From Stentor roeselii (lineage: Eukaryota; Ciliophora; Heterotrichea; Heterotrichida; Stentoridae), in the NCBI GenBank assembly GCA_006503475.1, contig RSEH01000086.1, forward strand, positions 99,025 through 163,024: a stretch of DNA of 64,000 nt. The letters run 5' to 3'. The notes under the pieces are model-generated. The model did no database searches. It was given only the letters and a program-made list of their open reading frames with translations, and was not told the origin of the DNA. The translations under genes were made by a program, and so were the position numbers. Numbering within the stretch: position 1 is the first letter of the stretch; each line of letters opens with the position of its first letter. Below, one piece after another: positions 1 through 64,000 of the stretch.

Positions 1-3000
1 AATTTGATGAGGGAAGAAGAAATTAGGACTTTTGCTATTAATCGATTTGCAAGGGATTTAAACGCTGAATGTAATTTTTATATGGAAAAAAATGACTCGG
101 CTTTTAAGGATTTTATGAAAAATCAGGAAAAAGTTAGAAGGATTCAGGAACAGTTCATGAGAAATGAAGAGATCTGGATGAGGGAACTCATTAAAAAAGA
201 GATTAAAAGAGAACAGACTGAAGAAAATTATTTGAAAAATGAGGAAAAAGTTACAAGGTTTTTTGTTCATAAAGCAAATAAAAAAATCCTTAAAGAATCT
301 GCAGCTTTCGCTAATGAAGACCGACTTTCTCTAAAATGGGAAAAAATCTACCAAAAAATCAGTCATGACTCTAAAGACTCTCTAGAATTCGAGGAAAATT
401 CAAAAAAATCCTTCGAAAAATCAGAAAAAAATCAAGAAAAATCCTTTGAAAACTATCTTCAAAAAAGTGAAAAAACTTTAAATTCCTTTTTAAAGTCACA
501 GATAAAAAATTCATCAAAAATTTCAAGAAATCTAAAAAAAATCGAAAAATCTCTAAAAAAATTCATATCTGGTGAAAAAAGAGTAGAAAAAAAATCAAGA
601 AAAAATTTAAGGATTCTTGAAGCGATTACTTTAAACTTCACCGAAGAACACGAGTTTCTTTTGCAAGTCGCTTTAAAATTCTTGAAAAAAGGAGAACATC
701 AAACTTTAAGCTTTTCTCGGAAATTGAAACATTTCTCTGATGACCAAGGAGAAATTTGCAAAAAGAATGAAAAATTAATGATCAGGTTTAATAAACAACA
801 AAGTAAAGTTGAAGTCAGAACTTCAAGAAGGTTAAAGGCTCTTGATACTTATTTTAAAGACTTTTTCAGTAGTTTGAATGGACTTTGCTTACAAGTCTTT
901 AAAGCTTTGCATGAAGAGGACAGGGCAAGTTTTCAGTTTCTTGAAGATGAAAATCGATTTGGCTTGTTGGGAATTGAAAAACTTTCTGGCGAAGATGAAC
1001 ATCAAATTAACTTTAAAATTGAAGAAAATAAAAAAATTGAATTGCAAATTGATTTTTTACAGAAAGAATTTGATTTAAACTTGAAGTTTTACAAAAGAGA
1101 AATTAAGATTGTTGGTAAATCTCAGAAAAATCTTGAAATTTCAGATGGAGAAAGAAAGGATTTTGAAGATGAAGAAAAGAAATTGGCTGAACTGGAAAAT
1201 AATCACTTAATGAAAAATGAAGAAGAATTAAAAGATTTTCTTGAATTTCAGGAAAATTTCAGGAAAAATAACCAAAATTCAATGAAAAAGGAGAAAAAAA
1301 AAATATTGCAACATGTTTTTTTAGTTAAAAGTCTTGCATCAGGAATAACGTCTTTTTTAATCGAAAATGAAAAAATTGTTAAAAAATTTAACTCTGGTGA
1401 AAATCATTTAATTTTTAATTCTTTTGAACAGTTAGAGTCTAATGAAAACTTTAGGAAAAAATTTGATTTTAGTGAAAGATGTCTTCTTGAGAGACAGAGA
1501 GAATCTATGGAAGAAGAAAAGATTTTCATTGAAAAAATTGTTCAACTAGTGGATGAAAATAATGGAGAAAGTTTAAAAACTCTTGAAAATGAAGAAAATT
1601 TAAGGAATTTTTTTGATCGCTTTCAAAATGATTTAATTTTTAGCACTTTATCTATCCTTGACCAAGAAGAAAAGCTTCTTAATTCTTATCAAGAAACTCT
1701 TCGAACATTAGAGAATCGAGAAATAAGAAGTCTTTTTAAAAGTGATGATGAAAGAAAATTTTATTTGAAAAAAGAGGAAAAAAATCAAAGAAACTCTAAT
1801 CATGCCTTAAAAAAAGAAGACATTTTTAGACTTGAGTTTTCAAAGATTGAGCTGAAATCACTAAATCAATTTGAAAAAAACCTCGAAAATGAAGAAAAAA
1901 TAAGAATTAAATTTGAGACCAATCAACAGCACCTCGTAAAAATATCTCAAAATCATCTTCATGAAAACGACCAAGACTTAAAGTCAATTTTATCACATCT
2001 AGAAAAAAACCTTCTAAACCTTCTCCAAAACTTAAACATCGAAGACTCTTTCACCATTTCCTTCACTTTGAACCAAGTCAATCTCGAGTCAATCAATCAA
2101 TCCAATCTTTCAACCCTCGAAGAAAAAGCCTCATCATTTTTAATCTCGCAACAAGAATCAGAAGTCTGCATCCAAGAATCTTTAATTTCAGAAGATCAAG
2201 AAACTTCCAATTTTTTCTCCTCAGAATCACGAAAAATGCGAAAAACGTTAAAAAATTTATCAAAAGAAGAAAAAAATTCTAAAAAAATCTTTAAAATCGA
2301 GTCAAATGGAGAAAAATTCAATTCAGCTTTTTTAGAATCTGAAGATGAAAGGGTTAAGAGACATGAAGAAAATATTCTAGAAGTTAGAAGTCGGGCTATT
2401 ATTGGACTTGATGACCAAGAGAAGGACTTTTGCCAGTTTTCAAATCTTGAAACAACTTTTAGCTTTATGAAAAATGAAGAGTTAGATAAAAGTGAGTCTT
2501 TTATGAAGAAATTTTGCTCTCAAGTTATGAGTATTTGCTCGACTGAAGCTTGTTCACTTGACTTTGAAGAACAGAGAAATAAAAAGTTTAATTTAGATGA
2601 AAATTCTTTGATTCACTTAAAAACTGAAAGACTTGAACATGAAGATTATCTTATCAGAGACTACAATAAAAAGATTAGTTCTAGACAAAGAAAATACTTG
2701 AAAAAAATAGAAGAAAATGAAAAAAATATGAAAAATTTCTTGAAAAATCAGGAAAAAAATAGAAAAAATGAATATCGAGGTTTGAGGATTAATGATTCAG
2801 ATACTTTAAAAAATTTGGAGGTTATATCAAGACTTGAAAATCAAATTTTTGAAAATTTGGAAGCTTCGGATTTAGAAATTTTTGATTTTAATTCAAAAAA
2901 ACATCTAATTGAATTAACTCAACAAGAAAATTTATCAATAAATGAAAGATTTTCTTGTGATTTTAACAAAATTCAGATGGGCCTTGAAGTACTTACTAAG

Positions 3001-6000
3001 GAAGAACTTTCAAAAAATGAGAAAAATGTTAAAAGTTTCTTAAAAATTCAAGAAAATTCTAGAAAAATCACTGAAAAAGAGATGAAAAATAATGAAAAGT
3101 TGATAAAAAATATTGTAAAATATGAGAAAACTTTAAAAAATCAAATTGTTTCAGCTTTAGAAATCGCGGATAATCTTTTATCCGACTTTTCTTGTAAAGA
3201 ATCATTTGTGATTAAAAATGAATCTGTTATCTTAGCTAAAGAAGAGGCCAGGTCTGTTAAATTCAACAATTCTGAAAGAAAATTGATTAAATCTTCAGTC
3301 AAATCTTTGGGTTTAGCTGATATTGAAGGATATGAAAATAACAGAATCTTGGATGAAATTAGAAATAGAGAAACTCGTGAATTAGAAAGAGAAGAAAATA
3401 TTTGTTTGGAATTTTGTGATAATCAAAAAATCAAAGAAGATTTAGATTTTAGGTTTTTAGCTGATGAAGAAAAATGTTCCAAAACTTTCCTGACCTCCCA
3501 AGAAGTACTAAAATCCTCATATTTAAACTTTTTATCAGAAGAGCACAGTCATCTCATAAACTACTTCAACTCACAGCGAGGACTTGTTAAATCATTCAAG
3601 GCCGACTTAGAAGTCGAAGAAAGAATTCAATTAACTTTTCTAAAAGCACAGAAAAAATCACAAAAAGAGTCAATTTCAAGTTTTTTCGATTTCGAGTTGA
3701 TTACCCAAAAATTCCTAAAAAAACAATTAAAATATTCTACAAGAGTCTTTTCTAAAATCACTCTAGAAGAAAATCTAACAATTCACATAAACCTTTTTGA
3801 GTTGAAATTAAGAGAATCTCATATTTTTTCACTAGAAAACAACGAAAATTTCATTGAAAATTTTAATAAAACCTCGAAAAAACTGCAAAAATCACTTGAA
3901 AAAATCATCAAAAAAGAAGAAAATCTTTTTGTAGAATTTTCTGAACTTCAGTTGATGAAAGTCAAACAAACCATCGAAAATTTATTAGAAAATGAACGAG
4001 AACTGAAAAATTTCAATGAAAATCAAGAGGTTTGTGAGAAGTGTTTAGTAAAATCTTTGAAAAAACAAGATGATTTTTCCTCAAACTTTATAAAAAAAGA
4101 GGAGAAAATAAGGAAAAAAGAAATAAGAAAATTTAGAAAAAATGATAAAGAAATTCAAACTTTCTTCAAAATTTCGAAAACAATAGAAAAAGACCACCTG
4201 TCTCAATTAGAAACCTCTGAAGACAACATAAAAAACCACATCATCTCCGAACTTTCCTCACAAAAATCATCTAGAACCTCATTAAAAACAGAAGAAAATT
4301 CATCAAACCTTCTAAAATCTTTCCAACAATCCTTCTCAAACTCACTAAAATCCTCCTTATCAACAAACGAGTCTCTAACCCTCCAAAAACAATCAATCGA
4401 GTTGAAATCATCTGCATCAACCTCATCAACCCTATCCTTAGAAGACTCCTATCTTAAAAATTTCAACAAAAACCAAAAAAATCTTTCAACCCTTCAATCC
4501 AAAAACTTAAAATCTGAAGAAAAACAACTTCACGTCTACCTTTCACAACAAACCCAAAAACAAAATTTTTCAATATTTTCTCTTGAATCTGAAGAAAAGT
4601 TCATAATTTACTTCAAAAAATTCGAAGAAAATTTCAAACAATCCAGTTTTGAAATCCTTGAAAAACAAGAAAAAAACTCAAAATTTTTTTTCAATAAACA
4701 ATTCGAGATCTTTAAAAAAAGTGGTCTTGAAATGGAATCTCAAGATAATTTCATGAAAAAATTCTTTTCTGAAGAAAATTTTTTTGCTTTAAATAACTTC
4801 AAGTCGTTAAAAGAAGATGAAAAGTATAACAACTTGATTCAGTCTTTTGAAAAAAAATTAAGTTTTAAGGAAAAGTCTTTGATGGATAAAGAGGAATCGT
4901 CGATTCAGACTTTTTCTCAGAAACAAGAAGAATTTTTTACAAAGTCCATGAATTTGATGGAAGCTGAAGAAAATTATGCAAGAAACTTTTTTTGTATTGA
5001 AAAAAATCTGGTGAATAAAGGATTTTGTTTGATGGAAGAAGAAGAATATTTTGTTCAGGTTTTTGTTGAAACTGAGGAAAGTGAAAATTTCTTGGAAATG
5101 GAAGGAATGGAAAAAGTTGATATTGAAAGGAAAAATTTTGCCTTGATGCAGAAAAATCTTTCAGAAAAAACTATTTCATGTCTTTTAAATGAAGAAAAAA
5201 ATATGAAGGAGTTTAATTTTCATGAAAAACAAGAGAAATTAAAGACCTTTGAAAAAATGGAAGAAGAAAATAATTTCACCTTTAATTTCAGCCTAAAAGT
5301 TTCAGAATTTCTAGAAAAAATCAGGAAAAATTTAGAAGATCATGAAAAAATCATGGAAAATGTTTCAGTTATTCAATCAAATCAAGAAAAAGATACTTTT
5401 TCTCATCTTCTCAGCCAAGAAAACCAAAGAAAACAACATGAAAAAAAAGAAAAGAAAAACGAAGGAAAATGCATTAAAAAGATGTTACTTGAAGAAAATT
5501 TCAATTCACAGTTTTTTGGAATTGAAACCATTGTCGGAAAATCAGAACTTGACGGAATGAGACAAGCTCATTTATATCGAAAAGCTTTTGTCGGCATTCA
5601 GGAGCAAGTCAGGATTGAAAGCTTGGCAAGTCTTGAAGAAAATGAAAGATTTTCTAAAGAATTCATTTCTAATGAACTTGAAACGGAAAATAAAGAATGT
5701 TTTTCACTTGATGATGAGGAAGAGTCTTTAAAACACTTCTTAAAAAAATCAGTTAAACTTGAAAAAAATTGCAGAAAAATATTGAATCATGAAGAAAAAA
5801 TCAATTTTTCTATAAAAAAGTTTGAAAAAGGATTTAATCATCAAGAAACTCAAAAAATGTTTTTATTGGAAGAAGAAAATCTCGCTTTTTTTAAGGAAGA
5901 ATTGAAAAATGAATCGAAAGTGCAGGTTTCTTTATTTGAGGAAGAAAAATTAACAAGACATTTTCAGATAATTCAAACTCAGTTTGTTGAAAAGAATGCT

Positions 6001-9000
6001 GAAGACTTGTTTAGGGCTGATGATGACTCTTTGGAATTTTTAAAAAAAGAAATTCTTTTGCAGGATGATGTTTGTAAAGCGCTTTCATTGGATGAAAATG
6101 AGACTGGAAAGATTTTGAAAAAAGAGGAAAAGATTTCGCATGGTTTGAGGAAAAAAGTTATGGATTTGGAAAAGTCTCAGAAATTATTTGATAAGTTGAT
6201 AAGAAAAGCAGAAAGACAGACCAAGCGAATGATGGCCAAAGAAGACTCTGATAAAATTGAAAAATGTAAAATTCAAGAAACTCTCGAAATATCATCATCT
6301 ACTCAGTTATTACTTGAAGAACTATCTGGACGAGAAATTCAAGAAAATAGTCTAAATCTAGAAAATTATACATTTCAAGACTTAGAAAAAAATGATTTTC
6401 ATTCAGTAACTGTTTATTCACAAGAAATTAAATTAAATCTTCTTATTACTCAAAAAATGGCCTTAGAAGAAGAATTCATCAGAAACTTTTACAAAGAGGA
6501 AGCTCAAATCGAATTCAGAGATGGAAATTTACTTGAAAATGCTGAACTAAGAATGATATCATTTGAAAAAGAACAAAAGTACTTTAGAGATATTTGGTTT
6601 GAGAGAATGATTAAAGATGAGATTCAATTCTCTGAATTCATTGAGGTTGAGGAGTCAGAACATCAAAATGAAATCATTAAACTTGAGCAAGAGTTTAAAT
6701 TGATGAAAAGTTTTGAAGAGATTGAAAGATCTTTAAGACAAAATAATTATAAATTTCTGAGAGCAGAAGAAAAACTAATGAAATCATTTGAAAGCATGCA
6801 AAAAAAATTGGTTAGTCAAGAAGTATCTCGAATGAATACTGATGAATCGACAATGATAAACTTCTCATCATCAGTAAGCTCCCTGATTCTCCATGAATTA
6901 AACTCCTTAGTCAAATCAGATGAAAGCACAAGAAAAATCAATAACGATCTAAAACTTTCTCTAGAAAAATCTCTTTTCCTTCTAGAAAATGAAGAAACCT
7001 CAGTAAAAACTTATACAAAAATAATCAACTCAATTGAAAAGAAAACAAGAAAAATGATGTCAAATCTAGATGGTCTTCAATCAAACCTACATCTAAATCA
7101 GCTCTCAAAAGAAGAAAAAAATTTCAATTTCTTCGAAGCAGAAGACAATTTTTCTATTTCACATAAAGAAACTTCCTTAAACCTCGAACTTTCTGCTTTA
7201 AGATCTCTTGAATCACTAGATGAAGAGCAGACTTCTTTCAATCTTTTTCAATTAAAACTAACCCAAATAAATCTCAAAAATTTGCAAAAAGAAGAAAAAA
7301 ACACCAGAAAAAATATCAAGTCGCAAGAAAAGTCAAATAAAAACTCTCGTCATTTTATGAGAAAAGAAGAAAAAATCATGAAAATATTTGAAAAAAATGA
7401 AAAAGAACTTATTTTTGCAAACTTTGAAAAACTTGGAGAAGAAGATATTTTTATTAATGAATTTGAAAAAACTGAACAACAAGGAAATAATTATGAAAAA
7501 AATCGACTTGATTTAGAGTTTGAAGAGATTTCATCATTCCTCAAGCATCAAAATTCTTTGATTCAAGAAAGCATGGAAAAACTTAGCAAAGAAGATGATT
7601 TAATGAAAAGATTTATCGAAATTCAACTTTCAATAAACGAGGAGTCTTTGAAAGACATGGCTTTTAATGATTTTCATGCAAATTCATTCTTTTCTGAATT
7701 AATTTTGAATACTGAGAGAAATTCTGAACTTCTTTTTGTGGAAGATCAAAAAAGTAGTGAATTTTGGGTAATGGTTGAAAAGAGGTCACAACAAGTTAGA
7801 CATAAAATTTCGAAGGAAGAAAAAATTCGGGTAACTTTTGATAAATCTGAGAGAAAAGTCAATCGATTGAATAAGAGAAATTTACAAACTGAAGATTTAA
7901 GTGTTTTAGAAGATCTTAAAATCAAAGACGAACTATTAAAACAATCAGAAAATTTACTAGAAAAAGAAGAAATTCTTACAATTTTCATTGAAAAAGAACT
8001 AATAAAACTTCAAGACCAATCATTGAAAAATCTGGAATTTCATGATAAACAATCTCAAAATTTCCTTCTTTTCCAATCATCTTCAAGAGAATCAACAAAA
8101 AAATCTCTAAGAACTGAAGAAAAATTACTGAAAGATTATGAAAATGCTGAAGAAAAATTAATATCAAGAAATGATCATTTTCTTCAAAAAGACGAAAATT
8201 ATTTAACTTCTTTCAACAAAAAACATTTATTGCTTGTCACTCATCTTTGTCAGAAAATGATTGAAAGTGAAGAATTTACTAAAAGATTCAGTGTTTGTGA
8301 AAAGTCAGAACAAGTCATTCAGAGAAAAAACATGGAAAATGAAATGAATGAAGTGATGCAATTTGATAGATTTGAAAAACAATTAAATGAATTATCATTG
8401 AAAAAATTGATTCAAGAAAATGAGAAGATGGAAAATTTTTATGAAGTTGAACAAAAGATAAGATTGCTTAGTTCAGGTGAAATGGCAAACCAAGAATCAT
8501 CCTCATCATCCTTTATAATCCGAGAAAATTCACATAGAAGTTCAATCATAACTTCCTTAAAATCAGCAGAAGACCTTCTATCAAAATTCTTAAAGATCAA
8601 TGAGAAAAAGGCAAATTCTCAAATAAATAAACTATCAAAAGAGGATAAACTTCGCAGGGCATATGATAAAAATGAGAGGAAAATTTCAAGAGAAAACAAA
8701 AGACTTTTAGCTGTACAAGACAAAGAATTAATGGAAACAATAACAAAACATGGAGATCTCACACTCTTATTTACTAATATGATGGAAAAAGAAGAAAATG
8801 ATTTAAACCTTTTCAAAAAACTTTCTGAGGAAAGACAACTTTTGTCTTATCAAGAAATTGAATCAAATGATTATCAAGGCAAAGATTTTGATTCTTTTCA
8901 GAATAATTTCATTATTTCTTTAAATAATCAAATGAAACTCCAAGATCAGTTCATTCAACAACTTTTGAAAACTCAAAAAATCATCACTTTTCAAATTTCT

Positions 9001-12000
9001 GATACTTTGAATCAAGAGGAAAAACAAATCAATCATTTTTTAAATAAAGAGCAACTCATTATAAAACAACAGAAAGAAAATTTAAATGAAAATGAAGAAG
9101 ATAGAAAAATATTTGAAGAATTCGAAGTTTCAATGAAACAAACAAGTTCAGAACTTTTAGAGAAAGAAATGAGTTTGATGATTGACTTTATCGAAAAAGA
9201 AAAAGAAATTTCAGAGAAAAGTTTTATGTTTTTAGAACAAGAAAAAAGAGAAATGAAAGATTATAAACTTTGCGAAAATAACAGGATGGATGATAACTCT
9301 TTAAAGATGGCTGAAGAAGAACTTGTTTTATCAAGTTTCATAGAAAATGAATCTGAATTGATGAAAAAAAATCAAAGATATCTTGAAAATGAAGATCAAG
9401 TTTGTTTGGTCATTTCTAAAAGTTTAAACAAAGTTTATCATTCTATTTCTCATAAGCTTTCAAAAGAGGAAAAAAATAGAAAGAAATTTGATAAGGTTGA
9501 CAGAAAATTAGGAAGAGATTCAAAAAGACACATTGCAAATGAAGACTTAAAAACTTTTGAAAGGTTTAGTGAAGAAAAAGGTCTCCAACTTTCATTACAA
9601 AATAATTTGTGCCTAGAAGAAAATTTGATGAAATTTTTTAATGAGAGTTTGAATACTTTTGAATTAAAAACATCTGAAAAACTTGAAACTTGTAACTTAG
9701 AGGTTTTTGAGTTAAATGAACTTATAAAGAAAGTAGAAAAAGTGAATGTAGAAGAAATGAATATGGACGAGGACTCAAGGATTAATTTTATAAAGAATGA
9801 AGATGAAATTGGAATTATATTTAGTGATATGTTAGAAAAAGAAGATGAAAACACAAATAGGTTTGTTTCTCAACAATTATTCCAGTCATTAGAAATCACT
9901 AAAACCTTAGACTTCCATGAACAAAATCTTAAAACTTTTATAAATCTTGAAATTTTTAAAAATCAAGTTGAGAAGGAATTCATGAAATCCGAGTTAAAAT
10001 TAACAAAAAACTATCTTCAATTAGAAAAATCACTGATAGAAAAATCAACTTTATCATTAAACCACGAAGAAGATGATTTTCAAATCTTTATCGATTCTTT
10101 ATATCAAAAGAATCAAGAACTTACTTCAAAGATGGCTGAAGAGGATTCATTAACTCGCGTTTTCTTCAACTTTGAAAGGTCTTCAATAGAAGGGAACATT
10201 TCTTCGATTGAGTCAGAAGACAACTTTTTGAAAAAATTTTCAAAATCTCATGAAAAAAAGTCTAATTCTCAAATTAATAAACTTTCAAAAGAAGATAAGT
10301 CCAGAAAGGCCTTTGAAAAATATGAAAGGAAAATCGCAAGAGAAAACAAAAGAAAACTTTCTGCTCTTGATCTTGAATTACTAGAAACAGTCAAATTTCT
10401 TCAAGATCTAACATTCATATCTTCTAGTATGATGGAACAAGAAGAAAATTTTTCTAATCTTTTCAAAAAACTTTCTGAAGAGAGACAACTTTTGAATTAT
10501 CAAGAAATTGAATCAAATGATTATCAAGGTAAAGATTTTGATTCTTTTCAGAATGATTTCATTATTTCTTTAAATAATCAAATGAAACTCCAAGATCAGT
10601 TCATTCAACAACTTTTGAAAACTCAAAAAATCATCACTTTTCAAATTTCTGATACTTTAAATCAAGAGGAAAAACAAATCAGTTATTTTTTAAATAAAGA
10701 GCAACTCATTATAAAACAACAGAAAGAAAATTTAAATGAAAATGAAGAAGATAGAAAAATATTTGAAGAATTTGAAATTTCAATGAAACAATCAAGTTCA
10801 GAACTTTTAGAGAAAGAAATGAGTTCGATGATTGACTTTATCGAAAAAGAAAAAGAAATTTCAGAGAAAAGTTTTATGTTTTTAGAACAAGAAAAAAGAG
10901 AAATGAAAGATTATAAACTTTGCGAAAATAACAGGATGTATGATAACTCTTTAAAGATGGCTGAAGAAGAACTTGTTTTATCAAGTTTCATAGAAAATGA
11001 ATCTGACTTGATGAAAAAAATTCAAGCATCTCTTGAATCTGAAGATAAGAATTTTTCAACTATCTCGAAAAAATTAAATAAATCAACTCATTCAATTTCT
11101 CGCAAACTCTCAAAAGAAGATAAAGTAAGAAAATCATTTGAAAAATCTGAAAGAAAACATGGAAGAGATGTGAAGAAAACTCTGGATAAAGAAGAATTAA
11201 ACACTTCTGAAATAAAAAATAAAGAAGAAAGTCTTGAGTTATTATGCGAAAATAGCTTGAGTTTCATAGAATCTTGGATGAAAAAACATGATGAAAAGTT
11301 AAAAGAACTTGAATTAAAAACATATGAAAATCTTGAATTATCAAATTCAGAGGTTTTTATCATAAATAATTTGAGAATAAATTTAGAAAAAGAAAATCGT
11401 AAAGCAATTAGATTTGAAGAGGGTGAAAATCGAGATTTTATTAAATGCGAAAAACAGATTGGGATGATTATTGAAGATAATTTAGAGATTGAAGAACAAA
11501 AAATATTTAAATTTATTTCAGATTTACAAAGTAAGTCTCTAGAAATCTGTCATACCCTTCAAACCATTGAGAATTACAATCAAAGTATTATAAAATTCGA
11601 AGATTCTTCAATCAAGGCTCAAAGAAAATCAATAAAACATGAATTAGAATCACAGAAAAATTTTCTTTCACTTGAAAAATCTTTAATTGAAGCTTCACAT
11701 CAAAAGCTTCAAGTAGAAGAAAACTTTCTGGTAAGCTTTTTAATCATGAACGACCAAATGATTCAAGATTCCTTCTTAATAATGGCTGGGGAAGAAAAAT
11801 TCGTTCTAAAGTTTTTGGAAAGTGAAAGTCTTTCGAGACAAGAACATATCTCATCATTAGAATCAGAAGAAAAAATATTATGTAAAATTTCTAAGTCTCA
11901 TGAAAAAAAATCAAATTCTCAGATATATAAACTTTCAAAGGAAGACAAATATCGAAAGATTTTCGAAAAAAATGAAAGGAAATCTTCAAGAGAAAATAAA

Positions 12001-15000
12001 AGAAAACTTGGATCTCAAGACTTAGAATTAATCGAATCTATCACAGTCCTCGAAAGACTTACCTCCAATTATTTCAATCTCTTAGAAAATGAGGAAAACT
12101 TATCAAAACTTTTCAAAAAATTATCTGATGAACGACAACATGATTTATTTCAAGAAATTGAATCAAATGATTTTCAGGGTAAAATCTTTCATTCTTTTCA
12201 AAATGATTTGATAGTTGATGGAAATAAAAGACTTAGCAATCAAGATGAATTCATTAAAAAATATTCAAAAACTGAAGAAATTTTAAAGGTTGATAATTTT
12301 AGAAATTTACTTGAAGAGGAAAAGTACAATAGGGATATTGTATATCAGGAAGGAAAAATGATAAAACAAGTTGAAGAAAGACTAAATGAAGATGAAAAAT
12401 TTGGAAAAATTTTAGAAGAATGTCAATTTTCAATCAACCATTCAAATTCAGCGTTTTTAGAAAAAGAAATGAATTTTATGATGAATCATCTCCAACTCGA
12501 AAAAGAATTATCAAAAAACACAATTCTACTCCTAAATCAAGAGCAAGACCAGATTATAACTTTAAATATCCAACTAAATTCTAAAAACCATGAAAATTTA
12601 AAGACAATAACTGAAGAAGATCAACTTTCATCCATATTCATTGAAAATGAATCAAAACTCATTGAAATTATTAAAATATCCTTGGACAATGAAGCTCAAT
12701 GGTGTTCAAATATTGATAAAAGCTTGAAAGAAGTCAATATTTTTACTTCTCACAAACTTTCAAAAGAAGAAAAAACTAGAAAATTTTATGAAAAGTCAGA
12801 AAAAAAGATAAGAAAAAACTTGAAACAACAAATTGAGATTGAAGATTCAAAAATTGTTGAAAAAATGAGAAAAGAAGATAATTTTGAAGTTTCTTGTCAA
12901 AATCATTTATTTTTGGAAGATGCTTCAATGAAAAAAAATGATGGAAAGTTGAAAAAATTTGAATTAAAAAATCATGAAAAACTTGAAATTTGTGATTTGG
13001 AGAATTTTGAAACTATTAATTTTTCCAGTGAAGCACAAAACAGAAATATCAAAGAATTGGGTTTTGAAGAGGATTTAAACAAAGGGTTTTTTAAGAATGA
13101 ACTAGAAATTAATATATTTGCTTGTAATTTGTTAGAAAAAGAAGAAAGAAATATAGTTAAATTTCTATCTGGAATGACTTTAGAGTCACTTGAAATCTGC
13201 CAGAAAATGGAAAAAATTGATACAGAGCTAAAAAATTATCTCTATTCTGAGACTTTTCAAAATAACTCTCAAAATGATTTATTGAGAAAAGAATATCAGC
13301 TCACTAAGAAATTCATTAAAATAGAAGACTTCTTTGCAAAAAATCTACAAAATTCATTTCAAATAGAAGAGTCTTTCCAAAAAACCTTTATAGAAAATAC
13401 AGAAAAAAATAAAGCAAATCTTTTATTCAAAATGGCTGAGGAAGAATCATCCTCATTTCGTTATACGGAGCAAGAACAACTCGAAAACCAAAAAACAATC
13501 TCAAGTTTAGAATCAGAAGACAAACTCACATCAAAAGTCTCCAAAACTCACGACAAAAAAGTTAACACCCAGACTCGAAAACTATCAAAACAAGACAAAA
13601 TCCGGAAATTATTCGAAAAATCAGAAAGAAAACAAACAAGAGACTCTAAAAGACTTCTTTCAATTGAAGACCTTGACCTTATAAACATTCTTCAAATTCA
13701 GGAAGATCTTCAAGTTTCTTGTGCAAATTTCTTGGAAGTTGAAGAAAAAATTACTGTTTCTTTTGATGAGGAAAGATTTGATAGGGAAAGATTTGAAATT
13801 GAGCAGGTTAAGGATCATGATTTTAATTCAAATAATTTTTATTTAGAGGAAAAAGAACTGGCGAATGAAATGGCTAAAAAACTTGAAATTGAGGAATTTG
13901 AAATTAGAAGTTTTATTAGGAAAGAGAATGAAATTGGTTTGAAGAGTAGAGAGTTACTTGAAACTGGTGATTTTCTTATGAAAAAATTTGAATTGGATGA
14001 AAAAAAAATTAGAAAGGAAGCGGTTTTGAAACTTGATCAAGGTGAAACTTTTATTGGGAACTTTGAATGTGAAGAAGATTCAGTTAATTCTTTTCAGAAT
14101 ACCAACTTAGAGAATGAATTAAAGATATCACTTAATTTTTTAACCAATGAAAAGAAACTAAGAGAGAAAACCATTAAATTTTTGACAGTTGAGGAAAGGA
14201 AAACAAGATCATTCCTCAAATCACTTCACGATTCTCAGGAAGCTATATTTGTTCAAATGTCTATCCTTGAAGCAGAACTTATGACTTATCTAGAACAAGA
14301 AAATCTCATTGTTGAGCAAACTTACTATTCACTGAAATCAGAAGAAAATGATTACCTGAGCTTCGAAAGACAATCAAAAAGTCTATCATCATCAATATCA
14401 TCATCTCTTAATCAAGAAAATAAATTAAAAAAATCCTTCGACTTAATCCAAAAGTCTCTTTCAGAATCAATTCAAAAAAATTTAGAAACACAAAAATTCC
14501 ATTCACTAGAATTTTATTCAAGTCAATCAGACCTTGAGCTAAAATCAATAAATGAAATGAAAATTCAAGACAACTTAACAAATGACTACCAACTGGCAGG
14601 GCTTTCTTCTGAACATCAAAATTTTAATAGTTTAGAGCAAAACGAAGCTAAAAATTCGAATTTCAGTCTTTTCGAGAATCAACTTAAAGATTCTATTCAA
14701 AAAAACATGGATCTTGAAGAAAGTCTCATCAAAAATTTTGATGAATTCGAAAAAAAATCTGGAGTAAAAAATTTTGATTTTCTTGACAATGAAGAAAAAA
14801 ATGCAAAAGTTTTCATCAAAAAGAATGAAAAATTAAGGAAAAAACTTAGAAGTCATTTGAAAAATGATGAAAAATCTGTGAAAGGATTAGAAAAAAATTT
14901 AAATTCAGGAATTTTTAAAGATTTGGAATCTCTTGAGTCTGAAATGGAACTTTCTAAGTCTTATCAAAAACAAGAAAATATTTTGATTGAATTAAATATT

Positions 15001-18000
15001 GAGAAAATGAATGAAGAAGAAAAAATTATGAAAAAATTTGAGAAAGATGAAAAGAGTTTTGTTGAAGATATTAGGAAATCAATGGATTTAGAAGAAGTTT
15101 TAAATAAGGATGTTTTTGAGAAAGAAGTGGGTTTTATGAGAGGAATGAGGGATATTATCATGATGGAAGATAATTTAATACAGATGTTATCGAAGTCACT
15201 TGAAAATGGCTTACTTGTTTTAGGAAAAGGACTTGAAACTGAAGAGCAGTCAAGATATCTATTTGAATCAAAAGAAAACGACATAAAAAACTCCTCGCTA
15301 AAATCCTTAGAAAACAATGACTTCTCAACATCCAAAACCTTTTCAATCCAAGAATCAATTCAAGCATCTCACAAAAAAATCCTAGAAAAACAAGACTCTC
15401 TTTCAAGTCTTCATGAAAATTTTTCCAAATCCCTTCAGCATAAAACCTTAAAAAACCTCGAATTTAATGAAAACAAAACTCAAGAAATCAACTTAATTCA
15501 ACAAGAAAAAATTAACCAAAACATTGAAAAAATGATCATTGAAGAAAAAAATGTCTCAAAAGTAAAAAATTTTGAAAGACGCTTCGAAAGTCTTTGCTTC
15601 GAATTTCTTGATGATGAGGAAAAAATGATGAAAGATCAGAAAAAAACAGAAAATTTTTCAAGATTTTCAGTTTTTGATGAGATGGAAAAAGAAGACTTTC
15701 GAGGAAAAAATATTGAAAATGGTCAGAAAAATGAGAAGAAAAAGGAGAATATTTTTCTTGAAGAAGAGGATGAAAAGATGGAGAATTTTCATGAATTGGA
15801 AAAAATGGTAAGGGAAAAAAATTTAAGGTACTTGGAAGAAGAGGAAAAAATAATGGAAAAATTTTTGGAAATTGAAAAAAGTTGTATTAAAGAAGATTTC
15901 TTTAATATTAAACTTGAAGATAATTTAATGAATAGCTTCATTCAAGTAGAACATAAGGAAAATATTGAAGTTTCCTCAAGTCTGTTATTAGAAGATAACC
16001 TAATTCAAAACCTTTCAAATTTAATTGAAAATGTTCTTAAAACCCTATCAAACCAACTTCTAAACGAAGAAAAACTCACAGATCTTTTCAACAACCTCGA
16101 AAAGAACTCAGAAAAACATTCTCAACAAGACCTTGCAACTGAAGATTCAAAACTATCAGAAATCATTAAAAATCTTTCAAAAATCCAAAAAAACCATTTA
16201 AAATTTTTAGAAAACGAAGAAAAAACATCAACTTCAAATCATGATTTTCAAGAAACTCTCCAATCATCAACTTGCGAGTTTTTAACTAAAAACGATAAAA
16301 ATTCATCGAATTTGCTGATTTCCATCTTCCAAATCACTAAATCCACAATAAACCACCTCGAAAACGAAGAAAATTCCAACAAAAAACTATTAAATTCCCA
16401 GAAATCAAATGAAAATCAAGTAATTTCAAATCTTCTTCTCCAAGAAAAATATTCAAAAGACTTCAAAATTTTTGAAAACTTTTCAATTCAACAAGTTTTG
16501 AGAAAAATGAGCGAAAATGAAGAAGTTAAAAATAATTTTGATTTGATTGAAAAGGGTTTAAAGGAAGATTCATTGAATTTCTTGAAGTTTGAATTTAGGT
16601 TAAGGGAAAAATTTGTTGATGAAGAAGAAATAACTTCGAAGGGTGTCTTGAAATCTTTGGAAAGTGAGGATGTTAGGATCAGGATATTAGAATATGAAAT
16701 TCAAAGAAAAATAAGTGAAAATTTAGAGAATTTGATAGATGAGGAAAGTAAATTGGTTGAGGTTTTAACGTTTGAAGATATTTCAACTAGAAAAAATCGC
16801 CGATCTTTAAGACATGAGGAAAAATCTTGGAAAAAAGCTTCAAAATCTCATGAAAAAGAACTTGCAAGCCACTCCAAACACTTATCCAAACAAGAAAAAC
16901 AAACCAAAACCTTCGAAAAACTCGAAAAAAAATCAAGAAAATCAAATCTAAAGTCTCTATCCTCAGAAGATTCTCACCTCTCAGAAACCAAAAATCTTTC
17001 TTTCAAATTAGAATCCACCTGTGCTGAAACTCTTGAAATTCAAGAAAATTCTTCAAAATCCTTCATTTTCAAATCATTAACTTTTGAACAATTCTCCTCA
17101 AATCAGCTGAAAATCAACGAAAAACTTTCAAAATCATTTTTTTCAAATGAATCATTTCAAGTCTCCCTGATGATTAAAAAAATGACAGAAGAAGAGGCTC
17201 AAGCGATTCTTTTCTCTTCAGAAGAAAACGTCTTTCGAGGAAAGATTTCTCAAGTCATCATCTCAGAAGAAGCCAAAACAAAACTTTTTAATGAAAGAGA
17301 AATTTTAATGAATGAAACTGAAAATTTAACACTTTTAGAAGAAGAGTCAAAAAATCAAGATTTTTATAAAAAAGAGTCAAAATTAACAAAATCACTGAAA
17401 AAAATATTTGAAGAAAAAGAAGAAGAAAATCTTGAGTTCTTGAAAAAAGAAAGAAAAGAAAATGAAAAATTTTTTAATGAACTTATTCAAGAAGATCTGA
17501 AAAGAAAGGAAATTTTGAATGAAGAAAGTTTTTTTATAGATAAAATTTCAAAGAAATTAATTGAAGAAGAGTCTTTTGTTAATGATTTTTATTTGATTGA
17601 ATCAAAAATTTGTGAAAGTCTTTTAAAACATTTGGAAGGTGAAGAGACTGAACTGAAAAAAATCAATAAAAAAGAAAATTTTCAACAAGAACTCGTTTTT
17701 GATAAAATTATTCAAAATGAGGTTCAACTTCAGGAATTCAAAATGAAGGAAAAAATTAATCTTGAGCTTCACTTAGCGAAAATGATTGAAAATGAAGGAG
17801 AAACTAGAGAGTTCTTACAAAATGAACTAGTTATTGCTGAATGTTTCAATTGTCAAATGAATCTTTTAGAAGAAGAAAATAAAGAGATTTTAATGAAAGA
17901 GGAAAAAAATTATTTTAATGTTTTTAGTCAAATGGTTGGGAATGAGGCAGAAACTTGTGAATTTTTAGAAAGTGAGTCAAAATTACTGAAGTCAATTTCG

Positions 18001-21000
18001 AGAAAAATGAAAGAATCAGAAATGGAAAATAAAAAATTCATTAAAAACTTTTCTATAGAAACCGAGTCACTTTTCAATAAAATGCTTGAAGAAGAAAGCC
18101 ACACAATTGAAATTCTTCAAAATGAGTTAACATTTAATGATTTCCTGTTGAAACAAATGAAAGATTTAGAAAATGAAATGAAAGATTATGTGAAAAGTGA
18201 GAATATTTTAAATTGTGATGTTTATAAGTTTATGTGTGAAAATGAATTTGAAAGTAAACACTTTTTTAAGAATGAATCATTTTTACAAGAAAAAAATATC
18301 AGGAAAATGTGGGAAGAAGAAGCAGGACAACAAGATTTGCTTAGCAATAAGGAAATAGAAGATAGTTGTATTGTCAGTAAAATGGAAAAAGAGGAATCTC
18401 TAACCAAAGAATTAATCAAAGAAGAAGAGAATTTGAATGTTTTTCTTATTAAAAATATTCACAATGAAGACTCAAAAACAAAAAAATTTATGAAGAATGA
18501 GTCAAAACTTGCTGAAAGTCTTGCAAAGAAACTAGATGAAGAAAATAAAGAAAATAATGAATTTGTTCAAACTGAACATCTGCAATGTCAAATGCTTTTT
18601 AGTTCCTTATTCAATGAAGAGGCCTCACAGAGAGATTTCCTTCGACTTGAGACTGAAATGAATGAATCTTTAAAATGTCAGATGCTAGAAAATGAAGATC
18701 AGTTAAAAGAAATCTTGGACTGTGAAGTAACTATTAGAGAATCTCTTCTTGATTTGTTGAATCAGCAGGAAACTGAAACAAAAGATCTTATCATTGAAAA
18801 CTTAAAATTCAATCAAAATACATCGAATCAGATGGATGAGGAAGAAATTCTAACAAAAGTATTTCTCGAAAATGAAAGTCATTCACTAACAGCTCATCTC
18901 AATAAACTCTCTGAAGTTGAAACCCAAATCAAAGAACTACTTCATTGTGAAGCCTCGTCTAAGACATCATTAGTCAATAAAATGATTGAAGAGGAGAATG
19001 AAGAAAGAAAACTCGAAACCGAAAGATTACTAAGCATGAAGATTTTATTTGAAAAAATGAACCTTGAGGAAGTCTCAACAAAACAATTTCTTTTCAATGA
19101 ATCTTCAATTTCTGAAACTCTTGGCAGTCAAATGGTTCAAAACGACTCTCTAAATAAAAAATTCCTGGAAAACAAGTCATTTCTTGAAGAGTCTCAACTA
19201 GAAAAAATGATGAAAAATGATGAAAACATAAAAAATTTCCTTAATATTCAGTCTTCACTCATCCAAAAAGTTAAAAATCAAATGACCGAAGTTGAAACTC
19301 AAACAAAAGAATTTCAAGATCTTAAATCATCACTTCATAAAAAATTATTGAAAAAACTTAACCAAGAAAAAAAAGAAACAAAAGAATTTTTAATCAAAGA
19401 ACTCGAAATAAATGAAAAAATTTCCAAAACATTTAAAGAAATCGAATTTGACTTAAAAGATTTTTTGAAAAAAGAGTCTTTTCTTAATGAAAATCTTTTA
19501 AAAAATATGAATCAAGAAGAATCCTCAACAAAATATTTCATTGAAAAAGAGGGAATTTTTGTAGAATCTTTGATAAATAAAATGTTTGAAGAAGAAGTCG
19601 AAACTAAAAAATTCTTGAAAAATTTAGCTTTATTAGAAAATTCATCAGGAAGAAAAATGTTTGAAGAAGAAGTAAATGTAAGAGAACTGAATGTTAATAA
19701 AGTACTTTCTAGTGAGAGTCTATTTGAAGAAATGAATCGCGAAGAAGAGCTGATGAAAGACTTTCTGAGAGATGAGAACTTTTTAAAGGAAAATCTTTTT
19801 CTTAAATTGGGTCAAGAGGAGTTGGAAAATAAAGATTTTCTTGAAAATAATTCAATTGAGCAAAGCTTTCATTGCAAAAAAATGTTAGGAGAAGAGACTG
19901 AAATTAATGAGTATGTTGATAGAGAATCTATTATAAACAAAGACCTATGCTGTAAAATGATTGAAGAAGAAACTAAAACAGAAAATCACTTAAAAAATCA
20001 ATTATTACTCAATCAAAAACTCTTCTCTAAATTGATCAAAGCAGAAACCAAAACACAAAATCACTTAAAACATGAAAAATCAATCAAAAAACATTTACTC
20101 TCTAAATTCAATAAAGAAGAACTTGAAACTAAAGAGCTTCTTGATGATCAAATAAAAATTAACTCTTTCTCCCTCTTTAACCTCCAAGAAAATGAAGCTG
20201 AAACAAATGAATTTCTTAAAAATCAATCATTATCACAAGATTTCCTTCTTACAACTTTAAACCAATCAGAAGTCGAAAAAATTGAATTCTTGCAAAGCGA
20301 GTTAAAACTAAATAATTCAGTTTTTCTTGAAATGAAAGAATTAGAAGCTGAAACCAAAAAACTTTCAACAAGTGAAAGTCTTTCAAAAGACTTGATTTTC
20401 AATAAAATGATTGAAGAAGAGAAAGAAATTCAGGAATTTTTAAGGCTTGAGTCAAATTTTAACAAATCTCAAATGGCTTTAATGTCTGAAGCAGATGAAT
20501 ATACAATAGGCATCAATGATGCTTTGAAATCAGTTAATTATTTTGAGTCTTTTAACTTTGAAAAAGAAAATTTAAGAGATTGTGAGTTTTACTTGAAGGA
20601 ATGTGAAAGGATGCAATTGACTCTTCATTCGCTAGACTTAGAAGAGTCTCTCATGAAAGACTTTTTACATAATCAAACCAATTCAAACCCAAGTAAATCT
20701 TTATCCTCAGAAGAAACCTTCTCAAGGCTTTTCCTTGACTACCAACGCGAGACTATCGAAAAATCCCTGCAAGACTTAATTCAAAGCGAAACTCAATCAT
20801 CAACTCATTCAAACCTCACAAAAAATATTATCAAATCCTCAACTGATCACCTATCAAATGAAGAAAAACTTCGAAAGTCTTTTGAAAAAACAGAGCGAAA
20901 ACTAAAAAGATCTGCTAAAAGAAAAATGGCTTCTCAAGACTTGAAACTCTTAGAAACTCTTAATTTTCAAGAAAAAATTCAAAATCATTTAGAAAAATTT

Positions 21001-24000
21001 TTGGCTTTCGAAGATCAGCTTGGAATGAATTTTCAAAAAACTCAAGAAAAAATCATTCTTTTTACTTCAGAAATACTTGAAAATAACGAAATTTTTATCA
21101 AAAATTTCTGCGAAAATGAAAATCGAATTGAAAAACAATCATTCTTCGAATTGGAAAATGAAAGGAAAAAAACAGAAGAATTAGAAAAAAATTGGAAAAT
21201 TATTTGTTTTGAAGTTTCTGAAAAAATGGAAAAATTGGAAAAAATTGATGAAAAGTTTGAAGAGACTTTAGAAAAATTTGAAGAAAAGGTTAAAGAACAG
21301 ATGCAAGACTGTGAAAACTATTCTTTAGATTATAAATTAATTGAAATTTCAAAGACTACAGAAGAATTTGAATTACTCGAAAAAGAATCAGAAAAAATGA
21401 TAAAATTTTTAGAGAAAGAAAAAAAGGAAATGGAAAAAGAAGTATCAGGATTAATATCAGAAGAAAATTTCTCTGTTTCAATTATTATCATCGAGCAGAA
21501 TCTCATTCAAGGATCGATTAATTCAATGCTCCTCGAAGAACAATCAAAAAACCACTTTTCAATCACCCAAGAAAATTTCATTCATAAAACCAGGACAATT
21601 CTTTCCACTCAAGAAAAACTTCGAAAGTCCTTCGAAAAATCAGAGAGAAAATCAATTCGGTCAAAAAAACGATTTCTTGTCGCAGAAGATTCAGAAAACC
21701 TGAAACATCAAAAAAATCTTCAATTAATTCAAAGCATCTCATCAAAATCTCTAAATAAAGAACAAAAAATAATGAAAAATTTCACAAAATCATTGGAAAT
21801 TCTTAGAATAAGCTCAATGAAAGATTTAGAATTAAATGATCTGCAGATTGAAAATTTCAAATTATTAGAAAATCAGATTATTACTCATTCAATCGAAAAT
21901 TTAGAAGAAGAAGAAGAAAAAATGAGAAATTTCTTGATTAATGAAAATGAAAATGTGGGAAAAAATAAAGGTTTACTTGATCATTATGAAGTTATTTCAA
22001 GAAAATTCATTGAAAATGAAGAGAAATTGAAAGAGGGATTTGTTAGTTGTTTGGGGGGGAATGAATGTTTTGTAAAAGTTTTTGAGAATATTGAAAACTC
22101 TAGAGTTAGTCGTGAACTTGAAAAAATCGAAGAGCAAATCAAAGAAATGAACTTTTTCCTAGAAGAGGAGAAAAATCTCATCAAAAGAAACCTGAATTTT
22201 ATTAACAATGAGGAGAAATATTCTCAAATTTTAAATAAATTTGAAAGCAACTCATGCATATCAATCCGATCATTTTTAGAAAAACAAGAAGATCTCGTTC
22301 ATGCAGTCAACAATAAAAACGCATCACTTTTACTTGAAATAAAATCAAATCTAGAAACAGAAGAAAATCAACAAAAACTCTTCACTCAAAAAGAATTAAA
22401 ACTTATAACCTCCATCACTAAAAATTTATCAAAACAAGAAAAAAACCTTCATTCCATCTTAAAAACAGAAAGAAAAAAATCAAGACACTGTAAAAGACTT
22501 CTGATTTCAGAGGACTCAAGCCTTTCATCCTACGAAAACACTTTAAAATCAATTGAATTATCTTTAACATCAATTCTAGAAGAAGAAGAAAATCTTCAAA
22601 GATCATTTATCGACTACTGTAAAACTTCTGAACTTTCTCATATAAGCAGGCTAGAAGAAAACTCTTTAAACCTCGCTTCTTTCATATCCTCTGAAGACTT
22701 TATCATTAAATCCTCAGTCAGAGGTCTGGAATTCCAGGAATTATTTATAAGAGAGTTCATTAAAGAACAAAAGATTCACGCCGATCATGAAACTTCGGAA
22801 ATAGTCTTCGAGGAAAAATTTGAGAAAGAATTGGAAAAAAGTGTTAAAAGATTACATCAAAGTGCAAGAATGGACCTTGAATATCAGGAAAAATCGATGA
22901 TCAAGTTTTATGAAGAAGAAAGGGGTAGAGCTTTAAAGGAGTTTGATGTACTTGAGAGGGAAAATTATGGAACTTTGGAGTTTGAGTCGATTGTTGGACA
23001 GTATGAAGGAAGAGAAAGTGAGAGGATGAATAGTGAAGAAGCCTTCCAACAATCATTCAAATCATTTGAAGAAATTTCCACCACCAACGAGTTCAAATCT
23101 CTAGAATCAGAAGACTTAAAAACCTCCAATTTCCACCTAAATCACCTAAAAACCTCATCAAAAACCCTCGAAAAACTCGAAAAACAAGAACTTTCCACTC
23201 AAGCCTTTCTAGAAACCGAAAAATCGCTGATCCAATCATCATTAAGCCAAGCCCATATCGAAGACTGCCAAATCCAAACCTTCTACAAATCCGAGTCAAT
23301 CGAAATAAAATCATCCTGCAACTTCCTCTTATCAGAAGAATCTTTAACGACCTCTTCATCCAAATCTTTTTTTCAATCACAGAAAACTGCATCAAAAAGT
23401 TTATTCAAAGAAGAAGAATTCACAAAAATCTTCAAAATTCACGAAGCCGAATTTGAAGAAAGCCAAAAAAAGGACTTAGAAGATTCTGAAAATATTTGCA
23501 AAACTTTTCTAGACCAAGAAGTTCAGATGTGTAGAAACTTTGAGGATTATTTAAACTTGCAAGAAAATATCATCAAAAAGTTTTATGTTGATCAGGGCTT
23601 GACTTGTGAAAATCAAATGGTTTTCTTGGAAAGTAATGAAAATTTTGATAGGGAGTTTAAAGTGGCTGAAGGAAGGAATTGTAAGGATAGTTATAAGATG
23701 TTAATGAAGGAGGAACAGAATTTGATACAGTTTTATTATGGAGAGGTGGATGGAGGGAAGGAAGAAGAGTTTTTGATGGAACAGGAACTGAATGAAAGAG
23801 ATGAGTTTTTGAAATTTCAAGAAAGGTTTAGGGGGAATAATATGAGATTATTGTCAAATGAAGATAAATACTTACAAGACCATCTCATCAACTTCTCATC
23901 TTTACAATCTTCTATATTGGAAAATTTAACTCTTGAAGACAAGAAAGCCTCTGAATTAAAATTGAATTCATCAAAAATAGAGCATCAATCCAGAAAAATT

Positions 24001-27000
24001 CTAAGAACCGAGGAAAGATCAACAGTAAAACAAGCAAAAAACGAGTTCAGAGAGCAAAGATCAGAAACAAAACATCTAATAAAAGAAGATAAATCTACAT
24101 CTCGATTCGAAAGAGCCTCAAGAAAACTTACTTCATCATCTTTAATCAAGATGAATGAGTTTGAAACTTCTCAGCATTTATCAGGAGACTCTTTAAATGA
24201 CCTTGAAAATAATTCAAGATTTTCTTTAAATCTAGAAGATCAAAACATTGAGAATTTTTGGAACTATGCAAAAGGAATGGAAAATAAAACAGTCTTTGAA
24301 ATGGAGAATGAAGAGAAAATAATGAATAATTATATTGATCTTGAGATGAATGTGAACCTTAATGAAGGTGAGTTAATGTATTTAGAAGAAATTGGAATCA
24401 AGAGGTTTTTGAGAAATGCTTTTAGCATATGCTCGACTGAAGAGTTTTCTTTAGAGTCTCAGGATAAGTTTAGTAGATTTATCAATGATGAGGAAAGTAG
24501 CCAGATGTTGAATGAACTGGACTTAATGAGCATTGATGACATTTTCAGAGAAAAATATCTTAACAAACAAACAAAAAAATGCAATAAATCTATCCAAGAC
24601 TTAGAAAAAGAAGAAAAAAATAGAGGAATCCTCCAGAGGGAAGAAAATCTCATCAAATTAAATAACCTTAAATCACTGGAACTCGAGGAAAACATAACAA
24701 GAACTTTACTTGCAGATGAGAGAATTCTTCAAGAAAAATGCCTAAAAGACTTCGAACAAGAGTCAAACCTTCAAAGCATCCATTCCTCATCCGAGTTTTC
24801 CCTTCGCCAAACTTCATTTTCATCTCTCCAATCCGAAGACGACTATTTCCATTCCCATTTAAAAACCCAGCTAAAACAAGAAAACAACAACAAAAAATCT
24901 CTTCTAATCGAAGATCAAACACTAAAATGTTTCCTAATCGACGAAAAGAAAAACGCGAGCAAGTCTCAGATCTCAATGAAAACAATCGAAAAACTAAAAA
25001 ATTCTTCTAATTCCAACGAAAACAAACTAAAAGAAAAAACATTCAAAAACCTCGAAATCGAATTTTCCCTTCAAAAAATCCAAGAAAAATCAGAAAAATC
25101 TCTAAACTCAAAAACCTCAAAAATCATCGAAAAATCTGAATTTGACTTAAAAAAATTTTTATCTCAAGAGCACTCACTTCAATCAAAAAACATAAAAACT
25201 CTTGAATTCGAAGACTTGATATCAAAAAACAGAGTCAATCTTCAACTTGAACTCACAGATATCGTCACCCACGACCTTGAAAAAGAAGAACTTCTTCTAA
25301 AAAAACTAGCAAAAGACGAAATCTCTTCACAAATAATCGCAATTGAAAAACTTGAAGATGAGGAAAAAAATTCCAGAAAATATTTGAAGGACCAAGGATA
25401 CAAGGAGAAGTTCGAAAGATATATCATGGAAAAGGAAATGAAAAAAACTATGAAGTGCTTCAGAATCCAATCTGGAGTTCTCGAATCACAATTGCAAAAA
25501 ATAGCAGAGCAAGAAAAATTAACAAAGTCATTCCTCGCTGCTCAAAAAGCTCAAATATCCGACGACTTGACAATTTTAGAAACAGAAGACGAGTTAAACC
25601 TTTTATTCACGAAAAAACAATTAAAGGTGCACAAGGTGCACCTAAAGAAATTCAAGAAAATTTCTTTAAACTTAAAAGTTTTCTTATCATCTGAAAAATC
25701 TTTAAGAAAAGCTGTTAGGGTTGAATTGGAAAGACAGGAAAATTTAACAAAAAGCTTTTTACAGTTAGAAAAAGAAGCAAGTGCCTTAGAAATCCATCTT
25801 CTTGAAGCGGAACTTCAAGAACTTGAAGACTTGCAAGGGACTCTACTAGAGATTCAGAACTACGAACTTGCAAGAATGACGAAAGAAGAAAGAACAGGAA
25901 AACTTCTTCTAAGAACAGATAAAAATATTTCAGAATCAATGAAAAAGAAGCTGAAATTCGAAGAAGATTACTTAAAATCTTTCCTTTCTCAATTAAAATC
26001 TCAAGAAAATTCAATTATCAAGTCACTGACAAGACTAGATAAAGATCTGACGATATTCAAAAAGAACCAAAAAAATAACCAAAATAATTTTTCTTCTTTT
26101 CTCAACAAAGAAGAAACTTTCCTTAAAAAATTCTTAAAATTCCAAGAAGACCAAACCGAGACTCAAATAAAAAACATGACAGAACAAGAAAAAATCAGCA
26201 AAAAATACCAAAACTTCCTGAAACAACTTGAAGAAGACCAAAAACGTAAGAAAGAAGAAGAAGAAAAATACTTTTCTTCTCTTCGTAAAGTTGAACTCCA
26301 GAAAATCGCTGCTCGACAAAGGCTAACACGTGAAAAAACCATGAGACTTGAAAGACTTAACAGCATTCGACAAGCAGAACTTGAAAAAAAGGCAGAAGAA
26401 GAAGATTTAAATGAGTCTCTTGTTCAAGACTCTCCATTGGAAGTCAATGAAACTGAAGATGTCCTTGCAGCGGAATCGAAAATCATTGAAAGTCTTGTTT
26501 TGATCTGTGGAAGCTTCTTTTGTAGTCAATGTTATCGAATGTTAAAAAGAAGTTCTTTGTTTTTGAAATGTGATAAATGTTGTGCCTCGGCTTTTAATAA
26601 ACAATTACCGCCTTCTAGCTCGGGAAATCAAAGACCGAAAATACCTCCTGGGTCGGTTTGTGTTGGATGTGAAGCTATTATTAAAAGAGGGGAAATTGTT
26701 CAGTGTATTTGTTGTTATATTCGACAAGAGTTCTTGAAGGACTTCTCACCGATTACTTGTGGAGGGTGTAATCATAATGAAAGTGTCTCTTGGGTTGATA
26801 CTTATGTTGGGTCTAGGTATGAGATGATCAATTGTGGGTTTTGTCAGAGAAGTGTTAATTATTTGTATGTTGTTGAAATTTGTACTAGTTGTCATGATCA
26901 GGTCTGTCTTCATTGCTTAAGAAAAAACAACTTTTTAGCAATATCCGTGTGCAACGAATGCCACAGTCGACGACAAGTAAACCCATACAAGAGACTACAA

Positions 27001-27018
27001 CGTAAACCAACATTCTAA
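1..27018 (+). CDS. Giant 25-residue-repeat alpha-helical protein with C-terminal zinc-binding domain (5' partial)
   Basis: One frame is open from base 1 to the TAA at 27016-27018, at least 9,005 codons; the true start lies left of the window. Almost all of it is units of exactly 25 residues. The consensus is Leu/Met at position 1, Glu/Asp at 4-5, Phe or another hydrophobic at 11, Glu/Gln at 15, and often Leu at 18 and 22. Spacing of this kind fits a long continuous helix or coiled coil (25 = 7+7+11). The protein is very rich in Lys, Glu, Asn and Ser and poor in Pro, Gly and Trp. From about residue 8,835 the repeats give way to a domain with many CxxC pairs. No signal peptide or membrane segment is seen. 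Inference: a filament or scaffold of about 1 MDa, perhaps related to ciliate giant centrin/spasmin-binding proteins, though the Trp of classical Sfi1 repeats is missing. Function is unproven. Confidence 0.9.
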   Translation, partial: NLMREEEIRTFAINRFARDLNAECNFYMEKNDSAFKDFMKNQEKVRRIQEQFMRNEEIWMRELIKKEIKREQTEENYLKNEEKVTRFFVHKANKKILKESAAFANEDRLSLKWEKIYQKISHDSKDSLEFEENSKKSFEKSEKNQEKSFENYLQKSEKTLNSFLKSQIKNSSKISRNLKKIEKSLKKFISGEKRVEKKSRKNLRILEAITLNFTEEHEFLLQVALKFLKKGEHQTLSFSRKLKHFSDDQGEICKKNEKLMIRFNKQQSKVEVRTSRRLKALDTYFKDFFSSLNGLCLQVFKALHEEDRASFQFLEDENRFGLLGIEKLSGEDEHQINFKIEENKKIELQIDFLQKEFDLNLKFYKREIKIVGKSQKNLEISDGERKDFEDEEKKLAELENNHLMKNEEELKDFLEFQENFRKNNQNSMKKEKKKILQHVFLVKSLASGITSFLIENEKIVKKFNSGENHLIFNSFEQLESNENFRKKFDFSERCLLERQRESMEEEKIFIEKIVQLVDENNGESLKTLENEENLRNFFDRFQNDLIFSTLSILDQEEKLLNSYQETLRTLENREIRSLFKSDDERKFYLKKEEKNQRNSNHALKKEDIFRLEFSKIELKSLNQFEKNLENEEKIRIKFETNQQHLVKISQNHLHENDQDLKSILSHLEKNLLNLLQNLNIEDSFTISFTLNQVNLESINQSNLSTLEEKASSFLISQQESEVCIQESLISEDQETSNFFSSESRKMRKTLKNLSKEEKNSKKIFKIESNGEKFNSAFLESEDERVKRHEENILEVRSRAIIGLDDQEKDFCQFSNLETTFSFMKNEELDKSESFMKKFCSQVMSICSTEACSLDFEEQRNKKFNLDENSLIHLKTERLEHEDYLIRDYNKKISSRQRKYLKKIEENEKNMKNFLKNQEKNRKNEYRGLRINDSDTLKNLEVISRLENQIFENLEASDLEIFDFNSKKHLIELTQQENLSINERFSCDFNKIQMGLEVLTKEELSKNEKNVKSFLKIQENSRKITEKEMKNNEKLIKNIVKYEKTLKNQIVSALEIADNLLSDFSCKESFVIKNESVILAKEEARSVKFNNSERKLIKSSVKSLGLADIEGYENNRILDEIRNRETRELEREENICLEFCDNQKIKEDLDFRFLADEEKCSKTFLTSQEVLKSSYLNFLSEEHSHLINYFNSQRGLVKSFKADLEVEERIQLTFLKAQKKSQKESISSFFDFELITQKFLKKQLKYSTRVFSKITLEENLTIHINLFELKLRESHIFSLENNENFIENFNKTSKKLQKSLEKIIKKEENLFVEFSELQLMKVKQTIENLLENERELKNFNENQEVCEKCLVKSLKKQDDFSSNFIKKEEKIRKKEIRKFRKNDKEIQTFFKISKTIEKDHLSQLETSEDNIKNHIISELSSQKSSRTSLKTEENSSNLLKSFQQSFSNSLKSSLSTNESLTLQKQSIELKSSASTSSTLSLEDSYLKNFNKNQKNLSTLQSKNLKSEEKQLHVYLSQQTQKQNFSIFSLESEEKFIIYFKKFEENFKQSSFEILEKQEKNSKFFFNKQFEIFKKSGLEMESQDNFMKKFFSEENFFALNNFKSLKEDEKYNNLIQSFEKKLSFKEKSLMDKEESSIQTFSQKQEEFFTKSMNLMEAEENYARNFFCIEKNLVNKGFCLMEEEEYFVQVFVETEESENFLEMEGMEKVDIERKNFALMQKNLSEKTISCLLNEEKNMKEFNFHEKQEKLKTFEKMEEENNFTFNFSLKVSEFLEKIRKNLEDHEKIMENVSVIQSNQEKDTFSHLLSQENQRKQHEKKEKKNEGKCIKKMLLEENFNSQFFGIETIVGKSELDGMRQAHLYRKAFVGIQEQVRIESLASLEENERFSKEFISNELETENKECFSLDDEEESLKHFLKKSVKLEKNCRKILNHEEKINFSIKKFEKGFNHQETQKMFLLEEENLAFFKEELKNESKVQVSLFEEEKLTRHFQIIQTQFVEKNAEDLFRADDDSLEFLKKEILLQDDVCKALSLDENETGKILKKEEKISHGLRKKVMDLEKSQKLFDKLIRKAERQTKRMMAKEDSDKIEKCKIQETLEISSSTQLLLEELSGREIQENSLNLENYTFQDLEKNDFHSVTVYSQEIKLNLLITQKMALEEEFIRNFYKEEAQIEFRDGNLLENAELRMISFEKEQKYFRDIWFERMIKDEIQFSEFIEVEESEHQNEIIKLEQEFKLMKSFEEIERSLRQNNYKFLRAEEKLMKSFESMQKKLVSQEVSRMNTDESTMINFSSSVSSLILHELNSLVKSDESTRKINNDLKLSLEKSLFLLENEETSVKTYTKIINSIEKKTRKMMSNLDGLQSNLHLNQLSKEEKNFNFFEAEDNFSISHKETSLNLELSALRSLESLDEEQTSFNLFQLKLTQINLKNLQKEEKNTRKNIKSQEKSNKNSRHFMRKEEKIMKIFEKNEKELIFANFEKLGEEDIFINEFEKTEQQGNNYEKNRLDLEFEEISSFLKHQNSLIQESMEKLSKEDDLMKRFIEIQLSINEESLKDMAFNDFHANSFFSELILNTERNSELLFVEDQKSSEFWVMVEKRSQQVRHKISKEEKIRVTFDKSERKVNRLNKRNLQTEDLSVLEDLKIKDELLKQSENLLEKEEILTIFIEKELIKLQDQSLKNLEFHDKQSQNFLLFQSSSRESTKKSLRTEEKLLKDYENAEEKLISRNDHFLQKDENYLTSFNKKHLLLVTHLCQKMIESEEFTKRFSVCEKSEQVIQRKNMENEMNEVMQFDRFEKQLNELSLKKLIQENEKMENFYEVEQKIRLLSSGEMANQESSSSSFIIRENSHRSSIITSLKSAEDLLSKFLKINEKKANSQINKLSKEDKLRRAYDKNERKISRENKRLLAVQDKELMETITKHGDLTLLFTNMMEKEENDLNLFKKLSEERQLLSYQEIESNDYQGKDFDSFQNNFIISLNNQMKLQDQFIQQLLKTQKIITFQISDTLNQEEKQINHFLNKEQLIIKQQKENLNENEEDRKIFEEFEVSMKQTSSELLEKEMSLMIDFIEKEKEISEKSFMFLEQEKREMKDYKLCENNRMDDNSLKMAEEELVLSSFIENESELMKKNQRYLENEDQVCLVISKSLNKVYHSISHKLSKEEKNRKKFDKVDRKLGRDSKRHIANEDLKTFERFSEEKGLQLSLQNNLCLEENLMKFFNESLNTFELKTSEKLETCNLEVFELNELIKKVEKVNVEEMNMDEDSRINFIKNEDEIGIIFSDMLEKEDENTNRFVSQQLFQSLEITKTLDFHEQNLKTFINLEIFKNQVEKEFMKSELKLTKNYLQLEKSLIEKSTLSLNHEEDDFQIFIDSLYQKNQELTSKMAEEDSLTRVFFNFERSSIEGNISSIESEDNFLKKFSKSHEKKSNSQINKLSKEDKSRKAFEKYERKIARENKRKLSALDLELLETVKFLQDLTFISSSMMEQEENFSNLFKKLSEERQLLNYQEIESNDYQGKDFDSFQNDFIISLNNQMKLQDQFIQQLLKTQKIITFQISDTLNQEEKQISYFLNKEQLIIKQQKENLNENEEDRKIFEEFEISMKQSSSELLEKEMSSMIDFIEKEKEISEKSFMFLEQEKREMKDYKLCENNRMYDNSLKMAEEELVLSSFIENESDLMKKIQASLESEDKNFSTISKKLNKSTHSISRKLSKEDKVRKSFEKSERKHGRDVKKTLDKEELNTSEIKNKEESLELLCENSLSFIESWMKKHDEKLKELELKTYENLELSNSEVFIINNLRINLEKENRKAIRFEEGENRDFIKCEKQIGMIIEDNLEIEEQKIFKFISDLQSKSLEICHTLQTIENYNQSIIKFEDSSIKAQRKSIKHELESQKNFLSLEKSLIEASHQKLQVEENFLVSFLIMNDQMIQDSFLIMAGEEKFVLKFLESESLSRQEHISSLESEEKILCKISKSHEKKSNSQIYKLSKEDKYRKIFEKNERKSSRENKRKLGSQDLELIESITVLERLTSNYFNLLENEENLSKLFKKLSDERQHDLFQEIESNDFQGKIFHSFQNDLIVDGNKRLSNQDEFIKKYSKTEEILKVDNFRNLLEEEKYNRDIVYQEGKMIKQVEERLNEDEKFGKILEECQFSINHSNSAFLEKEMNFMMNHLQLEKELSKNTILLLNQEQDQIITLNIQLNSKNHENLKTITEEDQLSSIFIENESKLIEIIKISLDNEAQWCSNIDKSLKEVNIFTSHKLSKEEKTRKFYEKSEKKIRKNLKQQIEIEDSKIVEKMRKEDNFEVSCQNHLFLEDASMKKNDGKLKKFELKNHEKLEICDLENFETINFSSEAQNRNIKELGFEEDLNKGFFKNELEINIFACNLLEKEERNIVKFLSGMTLESLEICQKMEKIDTELKNYLYSETFQNNSQNDLLRKEYQLTKKFIKIEDFFAKNLQNSFQIEESFQKTFIENTEKNKANLLFKMAEEESSSFRYTEQEQLENQKTISSLESEDKLTSKVSKTHDKKVNTQTRKLSKQDKIRKLFEKSERKQTRDSKRLLSIEDLDLINILQIQEDLQVSCANFLEVEEKITVSFDEERFDRERFEIEQVKDHDFNSNNFYLEEKELANEMAKKLEIEEFEIRSFIRKENEIGLKSRELLETGDFLMKKFELDEKKIRKEAVLKLDQGETFIGNFECEEDSVNSFQNTNLENELKISLNFLTNEKKLREKTIKFLTVEERKTRSFLKSLHDSQEAIFVQMSILEAELMTYLEQENLIVEQTYYSLKSEENDYLSFERQSKSLSSSISSSLNQENKLKKSFDLIQKSLSESIQKNLETQKFHSLEFYSSQSDLELKSINEMKIQDNLTNDYQLAGLSSEHQNFNSLEQNEAKNSNFSLFENQLKDSIQKNMDLEESLIKNFDEFEKKSGVKNFDFLDNEEKNAKVFIKKNEKLRKKLRSHLKNDEKSVKGLEKNLNSGIFKDLESLESEMELSKSYQKQENILIELNIEKMNEEEKIMKKFEKDEKSFVEDIRKSMDLEEVLNKDVFEKEVGFMRGMRDIIMMEDNLIQMLSKSLENGLLVLGKGLETEEQSRYLFESKENDIKNSSLKSLENNDFSTSKTFSIQESIQASHKKILEKQDSLSSLHENFSKSLQHKTLKNLEFNENKTQEINLIQQEKINQNIEKMIIEEKNVSKVKNFERRFESLCFEFLDDEEKMMKDQKKTENFSRFSVFDEMEKEDFRGKNIENGQKNEKKKENIFLEEEDEKMENFHELEKMVREKNLRYLEEEEKIMEKFLEIEKSCIKEDFFNIKLEDNLMNSFIQVEHKENIEVSSSLLLEDNLIQNLSNLIENVLKTLSNQLLNEEKLTDLFNNLEKNSEKHSQQDLATEDSKLSEIIKNLSKIQKNHLKFLENEEKTSTSNHDFQETLQSSTCEFLTKNDKNSSNLLISIFQITKSTINHLENEENSNKKLLNSQKSNENQVISNLLLQEKYSKDFKIFENFSIQQVLRKMSENEEVKNNFDLIEKGLKEDSLNFLKFEFRLREKFVDEEEITSKGVLKSLESEDVRIRILEYEIQRKISENLENLIDEESKLVEVLTFEDISTRKNRRSLRHEEKSWKKASKSHEKELASHSKHLSKQEKQTKTFEKLEKKSRKSNLKSLSSEDSHLSETKNLSFKLESTCAETLEIQENSSKSFIFKSLTFEQFSSNQLKINEKLSKSFFSNESFQVSLMIKKMTEEEAQAILFSSEENVFRGKISQVIISEEAKTKLFNEREILMNETENLTLLEEESKNQDFYKKESKLTKSLKKIFEEKEEENLEFLKKERKENEKFFNELIQEDLKRKEILNEESFFIDKISKKLIEEESFVNDFYLIESKICESLLKHLEGEETELKKINKKENFQQELVFDKIIQNEVQLQEFKMKEKINLELHLAKMIENEGETREFLQNELVIAECFNCQMNLLEEENKEILMKEEKNYFNVFSQMVGNEAETCEFLESESKLLKSISRKMKESEMENKKFIKNFSIETESLFNKMLEEESHTIEILQNELTFNDFLLKQMKDLENEMKDYVKSENILNCDVYKFMCENEFESKHFFKNESFLQEKNIRKMWEEEAGQQDLLSNKEIEDSCIVSKMEKEESLTKELIKEEENLNVFLIKNIHNEDSKTKKFMKNESKLAESLAKKLDEENKENNEFVQTEHLQCQMLFSSLFNEEASQRDFLRLETEMNESLKCQMLENEDQLKEILDCEVTIRESLLDLLNQQETETKDLIIENLKFNQNTSNQMDEEEILTKVFLENESHSLTAHLNKLSEVETQIKELLHCEASSKTSLVNKMIEEENEERKLETERLLSMKILFEKMNLEEVSTKQFLFNESSISETLGSQMVQNDSLNKKFLENKSFLEESQLEKMMKNDENIKNFLNIQSSLIQKVKNQMTEVETQTKEFQDLKSSLHKKLLKKLNQEKKETKEFLIKELEINEKISKTFKEIEFDLKDFLKKESFLNENLLKNMNQEESSTKYFIEKEGIFVESLINKMFEEEVETKKFLKNLALLENSSGRKMFEEEVNVRELNVNKVLSSESLFEEMNREEELMKDFLRDENFLKENLFLKLGQEELENKDFLENNSIEQSFHCKKMLGEETEINEYVDRESIINKDLCCKMIEEETKTENHLKNQLLLNQKLFSKLIKAETKTQNHLKHEKSIKKHLLSKFNKEELETKELLDDQIKINSFSLFNLQENEAETNEFLKNQSLSQDFLLTTLNQSEVEKIEFLQSELKLNNSVFLEMKELEAETKKLSTSESLSKDLIFNKMIEEEKEIQEFLRLESNFNKSQMALMSEADEYTIGINDALKSVNYFESFNFEKENLRDCEFYLKECERMQLTLHSLDLEESLMKDFLHNQTNSNPSKSLSSEETFSRLFLDYQRETIEKSLQDLIQSETQSSTHSNLTKNIIKSSTDHLSNEEKLRKSFEKTERKLKRSAKRKMASQDLKLLETLNFQEKIQNHLEKFLAFEDQLGMNFQKTQEKIILFTSEILENNEIFIKNFCENENRIEKQSFFELENERKKTEELEKNWKIICFEVSEKMEKLEKIDEKFEETLEKFEEKVKEQMQDCENYSLDYKLIEISKTTEEFELLEKESEKMIKFLEKEKKEMEKEVSGLISEENFSVSIIIIEQNLIQGSINSMLLEEQSKNHFSITQENFIHKTRTILSTQEKLRKSFEKSERKSIRSKKRFLVAEDSENLKHQKNLQLIQSISSKSLNKEQKIMKNFTKSLEILRISSMKDLELNDLQIENFKLLENQIITHSIENLEEEEEKMRNFLINENENVGKNKGLLDHYEVISRKFIENEEKLKEGFVSCLGGNECFVKVFENIENSRVSRELEKIEEQIKEMNFFLEEEKNLIKRNLNFINNEEKYSQILNKFESNSCISIRSFLEKQEDLVHAVNNKNASLLLEIKSNLETEENQQKLFTQKELKLITSITKNLSKQEKNLHSILKTERKKSRHCKRLLISEDSSLSSYENTLKSIELSLTSILEEEENLQRSFIDYCKTSELSHISRLEENSLNLASFISSEDFIIKSSVRGLEFQELFIREFIKEQKIHADHETSEIVFEEKFEKELEKSVKRLHQSARMDLEYQEKSMIKFYEEERGRALKEFDVLERENYGTLEFESIVGQYEGRESERMNSEEAFQQSFKSFEEISTTNEFKSLESEDLKTSNFHLNHLKTSSKTLEKLEKQELSTQAFLETEKSLIQSSLSQAHIEDCQIQTFYKSESIEIKSSCNFLLSEESLTTSSSKSFFQSQKTASKSLFKEEEFTKIFKIHEAEFEESQKKDLEDSENICKTFLDQEVQMCRNFEDYLNLQENIIKKFYVDQGLTCENQMVFLESNENFDREFKVAEGRNCKDSYKMLMKEEQNLIQFYYGEVDGGKEEEFLMEQELNERDEFLKFQERFRGNNMRLLSNEDKYLQDHLINFSSLQSSILENLTLEDKKASELKLNSSKIEHQSRKILRTEERSTVKQAKNEFREQRSETKHLIKEDKSTSRFERASRKLTSSSLIKMNEFETSQHLSGDSLNDLENNSRFSLNLEDQNIENFWNYAKGMENKTVFEMENEEKIMNNYIDLEMNVNLNEGELMYLEEIGIKRFLRNAFSICSTEEFSLESQDKFSRFINDEESSQMLNELDLMSIDDIFREKYLNKQTKKCNKSIQDLEKEEKNRGILQREENLIKLNNLKSLELEENITRTLLADERILQEKCLKDFEQESNLQSIHSSSEFSLRQTSFSSLQSEDDYFHSHLKTQLKQENNNKKSLLIEDQTLKCFLIDEKKNASKSQISMKTIEKLKNSSNSNENKLKEKTFKNLEIEFSLQKIQEKSEKSLNSKTSKIIEKSEFDLKKFLSQEHSLQSKNIKTLEFEDLISKNRVNLQLELTDIVTHDLEKEELLLKKLAKDEISSQIIAIEKLEDEEKNSRKYLKDQGYKEKFERYIMEKEMKKTMKCFRIQSGVLESQLQKIAEQEKLTKSFLAAQKAQISDDLTILETEDELNLLFTKKQLKVHKVHLKKFKKISLNLKVFLSSEKSLRKAVRVELERQENLTKSFLQLEKEASALEIHLLEAELQELEDLQGTLLEIQNYELARMTKEERTGKLLLRTDKNISESMKKKLKFEEDYLKSFLSQLKSQENSIIKSLTRLDKDLTIFKKNQKNNQNNFSSFLNKEETFLKKFLKFQEDQTETQIKNMTEQEKISKKYQNFLKQLEEDQKRKKEEEEKYFSSLRKVELQKIAARQRLTREKTMRLERLNSIRQAELEKKAEEEDLNESLVQDSPLEVNETEDVLAAESKIIESLVLICGSFFCSQCYRMLKRSSLFLKCDKCCASAFNKQLPPSSSGNQRPKIPPGSVCVGCEAIIKRGEIVQCICCYIRQEFLKDFSPITCGGCNHNESVSWVDTYVGSRYEMINCGFCQRSVNYLYVVEICTSCHDQVCLHCLRKNNFLAISVCNECHSRRQVNPYKRLQRKPTF
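8821..9360 (+). repeat. Near-identical tract, copy A (partner 10471-11010)
   Basis: These 540 nt match 10471-11010 almost base for base; several whole 60-nt lines are identical or differ at one site. The offset is 1,650 bp, twice the 825-bp super-repeat. Neighbouring copies are much more diverged, so this pair reflects recent duplication or gene conversion. A third, diverged relative begins near 12121. Confidence 0.9.
10471..11010 (+). repeat. Near-identical tract, copy B (partner 8821-9360)
   Basis: Partner of the tract at 8821-9360, 1,650 bp downstream and in the same reading frame. Differences are scattered single substitutions with no indels. Confidence 0.9.
17190..20500 (+). repeat. Methionine-led 25-residue repeat subclass of the giant gene
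   Basis: Here position 1 of the 25-residue unit is usually Met and is followed by an acidic triplet (M-x-E-E-E). The second half commonly reads F-L-K-N-E-S with Leu at 18 and 22. The subclass is distinct from the Leu-led, basic units at 6-14 kb, so the rod has at least two chemically different segments. A net loss of about 2 codons in the 75-nt phase falls between 16882 and 20851. Confidence 0.7.
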
Positions 27019-27034
27019 TAAGGTTACTATACAA

Positions 27035-28246
27035 TTAAACTATAAAACATTTACAGCATTTTTCTTGATTTTCATTAGAACTGATCTCAACATTATTTAA
27101 TTCTTTCTTTGAATTGCAATTGGGTTGGGTATCCAAATAAGAGTTCTTCGGCAATTCTTCCATCAAGTTTTTATCAGAACTTTCCTCTTGACTTTCAGTA
27201 ATTTTTTTATTATTTCCTGTGTTTTCATCAATTTCACTATCCTGTTCTTCAACCAGTTTAAATTTTTCTTCTTCCTCAATTTTCCTCAAATCTTTCTCAT
27301 CTTCAAAATCTTTTTCCATCCCTTTTTTCTCAGGTGTTTCAAAAACCTGTATTTTTTCCAGTCCACCCAAACAAAACTCATCTTTTTTATCAATTTCAAA
27401 ACTTTCTTCACTGATTTCCTGCAAATTTCTTGAATTTCTCTTAACCGGTGAATTTTTTTCAGAATCAATGAAATTTTCCCATTTTTCCTTATTTTCAGGA
27501 GAACTAAACCCATTACCTCCTTCATCAAAGTCAATTTTAATAGGATTTATCGAAAACCCTGCAAGATTCACATTATTTTTTTCAGGAGATTCTAAAAACC
27601 TCACAGGGCTTCCAGGTGACCCACAAGAGCTAACATCACTTTCCTGAAGAACAACAGCAGACATTGGAGAATTTCTGAAATCATTAACTTTTTCTATTCT
27701 TCTTAAAAATTTTTCCCTGTTTTTCATTTTTTTCTCTTCTGAGAGTTGAGGACTATGGTCAAAAGACCGAGATTCACGATATTCAGGATTTTCTTTGATG
27801 AAGCCGAAGTTTAAACTTTCAGTTTTGATGATTCTTGAAAGGGAAAGTGTCAAATTTAAAGAAGCTTTTGGGTCGGAGCAGTTTTTTAAGGGCAGGGAGA
27901 GACTTGAAGGGCTGGATTTTAAAAGATTTGAAATGTTGAAAGAAGCTTTTCCGTTCTTTAATGTTCTTTTCGCTGTTATTTGAAGAAGGCGGAAGAAGTA
28001 AAGCTTTTCATTGTAACCTGAAGAAGACTTGTAAAGAGTCACTGGAAATGTTAGTCTTGAGTCTAGTTCAAGTGACCGAGAAGAGGCGATGTAAGGATAT
28101 TTCGATGTTTTTTCTTTCTTTTTCTGGTTTCGCTTCACAGTGATCTGCAGGAAACAGTCGAAAGGAAGTGTGATTTGAATTGAATCGATTGAAATTTCAA
28201 AGAAAAACTTTTCTGGCAAAGAGACGATTCTTTTAAAAAAATCCAT
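27035..28246 (-). CDS. NT-C2-like domain protein with C-terminal CaaX-type motif
   Basis: 403 residues. The first 150 or so alternate short hydrophobic strands with basic turns (FLQITVKR, later RLLQITAKR, then LPLKNCSDPKASLNLTLSLS). This resembles the N-terminal C2 (NT-C2) membrane-association domain of EEIG/EHBP-type proteins. The middle is acidic, low-complexity and probably disordered. The last nine residues are EKCCKCFIV: the final four, C-F-I-V, fit a CaaX prenylation box, and the cysteines just upstream could be palmitoylated. The protein is therefore likely tethered to the cytoplasmic face of a membrane. It converges on the giant gene with 16 nt between stop codons, and its start lies 72 nt from the end of the next gene. 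The domain call is recalled similarity; the CaaX end is directly visible. Confidence 0.6.
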   Translation of the reverse strand: MDFFKRIVSLPEKFFFEISIDSIQITLPFDCFLQITVKRNQKKKEKTSKYPYIASSRSLELDSRLTFPVTLYKSSSGYNEKLYFFRLLQITAKRTLKNGKASFNISNLLKSSPSSLSLPLKNCSDPKASLNLTLSLSRIIKTESLNFGFIKENPEYRESRSFDHSPQLSEEKKMKNREKFLRRIEKVNDFRNSPMSAVVLQESDVSSCGSPGSPVRFLESPEKNNVNLAGFSINPIKIDFDEGGNGFSSPENKEKWENFIDSEKNSPVKRNSRNLQEISEESFEIDKKDEFCLGGLEKIQVFETPEKKGMEKDFEDEKDLRKIEEEEKFKLVEEQDSEIDENTGNNKKITESQEESSDKNLMEELPKNSYLDTQPNCNSKKELNNVEISSNENQEKCCKCFIV

Positions 28247-28318
28247 TTATAGCTTAATTTAAGCGAAATAGTTCTATAAGTAAAGATGATTTTTGAAAAC
28301 AACATCATTTAAAAAACA

Positions 28319-29602
28319 TTATCTCTCGACACTATCATTAAGAGGCACTTCATTATATTCCTTCCTTTGAAATTCTTGAAGATCTTTCCTATAAACAAAA
28401 GAAACCCACACAAAGCAAAACCCAGCAGAAATAAGCGAAACAACAGCAGAAGCAACAAGTGCAATTCTCAAGTCATTTAACTGATCATAAAACACTCCAA
28501 CAACGAGTACAGCAGCAGCTCCTAAGACCATCGTAACACTCATCATCCAGGCAGTTTGAAAAGCTTTCAACCTGGGCCTGGTCAAATTAATCATCACCGA
28601 ATACGAGACTCCAATATAAGCTTCAGCCACAAGCGAAGAAATCCCTAAACAAATCATTGCAACTTCAAAACTTTCAGTCAAATACATCACCACCGTAAAA
28701 GGCACTGTTAAAAAAAAACTCGCAGCACAAAAAATCGCTTTAATATTCGTCACACTTGACTCGTAATAATCTGAAAGTCTTCCAATCAAAACAGATGAAA
28801 AAGGGGAAAAAAGGATAAAAAAAATGTTGAGAATTGAATACAAAGTGATATGTTCTGGAAATGCTCTTGAAAAGTAAAGAGATTCAAAAGATGCTCGAAT
28901 GAACTGGTTTATGTATTTAAAGGAAAGACCTGTCACTGATAATATTAGAGTTGAACTGCTGAATAAAGACTTCAAATCTGGTAACACCCTGGAAGGCCCT
29001 GGAACTCTTTTGTATGACAGAAAGGAAAGTAATGGAAGAATTGATAAAAAAACACTAAAAGTACCTAGGGCGAGGTATAAGTCTCTCCAATTAAATAAAG
29101 AACAAAGATAAAGAATTCCAGAACATAAGCTAAGTCCAAAGTAAACTGTCAGAAAATACAAACTTGAACTTGTACCTCGCAAGTGAAACCCAAAAGAATC
29201 TGAAAGAATTCGCAAGTTTATTGGAGAGATTGATGAAGAACTAAAAGAAAAAAATACTCGGACTAATAGAAGGCTCCAGAAACCTTCAACGAAACCTGTC
29301 GAAAAAGTGCATAATCCAGAAAGAATTGAACATAACAGTAAAAAAATCACTGGTCGGTAAAGTTGATCGGATTTTCTTGATAATGGCATAATTGTGAGAG
29401 CTGTGATGAGAAGTGAACAGGGACCACTTAAAATGCTGTATTGAAAGTTGCTGATTTCAAGGTCTTCAAGCATTGAACTTCCAGCTGCTATGAACGAGAA
29501 GACTGTTTAAAGATCACTGTAATGCTGGACCTGGTAAACAACACCGATGATAGAAAGACGCAACAAAACAAACCACTTGTTAAAGTTGTTTGAATGGTTC
29601 AT
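28319..29602 (-). CDS. Spinster-like major facilitator superfamily transporter
   Basis: The protein shows about 12 hydrophobic segments typical of MFS carriers. The loop after the first segment reads MLEDLEISNFQYSIL, as in spinster-type transporters. The uninterrupted frame starts only at that Met (29473) and would lack the first membrane helix. A 15-nt intron at 29503-29517 with an in-frame TAA restores it: exon 1 runs from the ATG at 29600-29602, begins MNHSNNF and supplies the missing helix, giving about 417 residues. Family members carry lipids, sugars or other small solutes; the substrate here cannot be told. The start codon is about 70 nt from an interstitial telomere tract, and the neighbouring gene on the other strand is divergent. 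Confidence 0.8.
29503..29517 (-). other. 15-nt spliceosomal intron in the MFS transporter gene
   Basis: On the coding strand it reads GTGATCTTTAAACAG: GT start, AG end, 15 nt, with an in-frame TAA. Removing it joins a transmembrane exon to the conserved loop without changing frame. The length and boundary match known heterotrich introns. Confidence 0.8.
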
Positions 29603-29674
29603 TATTTTTTATGTCAAGAAATTTGATAAAATTTTAAAGAAATTCAATATTTAAGAAAATCTTAAAATCTTACA

Positions 29675-29714
29675 CCCTAACACCTTAACACCCTAACACC
29701 CTAACACCCTAGCA
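29675..29714 (+). repeat. Interstitial telomeric repeat, five CCCTAACA-type units
   Basis: Five consecutive 8-nt units read CCCTAACA, CCTTAACA, CCCTAACA, CCCTAACA, CCCTAGCA. Three are perfect and two have one substitution. CCCTAACA is the telomere unit of Stentor and Blepharisma. The tract sits in the 170-nt gap between two divergent genes, so it is internal, not a chromosome end. It may be a relic of telomere addition or chromosome fusion, or may act as a promoter element. Confidence 0.9.
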
Positions 29715-29772
29715 AATCACTTCTCAATTTTTCTTCTGTCCTCTGTCGTAATCTCGATTTCTTATAGTCAAT

Positions 29773-31113
29773 ATGGAAAAAGACTCTATTTTGAAAACCA
29801 GAATTCTCGACACCTATCATCGGACACTAGAACTAGCAAAAGGCATCACAAAGAACAGGTTTCAATTTTTTGACGAAGAAATCACAAAAGACCACGAGAA
29901 GTTCATCAAAAGAATGTCAAAAGGTCTAAAAGACTACCGAGAACTAAATTCAAAGTACTCAAAACCCGAGGTAGTCCCTAAAAGTCCTTCTCCAATCAGA
30001 GAAGAAAGTCCAGACCTTATCTTTAAAAGTAAGCTCGGGCACTCAAAAGACTCAGGAAAGTTAAAACTCGGAGATTTAGTAGAAGAAACTTACAAACTCG
30101 CGAGAGAAACTCGCACAGGTAAAGGCGGCATCAGACACATGACGCCCAGTCCTCCTCCAGTTCTTTCAAAGTTGAGAAATAACAGGTCAGTCTTTTCAGA
30201 CTACTTCGAAAATGATGAAAAGCCACTGGCTTATGTTTCTTTAATAAACGGAAAAACTGAAGAAATTGACCTTCCTTCTTTCAGAGATTGTATTAAAGGC
30301 AATCGTCGAATTGACTCGGATAGTGAGTTGGTCCTTTCGAAGATAGATAAATGCCAACAGGACTTATCAAACTTTGAGAAAAGAATGAATGGATTAGAAG
30401 TTTTCTGCAAGTTTAACCCTGGCGTGCGGTGGAATAATGATAAAAAGTTACTTATGAAACTTAGCAGTAATCAGTATAATCGTAATGCACTTTTAAAGGC
30501 TTATAATGAGAAAAAAGCTTCTTCTAGCTCTGGGTCTTCGAAAAGGTTCAGCGTCTTTGGAAAGATCAGGGCTAGGTCTCCGGAAAAGGTTATTGTTAGT
30601 CAAATGCCGCTTATTGAGGAAAAAAGATCAGTTTCTATTGATCAGACTACTAGTAGAACGAATTTGTTACAGACTAATTGCATTGATGGGTTTAAAGAAA
30701 TGAAAAGTAATTTAAATAGCAAAACTTTGCAGATTTTAGCGAAATTACAGGCGGAAAGACCTTTTTATTTGAGGAAAAAAGCTGGAATGATCATGGCGGA
30801 TAATGAAGCTTATAAAGGGAAAATTCACTCTTTTCAGAAGTTTGATTTGATTAAGAAAAAAATTGAGAAGTCGCGTTATTCTTTTGTTGAGAAAAGCAAG
30901 TCTCAGATTACTGTCTACACAAAGATGCTAGACTACCTAAAGCACTCAAAAGGTATGCCAGCCAGTCACCTTATCAGTTTTGTCGAAGCGATAAAAGAAC
31001 TAATCGAAGGTGGTTGGTCACTAGACCCGATGACTCTAAAAGACCTTCTGGCCTTATACTCAGCCGAAGAACAAGAAGACCTGAAGCCATTACGCGAGTT
31101 GCTTATTTTTTAA
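29773..31113 (+). CDS. Charged protein of unknown function
   Basis: 446 residues with no signal peptide or membrane segment. The N-terminal 90 residues are predicted helical and basic. A Pro/Ser-rich stretch around residues 75-85 (SPSPIREESPD) and a second around 120-130 (TPSPPPVL) look like phosphorylatable linkers. A Ser/Gly-rich patch lies near residue 252, and the last 120 residues again look helical. I do not recognise a family. It starts 58 nt after the interstitial telomere tract and ends 6 nt before the stop of the convergent gene. The sustained open frame, codon use and clean stop support a real gene. Confidence 0.75.
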   Translation: MEKDSILKTRILDTYHRTLELAKGITKNRFQFFDEEITKDHEKFIKRMSKGLKDYRELNSKYSKPEVVPKSPSPIREESPDLIFKSKLGHSKDSGKLKLGDLVEETYKLARETRTGKGGIRHMTPSPPPVLSKLRNNRSVFSDYFENDEKPLAYVSLINGKTEEIDLPSFRDCIKGNRRIDSDSELVLSKIDKCQQDLSNFEKRMNGLEVFCKFNPGVRWNNDKKLLMKLSSNQYNRNALLKAYNEKKASSSSGSSKRFSVFGKIRARSPEKVIVSQMPLIEEKRSVSIDQTTSRTNLLQTNCIDGFKEMKSNLNSKTLQILAKLQAERPFYLRKKAGMIMADNEAYKGKIHSFQKFDLIKKKIEKSRYSFVEKSKSQITVYTKMLDYLKHSKGMPASHLISFVEAIKELIEGGWSLDPMTLKDLLALYSAEEQEDLKPLRELLIF

Positions 31114-31119
31114 TTGTAT

Positions 31120-34100
31120 TTATTTTCTTCTATTCGACATCGGCCTTAGTCTCACCTCCGCCGGGGTCTTATCACGACTCATTGACCTTGCGAGTTTAAA
31201 AAGTTTTTTATCTCTCGGGTGAGTTTTATTATTACTTGTTTCCAAACTTTGAAGCAAATCACGAGTTTCCTTCACCTGCGGCGTTATTCTCAAATACAGT
31301 AAAAATCTATTAAAAGCTTCAATATCTTCCAAATGTCCACATTCATCAATTTTCTCAAGTTCTTCCCTTGAAAGCACTGCCAGACGGAAACAACTTTCTT
31401 TAAAAAGGTCTGAATTTAAATTGACTGTATTTTTTGATTTGGTCACTTGACGGAAAACTTTTAAAACTTCTTCAGCATTGATGAGGACTGATGTGATGTT
31501 GAACATTGAACAGAAACGTGTGAATCCTGATTGAGGAAGAGAGTCTGAATTGCTGGACTTGCTGAAATGATGGAAAATCGAATCGAGTGACTTGCTGTAA
31601 ATTGCAAGGACTTCTTGGATTTTAGGACTGTTTAGTGAGGACTGGATTTTTTCTTCTGTTTTCTTTTGTTCTTCGATTAGAAGTTTTTCTTTTTTTAAGA
31701 TTTTTTCTAGTTTTGGCTTTGGAGGTTTTTTTTCAGATTCTTGAGGCTTTGTTTCAAGGATTTTTTCAAGTGCTTGGATTTTTTGACGTGATTTGAAATC
31801 TTCTAATTTTCTCTTTTTTTCTTCATCAGATTGCATTTTTTTTAAGTTTTCTTCTTGTTTGAGTTTTTCTAGTTCTTCCTTTTTCCTTTCTTTCCAATCT
31901 TGCAGTTCTTTTTCCTTTTTCGCGATTTCTTCTTTTTTCTTATCTTCCAGTTTTTTTAAGTTTTCCCTTCTTTTTTCCTCATCCATTCTTTTTTTTTCCT
32001 GTTCAACTCGAGTTTTTTCATTTTTCGCATCTTGTGCTTTTTTAAGTTTAGATTCAATGAGTTGACTTCGAAGTTTTCTTTTCGCTTCTTTTTTTTCCTC
32101 TTCAAGTTTTTTTATCTGCATGTCTTGTTCTTTGAGCATTTGAGCCTTGTTCATAGTTTTTGCTTTATTATTGCGACTGACCAAGACATTGCTTTTCGAG
32201 TCGACTGAGTGAAGAATATCGTCTAAAAGTCGCGCTGACTCATAAAGCAGGTCCTGAGGGTACTTCCCAGTCAGCCGTGCAATTTCGAACTTAATGCCCG
32301 GCGTCAGGTTCAGGTCAGTTGGAAGACTCGGCTGGTAAACGGCTTTGTGGTAAGTCGTCCCCACTGATGACATGTTGAACTTACTGCCCAGTGATAGTGA
32401 TAAGTCGTGCTCAGGGACTATCTGGGGCTTCATTAACACCCCTCGTGCCCTGACAACGCTTTTTATTCGAAGAACGGGTTCTAAGATGTGAAAATTGAAT
32501 TTTTTTTCTAGTAAATCGTCAAGAATCGTGATACCTATTCGTTGACTTTCAGGTATTTCGAAGAAATCTGGAATTTCGAAATGAATGTCGACTTCACTTT
32601 CAATCACTTTTTTGTAACCTTCGGGCAACTCGGAGTCTGGGTTTTTTTCGAGGAGCTGGTTTAGTCTTTTCACTACTTCTCGGTCACCTACTCCTGGATC
32701 TGGCTCGTCGTAAAATTTCGCCTGGATGCCTTTGGATGTTGAGGATTTTCGGAAGTGGTCGAAAAGGGACTTTAGGGAAATTGCAGGGTGCAAGTGACTC
32801 AGATCATGACCCGGCTTAGAATAAATAAACAAAGCAGTCTGCACCAAAAGTTCCTGAAACTCAAAAAAATTCGCTCTAATGGCCGACTTTTTATTTTTAT
32901 GACAGAAACTTTTCATAATAGCAGAAAACTCTTCTAAAGAAACCATATTCGAAGTGATTCCCTGTTCCTTCAGCATTTTATAAATCTCCGAGTCAGAAAT
33001 GACAGAGTTTTTCTCAGCAACAGTCTCAAAAGTTGTTTTCCCGACAACCGAGTTATTATACCCAGTACTCGAGTACTTCTTAAACAACAATTTCAAAGGT
33101 CTCGAGTACCTCCTCAGTAAAACCGTAACAATTTCTCGTTCTTCAACAGAAATCTCTGAAATCATAAGCGCTTCAAATTTCGCCGTATTCGGTTTTGAGT
33201 TAATAGTGAAACTCGATCCAGTCTCAAGTTTTTTCCTTTCAAGTTGTTTCCTAAGGTTTCTTTTCCTCGCTTCAAGTTGACTTACTTCTTTTTCTCTTTC
33301 TATCTGGGCACTTAGCTCTTTTTCCAAGAAGTTCTGCCGAATACGTTGCAAGTCAAGGTCCGCCCTGGTCTTCGGCAGAAGGTTGAAACTATGAAGCGAG
33401 GTGGAAGACGACCCTGTTCGAGGCGCATTTCTTTTCACTACTTTTGAAGGACTTCCACGTTGAGAACTCGCGTCAAGTTCAGTGATGATCTCAGAAACAA
33501 CAGGTTCCGGGTGATTTTCCAGCCAATTCTCAATTAACTCTCGAGGTTCGCCGAATAACTTTAAAAGTGAACAGAGACCTTTTGAGTTGCTTCCTGATGA
33601 CCTGCGGTGGATTCCGTTTGATTCACAGAGTTCTTCAAGAATTCGAGAATTAAGGACTTCGTTGCTGATTTTTATTATTTTTGAGGATAGGTCGAGAAGA
33701 CTGGTTATTTGAAAACCTTGCTTTGGTTGCTTGTTTTGGGAAAAGTCAGGCTTTGTAGTGACTTTGCAGGTGTATTTTAAAAGGCGGAATAAGTACTCTT
33801 GGATTGAGGAGTGGTCGATGAAACGCTTTGAAAATGACATGAATGGGTTGGAAGAGGCTTTTAAAAAGACTTCTCTTGTCATGTAGATCTTTCCTAATAC
33901 GTCCATTGTTTGCAAGGCTTGACGGACTGAGACCCGTGGGTGCTTTGAAAGTTTAGAAAAGAAAAGGAAGTCAATTGAGTTGAAATTCACGTCGTTTGAG
34001 ACTTGGTACTGCTTAATCAAAGGATCTACCAAGATCCCAATAGGAATACTTGGGTTCTTCTCAAAAATCTCTAAAAAATTAAAAAGAATCACTTCACGAA

Positions 34101-35514
34101 CCTCGACATCCCGATAATGCTCAACAAGGTAAAACGTCAAAGTCTTATAAATAATCGGTGCAAAAGCATTTCTCTCCATCGTAAAAACATCTAACAACTG
34201 AAACGCTTTAGAAATACTGCAGAATCTAACAACCCGAGATTTATCCCTCCACAAGTTTTTCAAAACTTTCATGACCTCAACAGCGAGTCCTTCATTACTT
34301 TCAAAAATCCCAGGAAAGTAAATCCAAAGATTACACAAAAAATGACTTGATGGAAGTTTAGTAGTTCCTTCCAAGTCCGTTTCTTGTAAAGCTAACTGAA
34401 CCCAATACTCTAAAATCCCGGCAGAAAAAAGCTCAGTCTTCGCAGCACGAATTTCAGTTAAACTAATCAAAAAGTTATCCATAGTCGAAAGATACTCCGG
34501 AGTACTAGAAAGACTATTTCTAAGTTGAATGGTGAAAAGTTCAGTGAAGTTATTTCTTCCGAATTGAACTAAAACGTTGATGATCTGGCTTTGGATCTGA
34601 CTTTCAAACCGGTTGTAAGCGATTAAACTACTTTCAAGCCCTGAGGACTCTGAAACGAACCAGTCCCAAGCCTGTGGCAATAAGTCCTGCTCGGACAAGT
34701 CCGAGCCGAGTTTCGCGAAAATTCTGCAAGTCCATTGAACGGTTTCAGAGTTTTTTGAAAGGAAACCTGAGTTTAAAGAGGACAGGATTATTTCTATTGA
34801 ACCTTGAGAGACCTCTCGCAGGAGAAGGGACAAGAGACTTGGAAGGTTTGAGTAGACTTCTGAGTACCAAGAGACAATTGGACTGTGTTTTCCTTTCAAG
34901 CCTTTTGAGACCACGAAGATCAGGTACTTCCCACCTTGGGTTAATAAACCTGCTGCTTGCTTTGGATGAAGAGAAAAATGACGGCAAAATGAAACTAAAA
35001 GAAATTCTAAACAAGTTTCGCATTGGTCTAAAGGTTTTTCAGGTTTTACAGAATCGATTAAAAATCCAGGGTTTTTTTTCTGAAAGCTTTTTCGGGTGAT
35101 TTTTTTCTTTTTTTCTGTTTTGAGTTTGATGTTTTGCTCAGTTTGATGAAGGTCGGTGAGCAAAGTCGCGACCATGTCTCGGTCACCAGCGACGATGAGG
35201 GAAAGGATGTCAGGGTCTAGCTTCACATTGATCAAAACAAGAGCGGATGATAAGATTTTCCAGTTATAAAGCTTTGCTGCTGGTGATTTCAAGTTTTTTA
35301 AAGAGTTTATTTCTGGCATCGGGGTCACTTCTCTGTCTAAATCGTTTTGAAGTCGGTGGATTCGTTTTATTATTGATGGAAAAAGCTGACCGGATTCGAA
35401 TTCGCCTGAAATTTCTTCTGGAAGAGTTATTTTGACGTTGTCTTGAATTGGTAGGGCAGGGTCGATGACTTTGATTTGACATAGCCAAGTGTATATTTCT
35501 TTAGTAACTTCCAT
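31120..35514 (-). CDS. CH-like domain, helical-repeat and coiled-coil protein, probably ciliary or cytoskeletal
   Basis: 1,464 residues. Residues 1-130 resemble a calponin-homology domain of the ciliary/sperm type: a tryptophan helix (EIYTWLC), a G-x-L-x-x-x-I helix, an N-W-K pair and a closing helix. Residues about 170-650 are helical and could be ARM/HEAT-like. Residues about 1,120-1,260 are a dense Lys/Glu coiled coil containing long runs of EEKK type. The C-terminal 170 residues contain two EF-hand-like helical pairs without clear calcium loops. The architecture suggests a microtubule or axoneme-associated scaffold. No catalytic motif is seen. The C-terminus converges on the upstream gene with only 6 nt between stops. 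Confidence 0.75.
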   Translation of the reverse strand: MEVTKEIYTWLCQIKVIDPALPIQDNVKITLPEEISGEFESGQLFPSIIKRIHRLQNDLDREVTPMPEINSLKNLKSPAAKLYNWKILSSALVLINVKLDPDILSLIVAGDRDMVATLLTDLHQTEQNIKLKTEKKKKITRKSFQKKNPGFLIDSVKPEKPLDQCETCLEFLLVSFCRHFSLHPKQAAGLLTQGGKYLIFVVSKGLKGKHSPIVSWYSEVYSNLPSLLSLLLREVSQGSIEIILSSLNSGFLSKNSETVQWTCRIFAKLGSDLSEQDLLPQAWDWFVSESSGLESSLIAYNRFESQIQSQIINVLVQFGRNNFTELFTIQLRNSLSSTPEYLSTMDNFLISLTEIRAAKTELFSAGILEYWVQLALQETDLEGTTKLPSSHFLCNLWIYFPGIFESNEGLAVEVMKVLKNLWRDKSRVVRFCSISKAFQLLDVFTMERNAFAPIIYKTLTFYLVEHYRDVEVREVILFNFLEIFEKNPSIPIGILVDPLIKQYQVSNDVNFNSIDFLFFSKLSKHPRVSVRQALQTMDVLGKIYMTREVFLKASSNPFMSFSKRFIDHSSIQEYLFRLLKYTCKVTTKPDFSQNKQPKQGFQITSLLDLSSKIIKISNEVLNSRILEELCESNGIHRRSSGSNSKGLCSLLKLFGEPRELIENWLENHPEPVVSEIITELDASSQRGSPSKVVKRNAPRTGSSSTSLHSFNLLPKTRADLDLQRIRQNFLEKELSAQIEREKEVSQLEARKRNLRKQLERKKLETGSSFTINSKPNTAKFEALMISEISVEEREIVTVLLRRYSRPLKLLFKKYSSTGYNNSVVGKTTFETVAEKNSVISDSEIYKMLKEQGITSNMVSLEEFSAIMKSFCHKNKKSAIRANFFEFQELLVQTALFIYSKPGHDLSHLHPAISLKSLFDHFRKSSTSKGIQAKFYDEPDPGVGDREVVKRLNQLLEKNPDSELPEGYKKVIESEVDIHFEIPDFFEIPESQRIGITILDDLLEKKFNFHILEPVLRIKSVVRARGVLMKPQIVPEHDLSLSLGSKFNMSSVGTTYHKAVYQPSLPTDLNLTPGIKFEIARLTGKYPQDLLYESARLLDDILHSVDSKSNVLVSRNNKAKTMNKAQMLKEQDMQIKKLEEEKKEAKRKLRSQLIESKLKKAQDAKNEKTRVEQEKKRMDEEKRRENLKKLEDKKKEEIAKKEKELQDWKERKKEELEKLKQEENLKKMQSDEEKKRKLEDFKSRQKIQALEKILETKPQESEKKPPKPKLEKILKKEKLLIEEQKKTEEKIQSSLNSPKIQEVLAIYSKSLDSIFHHFSKSSNSDSLPQSGFTRFCSMFNITSVLINAEEVLKVFRQVTKSKNTVNLNSDLFKESCFRLAVLSREELEKIDECGHLEDIEAFNRFLLYLRITPQVKETRDLLQSLETSNNKTHPRDKKLFKLARSMSRDKTPAEVRLRPMSNRRK

Positions 35515-35690
35515 TTATGAAGTTAGATTAGAATTGGGAGTTCTTTAAGAGGGACTATTGGGAAAGTTAGAATAAGGAAGAAGATTTTTTAGCAGGTGAA
35601 GATTTTTCTGCTTTTTCATCATTTTAAGGATTTTTCTGCAAAATGATAAAAGGTTAAATATTATCCTGGTATCTTAAAACTCTAATCTTA

Positions 35691-38600
35691 CTACTTTTTC
35701 TCTTCTTTTCTCAAGAGTTTTATGTAAATTCTTTTTGCCAGCGACGCAAATAGATGAGAAAAAGGGTCAAACAAGCTGATCTCCAAGACGATGCTAAAAA
35801 TCGCGCAAACTACCCAAACATTATTAACGAATCGTGTGAATCCATTTGAAAAGCAAGAAATTAAATACGAGAAGTAAACAAAAGTCAAGATAAACAAAAT
35901 ACTTAAAGCCAGGTACTTCATCGTTTTTAGTTTTTTGTATAAAATCACATGTAAAATAAAGTAAAAAAATAACCTGACACTGATAACGACAGCTGCACTG
36001 AATAAAATCGTGATGACGTTGAAAAGAATCAGGTTTTTCTTTAAAAAGTCTTCAAAGTCGTCAACAGAAGTGTTTCGGTAGGAGTAGTCGTAGTATAAAC
36101 AGTCGAAAAGAACTGAAACTATGAAGAGGAAAAAGCTTCTTGATAGGAGGTAACTGTGGTTTCGGTACTTTTTTAATGACATTAGGATGTGGACTGTGTG
36201 GAACTGGTCGAGAATAAGGTTTGAAGAGTATTTTAAATTGGATTTGGAAACATCTAATGAGTCTCCTATGTTTAAATCATTTTCATCTTGATATTTTTCT
36301 ACAGGGATTTCTATTATCAGCTCGTCACCTTTGAATTGAGGTTCTTCGTAAACTATCTCTGGATTCTCTGAAATTTTCTTTTTTAAGATTTTTTCATATC
36401 TGAACTTTCGATCTGTTGCTATTTCAGTGTTTTTATGCTGTTTTTCTTTGCGTTCATTCACTTTTTCATCTAGCGGCTCCTCTTTCGCTTCTTCTACTTT
36501 CAAATCATCATTTTTAGTTTCTTTACCCTCTTTTTCATACTTTGTAATCCTGATTCTGACCAACAGAAGGTTGTAAAGTGCAAACAGGGTAAGACACAGC
36601 AAAAAGCCTGGAAATTTCAAAGTTTCTGCTGTGAATTCTTTGGGCCGATGATTTTCCGATCCATCATCCTCATCAAAGCTTTCTGAAACATAAGTGAAAG
36701 TGGTTAAATGAGCACATCTACAAACAACTGAGTTTTCATATAGGCTCTGAAGTTCACATCCAAAATCATCCCAGCCCGAATAACTATTCAAATAAGAGCA
36801 CTTTCCATAATCATTGTTAGGATAAGAATAATTCACTGGAATTTGAATTAAAATCAAATTTTCATTCAAAACAACAGCAAGTCTTTGTGACCCAGTGACA
36901 TTAAAAGTACTTAAAGAAACAAGTTCATGTGAAGAATTAGTTGCCGGCTTTAACTTGAAATGAGTCGTCATTAACCCAAGCAAAAATCCCTCACCACTCG
37001 AATCAAAAGCAGAAGCTGGCAAATCAACTGAAAATTCCGAATTTTTGTATCTAAACCCTTGAAAATCTTTGCTTTCCACAGCGAAAAGATAACAAAAAAC
37101 CCTTTCAGAGCTAATAATTCCATTCTGTCCATCTTTTATCCTCTTCAACACAAGTAAATTAACCCGTTCAACAACCGCAATTATTTCCGAAAGAATAAAC
37201 GTTTTCCTAGTAACCAATTCATCATCCATCTCATAAATATTCTCTAAAACCTTCAAAATCGCATCCCCTGCACTTTTTTCAACTCCAACAATTGAAAGTT
37301 TTTCAATTAACTCTAAAACAACAGCCAAGGTAGATTTAAAGTTCGATTCAGTCTTCAAGGCAGGGTTAGAAGTGAGACCTAAAAGCAAAGCCAAAGTGAT
37401 TTCTACAAAAGAATCAGTATTTTCACTGAATTTTAAGAATTTCTCAATTTTCTCCAGACAAAAATCATAAATTTCTTGATAATCGTCAAGAGTGTCAGAG
37501 TCTGGGAAGGTGAATTGCCCTGATGTGTAAAAGTCTCTTTGAAGGGTGAAACTGAGGAGGTTGGCTAGGATTAAAGGAATGTTTGTCGGAGGTTCTATCA
37601 ATTCATGTTGTTTTTTATAGTTTTTTACTTCAGAGTCTTGCATTTTCTCTACTTTCACCTCGGTCTTCACTTCGGTGTAGTCTTCCAAAGAGTCAGAAAC
37701 TCGGCAGGTTGCTTCAGAAGGACTTCCAAGGTAAGGAAGAGTCGTTAACAGGAAGTTGGACTGACTAGATCTAAGTAAAATCGCACCAGAGTTACTTTTA
37801 AATGAAAAAAAGTAAATCAAAGGGTAGTCTTCTTCATCGTCTCTCCAGTCTTTTGCTATAAATGAAAATTCAGTGAGGCTCTCTTTTCCTGATCCTGGCG
37901 AGACACTAAATCCTCCGAATAAAGGCGGGGAATTGACTCGAAACTCTTCGAAAAAGACAAGATTTTCGGAGTTTTGGTCAATTAGATTTAATTTTAAACT
38001 GTAAACATTACCTCTGATCATTGCCAGCTTTGATGGATTCACATCAACGAAGACTCGATTTGATAAATGGATGCTGTTTGTTGACCATTTTAATAAAAAA
38101 CTTCTTGTTGAATTAATCACTGCTGAGAACCGGGTGGGTTGGTTTAAAGGGATTTTTTCAGGGATTTCTTTTGTTTTCCATTCAAAGATCTTTACTTCAG
38201 GGACTTTCAAGTCAACTAAAGTGACTTGAAAAAAAGTTTCACTCCAAGTTTTGTACTTGATTGAAGTGACTTTCAGCCAAATTTGTGAGATTTTTCCTGT
38301 TTCCAGGTACTTCTGAAGGACTTTCACAGTACAATCACTGACATCTATCTGAAAATCGCAGGATTTTGACTGATAAAAACATTTCCACTCACAAAAAACT
38401 CCACCTTCCAAGTTCAAAAGATTCGGATCGAAGCTTTTCGAGGCATTAAGAAAAAAGTCATAAAAAACAGAGACCGGTCCTTGAGACTTGTCAATTAAAA
38501 TCTTCGGTTTTTCAGGTAAAACTCTTAAATTAAATGAAAAACTTTCAATTTCCTTTGAATCTTGATTAACTGTCAGTTTAAAAGTCCAGTTCCCAGGAGT

Positions 38601-41600
38601 CAAGGTATTCGGATAGATAACCAAAAAAGGCAAAGTCGTCGTTTCTTGAAGTTTCCTGATATTATCCCCCGTGTTATTCATTAAAGTCCATCGATAAGTC
38701 AACATTTTTTCCTTATTACATCGACTGATCCTATCAACGAAAACCAGGCATTTTTTAGAAGGACTACACGAGTTATTCCCAAACAAATCAACAGAAACTT
38801 CAACTTTTTGAAAAATTTTTACTTTTGCCGAGGAAGAGCTGGTCCTTCCCAGATAGTTTTCAACAGTTAAAACGACTTTTAACTCAGAGACTGAAGTAAC
38901 GAGTTTAGCAGTCACTTGAATTGAACAACTTTTCAACTCTGATTCGGGCAGGTCAAGTTTTGGGCTCAAGTCCCAAGAGCAGGACAAGTCTTTTCCCAGT
39001 CCACCTGTTGAAAGATTCCCTGAAAGGATGAAGGATTGACTTAGTTTACAGTCGTAGCCGAACTCTTTAGGGGCTTTTATTGTTGAAGATGGAGAAGGAA
39101 GTCCGAATGGGTTCTTTGTTTCGAGACTCGCTGGACCTTGGGCTTCGAAACCGCATTCTAATGTGTTTGCGAAGAGGAGAGAAAGGTTAAATGTCAGGTT
39201 TTTGTTGAAAATCAAGTTGTTTTGGCCTAGTTGGAAAAGAAAATGAGTTGAATTCAGTTTAAACTCTTCGAAATTCAATCCAAGGGCTTTTTGACTGGCT
39301 TGGTCAAGGGCGAAGGAAAGGTTTTGAAGTGAAAGGGATAAACTGAAGTTCAGGAAAATATCGAGTTCGAAGAAAGAACTTCGAAGGACTAGGGATAGGT
39401 CTTCCTTTTGAAGCCATCTTGTGCATTTTAAGCAGGAAAATGAGGAAGTTTGGTAATTGTTGTAACCTGTTTGGCAGATGCAGATATTTTTAGAGATTTT
39501 CATTGATTCCTCATCGCAGGTGCAGTTGTTTTCTGGGTATGTGTTTTGGTTCAAACATTGGGTGCAAGTATAAAAATCATCACACTCCTTACAATCTTCA
39601 GGACATAAATAACAAGAAATCCCATCTAAAAAGTACCCAGTTTTACACTTACAATCTCTACCAGGGTCAGCATTCAAATCCCTACATTCAACACAAACAT
39701 TATCCTTTCCACAAATCCTGCAATTTTCATTACAAGGCGAGCAAGAGCCATCACTAATCAAAAACATTCCTATTTTGCACTGACAAATTCCATTACTTTT
39801 ATTGACCTCTTTATCCAAGTCCCTACATTTCAAACAAGTTGTCGAAGTTTCACAAGTAAAACATTCCGAGTCACATTTTTTACAACTAGAATCCAAATAA
39901 AAGCCTTCAGGACACTCGCATCCGATGCCGTCTTCTTTAGCGACAGCCCCTTCAACCTTGCAAGTTTCACAAATGAACTTGGACCGACAAGTCTCGCACT
40001 CCGAATAACAAGGTGTGCAAGTTTTGCTATCATTTGAATGAAAATACCCTGAAATACAAGAACAGTCACCTTTTGAATCAGGCAGTGCTTTGGAGTCGAT
40101 GCATTCATCACAAGACTGTGAATTTTTACATGTAAGGCAATTTTCTTTACACTTGACACAAGGAGTTTCTGAACTTCCATCATTGAGGAAGTACTCACTG
40201 TTGCATGTGAAGCAAAAAGAGGACTGGTTACATTCACTGCAGTGCTGAGGACAGCACATTTGATTGATTTTTTGATAGGAAGAAGAACAAGAGTCACAAG
40301 TCGAGGCATCTGAACAAACATCACAATTCGAAATGCAACTTTTACAAGTATTATCACTGAAAAAAGTCCCGACTGGGCAAGGCTGGCACTTTCCATTAGA
40401 GTCAATGTATAAGTCACTGTCACAAGTAAGGCAGAAACTTGTAGAATTGCATTCTAAACAGTTATAATAACAGCATTGAGACTGGATCCAGTGGTAATTG
40501 TCTTCGCATTCAGAGCACTGACCTGATTCACTGCATGACAGACAATGACTTGAACATTTTAAACATTTTTCTTCACTTAAATAATAACCTGATGAGCAAG
40601 ATTTACACTCGCCTTGACTTAATTTGTAACCTTTTGAACAGGTCTCGCAGTAACTTGAAATATTGCAAGCGTCGCAGTTTGAAGGACAGCAACGGTCTGT
40701 CTTTAAGAAGTAATTTGATAAACAGGATGTGCAGTTTTCTGTGTTTGAACATTCTTTGCAGTTTGCGTTGCATGTCACGTTGCAGATGTCTCCGCCGAAA
40801 CCTGAGAAACAGCTGCAGATTCCTTGGCCTGAACATGAACCTCGTGCACTGCAGTAGCTCGCGCATGGAATATCTGAACAGATTCTTCGGTCACTTGGGC
40901 ATTTGAACCACCCATTCCATCCACTTAAAGTGATATTTTCTCCCTCAAAAGAGCAATAAACAATACTATCTTCAATCTTAATTGTTACTTTCGTGCTATT
41001 ACAAGCAATTACTTCATAGCAAGCAGCATAATTGGTAGTTGATGAAGAAACCTTATAAGGTTTCTTCATTAAAGTACTCTCAAAGCAGCGACTTTTCTCT
41101 CCAATGACTTCATAAGCGTTAGTAAAAACATAAGTCGAGACAGCTCCTCTACCTCGACACTTTCCATTAGTCAAAGGCATATTATAAGGGCAGTAATCCA
41201 TATACTTATCCCCCCCTCCAAGTATCTTAGAATAAGAAAAGTACTGCATACTTTCCGGTAGATCATCAGAATAATTAGAAAATTTGCACCCTCCTTTATT
41301 AATTCCAAAAAAGTCACATCCCCACTTTGTCTGATTGACACACCACATAGTAGAATTCAACGGAACTTCATTAATAAGGCACTTTTTCTCAAGAAAATCG
41401 CAGCCCATGTTCCTTCCGAAATAAGGTGACTGAGCCAGGGTGTAATCCACATCATACCATCCAGTATCCTGAAACAAAGCAAGACTGACATCAGAAAAAA
41501 TCCCATCAGCAGGTATAAAAGCCGTCATGTAATCATTCATCATAATCCGCTTATCCCAATGAGACCCTGCAGTTCCATCCCCTCCAGCTTCTTCCAGTTC

Positions 41601-42317
41601 CACTCCTTCCATAGTCAAGCAATTAAATGCAGTCCTGGCCTTGGCCAGGACATTCGGAGTGATCAAAATCGACTTCTCAACGCCTCTGACAGTCACTTTC
41701 TTCTTAATCTGATCTGAAGAGTAAAGCTGCCCAGTAGAGTTCCTCCATTTACTCATCAACCCTGAACTGAAACCCAGCAAATGTGACATTTCATGGGCGA
41801 TGTTCGCAAGCCACTCTTCCATCGAGTTATCGCTGAAGTTGGGCACGTTGATTACAACGGTGCCTGCCAAGACGTTTCCTAAAGCGTACTGGTCAGTCTC
41901 ACAAGCCCCTGCATAAGCGACGTAATTGACGTTTTTGAGTTGATTCGTCGTGATGTAGATCAAGACGTCTGTGTTTGAAACGCCTTCAGTTTTGTGCTCT
42001 GATGGCACTTTTACTGCTGATAAACAGGAAGAGGACGAAAGCTTCAAGTTGTCTTGGATTGGGTAGACTCTTAGGCTTGTGGTGAAATAGGAATTCACTT
42101 GTGGAATCAAAGATGATTTGAATTGGTCTTCGAGGGTCTGGTTGTTTAAAGTGAAGTTGTAGTAGTAGTAACTCAGGCGGATTGGGGATAAGGTCGATGA
42201 ACGTGATACCAGATGTCTCGAAGACCTTGGACCGCTTTCTATTGTTGTGTGATCTCCTCCACAGAGCAATGCGCTGATTAGAGGGATCAACAGGTATTGA
42301 AGATGCTTCAGAACCAT
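35691..42317 (-). CDS. Leishmanolysin-like (M8) protease fused to Cys-rich repeats, REJ region, GPS motif and membrane helices
   Basis: 2,208 residues, starting with a signal peptide. The M8 zinc protease motif HEMSH is at residues 175-179, followed downstream by a third His (GSHWDKR) and a Met (IMMND), so the active site looks intact. Residues about 480-990 are furin/EGF-type cysteine repeats (C-x-x-C, about 45 residues each). Then come a REJ-like beta region and a G-protein-coupled-receptor proteolysis site (C-R-C-A-H-L-T-T-F) near residue 1,860. A transmembrane helix follows (about 1,885-1,905), then a charged cytoplasmic stretch and about four further helices near the C-terminus. The C-terminal half resembles the polycystin-1/REJ family. 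It probably acts at the cell surface. A degraded paralog lies at 52-61.6 kb. Confidence 0.9.
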   Translation of the reverse strand: MVLKHLQYLLIPLISALLCGGDHTTIESGPRSSRHLVSRSSTLSPIRLSYYYYNFTLNNQTLEDQFKSSLIPQVNSYFTTSLRVYPIQDNLKLSSSSCLSAVKVPSEHKTEGVSNTDVLIYITTNQLKNVNYVAYAGACETDQYALGNVLAGTVVINVPNFSDNSMEEWLANIAHEMSHLLGFSSGLMSKWRNSTGQLYSSDQIKKKVTVRGVEKSILITPNVLAKARTAFNCLTMEGVELEEAGGDGTAGSHWDKRIMMNDYMTAFIPADGIFSDVSLALFQDTGWYDVDYTLAQSPYFGRNMGCDFLEKKCLINEVPLNSTMWCVNQTKWGCDFFGINKGGCKFSNYSDDLPESMQYFSYSKILGGGDKYMDYCPYNMPLTNGKCRGRGAVSTYVFTNAYEVIGEKSRCFESTLMKKPYKVSSSTTNYAACYEVIACNSTKVTIKIEDSIVYCSFEGENITLSGWNGWFKCPSDRRICSDIPCASYCSARGSCSGQGICSCFSGFGGDICNVTCNANCKECSNTENCTSCLSNYFLKTDRCCPSNCDACNISSYCETCSKGYKLSQGECKSCSSGYYLSEEKCLKCSSHCLSCSESGQCSECEDNYHWIQSQCCYYNCLECNSTSFCLTCDSDLYIDSNGKCQPCPVGTFFSDNTCKSCISNCDVCSDASTCDSCSSSYQKINQMCCPQHCSECNQSSFCFTCNSEYFLNDGSSETPCVKCKENCLTCKNSQSCDECIDSKALPDSKGDCSCISGYFHSNDSKTCTPCYSECETCRSKFICETCKVEGAVAKEDGIGCECPEGFYLDSSCKKCDSECFTCETSTTCLKCRDLDKEVNKSNGICQCKIGMFLISDGSCSPCNENCRICGKDNVCVECRDLNADPGRDCKCKTGYFLDGISCYLCPEDCKECDDFYTCTQCLNQNTYPENNCTCDEESMKISKNICICQTGYNNYQTSSFSCLKCTRWLQKEDLSLVLRSSFFELDIFLNFSLSLSLQNLSFALDQASQKALGLNFEEFKLNSTHFLFQLGQNNLIFNKNLTFNLSLLFANTLECGFEAQGPASLETKNPFGLPSPSSTIKAPKEFGYDCKLSQSFILSGNLSTGGLGKDLSCSWDLSPKLDLPESELKSCSIQVTAKLVTSVSELKVVLTVENYLGRTSSSSAKVKIFQKVEVSVDLFGNNSCSPSKKCLVFVDRISRCNKEKMLTYRWTLMNNTGDNIRKLQETTTLPFLVIYPNTLTPGNWTFKLTVNQDSKEIESFSFNLRVLPEKPKILIDKSQGPVSVFYDFFLNASKSFDPNLLNLEGGVFCEWKCFYQSKSCDFQIDVSDCTVKVLQKYLETGKISQIWLKVTSIKYKTWSETFFQVTLVDLKVPEVKIFEWKTKEIPEKIPLNQPTRFSAVINSTRSFLLKWSTNSIHLSNRVFVDVNPSKLAMIRGNVYSLKLNLIDQNSENLVFFEEFRVNSPPLFGGFSVSPGSGKESLTEFSFIAKDWRDDEEDYPLIYFFSFKSNSGAILLRSSQSNFLLTTLPYLGSPSEATCRVSDSLEDYTEVKTEVKVEKMQDSEVKNYKKQHELIEPPTNIPLILANLLSFTLQRDFYTSGQFTFPDSDTLDDYQEIYDFCLEKIEKFLKFSENTDSFVEITLALLLGLTSNPALKTESNFKSTLAVVLELIEKLSIVGVEKSAGDAILKVLENIYEMDDELVTRKTFILSEIIAVVERVNLLVLKRIKDGQNGIISSERVFCYLFAVESKDFQGFRYKNSEFSVDLPASAFDSSGEGFLLGLMTTHFKLKPATNSSHELVSLSTFNVTGSQRLAVVLNENLILIQIPVNYSYPNNDYGKCSYLNSYSGWDDFGCELQSLYENSVVCRCAHLTTFTYVSESFDEDDGSENHRPKEFTAETLKFPGFLLCLTLFALYNLLLVRIRITKYEKEGKETKNDDLKVEEAKEEPLDEKVNERKEKQHKNTEIATDRKFRYEKILKKKISENPEIVYEEPQFKGDELIIEIPVEKYQDENDLNIGDSLDVSKSNLKYSSNLILDQFHTVHILMSLKKYRNHSYLLSRSFFLFIVSVLFDCLYYDYSYRNTSVDDFEDFLKKNLILFNVITILFSAAVVISVRLFFYFILHVILYKKLKTMKYLALSILFILTFVYFSYLISCFSNGFTRFVNNVWVVCAIFSIVLEISLFDPFSHLFASLAKRIYIKLLRKEEKK

Positions 42318-42969
42318 GAAATATTAGAAGTTTTTATGAATTAGAATTAGAAGAATTTTTAGCATAGTTGATGATGTTTGAGGATATTTTAGAGGATTTG
42401 TGGATTTTTATGGAATGATGGTGTTGGTGAATGGGTTGTTCAATTATGAAGGAGGAGTTTTGATATCTGGATATTTCAAGTTAAATTTTAGGGAAATTTT
42501 TTTGGTTTTTGTGTTTTTTTTACTTTTAGCGATTAAGTAGGCCATGGTTATATTTTTTTCATTTTTTTTCCTTTAGGTGAATAGGTTGAAGAATGGATTG
42601 AAAACTGAAAATTTCGGATTTTCATTGAGTTTGGGAAATTTTTCTTTAAACATCCTGAGTTAATTTGAAAATACTTAATTTGGAATAATTATGAAAATGT
42701 GTGTTGATGGGTTCTTCAAGATAATAAACGAAATTTAACCAACGAGAATTGTAAGACAGCAAATACTTAACAAATGAATTTTTGACTAAAAGCAATCTAG
42801 ATGATTTAAAGTTTGATAATTACTAAAGTTTCAACATAAGTATGAAACAAATAAAAACATTCCTAAACCCTATCGATTTAATCAGGTAGTCTAAAAGATA
42901 AACTGAAAAAAAACTCATTTAAAACCCAAACCTTCTAAATTTGATCAACCTAAATAATTAACATACTAA
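42318..42969. other. Intergenic region between the M8-REJ and phosphate permease genes
   Basis: 652 nt, A+T-rich, with several T-runs and no convincing reading frame on either strand. It must hold the promoter of the M8-REJ gene on its left and the 3' end of the permease gene on its right. No RNA gene or repeat was recognised. Confidence 0.6.
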
Positions 42970-44460
42970 TTATGCATCAAACATCGCATAAAACATTGCC
43001 GCGATGGCTCCAGAAAGAGGAATAGTGATAACCCAAGCTGAAAAGATTTTGATCGAAGTTTTATGTCTCTTCATGAATCCTCTGAATCCAGTCAAAGGAG
43101 GTCCTTGTTCTTCATTGCCATTATCAGCGGGTTCTTCATTAATAATTCTTTGAGAATTCGACCCTTTGGACTTCGAAGAGTCTGAATTTTCCTCTTCGCT
43201 GTTGTCAACGTCTTCTCTTCGAGTTTTTCCAGTTCTTTTAGGTTCGACCATTTCTTTAGTTTCTTTTCCTTCAGGTTCGACAAACCAACGCTCGATGACA
43301 TGTTTTCGAAACTTGCTCATGCCATAAATGGTTCCGACCATAGTGTGGGTTGAGCTGATTGGCAGAGCTAAAGCGCTGAAGCCTAAGACAACGATGGCTG
43401 TTGCGAGTTCAGTCATGACACCACTTGAAGGAGTGATTTCAGTTAAGGAGTCTCCTACTGTCTTGACTACTTTCTTCCCCAGGAAAATAAGTCCTAGGGC
43501 CATGCAGACTCCTCCTATGGCCATGACCCATACGTCCACCTCCCTAGGGTCCCCAGTCAAAGCTTCTTTTCCATCAAGATAAATCGCGATTCCTAAAGCA
43601 AAAGGTCCAGTTCCATGAGAAGCATCATTCGACCCTCTCGCAAAGCTAAACAAAGAAGCACTAAAAATTTCAATATAAGAAAAAAGTTTTTCAGCTCTAG
43701 GATCAGTGTAAGTCCCAACAAACACTCGAGTGTCAGCTCCCGAGTCAATCCTGCGTGCCACATAAGGTACTCCAAAAAGTGCAATAATGATAGAAAAAAA
43801 CGCAGAAATGCAAACCACAGCCAAAGCAGGCTGCCATCTGGGTATCGTCAATGGCAACTGTATTCCTTTAAGAGCAACAAACAATCCAAGAGTCGTGTTG
43901 CAGATGAAGAAAATCAAGGGAATCCATCTTTTCGTCCTTTCATAAGCCTTGTCTCGGTTTCTTAAGAGACTGATGTGAAGCGCGCCGTAGATTATCCACA
44001 CTGCGATAGAGCCTAGCAGTGGTGATAAGAACCAACTTGCAACTATTTTGCCGATTTCCGCCCATTCGATGATATCGCCTCCTCTTGCTGCCATCGCTGC
44101 GAAACAGACTGCTCCAATAATTGAGTGGGTGCTCGATGTGGGAAGACCTAACAATGAAGACCCTACTAGCCAGACTGCAGCCCCGATGACTGAAGCTAAA
44201 ACGACTTTCATCACATCATCTGTATCGGTACCGAACTCCGACAATGAAAAGAGCTTCCCTTGGATAGTCGTTGAAACCATCCTACCGAATAGAACTGACC
44301 CTGCCATCTCTGTGATCGCACCGAGGATCAAAGCTGGCATTAGTGGAATTGACTTAGCTCCGTACGCACTGCCCATAGACTCATCGTTGGAACCCATAGA
44401 AAAGTTCAAAAAAGCACAGAAGATGCAAATTGGGACGAACCACCCTAACACGTCACTCAT
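42970..44460 (-). CDS. PiT-family (SLC20/PHO89-type) phosphate permease
   Basis: About 496 residues. Both inverted PiT signatures are present: GSNDESMGSAYGAKS near the N-terminus and ARGSNDASHGTGPFA in the second half. Multiple transmembrane helices flank a hydrophilic central-to-late loop rich in Lys, Glu and Ser. The family imports inorganic phosphate with sodium or protons across the plasma membrane. I chose the Met at 44460 because TM1 of PiT proteins begins right at the N-terminus (MSDVLGWFVPICIF). The open frame extends upstream to 44607 with a hydrophobic but unfamily-like extension, which may be used if transcription starts further out. One further C-terminal helix is visible. Confidence 0.9.
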   Translation of the reverse strand: MSDVLGWFVPICIFCAFLNFSMGSNDESMGSAYGAKSIPLMPALILGAITEMAGSVLFGRMVSTTIQGKLFSLSEFGTDTDDVMKVVLASVIGAAVWLVGSSLLGLPTSSTHSIIGAVCFAAMAARGGDIIEWAEIGKIVASWFLSPLLGSIAVWIIYGALHISLLRNRDKAYERTKRWIPLIFFICNTTLGLFVALKGIQLPLTIPRWQPALAVVCISAFFSIIIALFGVPYVARRIDSGADTRVFVGTYTDPRAEKLFSYIEIFSASLFSFARGSNDASHGTGPFALGIAIYLDGKEALTGDPREVDVWVMAIGGVCMALGLIFLGKKVVKTVGDSLTEITPSSGVMTELATAIVVLGFSALALPISSTHTMVGTIYGMSKFRKHVIERWFVEPEGKETKEMVEPKRTGKTRREDVDNSEEENSDSSKSKGSNSQRIINEEPADNGNEEQGPPLTGFRGFMKRHKTSIKIFSAWVITIPLSGAIAAMFYAMFDA

Positions 44461-44856
44461 TTTTATATAACTGTGGACCATTAATTTCGCCATTACTTGG
44501 CAAGTTAACGTTTGAAAGCCCGTAATTGATCCAAGAGAGTTACCCAAAAGACCAAGTGACGCAGAACAGAGGCTGTAAAAAACCGAGAAACTTAAGAAAC
44601 TCAGCACTTATTCGAAGGTTTCACCTTCAAATGAAAAAATATGCGAAATGAGCAAGAAATTAAAGAGTAGTGTAGATTCCGCTTATCGTTGCATTCACTG
44701 AGTGGCAGAGTGACGTGGACCAACAAGGCCTTCAGGAACCATGTTGGTGATCTCATAAATTAATGACGTCATGGATGATCGTATAAGACATGAAAAAACC
44801 ATCAAAAGTCTCTAGTCAACAACTGGCACTGCATCTAGCAATGGCCAGGACTCTGG
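44461..44856. other. Upstream region of the phosphate permease gene
   Basis: About 400 nt including the non-family in-frame extension of the permease up to 44607. Beyond that no coding signal was found. It likely contains the permease promoter. Confidence 0.4.
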
Positions 44857-45323
44857 TTATTCAATGCCCTTGACGATGATCATTTCTTTCGATTCAGATT
44901 CACTCCGGGAAGTGATCTCATTGCTTTGATTTTCGGGCCAAGAAGCTGATTTCGAGGATCTTATTGATGATTAAACTGTCTGTATTTCTCTCTTCATCCA
45001 ACATATTAAAAGAAATATTATAACCTGAATGGAAATTAGATTTAATTTCAGCCATATTTTTAGAAGGACTTTTCGCGCATGTTTGGCATGGATCATGAGC
45101 ATGCTTTGTACCGGGAAGACTTGATAAGGAGGAATTTTTCTTAAGGATGCTTATGGATAAAGAGGTCTTTAGAATGTCATTTCAGAAGGTTTTCGGGATT
45201 TTTTAGGGTTTGAGTGTTTTATGCGGCCTGGGAGCACGGTTTGAAGAGAAATTGGGTTTTCGATCAGGTCGATTCCTAAAGATAAGACTCATTTAGGATT
45301 TTAATTGGAGAAGGTATAAACAT
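44857..45323 (-). pseudogene. Broken coding stretch of a small Ser/Lys-rich protein
   Basis: Reading the minus strand from the ATG at 45323 gives protein-like segments in successive frames: MFIPSPIKILNESYL, then GIDLIENPISLQTVLPG, then SLPGTKHAHDPCQTC, then MAEIKSNFHSGYNISF, then WPENQSNEITSRSESES, stopping at 44857. Each switch falls at a short homopolymer (near 45278, 45173, 45060 and 44940) and each is explained by one missing base. Adding them back would give about 155 residues with one CxxC. I do not recognise the family. Either the gene has decayed or the assembly has homopolymer errors here. The longest intact part starting at a Met is 44880-45056 (58 residues). Confidence 0.4.
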
Positions 45324-46262
45324 TTGACTCTATGTTTCTTAGGAAGATGTAATCTTTCTTAAAAACATTTTACGACGACGATCAGCGTTGTTTTCTGAAC
45401 TCTTAGTATAATTTTGATGATTTGAGAGAACGGCGAATCAAATCTCTCCAAGTCCAGATTAACTTAAATATGTATTCTTTTAGATACTCGGAAATTTAAT
45501 TTTTTTAAAATATATGAAGATATTCATAGCTTTCAGCTTTTGATTAGAGACTTCTGCATTTTTAAGCTGAAAGGCTGATTAAAAATTTGTTTCAGCTTAA
45601 TTATTAAAGTTTTTTGATAAAGTATTCACAAACTTTTATGATTCTTGAATAAATGAATAAATCACTATGATAGATAGGTTTATTTTAAAATTTAAACAAG
45701 GAACTTAACTATAAGAAACTGGCGATAAGGTCAACACTTGAGTTTATTATTAAAATTTAAAAAAGATTTACCATGAATAGTTTAAACATTTACTCTACCA
45801 AGAAAGTATTTCAGTAGACCGAGCAAAAGATCCAGATTTTATAAACAATCATAATTTTTGGTATTGAAAATAACTCAAATGATTCAATCAATAAATTTCT
45901 CAAAACTCTAGAAGTACCTGATCTGATAAATCTATCTTTATCGGTTGGGGCTTAAGAAAGAGATCTCAATAAAAGGATCAAAACGAATTTCTTTAAGTAG
46001 ACTAGTCTCGTTATAAAATTGAAATGAAATTCAACAAAATCACCACAAACAAAAGTAAAGCTAGTGAAAATTACTAAGTGAAAAATCAAGACAATTAGGA
46101 AAATTACTATGAATTTATAGTACCTGACAAACTAATAACTAATGAATTCAACTAAAACTTCCTTTAATTTCCATCAGATCTTAAAAACAAAGCACCCGAA
46201 AATCATTTGTATCACAATAAAACCTAAAACCCAAAAAGAACTAAACCAACTCTTTCTATTAC
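45324..46262. other. A+T-rich intergenic region
   Basis: About 940 nt with no supported gene. Frames on both strands are closed every 10-20 codons. It ends at the 3' end of the ubiquitin-domain gene. Confidence 0.5.
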
Positions 46263-47375
46263 TTAAAACAAATCCTTAAGAAACTCCACCTGTATTCTAA
46301 GAATCCTCCATTCAATCTCCTCACCATTCAAAAAAGCAGTATAATCATCCTTTCCAGCATCTCCAGCGCCTTCCCTGACAACTCCATCCATTTGCACTCC
46401 ATAAAACTTGAACTTACAATTAAAGAACCCACATCCTCCAACTCCAGTGAGTTGTTCCTTGCACATAGGGCAAGCAGCTCTATTTCGATCAGTTTGCACA
46501 TTAAAGACTCCAAACCCGTGATTGGAGATGACTTCTCTGATGAAAGCAGGACATTCTGGATTCACACATTCGCCAAGCCAAGACATTCCAGGACTGACAC
46601 ATCTCCAGTCAGGGGCAGTTTTGGAGAATTCCATTTTGACAGCAGTTTCCATTGAATTGAAAGAAAAAGAAGGCGGCATCCCTCCGCCCCTGAGCCTGAG
46701 GACTAGATGAAGGACTGACTCATGAATGATTTCATAAGTGCCGAGATCTTTTTCGTCTTCCAGTTGTTTTCCAGCAAAGATCAGTCGCTGCTGATCGACT
46801 GGAATGCCTTCTAATTCAGCGATATGCTTCTTCAACTTGAGAACTGTATCACTTGGATCAACAAAACAAATGACTTCTTTTCCAGTTAGAGTTTTTACTG
46901 TAATGTGGAAGGACTCGATGACTGGGTATAAGGCTTCTTTGATCAGGTCTATTTCGCTGTCATTGGGAATCTCTGCCATTGAAGAGTCGAGTTGCAAGGT
47001 CTGCTCGTTGAACTTGAAAACGTACTCGTTTATTGGGTAAGATAAGGAATTTCGCCTGCAGGACGAGACAAAAGTTCTGCAGAGGTCTTGCACTTTCTTG
47101 GTGTTGCTTGAGGGAAGGTAAACTTTCAATCTGGCTTCAGGGGTTTTTATGAAGTAACGAGATGTGCTGTCACTTCTTGATGTCACTTGGAAGTACTTGT
47201 CGTTTGAATTCATGATAGAGGGGAGGTTAGTCACTCGCCCATTTCTGTAATATATCTGATCTGGAATGTATATTCCTGATAGACGCTCGATTTCGTCCAC
47301 GAACTGATCGTTGCTTTGGAAGGTCAACTCGTGGGCTCCTCCCTTTAAGGTCAGAAAAGAATAGGATACTTCCAT
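46263..47375 (-). CDS. Ubiquitin-domain protein with divergent N-terminal and Cys-containing C-terminal regions
   Basis: 370 residues. Residues 156-231 are a complete ubiquitin fold ending LRLRGG, followed directly by Gly-Met-Pro-Pro. Core ubiquitin features are kept: [21 protein letters not shown] and HLVLRLRGG. Lys6, Lys11, Lys27 and Lys48 equivalents are present, while positions 29, 33 and 63 are His, Leu and His. The N-terminal 155 residues look like one or two further beta-grasp-like regions without clear identity. The C-terminal part has a W-R-C-V-S-P-G segment and paired cysteines (CVNPEC, CPMCKEQ), suggesting zinc binding. It could act as a ubiquitin-binding or ubiquitin-like adaptor; whether it is cleaved after Gly-Gly is unknown. 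Confidence 0.8.
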
Positions 47376-47881
47376 TTATATTGATGAGATAATTTGGAAT
47401 ATTAGGTAAGAATAGAAATCGGAGATATTTGAAGTTGATACTTTTACTTGGTTTTTATTAGGGATTTTTTTATTGAAGACAGAATTTTTACTATTTTGGA
47501 TTGCGATGATGTTTTGATTAAAGTAAAGCTAAAGAATTTTGTAAATCTCTGAAATAATCACTGTTTTTAAGTGATCTATTTCAGTTTCTCAAGTGTTTAT
47601 GGTGATGAGTTAGATATAGTGATATTATTTGTTGGTAATTTTAATTATTTCAGCAATTATAAATCTGCACATTAAAATTTAGATTTATTTAAGGAATTTA
47701 TTTTTTTCTGTAGAATGCTATGATTATTTGGAAAATATTTTAATTGTTTGAATCCTAATAAGGTTTTGATTAGATATTTATTCAATGCATTTAAACTAAA
47801 TTTATACTTTTTATTGACGAATTTTAATTGATAACTATTACTTAAAAAATTCCTTAGCATATTTCATTCCATCTAAAATTA
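47376..47881. other. A+T-rich intergenic region
   Basis: About 500 nt upstream of the ubiquitin-domain gene. A 62-codon open frame on the minus strand (47672-47860) has only the Lys/Asn/Phe/Leu composition expected of random A+T-rich DNA, so I do not call it. Confidence 0.5.
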
Positions 47882-48224
47882 ATGTTTCATAATCTTCAAG
47901 AAGCCCTTCTCAGTGAAAACCAACGATTTCTATAAAATTTCATCTTCTTAACTAATCAAGCTCTTAATCTACCAAAACCCTTAAAGACCTTTCTGCAAGC
48001 GAGCTCGCAACACTCTGGACTCTTCCTTAATTTCGATAATGCAATTTCATCACAATCCAAACCTGATGATATTCATCTATTTTCTACCTATATAATCAGA
48101 AAAGGAGATAAAATAATCTTATCATTCAAATCACATATATGACATGTCCAGTAAGTCCATTGAAGATCTTAACAGCGGTGGAGCTTTAAAAAAACTTTTA
48201 GAACTCAATCCTGAACTGAGGTAG
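47882..48224 (+). pseudogene. Broken short coding stretch, family unknown
   Basis: From the ATG at 47882 the frame reads MFHNLQEALLSENQRFL, meets a lone TAA at 47933-47935, and continues open for 67 codons (including QASSQHSGLFLNFDNA) to a TGA at 48138. A second frame starting at 48144 then reads MSSKSIEDLNSGGALKK and ends at a TAG at 48222-48224. Composition is protein-like and richer in G+C than the surroundings. It looks like a decayed gene with one nonsense codon (CAA to TAA would explain it) and one frame change. No GT...AG 15-nt intron spans the TAA. Confidence 0.35.
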
Positions 48225-48701
48225 CTTGAAACTAATTGCAGTGGTTGTAATCGCAAATTTATATGTTAATAATTTAAGAAATCTCTAATTATGGCTGATA
48301 CACATGCAATATAGTGTATCATTACTTAAGGGAGTAAAACTCTAGTTTTATTCATACTAATTTTCAATGGCTATATTAATTTTAGAGTCTAATTAAAAAA
48401 AATATATTACCTGTGTAGTAACATGGAAAGGAGTCTTTTTAGTGTAATTTTCCTGCATTTCTTTAATTATTAAATGGGGTGATTAAAAAATAATAATTTA
48501 CCTTTAATTATTGTTTAGGATATCATATTATTCAAATATAAATGTTAGATTAAATCCACCAGATTTCAATGCTCAACTCTATCAAGTTGTAATTATAAGA
48601 TAATAAGTCACTTGCATTTATATCATACTAATTGTATTAAATCCAATTTTTACTTACTTGCAATTTTCCTTAAATAAGATTATTAAAAAAACTAGCTTTT
48701 C
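48225..48701. other. A+T-rich intergenic region
   Basis: About 480 nt of low-complexity A+T-rich DNA between a broken plus-strand reading stretch and the 3' end of the pseudokinase gene. No feature seen. Confidence 0.5.
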
Positions 48702-50798
48702 TTACTTTCTACTTACTCCGCATACCCTGCCTTTCAGAAGGAAAATCGGGATTTGACTTTTTGAAAGGGACAGACAAGGCGATGGCTCTAAATTTTTTAT
48801 CTTTATATCACTCATAAACTTATCACTTTCGAGGTCACCTTCAAGAAAATAACTCGCAGATGTATCATTGATAAAACTTTGAGGTTCCCAAAACTCTTCT
48901 TCTGCTTCTCTTCCTACTTCTCCTCTGAGTCCTCGCTCATTTATTAAATTTTCTGTCAAATTATTGATTGAATCAGGTTCTATTAAGCCTTCAGCTAAAT
49001 TCTTAATCGAAGTTGATTCAATTAAATTTTCTGGTAGATTGATGTTTGATCCTGGTATATTTGAATTGATTTTTCTTGGAGTAATTCTTGATCTTGATTC
49101 AAAAAAATTATTGCTGGTGTATCTTCTTAAAAAGTGAGCTAATTCGTGGAATAATGTAAGAAACCAAGCAACAAGGTATCTTGGAGGTGGATTAAAAATA
49201 GTTTTAAGATCATATATATTCAAAAAAATGTTTAAATTATGGGTTGTAAAGCCATGTAAACTTGTTGGCAAAGGAATGATATAGACACGAGGTAGAGCAT
49301 GATTAAAAATGATATCTAAAATTTGATTCTTAAGATTTCGATCAAGAAACTTCGATAAAATATTTATTACTTTTTTATGCATCAATAATTTCTGAATTTT
49401 TTGAAGTATTTCACAACAAAAAATTAGTGAAAAACAAGAGGATAGTTTTAGGAAAAAAGATTCTGATTCAAAAAAATAATTCCAGTCAGTATTGTATGAT
49501 TGAGCAGTCAAGCCAATCAAAATATAATCCTGCAAATAAGGGCATAAATACTTTATAGTTTTTAGTTTGGAATAATAATCAAGGGCTCTGCGACGTATCT
49601 GATTTTGTATTGATGACTGAAAATTTTCTCTAAGGTTTTGACTAGAAGTCATATCAACAAGGAATACCCAGATAAAATAAAGAATCCCGTTGAGAACATC
49701 AATTTTAGTACTAAAACATGGAGTGTTTAAAAATTTATTTTTGGATTCTTGTAAAATATCATAATAATTTGCTAAAATCTGTTGAGATTCTTTATAAAGT
49801 ATATTACAAAAGATATCTCCTGCAGTTCTATATGTAAAGATGTTATTCTGAAGTTTTTGAAAACTTTTGAGAATAGTTTTAAAATTAGTATTTAATTTTT
49901 CAGTAGAAGTAAGTGAATAATAAAGTTTTATTTCATTTAATTCAAAGCACTCACTTAAACTTTTTATATTTAAGTCAGCTAAACAAATCATTGTAATGAT
50001 TTCTACAATTTTTAAATTATTTGTAACTTTAAACAATGGGCAATTTTTTATAGTTTTATAATTAATCAGTAGAGAGTAAGTATTCTGAATCGGTATAACT
50101 GGAAGCCTCTTAAAATTTATATCATATAGAAATAGTACAATTAAATGCAGTGATCCAAAATCAGGACTTCTAAAGATTTCGAGGTCATTTTTGTAATATT
50201 CGATTGAATCATCTAACAAATCATCAAAATCAGGTTGTAAATAATTATTTCTAGTAAGCCTTATGTTATTAAATAATTCTTCATAATCTTTTCCGAAATC
50301 AAATTGATCAGCAAGAAAATGATCCCCTAATATTAAATCATTTTCATCAATAAAAACAGTATCTGGGTTTAAAAGAAAGTAGTAAATACTTTTGGAATTT
50401 ATAAGATAAACAAGTTTTATTAGATTTGAAATAATAATCAGCTTCTTATCTGGACATTCGTTTACCAATTCTGAGAGTCGTATAGGATAAAATTCTGATA
50501 CCAATATATATGAAGAAGATGCTTCTTCATCAATGAAAAAGTAGGCTATAGCATTGTCCCGAATATTAAGTGCTCTTAATTTGAGGATAATATCTACCTC
50601 TCTTGCAGCTACAGCCCTTATCTTTTCCCTAGTAGATGTGAATTTTCTAATATAACATTTTCTTTGAAGATTTATATTTCCTTCAAAATATGAAAGACTT
50701 TGACCGTTGTAGCTCTTTTCTTGATAAACTTGAATAAATTCCAAATTATTCGGCGGATTTTCCAAATATAAAGAATCGAATGGTTTCATCGTTGCCAT
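48702..50798 (-). CDS. Degenerate protein kinase-like domain fused to an HExxH metalloprotease-like domain
   Basis: 698 residues. The N-terminal 250 follow a kinase plan: a strand with Lys/Arg, an AREVDIILKL helix as in the C-helix, and a segment reading NPDTVFIDENDLILGDH where the catalytic loop and DFG would lie. HRD, the catalytic Asn and DFG are all replaced, so it should be catalytically dead. The middle is helical and unrecognised. HELAH occurs at residues 551-555, followed by FLRR and, about 75 residues later, an acidic helix (GREAEEEFWE) that could give the third zinc ligand as in gluzincins. It is intact although it lies in an A+T-rich, pseudogene-rich block. The function is unknown; a regulated intracellular protease is one possibility. 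Confidence 0.7.
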   Translation of the reverse strand: MATMKPFDSLYLENPPNNLEFIQVYQEKSYNGQSLSYFEGNINLQRKCYIRKFTSTREKIRAVAAREVDIILKLRALNIRDNAIAYFFIDEEASSSYILVSEFYPIRLSELVNECPDKKLIIISNLIKLVYLINSKSIYYFLLNPDTVFIDENDLILGDHFLADQFDFGKDYEELFNNIRLTRNNYLQPDFDDLLDDSIEYYKNDLEIFRSPDFGSLHLIVLFLYDINFKRLPVIPIQNTYSLLINYKTIKNCPLFKVTNNLKIVEIITMICLADLNIKSLSECFELNEIKLYYSLTSTEKLNTNFKTILKSFQKLQNNIFTYRTAGDIFCNILYKESQQILANYYDILQESKNKFLNTPCFSTKIDVLNGILYFIWVFLVDMTSSQNLRENFQSSIQNQIRRRALDYYSKLKTIKYLCPYLQDYILIGLTAQSYNTDWNYFFESESFFLKLSSCFSLIFCCEILQKIQKLLMHKKVINILSKFLDRNLKNQILDIIFNHALPRVYIIPLPTSLHGFTTHNLNIFLNIYDLKTIFNPPPRYLVAWFLTLFHELAHFLRRYTSNNFFESRSRITPRKINSNIPGSNINLPENLIESTSIKNLAEGLIEPDSINNLTENLINERGLRGEVGREAEEEFWEPQSFINDTSASYFLEGDLESDKFMSDIKIKNLEPSPCLSLSKSQIPIFLLKGRVCGVSRK

Positions 50799-51141
50799 TA
50801 TAATATAATAATTAACTTAAAAATATCACTTTATGCTAAAATTAGGAACAATTCTGAAGTATTTAGAAAGTCAGATTACTTGAAGGCAGGATTATCAGCC
50901 TCAGGAGTAAAACAAGTTACAGAATATTATCTAATATACTGAGTGCCGGCAAAGATTTAAAGTCCAAAAAGCTTAAAAAACCCTAACACACAATAGCCCA
51001 GCAATAGAAAACAGTCTAAAGCCCTGTCTTTCCAATTAGATAATTATTACTCCTTAATAATTCAGGGCAGATCAATATTCTATAAGTAATAGTTATGCTT
51101 ATTTTCAGTTAAATTATCGACTTGTTCCTGAATGGTTCTCT
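50799..51141. other. A+T-rich intergenic region with one telomere-like unit
   Basis: Upstream region of the pseudokinase gene. A single CCCTAACA occurs at 50981-50988, probably by chance. No gene seen. Confidence 0.4.
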
Positions 51142-51575
51142 TCAGCTTGCTTTATCAGTCTTTTCAGCTTTAATTGGTTTGTACTTCTTTGCATTCTTTC
51201 TAGCAATTTTTGAATGTTGAGTAGCTGTGTCGAAGACTTTAGACTTTACTTGGAGTTGACCATTGTGATAGTTATTTTTTTGTGAGTTCTGATTCTTTTC
51301 TTCTCGCTTGTTAGCTGTATCGGGTCGACGAGTGATGTATTTGTAAAAAATTATTTCTTTGGTTTCCACAGCAAATTTTAACAGGTTTTCTTTTTTTTTT
51401 TTGTATTATTGGTTAATAATTTACTTTTTTTTCGAAGATTCAGCTTTTATAATTGAATTTCTTGGCTATATACCAACTGACTGAGTCCTTCAAATTCACT
51501 TTCAGAATCACTTTTTTAGGTTTAGGTTGTCGTTGTTTTTCGTCATCTGCTCTTTCTGCTTATTAAGTTTAGAGT
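51142..51575 (-). pseudogene. Lys-rich broken coding stretch
   Basis: Two minus-strand segments look coding. The first, near 51560-51455, includes RADDEKQRQPKPKKVI and VNLKDSVSWYIAKKFNY and stops at a TGA. The second, 51369-51142, is a 75-codon basic frame (VETKEIIFYKYITRRPD and on). They lie in different frames, separated by an A12 run. The set could be a decayed gene; it is weak because the DNA is A-rich on that strand. Confidence 0.25.
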
Positions 51576-52043
51576 TATCTGACTATATCTGAATTATTTA
51601 CTTTCTGTTTTATTTATCAAGCGATTTCAAATCCTCAATTTTTACTGATAACTCAATGATCACTACAATGTTTACTTGGACTGATTTAAAAAATTTTCAG
51701 TTTTTTATGAAATTCCGGTATTTCTAAGCTTCTGCCTGAGAAGGTATTTTCTTTCTATAAATGCAACAGGCCTTTTCTAAGTACTTTAGCTGATCATCTG
51801 AGAAAGTGAATCGTTTTTTATGTTTTAAAATTGTCTTAGTAGATTTGCAATAATTTATTAACCAATTATTTGTTTAATAGCTGTTTTTAATTAACAACTT
51901 TGGTTGAATGTGCTAATTATTCATAGTTCAATATTAAATTAATCATTTAATCACTAGATCAACGAGCATGCTAATATTATTCATCTTATATATAAACAAA
52001 TAAAACTTCTAAATATATAAATTGTTCTTAATTATAACTCTAA
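51576..52043. other. A+T-rich intergenic region
   Basis: About 470 nt without a supported gene, lying 3' of the large broken REJ/GPS gene. Confidence 0.4.
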
Positions 52044-55000
52044 TTACTTATGACAAACATCACATAATTGGCATATTGGACATTCTAATCCTGACTTACA
52101 ATCTTCGCAATTTTTACACTTTTCACATCTAAAGCTTCTCCAAAATATTTTTAATCGTATACATCTGTTAAAAAGTCTTGTTTTTTGAAACTTACGCTTG
52201 ATAATACCTCCAAAAATTATTTCAAAGGGTTCAAATATTAATATCTCAGCAGTGATGCTAATCAAACAACAAACAAGCCAGAATATACTAACTTTTTTTC
52301 CAAATGCTGTAGAGAAGCATGAGATTTCATAGATAAAATAAATATATAATAAGATAAACACAAAGGGTAAAACGATAAATCTATATTTTATATGTCTTTT
52401 AAATTTGACTTTTTCAATAATGAATAAAATACATTTCATCAATGAAGTTAAAAGTGCTGTAAAGAAAATAGCGATGATACTAATCCTATGGAAGTTTTCT
52501 TCTAATGTTTCTTCAAACTTTTCAATATTTTCTTCTCTTTTTAAGTAAAAATATAGAGCATCTAATAGGGCTTCAAAAAATATTATGAAGTAAATTTTTG
52601 TTATTTTATAGTATTTTCTAGATGATTGTTTATTGAAAATAATAATTTGTATTGTTCTGTAGTAGTTTTTGTAAAATATGAATATTTTCTGAAGTTTTTC
52701 TTTTATTTTTTCTACATTTGTTTTTTGACTATCATTTTTAGGTAGTGGATAGTCGATATTAGGAATATTTTGATATTTATGTTTTGCTCCTTCATTTCCT
52801 TGTAAATTTATTTCTTCATAAACTTTTAAATTAACTGATTCATTTTCTTGTAAATTTCCTTCTAAACTTTCTTCACAAAGATAGTTTCTTTGAGCTCTGA
52901 AATCTGAAAAATCAAGATTTTCATCATCATTTATAATTTCTGGATCTGACTGAATATTTAGTGGATAGTTTGATCGATCTGAATTTTCACCTAAATGTGA
53001 ATTATCATGTATTAAAAGTTTCTTACTTCTTTTCAATTCATTTGAATTTAAGTTTTTTGAATCAACTTTTTCTTTTTGCTCAATTATTTGTGACTCTTTA
53101 TTTAAACTCGAAGTATTTTCGATAGATTGAAATATTTCAGGTTTATTATTTAAGGAAAGTTGATTTATAATAAAGGCTCTCAGTAAAGAAGTAGCAAATA
53201 CAAATAATATCACAACTGAGAAAATGAATCCCGGAAGACTAAAAGTTGCCAAGGTAAACTCTCGAACTCCTTCACTATAAGATGAAGACACTTTTATCGA
53301 TCCAATGGTGAAAGTTGTTAAATGATTACAAGCACAATAAATTGAGTCTTTAGAGACCTTATATATTTCGCATCCTTTTGTGCTCCATCTCTTCGAATTT
53401 TCTTCAAAATACAAACATTTTCCGTTTTTTGCATCCTTTGAAGAAAAATTGGCAGGAATTTCTATAATCACATTTATTTCCTTGGTTTTTAGAGGGTATT
53501 CTTTATATTCAATAGAGTTTTCATAAAGACTTAGAGAAACCAATTGATGATGTGAATTTGCTGAAGGAGTAGATTTTATTAATGTATGGAAAACTCCTAT
53601 CAGGTCATCATCATTTTGATTTTCTAGATAAATATTTCTGATGTTAAATGAATATCCTTGATTGAATGAAATTAGATTTTGAAGATTTTTTGATTTCATA
53701 ACACTTAAATTTGATATAGTTTTCTTGTTTTGAGATGAAATTATGATATCTGAAACATAATTCAATCTTCTCATAATTAATATATTTATTTTATTATTTG
53801 TTTTAATAAACTCAAGAAGAGTTTGTTCACTTTTTACTATTGTATCATCAGTGATAGGTATTAAACATTGTAATAAATTTAAAATATTTTGAGCCTGCTT
53901 ACTATCAACCCCTATTTTTTCAACTTTATCTAATAAGTTTGTAGTTACACTTAATCCAAGATCAACATTTTCTTTGTAAGAATCGATTATTTGAGTTTTT
54001 AAAATCAAAGAATTCATATTTTCTACTATTTGGTCAATCAAGCCATTAGTTGGGTTGCTAATCAAAATAAAATCATTCATATATTTAATTGACTTCCTGA
54101 AGATTTCTTGATGAATTGTTTTGTATTTACCTGCCTTTAAAGTGGCAGAAATAACATTTGAAATAACTGCAGGAATACTAGTAGATGGTTCTATTTTTTC
54201 AAGGCTTTGAAGTATTATTCCGGATAAATTTTCCTGTTTTTTTACTTGAACATCTGAAGTAACTTCTGTAAAATCATCAAGAGAATCATAAATTCTGCAT
54301 ATTGCAAACGAGTTTTTCACCCATGCAAGCTTAGTTGAATAACGCTCAGCTTGACTTATTCTTAACAATGAAGGATGGTTTGTTTGGCCATAAGAAAAAC
54401 TATATCTCAAAGGTAAATCTTCATCATCATCAAGCCAATTCATTGCAATAAACATAAAATCAGTTTCGAATTCTTTTCCATTCGAAGGTTCGATACTGAA
54501 GCTTCCGTGTAAAGGAGGAGTATTGATCTTGAAAGAATGAAAAAATTCAAATCCATTAATAATTAATATCAGTTGGTACTCCAAGCCAATTCCTAAACCG
54601 AGGTCTGAAGGGTTTAATTCAAATTGGCAGTCCTTTATATCTAGTTTTTGAAATGGCTTTGTTATATAAATAGAATCACATTTTAATATTTCGTTGTTAT
54701 CTACAAAAGTATCTATAATAGTTGGAGAATTTTTGGGGAATTTATTGATATTTCCTTTAGAGATAGTTGAAAATTTTACTGGAGGGACTTCCTGATCATA
54801 TAAAGTAGCATTATAATAAAGATATGATGAATAACTTGATGTTATAGTCAATCGAATGGAGATGGACTTTGATTTAAGATATTCTCTTGGAATTACCAAA
54901 ATTTCTGGGTCTTCATTGATGTCATCACATTTTTTCCAAATTAATTCCTGCTGATTGGGATCTATGCAATCCCAATCATAAGATAATTTTGAATTAAAAG

Positions 55001-57184
55001 TAGATTCCTTTAAATTTCTGGTATTTGAGTCTAGTGACTTTTGTTTGGCGATTAAAGTCAAATCCGAGTTTCTAGATATGGCACCTTGCACTCTATCAAT
55101 ATATATCTGCGGTGAATCAGAAATCATTTCAATTTTTCCTTTAGAAACAGATACTTCTTTATTACTTGAAAATATTTTTAAAACAAAATCATAATTTCCT
55201 GGGTTTAATTCACCAGCTTCTACGATCAGCAGAGGAGAGTTTCTTGAAAGAGATTTATAAACATTATGAAGAATTTCCCATTTATAAGTAATCGAATCAA
55301 AATTTTCGCAAAAGACAAGTTGATCTCTTGTGATTTGACAATCAAATGAATACCAGCATCTATAAAAGCTACCTACAACTGGATATAATTTTTGGGAAAA
55401 ATCTAAATCAATAGACATTTCAGAGGAATCAGAGCTTTTAAAATATGTCTCTACTGTTAATTTTATCAAGATTGAACTAATTTTCTGCTTTTTTTAATTT
55501 CGAATGATATCATTGAATTATTAGAATTTTCGTTTTGTAATTCGATAGGTTTCTTTTCACCATTAGTAATATCGTAAACTTGATATTTATACTGTAAGTT
55601 GTTTCGAAAGTTTCCTCTAGAACTTTTTGCATCGAAAGAAAGAACTTTTGTTTCATCACAGACATTTTGAGAATTAAGGTTTTGTGTAATTATTGCTTGA
55701 GGACGAGGTTTTACTTTACCAGTAAAAATAGGAATATCAAGAGGTTTTAATACTCGAATAAAGACACAAATATTTTCTTTAGCATAAAAATTTGAAATGT
55801 TAAGAGAAAGGTAATTGCTAAAAATCTTATTTTCATCACCCAATTCAATTCTGTATGTATTTCCATCAACTCTTATCAAATAATCAGTCCCTAATATTTC
55901 TTTATTCAAAATGATATTTTTAATATCTGATTCAATTTTATCAATTGTTAGTGATTTATTGATATTTATTTCAATGAAATTGTAATTTTCTATTAAATTA
56001 ATACTAATATTATCTTTTTAAATCCACCTTTTACATAATGAGCAATTTTTTCCATTCAGTTTCTCAAAACCTATTTTACACTGACAATTATGTTTATACA
56101 TATTTTCTGCATCACTGCATTTACAAAAATCATTCGGGTCAGCAAATTTATTAAAGCATTCTTGACAAACTTGCGAATCATTACATTTTTTACAACCGTC
56201 AAAACATTTTGAACATATTTTTCTATCTAGGAAAAATCCATCGGAGCATTCTGTGACATATAAAAATTTACTTATTGATTGTTGGTCCGGTAAACCACTT
56301 AAAATCAAGTCGAATTCCCCAGGGGATAAAATCATGAATTCCACTTGAGCTTCTCCTTTGTGCATTGTGCCATTATATTTACCAGAAGGATAAACAGAAT
56401 CATAAAAGATCACATTAGCTTCACTAGATGTTTTATTTTTAGGTTCTAATGATAATGTAAAAGGATAAGAGCCATTTCCTCTATAATTTTTCGATTCAAC
56501 TTCTCCATTTGAATCAATTAATTTTATGCTTGCATAAATTTTCATGGTTGTGTTCACTGAGTCAATCAAAACTCCATTTATATCTGTTACTTTTAATAAA
56601 AATGTAAGTGGCTTAGGGTTTATTTGTATTGAGTTCGAGTAGATATCTTCATATTTAGCGATAAGATAATATATCTTAGTTTCATTTAAAAATAAAACAA
56701 TGCTTCTTGAATGATAGTTTATTCTTTCTTTTGCCCAAATAGTGTTATTCTGATCTATTATTGAAACCAAAGTATCATTTAAAAAGTTTTTATTATCGTC
56801 TCCTCTAATAAATATGTTTATCTTAAAATCAGTGTAGGTTGTGACTGAATAATTAACAGGAAAAATTTCTAAATATTTTACTGAATTAATTATTGAAATG
56901 CTGTATGAACTTGTCCAAGAATCGATGAAATCACATGAAGAATTAATCGATAACTTAAAACTTCCGGAGGAAAAAATTTTAACATTTGAAAAGCGCAAAT
57001 AACCACAACCAACTTTATAATAGCTATCATATAAAATTTCAGTTCCTGAGCTCTGAAAATAAGGATCAGGTATTAGAGTCAATCTAAAATTGCATAGTTC
57101 AACATTTTGATTACATACTAGAGATTCAGAGCTGTTATCCTTAAGGCTTGCAACTAGATCAAAAGTTTCATTACTTGTTTTTAC

Positions 57185-57199
57185 CTAATTTTTTCTTAC
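57185..57199 (-). other. 15-nt intron in the broken REJ-GPS gene
   Basis: Coding strand GTAAGAAAAAATTAG. It contains the in-frame TAG that closes the 57185-58333 frame; removal joins it in frame to the following module. Confidence 0.75.
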
Positions 57200-58435
57200 G
57201 ATATTTGATGGCAGTTGAGGAGAGATTTTTATTGAGAGGCCAAACATAAAAAAGCTTGAATTAAAATTATTTGAGGTCACTCTAAACTCTGAATAACCAA
57301 CTTTCGACAGCATAATATTTGAGATATTACAAAAACCATTGTAATTATCACAAATATAATTGTTGCTACTATTTCTTATTTCATAAATTTGAAACTTTTG
57401 AAGTTGCAAGAAATTATTATCATCATCTCCTAGCATGTTCATACTGATAAAGCTAGGTAGGAATACAGTTATTATAAAATTATTCAATTTGAAGCCCTTA
57501 ACGTGATTTTTTGAAAAAACTTGGAATTTTGTACTTTTAATTGGAAGTAAATTATTCGAGATTTCAATTGTAAAATGACCAGAAGAAAGAATACTTAATT
57601 TCAAAATTTTTATACCTTGCTGGGTAAATCCTGAGTATAAACCATTAACATACACATTATCATTTATTTGAAAAGTACATCCTGAATTTTCACTTGAATT
57701 ACTTAATAATGCTAAAGTAAAAGGATATGATCCTTTATTATAATTTTCTGATTCATATAAACCTTTTGAATCGATTACCTCAATTTTAGCATTCAGTGTT
57801 TCTGTTGAGTCTGTTGAGTTTATCGGTTGATTTAAAGTATTATATAAAGAAAATATGAACTCAAGTGGTATCGATGTGATTTTAATTATATTTGACTCTA
57901 CATCTCCACATGAAGTTTTGAAAAAATAATCTTTTATTTCGTTGACAGAAAAACTGATAGAGGATTTTCCCTTATATATTATTACTGTAGCCCAAATTTT
58001 GTTTTCTTGATCTTTAATATAAACTAAACATTCTTCGAGGTAAGTTTCATTATCACTTCCTAAAATGTTTATATTTATTGAAAAGTTTGAATTAACATAA
58101 ACCTCTGAATCAGTGATACTTAGCATAACCCGGCTAACTGAATTTTTAATTAAGAAAACCGGAGTTATATATTCTGACAGTACTGATTCACAATTGCTTG
58201 AAAATCTTAAGTTAAAAAGACCTGAAGAAAGTATGTAAATCTCATCAAAAGTTACTTCATTATCCCAAATAAAATTTGTAAAATTTCCTTTTATCATAGC
58301 TCCAGAATTATTATTCATCTGATAGATTTCCAATTTTACTTCACATCGTTTTGTTCTTCCGTAAGTATCATTTCTTTCATTAGCTGCATCTTTTATGCTA
58401 AAAATTGCTTTAAAAGGATTTATACTTTTGTCAGG

Positions 58436-58450
58436 CTAAATATGAATTAC
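58436..58450 (-). other. 15-nt intron next to a 1-base frame error
   Basis: Coding strand GTAATTCATATTTAG. Removing 15 nt leaves one base too many; a T-run of three instead of four just upstream would restore the phase-0 junction seen at the other module introns. Confidence 0.65.
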
Positions 58451-59078
58451 GAAAATAATTGTCGAAGGAACAAAGGTTCCATTTTTTAACTTCTAATAAA
58501 AAATTAGATGTGATATTATTTGTGACAGCTACTAGAGAATGATTTCCAAGAACCTGGGTAGTATAAAAACAATAACTTTTAACTTTTATATATTGGCATT
58601 CTAAAATTAGTTCAGAACTGTTATAAATTTTAATATCTCTATTTCCAATAAATTTCCTTGAATCTTCCCCTATGAGTTCAACTATCAATTCAATGGTTTG
58701 CACAATACTTACTTTTTGATTTTTAGCACTTAATTTACTGAATAATACTTGATTAGAAATGTTTATATCTTTTATAATATATGGAATAATTGTAGAGTTA
58801 TCAAATTGATATGAAACTGCTTTGATATTGAAAACTCCTGCAGATAAAATCCTAAAGGAGCCTATTGCTGTTACTGAGCACAAGTAAACTCCGAAAACTC
58901 CACCATCATATATTTTATTATTTTGTGTATTCTGCACGGCCAATCCTGAATGTTCAGAGTCTGATTCTATACTTAAAAGGATTTTTAGGGTAGTGTCCCT
59001 AGTTATTTGACATTTTATTCCTTTAAATTTATCATAAACGCTTGCGAAAATTTCAAAAGTATCTGAACTCAAGCTTGG

Positions 59079-59093
59079 CTAAATGAAAATTAC
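59079..59093 (-). other. 15-nt intron between beta-rich modules
   Basis: Coding strand GTAATTTTCATTTAG, with in-frame TAG. Removal gives an uninterrupted phase-0 join to a module starting Pro-Ser. Confidence 0.8.
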
Positions 59094-59654
59094 AGTTTTT
59101 GCCAAATTTAAATTTATATATAACGGATGAACTTTTGTATTTAAAAAATTCTCAACATTGTCACATAAAGCTCTTAAGGAATATACATCAAGGTTAGGAA
59201 CAAAAATTCTGAAATTTGTATAACCCCCTTTGATATCATTTGAAAATTCATTTCCTATGTTATCCTTAAAATATAACTTGCAAGTATCTTTATAAGGATT
59301 CCCATCCAAACCTAAAATTCTAATATTTACATCAACATATGTAAAAATAGAAAAATTTGAAGGATTAATCCAGATTTCTATGTTTTGAACACGATTTTCT
59401 ATTATTTGAATAGTTAATTCATTTGAAGATGTAGAATTCCCAGCGCTTGAAATGGTAAAAATTCCACTCTTAGGTGTGATTATTGGATTAGATATTCCTT
59501 TACCTTCAATTATATCAATACTAAAATATTCATTTATTGTATTTTCAGAGTCTTTATAGTTTAAATTAGCAGAAAAGTTAGCATTTTTCAATATATTTCC
59601 ATATGAGTCAGTTACATTCGCAATAACATTAAAACTATCAGAGACGAAGGAAGG

Positions 59655-59669
59655 CTAAATGTTTATTAC
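59655..59669 (-). other. 15-nt intron between beta-rich modules
   Basis: Coding strand GTAATAAACATTTAG, phase 0, again directly before a module starting Pro-Ser. Confidence 0.8.
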
Positions 59670-60269
59670 TGTGGTATTAAGAGAAAGATTCAAAATTGCT
59701 CTTGATGAGCAAATAGAAATTCCTCCTAAAATGTATTTCTCAGAGTTCGTGCTAGTTGTAACTTCGAAATATGAACAACCTGCAATTATGAAAAAACCTT
59801 CATAATATAAGTTCGAAATTGAATAATGCTTTTGTTTATTAAGCCAAACTATTTCTGCTGGTTGATTCATGTCAATATTAATATCTTCAATGAATGGCTG
59901 ATCATCTTCCCCTATTAGTTGTACTTCAATCTTAAAGCTTGAATAAACTTCTATAGTTATTGATGTATTGAGCTTTAAGATAGCACTTTTTATTTTGTTT
60001 TTTATTATAATATTTTCTGATTGTGCATGTGTAAGATTGGCCAATGATGAGACTTGCATTTTAAATGATCCAGATGATAAAATTCTTAAATTCTCATAAG
60101 TGCAATCACCATGCAATAATTTTTCACCCCAAAATCCAAATGTTGTATTCCCAGATGTGATTCCTGTTTGAATTAAGGTCAAATATATACGAAACTGAAA
60201 TGACTTTATATAGTATCCATTAGAATTATGAGCTTCTACAATTGCTGACAATGTATTTGTATTAGAAGG

Positions 60270-60284
60270 CTGTTTAAATATTAC
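60270..60284 (-). other. 15-nt intron between beta-rich modules
   Basis: Coding strand GTAATATTTAAACAG, phase 0, before a module starting Pro-Ser. Its end resembles that of the MFS intron (TTTAAACAG). Confidence 0.75.
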
Positions 60285-60907
60285 TTTAGGTAAAAGAGTT
60301 AACGAAAGAAAACTTCTACTTATTAAAATAGTTGTCTTATTAACAAAAGTATTGACTCTATAGTGTAATTCAGCTATTCCTTATCCAAAAAATTGTAAAT
60401 ATGTTGTAGGAAGAATTGTTTTGGCCCATAAAACCATTCTAGAGTTCCATTAATTCCTAAATCACTTAATTCTGTGATATATATTTCTAAACTTCCCATA
60501 AAGTAATTTAAATCGTCTCCTCTTAAATCTAAAATTAATGGGAATAGTTGATAATTTTTGATTTCAGGAATTTTTGCAATAAGCCTATTAATACTATTAG
60601 TGGCTGTAAATAAATTGGAATAGTTTCCTTTGATATTTATTGAATTAGGTATAAGCCTGAAGTAAAAGGTTCCTGAGGATAGAACCTTAATGTTTGCAAT
60701 AATAAATGTATTATTACTTATTATTGAATCATACTGCAAATTGATGCTTTTATTTCCAATGGTAAAATTTAGGCCAGAATTAGAGGCATCTATAGATATC
60801 ATATCAATATTGAGCTTATAACATTTTAACACATTTATATCAATTATTTCTCCCCGGTATGAATTTATAGAACCATTGATATCAAAGGGAATCTGGATAG
60901 TTGAGTT

Positions 60908-60922
60908 CTAAATAAAAATTAC
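60908..60922 (-). other. 15-nt intron between beta-rich modules
   Basis: Coding strand GTAATTTTTATTTAG, phase 0, with the stop TAG inside. Removal joins the first preserved module to the next. Confidence 0.8.
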
Positions 60923-61664
60923 ATTGACTTTATCAATATTAATAAATGCAGAAAGAATGTTTCGATGAATAGTGTGCGTAACTTGATAATATCCTAAAAC
61001 TGTTCTTAAGACTGCAGTTAATCTAACAATTGCTGACTCATAAAAATAAAATTTGAAATAAAAACTAGAGTTAAATATAATTCCTTTAGGCAATGCTTCA
61101 ATAATGTTTGATGATTTATCAATTTCAATATAAATACTGAATCCTTCTAAATATTCTACTCCGTTAGTACTAGTGACATTTATAAAGCATTCTTCTAAAA
61201 CATATTGCTGAAATTCAGGTTGACAAGAAAGTGTCATATTTTTGAAATGACTAATTACCCAAAACCCTGATCCGGTAATACTTTTTTTATAAATTTCCAT
61301 ACCTGAATAAAATATCCTAATTTCTATTATTAGTGAATAGTATCCTTTCTTTTTTATTCTTAAATTTGTAAAATTCCAATAGTTATTTTCTGTATATTTT
61401 TCATTTTCTCCTACTAAAAGGTTTAAAGAATTCGCATTTATATCAATATCTATCAAATTCAATGAAAAATTGAATACAAGATCTTTAGATAAATTATCTG
61501 GTAAGGAAATCGTATAAGAGAAGTAATCCCCAGTAGTTATGGAAAGTCTTTCATCTCTTGTCTTAGAAATTATTAAATTTGTAATGTATACTTTAAGATC
61601 CAACAATTCTTCAACAAACGAAAACCTCTTCAAAAGCTCTTAAATCCTAAATCTAACAATTAAT

Positions 61665-63119
61665 CTAAGTATTACTCTTCAACTTGCACATTAAATTGCA
61701 GAACTCTTCCAAGTCAATTTCTCCGTCATTATTAGTATCAGCTTCAGCAATCATCTCCTCAAAATGCGAGCTGCTCAAATGACTGCCTCCAAAAGCTGCC
61801 ATCAGTTCATCCTTGCTTATTTTTCCAGAATGGTCAGAGTCAAGTGCCTTAAACGCTTTTACCAGTCTTCTCCTCGACATTTCCTTTTCCCAGTCAATAG
61901 TCGCTGCAAGGAACTCGGAATAGTTAATCTTGTCGTTTCGGTCCAAGTCGACTTTTTCAATAAATTCTCTGATTTCATCGTCGCTGAACTTTGTATAACC
62001 CTCTAAAGCTCTGAGGATTTCTTTGCGGTTTAAGAGCCCGTCGCCATTTGTGTCGACTTTTTTGAAAACTTCTTGAAGGCTGCCTACTTTTTCGGAGCCA
62101 ATTATTTGAGAGACGATGAAGGCTAAAGTGGCTTTTTGAAGTTTACTTTCAGTGGCGAATTTGGAAATGTTTTCTAAGGTGCTTGAAACTAACTCGGGTC
62201 CTGGAGCTTTGCTTTCAGACATTCTCACGATCCAGGGGTCTTTGAGAAGATCTCTTGCAGAAATACGCTCGTTTGGGTTTTTTACAAGCATTTTAGTTAT
62301 TAAGTCCTTTGCCCCTGCTGAGACTTTTTTCCAGACCTTACCGTCGTAGGTGACTTCTGTGTAGAGTACACTGCGAAGGATTCCGGCTTCGCACTTATCG
62401 ATGAAGGGAGGCCTGCCTGAAAGGAGGTAGTACATGATCGCTCCCAGACTCCACATGTCACATTTGCTGTCGTAGATGCCGATCACCACATCCGGTGCCA
62501 TATAATAAGGACTTCCCACTCTTTCCGATATCCTGAGATTTGTTTCAAATTGTTTACAATATCTAAAGTCAACAATTTTCAAACAAGAGTCAGGATCCTT
62601 GCTCAAAAAGGCGCAAACATCAGGCCTTAAGTCTCGATGCACAATTTTGCGACTATGTAAATACGCAAGAGCCGACGCAATCTGCTTAATATAAGAAGCG
62701 ACAAGATTTTCACTCAACTGATTTTCTTCCTGAATCCTATCCAACAGATTCCCACCTTTACAATGCTCAGTGACGATGACAGCAGTGTTTTCATAGCGAT
62801 AGATATCAACGACTTTTATTATATTCGGATGATCCGCGTCTTGCAACATCTGCGCTTCATTCATGAAGGACTTCATCTCATTTTCATCGATTATTGAAGT
62901 GTTGTAAATTTTCGCAATGAATTTGAGATGTGTTTCTTTGTTTTTACAGCGAAAGATTGATGAGGATCCGTCGTCTTTGACCTTTTCACCGATTGAGTAA
63001 TGTTCATCCACACTTCCTGTCTTGATGCGCACCAGGTCGCGTTTTTGGATGTTGAACTCCGCGTCGACTGGATATAGACCGCTTTGGTCGTCATCTAACT
63101 TGCCATATGCTGCTTCCAT
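61665..63119 (-). CDS. Calcium-dependent protein kinase-like protein with altered catalytic motifs
   Basis: About 484 residues from the Met at 63119 (MEAAYGKL); an in-frame Met five codons upstream at 63134 is the alternative. A kinase domain is followed by a junction helix and four EF-hands with full 12-residue loops (starting DTNGDGLL, DLDRNDKI, DSDHSGKI, DTNNDGEI), the CDPK layout. The ATP-binding Lys (FIAKIYN) and catalytic Asp (HRD) are present. However, HRDLKPEN is HRDLRPDV, DFG is DFR, and the glycine loop lacks its GxGxxG pattern. Kinase activity is therefore likely weak or lost, while calcium binding should be intact. It could serve as a calcium-regulated pseudokinase. Its stop codon lies about 25 nt from the broken REJ-GPS gene. 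Confidence 0.9.
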   Translation of the reverse strand: MEAAYGKLDDDQSGLYPVDAEFNIQKRDLVRIKTGSVDEHYSIGEKVKDDGSSSIFRCKNKETHLKFIAKIYNTSIIDENEMKSFMNEAQMLQDADHPNIIKVVDIYRYENTAVIVTEHCKGGNLLDRIQEENQLSENLVASYIKQIASALAYLHSRKIVHRDLRPDVCAFLSKDPDSCLKIVDFRYCKQFETNLRISERVGSPYYMAPDVVIGIYDSKCDMWSLGAIMYYLLSGRPPFIDKCEAGILRSVLYTEVTYDGKVWKKVSAGAKDLITKMLVKNPNERISARDLLKDPWIVRMSESKAPGPELVSSTLENISKFATESKLQKATLAFIVSQIIGSEKVGSLQEVFKKVDTNGDGLLNRKEILRALEGYTKFSDDEIREFIEKVDLDRNDKINYSEFLAATIDWEKEMSRRRLVKAFKALDSDHSGKISKDELMAAFGGSHLSSSHFEEMIAEADTNNDGEIDLEEFCNLMCKLKSNT

Positions 63120-63311
63120 TTTATATGTGATCAATAATAGCCCGAGTTCACAAAACTGTTATTCAAAACAACGAAAAAATGATGAAACTTGTGAAAAAAA
63201 TCACCTGAAATAAAATCTTGCTTCTTTTTTAAAGGTTCCACTGTTTTAAAAGAGAGAAATTTGAAAAAAAGTTAATAAAATTTTTTTTTTTCTGCTGAGT
63301 TACACTTATTC

Positions 63312-64000
63312 CTAAATTAAATAATTTGGATCATTCACTATTTCACTCAATTCTTTAAATTTAAGGTAAAGAGAGGACTTTGTCTGGACCTTCAAAGAAT
63401 AATTCGCGTCAATCGCGAAAATTTCTTCAGAACTGATGCCGACTGAGTTCAAGTTGAAGTAAAACTCTTCAGGAAACTCTGAAACCTGCGTCAAGTCATG
63501 ATTTTCCACATCAAAAAGACTTAAAATCGAGTTATCCTTGCCTCTGAATCCTCCAAAGATAAGTATTTTCCCAGTCAAAAGAGTGCAACAGGGCTGCAAA
63601 GGAGTTTCCAAAAGTCCTCAAAAAAGACTTCAAAACTGTCCATAGTCTCTAAGTTGATGCCTCCAACGACCCAGAGCATGTCCAAGTAGCAGACGGCGCT
63701 GAGACTACTGCGAGTCACATCTAACCACAGCATCTCGACCCAGAAGTTATTTTTCAAGACTTCCCTCTGGAGTCATTCCCACCAACAACGCAGGGCCAGT
63801 CATTGAGCCAGGCCATTGCTTATCACTTTCGCATCACATTCAGAGAAGCGCTAAGTTTTATTGTTTTCATCGCCAAGATGGCTTCAATATCCACAAGGTA
63901 CTTCCCCATTAAATCAGCTTCAAACTTCTCAAGTTTTGATAACGTTTTGTGAGGGTTACTTTTGAAAGTTTTGCAGATGTCTTAAACATGAAATCAAAGG
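63312..64000 (-). pseudogene. Kelch-repeat protein, frameshifted and 5' partial
   Basis: Kelch-type blades are visible: LWVVGGINLETMDSFEVF and, after a frame change, KILIFGGFRGKDNSIL with following Asp/Leu strands. Upstream segments (KTLSKLEKFEADLMGKY and QWPGSMTGPALLVGM) look like earlier parts of the same protein. Three single-base frame changes are needed, near 63608, 63755 and 63820, each at a short homopolymer; a further stop lies at 63982-63984. The 5' end is outside the window. Kelch propellers usually bind other proteins. It may be a pseudogene or an error-rich stretch of the assembly. Confidence 0.5.

Follow-up and report, generated by a model that had tools for sequence, protein, structure and literature searches.

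A 9,224-residue protein of a heterotrich ciliate with about 350 copies of a 25-residue unit kept in register, probably a giant alpha-helical rod

What does a heterotrich ciliate encode in a reading frame that stays open for 27 kb, and what could such a protein be for? The window, that is, the whole 64,000-nt stretch of Stentor roeselii DNA analysed here (C512:99025-163024, from an assembly of 44.4 Mb in 522 contigs), begins inside this gene. The original prediction of a single uninterrupted frame of 9,005 codons at 1-27018 was exact; the frame lies on the plus strand, crosses the left edge of the window and ends with TAA. The predicted giant size also stood. The beginning of the frame and an N-terminal domain lie outside the window and could not be seen in it. 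The ATG is located at C512:98368, 656 nt to the left of the window, with an in-frame stop upstream at C512:98362. This start is supported by the paralogues, which begin at the same Met (Met1 of the giant aligned with theirs in an alignment of nine N-termini). The complete gene has 9,224 codons with no intron seen, and encodes a protein of 1,096.6 kDa (1.097 MDa) with a pI of 5.3.

1..27018, plus strand: giant gene within the window, residues 220-9224 and the TAA stop (open frame, upstream stop, homologous N-termini).
C512:98368-98967, plus strand: N-terminal domain of the giant, residues 1 to about 200, outside the window; residues 1-219 lie to the left of the window.

The chance of 9,224 stop-free codons, calculated from the base composition of the strand, is about 10^-378; in the same region, open stretches of the other five frames reach at most 153 codons. 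G+C content of the gene is 28.4% (24.4% at third positions), compared with 33-44% in six neighbouring genes. The standard code fits, since the neighbouring genes stop with TAA or TAG, the giant gene contains 12 TGG and no TGA, and the long neighbouring frames are also without in-frame TGA.

At 29672-29711, inside the contig and between two genes, an 8-base telomere-like unit (a permutation of CCCTAACA) is repeated five times. The minus-strand neighbour at 52044-61639, whose last long frame has REJ and GPS domains, contains 15-nt introns such as GTAATTTTTATTTAG at five of eight frame boundaries when read by eye. Such a telomere repeat and 15-nt introns are heterotrich hallmarks and support a heterotrich source. 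A leishmanolysin-type protein (Peptidase_M8) is encoded at 35691-42317, and its end, compared by eye, appears to resemble the gene at 52044-61639. A 370-aa protein encoded at 46263-47375 (minus strand) is an unusual ubiquitin fusion, with the ubiquitin domain (Pfam, 1.4e-25) at its centre, residues 158-229. A protein kinase with C-terminal EF hands, resembling calcium-dependent protein kinases, is encoded at 61665-63134 (minus strand), and the many EF-hand frames of about 460-530 aa in the genome may belong to the same family. Several EF-hand frames of 176 aa have equal scores on different contigs; one locus (L004), judged by eye, looks like tandem centrin-type genes. Ras-family matches in the genome number at least 150. 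A second A+T-rich stretch of the window extends over about 48000-62000.

The predicted 25-residue unit was borne out by the full sequence. Identity at lags of 25, 50, 75 and 100 residues was 0.181, 0.179, 0.178 and 0.179, against an expected 0.088. A strict count gave 339 full units, and the register model spanned residues 220-8976, about 350 units.

1..26271, plus strand: rod, residues 220-8976, about 350 units of 25 residues with one net slip of 2 residues (lag identity, register model, period 3.571).

Within the unit, position 21 is hydrophobic in 99% of copies (mostly L or M), position 6 in 89% (mostly F) and position 13 in 63% (L/I). Position 0 is E/D in 88% and position 24 is acidic in 62%, and E or Q is commonest at position 10. 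Acids sit within the hydrophobic seam of the conserved face, and the seam has a net charge of -1.19 per unit; the mean unit charge is -0.93 in the first rod segment. The strongest hydrophobic period of the rod is 3.571 residues, which equals 25/7, or seven helical turns per unit. Basic residues peak at the same period, and the unit moments point to 98 degrees for basic and 280 degrees for hydrophobic residues. The 8,757 rod residues include 1 Pro, 112 Gly and 10 Trp. The rod has two features of a continuous helix, a helical hydrophobic period and a near-absence of helix breakers. As had been proposed, the 25-residue pattern is typical of alpha-helix, and its periodicity suggests that the rod is probably one long alpha-helix.

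As counted from Met1, the phase of the register model was constant over residues 220-7117, and after one slip it was constant again. This slip, 2 residues at 7117/7118, is the only net one in the rod. Five phase excursions of 10 to 19 residues occur before it, each returning, and one more short excursion follows it. Pro7116, the sole proline of the rod, stands at the same site; this coincidence suggests that a hinge joins helices of about 1.03 and 0.28 µm (at 0.15 nm per residue). Introns of 15 nt hidden in the rod are unlikely because an insertion of 5 residues would shift the register, and the sole net slip is 2 residues.

20689..20694, plus strand: putative hinge, Pro7116 and the register slip at 7117/7118.

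The giant belongs to a family. Its C-terminal domain matched nine places in the genome, itself included (C512, C407, C85, C379, C38, C213, C206, C339 and C40). With the 1,402-aa protein on C407 it shares 44% identity in the N-terminal and 68% in the C-terminal domain. For the other paralogues the C-terminal domain matched at E 5.8e-12 or better, and the N-terminal domain was weak: searched against the genome, the giant's N-terminal domain found C407 (E 2.3e-47), C40 (E 0.0038) and little else. The nine N-termini align lengthwise, with an identity of only 15-20% outside C407. Among proteins outside the genome, three of 160 candidates (P0001-P0003) matched the end of C407, and 11 of 113 (P0004-P0014) matched that of C206. 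P0004, 99% identical to the end of C206, is probably from the same species, via a JGI metagenome. No relative of giant length was found with the giant's end among 972 candidates, a collection that may miss large eukaryotic genes.

The rod was found in some members. The unit consensus found 24 places at E up to 0.001, 22 in C512 and two in C407 (150 of the 176 candidates were scored; others are possible). Register-model scores were 344.9 for C407, 264.6 for P0001, 179.5 for P0002 and 186.6 for P0003, compared with at most 11.5 for shuffled sequences (20 each). The same model scored 0 on C38, C213 and P0007. The C213 protein (L027) has a lag identity of 0.304 at 25, but 0.284 at 10 and 0.26 at 15, a shorter-period repeat unlike the 25-residue unit. 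In a tree of 22 rows the five rod-bearing proteins grouped together (100/99), without a resolved order among them.

Two landmarks allowed the rods to be measured. A [DN]FMDxEA-like motif is present at residue 175 in all five rod-bearing proteins (the giant, C407 and P0001-P0003), and the rod ends at a conserved motif, QKIA. The giant has two QKIA matches, at 8717 and 8985; the one at 8985 was chosen, 70 residues before the Cys domain, compared with 66-74 in the others.

26272..26466, plus strand: rod end and linker, with the conserved motif QKIA at residue 8985.

The distance from the residue-175 motif to QKIA is 987 residues in both C407 and P0001, 612 in both P0002 and P0003, and 8,810 in the giant. 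The differences are 987 - 612 = 15 x 25 and 8,810 - 987 = 313 x 25 - 2, where 2 is the slip at Pro7116. The linker between QKIA and the Cys domain (66-74 residues) is not quantised. All five rods, the giant's included, show short phase excursions of at most 32 residues, and every one came back to the same phase. The rods of this family thus differ by whole units, from 22 to 38 in the relatives to about 350 in the giant, and net length change within units is almost absent. C407 and P0001 have equal rod length and phase, with an ungapped identity of 22.7% over residues 201-1160. In the middle of these two rods (331-1050) an exchange of whole units is possible, because the identity at offset 0 barely exceeds that at offset -50 (17.9% vs 16.7%).

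Lag analysis of the giant revealed a second level of order. An 11-unit (275-residue) super-repeat gave peaks at 11, 22, 33, 44, 55, 66 and 77 units, and unit permutations placed it in parts of the rod.

1..5997, plus strand: zone A, residues 220-2218, units without super-repeat (360 of 500 permutations reached the observed value).
5998..16872, plus strand: zone B, residues 2219-5843, 11-unit super-repeat of 275 residues (0 of 500 permutations; lag peaks).
10273..10347, plus strand: basic signature unit, an example, residues 3644-3668, one per super-repeat in zone B.
16873..20688, plus strand: zone C, residues 5844-7115, more uniform units, no super-repeat (296 of 500 permutations).
20695..26271, plus strand: zone D, residues 7118-8976, second rod segment, weak 11-unit super-repeat (2 of 500 permutations, 9 of 500 after filtering).

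One unit of each zone B super-repeat is basic, with a mean charge of +3.15, compared with -2.85 to -0.08 for the ten others; this signature unit has the pattern K[LI]SK[EQ][ED]K in 8 of the 13 zone B blocks listed. Block pairs occur at lag 550, one 100-codon pair being 95% identical, and the super-repeat of zone B is partly a mark of this recent duplication. When pairs of at least 36% identity were left out, its observed value was still reached by 0 of 500 unit permutations. The super-repeat was also considered as a supercoil pitch. The 25/7 stripe turns once in 190 residues if the helix has 3.64 residues per turn and once in 450 if it has 3.60, and 275 fits this range without discriminating.

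dN/dS was 0.19 to 0.58 in six of six internal 100-codon pairs above 45% identity (the pairs are non-independent and carry no significance test). Values below 1 suggest selection on the giant protein. An assembly artefact or pseudogene is unlikely, given 9,224 codons without a stop, no N in a 104-kb stretch and these ratios.

As expected from the original prediction, the rod is capped by a cysteine domain: the final 183 residues contain nine CxxC pairs and 21 Cys in all. In an alignment of this domain 19 Cys columns were invariant in 14 relatives, and the domain probably binds four or five zinc ions. The family profile of its last part aligned with the MID1 B-box over 44 positions (E 0.0023), with no Pfam match; the giant's domain alone found no match in PDB. 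It differs from B-box and treble-zinc modules in being about 160 aa long with nine CxxC pairs.

26467..27015, plus strand: C-terminal Cys domain, residues 9042-9224, nine CxxC pairs, probably zinc-binding.

The N-terminal domain had no match among Pfam and PDB profiles, the best PDB rows being short ZorA pieces (E 0.077 and 0.21). Its family alignment (10 of the 14 P proteins and nine sequences of the genome itself) was compared by hhalign with 12 otubains of the same genome (12 of 21 genome matches, one copy per locus). The score was 31.1, with P 0.00088, a probability of 23% and 161 colinear columns. Among the controls, the best of 100 permuted alignments scored 20.0 and the best of 100 block-shuffled ones 20.5, reversed alignments scored 16.4 and 16.6, and Ras (11 of 12 loci) 12.7. 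The signal was weaker in subsets: P was 0.34 for the four rows of the giant subfamily, 0.041 for the 13 other rows, 0.011 for one otubain alone and 0.017 for the otubain set without that one. The column of the catalytic Cys of otubains holds Asn in the giant, and Cys in two of 19 aligned rows. A PF10275 search of the genome listed none of the nine family places. We tentatively put the odds at about even that this domain is a degenerate otubain. The otubain family (PF10275) is itself represented by an unusually large set here, 21 places in 44 Mb, some in tandem. By sequence comparison, the N-terminal domain of about 200 aa and the multi-CxxC C-terminal domain define a family outside Pfam.

The repeat found no known relative in the databases searched. 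Pfam gave no match at E up to 1 with the giant (all of the window's part and the N-terminal domain), and neither the unit profile nor a 3,000-residue piece of the rod found a relative in PDB. NCBIfam, searched with the last 2,006 residues, returned a sub-threshold match to a zinc protein (E 0.12). A repeat shared with known non-fibrous families, which the original prediction had named as a result that would tell against it, did not appear in Pfam or PDB. The family was not found described in the open-licence papers searched.

The reading that best joins these observations, with a probability of about 0.6, is an alpha-helical rod locked in register and bearing a docking domain at each end. It would serve as a cytoskeletal scaffold, possibly as a ruler. 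The giant would be an intracellular rod protein. A unit of 25 residues corresponds to seven alpha-helical turns, so each unit would keep the same face in line along the rod, with L/M at 21, F at 6 and L/I at 13, together with E at 24, E/D at 0 and E/Q at 10. The helix, nearly uninterrupted and hinged at Pro7116, would be about 1.3 µm long. If the aligned face packs laterally on a second rod or on a regular partner, out-of-step indels would be costly, which would explain the quantised lengths. Changes of a few residues would be harmful and the loss or gain of 25 tolerated, and a continuous helix packed along its length would meet both. The conserved seam acids would call for basic partners, and one candidate is the lysine-rich back of the rod itself. 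Because this back faces away from the acidic-hydrophobic seam, the seam of one rod could lie on the back of the next, building up a fibre or ribbon. Rod ends may be docked or cross-linked by the end domains. Most likely the protein serves the cortical or fibrillar cytoskeleton of heterotrichs as a structural scaffold or spacer.

Several points stand against this reading. Seam acids are unfavourable for plain self-association. There are also the phase excursions, Ser and Asn contents of 9.9% and 8.3% that are high for a stable helix, the lack of a giant relative among the 972 candidates, and a super-repeat confined to part of the rod.

The rod might go further and act, like titin and nebulin, as a molecular ruler. 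Fibre length would then be set by how many units the rod holds, and the 275-residue super-repeat would fit a periodic partner of about 41 nm. We regard this as tentative and on balance unlikely. The quantised rod lengths and the 11-unit super-repeat with its one basic signature unit speak for it. Zones A and C are without super-repeat and part of the pattern comes from the recent duplications at lag 550; the 41 nm presumes a single straight helix at 0.15 nm per residue, and the partner is hypothetical. What makes the idea plausible is the analogy with the super-repeats of titin and nebulin, and the super-repeat covers the rod only in part. A ciliate alpha-helical rod built in 3.7-nm steps of 25 residues, partly in 41-nm super-repeats matched to a partner lattice and with its unit number fixing the size of a cortical fibre, would be a third independently evolved giant ruler, a proposition that we hold to be doubtful. 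Were it true, the family would have evolved in length by whole steps, from 22 to about 350 units.

The original prediction had raised a centrin- or spasmin-binding scaffold beside a new class of protein; as a calcium-contractile scaffold, each unit would bind centrin or spasmin, and calcium would fold the array. The heterotrich source favours it, as do the many EF-hand frames of the genome (at least 150 matches, several of 176 aa), and giant proteins of Spirostomum myonemes are reportedly a proposed spasmin-binding scaffold. EF-hand proteins usually bind basic, hydrophobic helices. The Sfi1 motif, in the form A-x7-LL-x3-[FL]-x2-W-[KR], is of the Trp-bearing kind. In the giant this motif and its core LL-x3-[FL]-x2-W both occur 0 times, there is no Pfam Sfi1 match, and Trp is confined to the 10 residues noted above, in line with the predicted absence of the classical Sfi1-type Trp. 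Genome searches for Sfi1-type genes were empty without a working positive control and are uninformative. The acidic seam and the missing Sfi1 motif make an EF-hand array less likely, and the negative charge of the units in the first rod segment tells against it as well. A repeat without known relative was upheld, within Pfam, PDB and, for the last 2,006 aa, NCBIfam; the centrin or spasmin scaffold was weakened, and we consider it improbable. Giant repeat scaffolds with centrin or spasmin are known from protist myonemes (PMC12661445).

That the 25-residue units form helical hairpins or a solenoid, not a continuous helix, is quite improbable. The Ser and Asn content and the five core positions of the unit, which are hydrophobic only in part, would suit such a fold. 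However, Pro and Gly are so rare in the rods that no regular turn residue is present (no Pro in the four other rods, 1 in the giant, Gly 112 of 8,757), the top hydrophobic period is 25/7, and no solenoid family matched. A runaway repeat expansion of a normal family member of 1,000-1,400 aa, with little function in the extra length, could account for the lag-550 block pairs and for relatives that have 22 to 38 units and no giant among them, but it is very improbable given the unbroken 9,224 codons, dN/dS below 1 in all six pairs and a single net slip in about 350 units.

If a register-locked helical rod is the right reading, rods of 22, about 38 and about 350 units form a natural series in which the control of cell-scale fibres by rod length could be tested. 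Long helices could be designed from the repeat, and the cytoskeleton of giant ciliates, which is poorly known, would gain a new protein family. We know of no other long rod with such strict exclusion of out-of-step length change. The best-known giant rods with hierarchical repeats are those of muscle, and a free-living cell seems to have made one from an unrelated 25-residue unit. Giant helical scaffolds with hierarchical repeats are known already. As far as the searches reach, the novelty lies in the unit, in the near-perfect register that about 350 copies keep, and in the end domains.

Sfi1 and the giant spasmin-binding proteins of ciliates resemble the giant in being giant ciliate repeat proteins with helical repeats (in part PMC12661445); the giant differs from Sfi1 in the missing Trp-bearing motif and in its acidic seam. 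One trait of titin and nebulin is present in the giant, super-repeats of short units, in zone B, weakly in zone D and nowhere else. The C-zone of titin, a giant scaffold, likewise has super-repeats of 11 units, about 44 nm long (PMC7427331). There each unit is an Ig or Fn3 domain about 4 nm long, whereas no such domain occurs in the giant. Nebulin, like the giant, has unique ends and short helical-type repeats by the hundred, grouped in super-repeats of about 40 nm (seven repeats, 38.5 nm, in nebulin) with one signature motif each (PMC7109182). The units of nebulin are 35-40 residues long and carry SDXXYK and WLKGIGW, whereas in the giant SDxxYK and WLKG each occur 0 times, Pfam gave no nebulin match, and the unit is 25 residues, seven turns of a putative helix.
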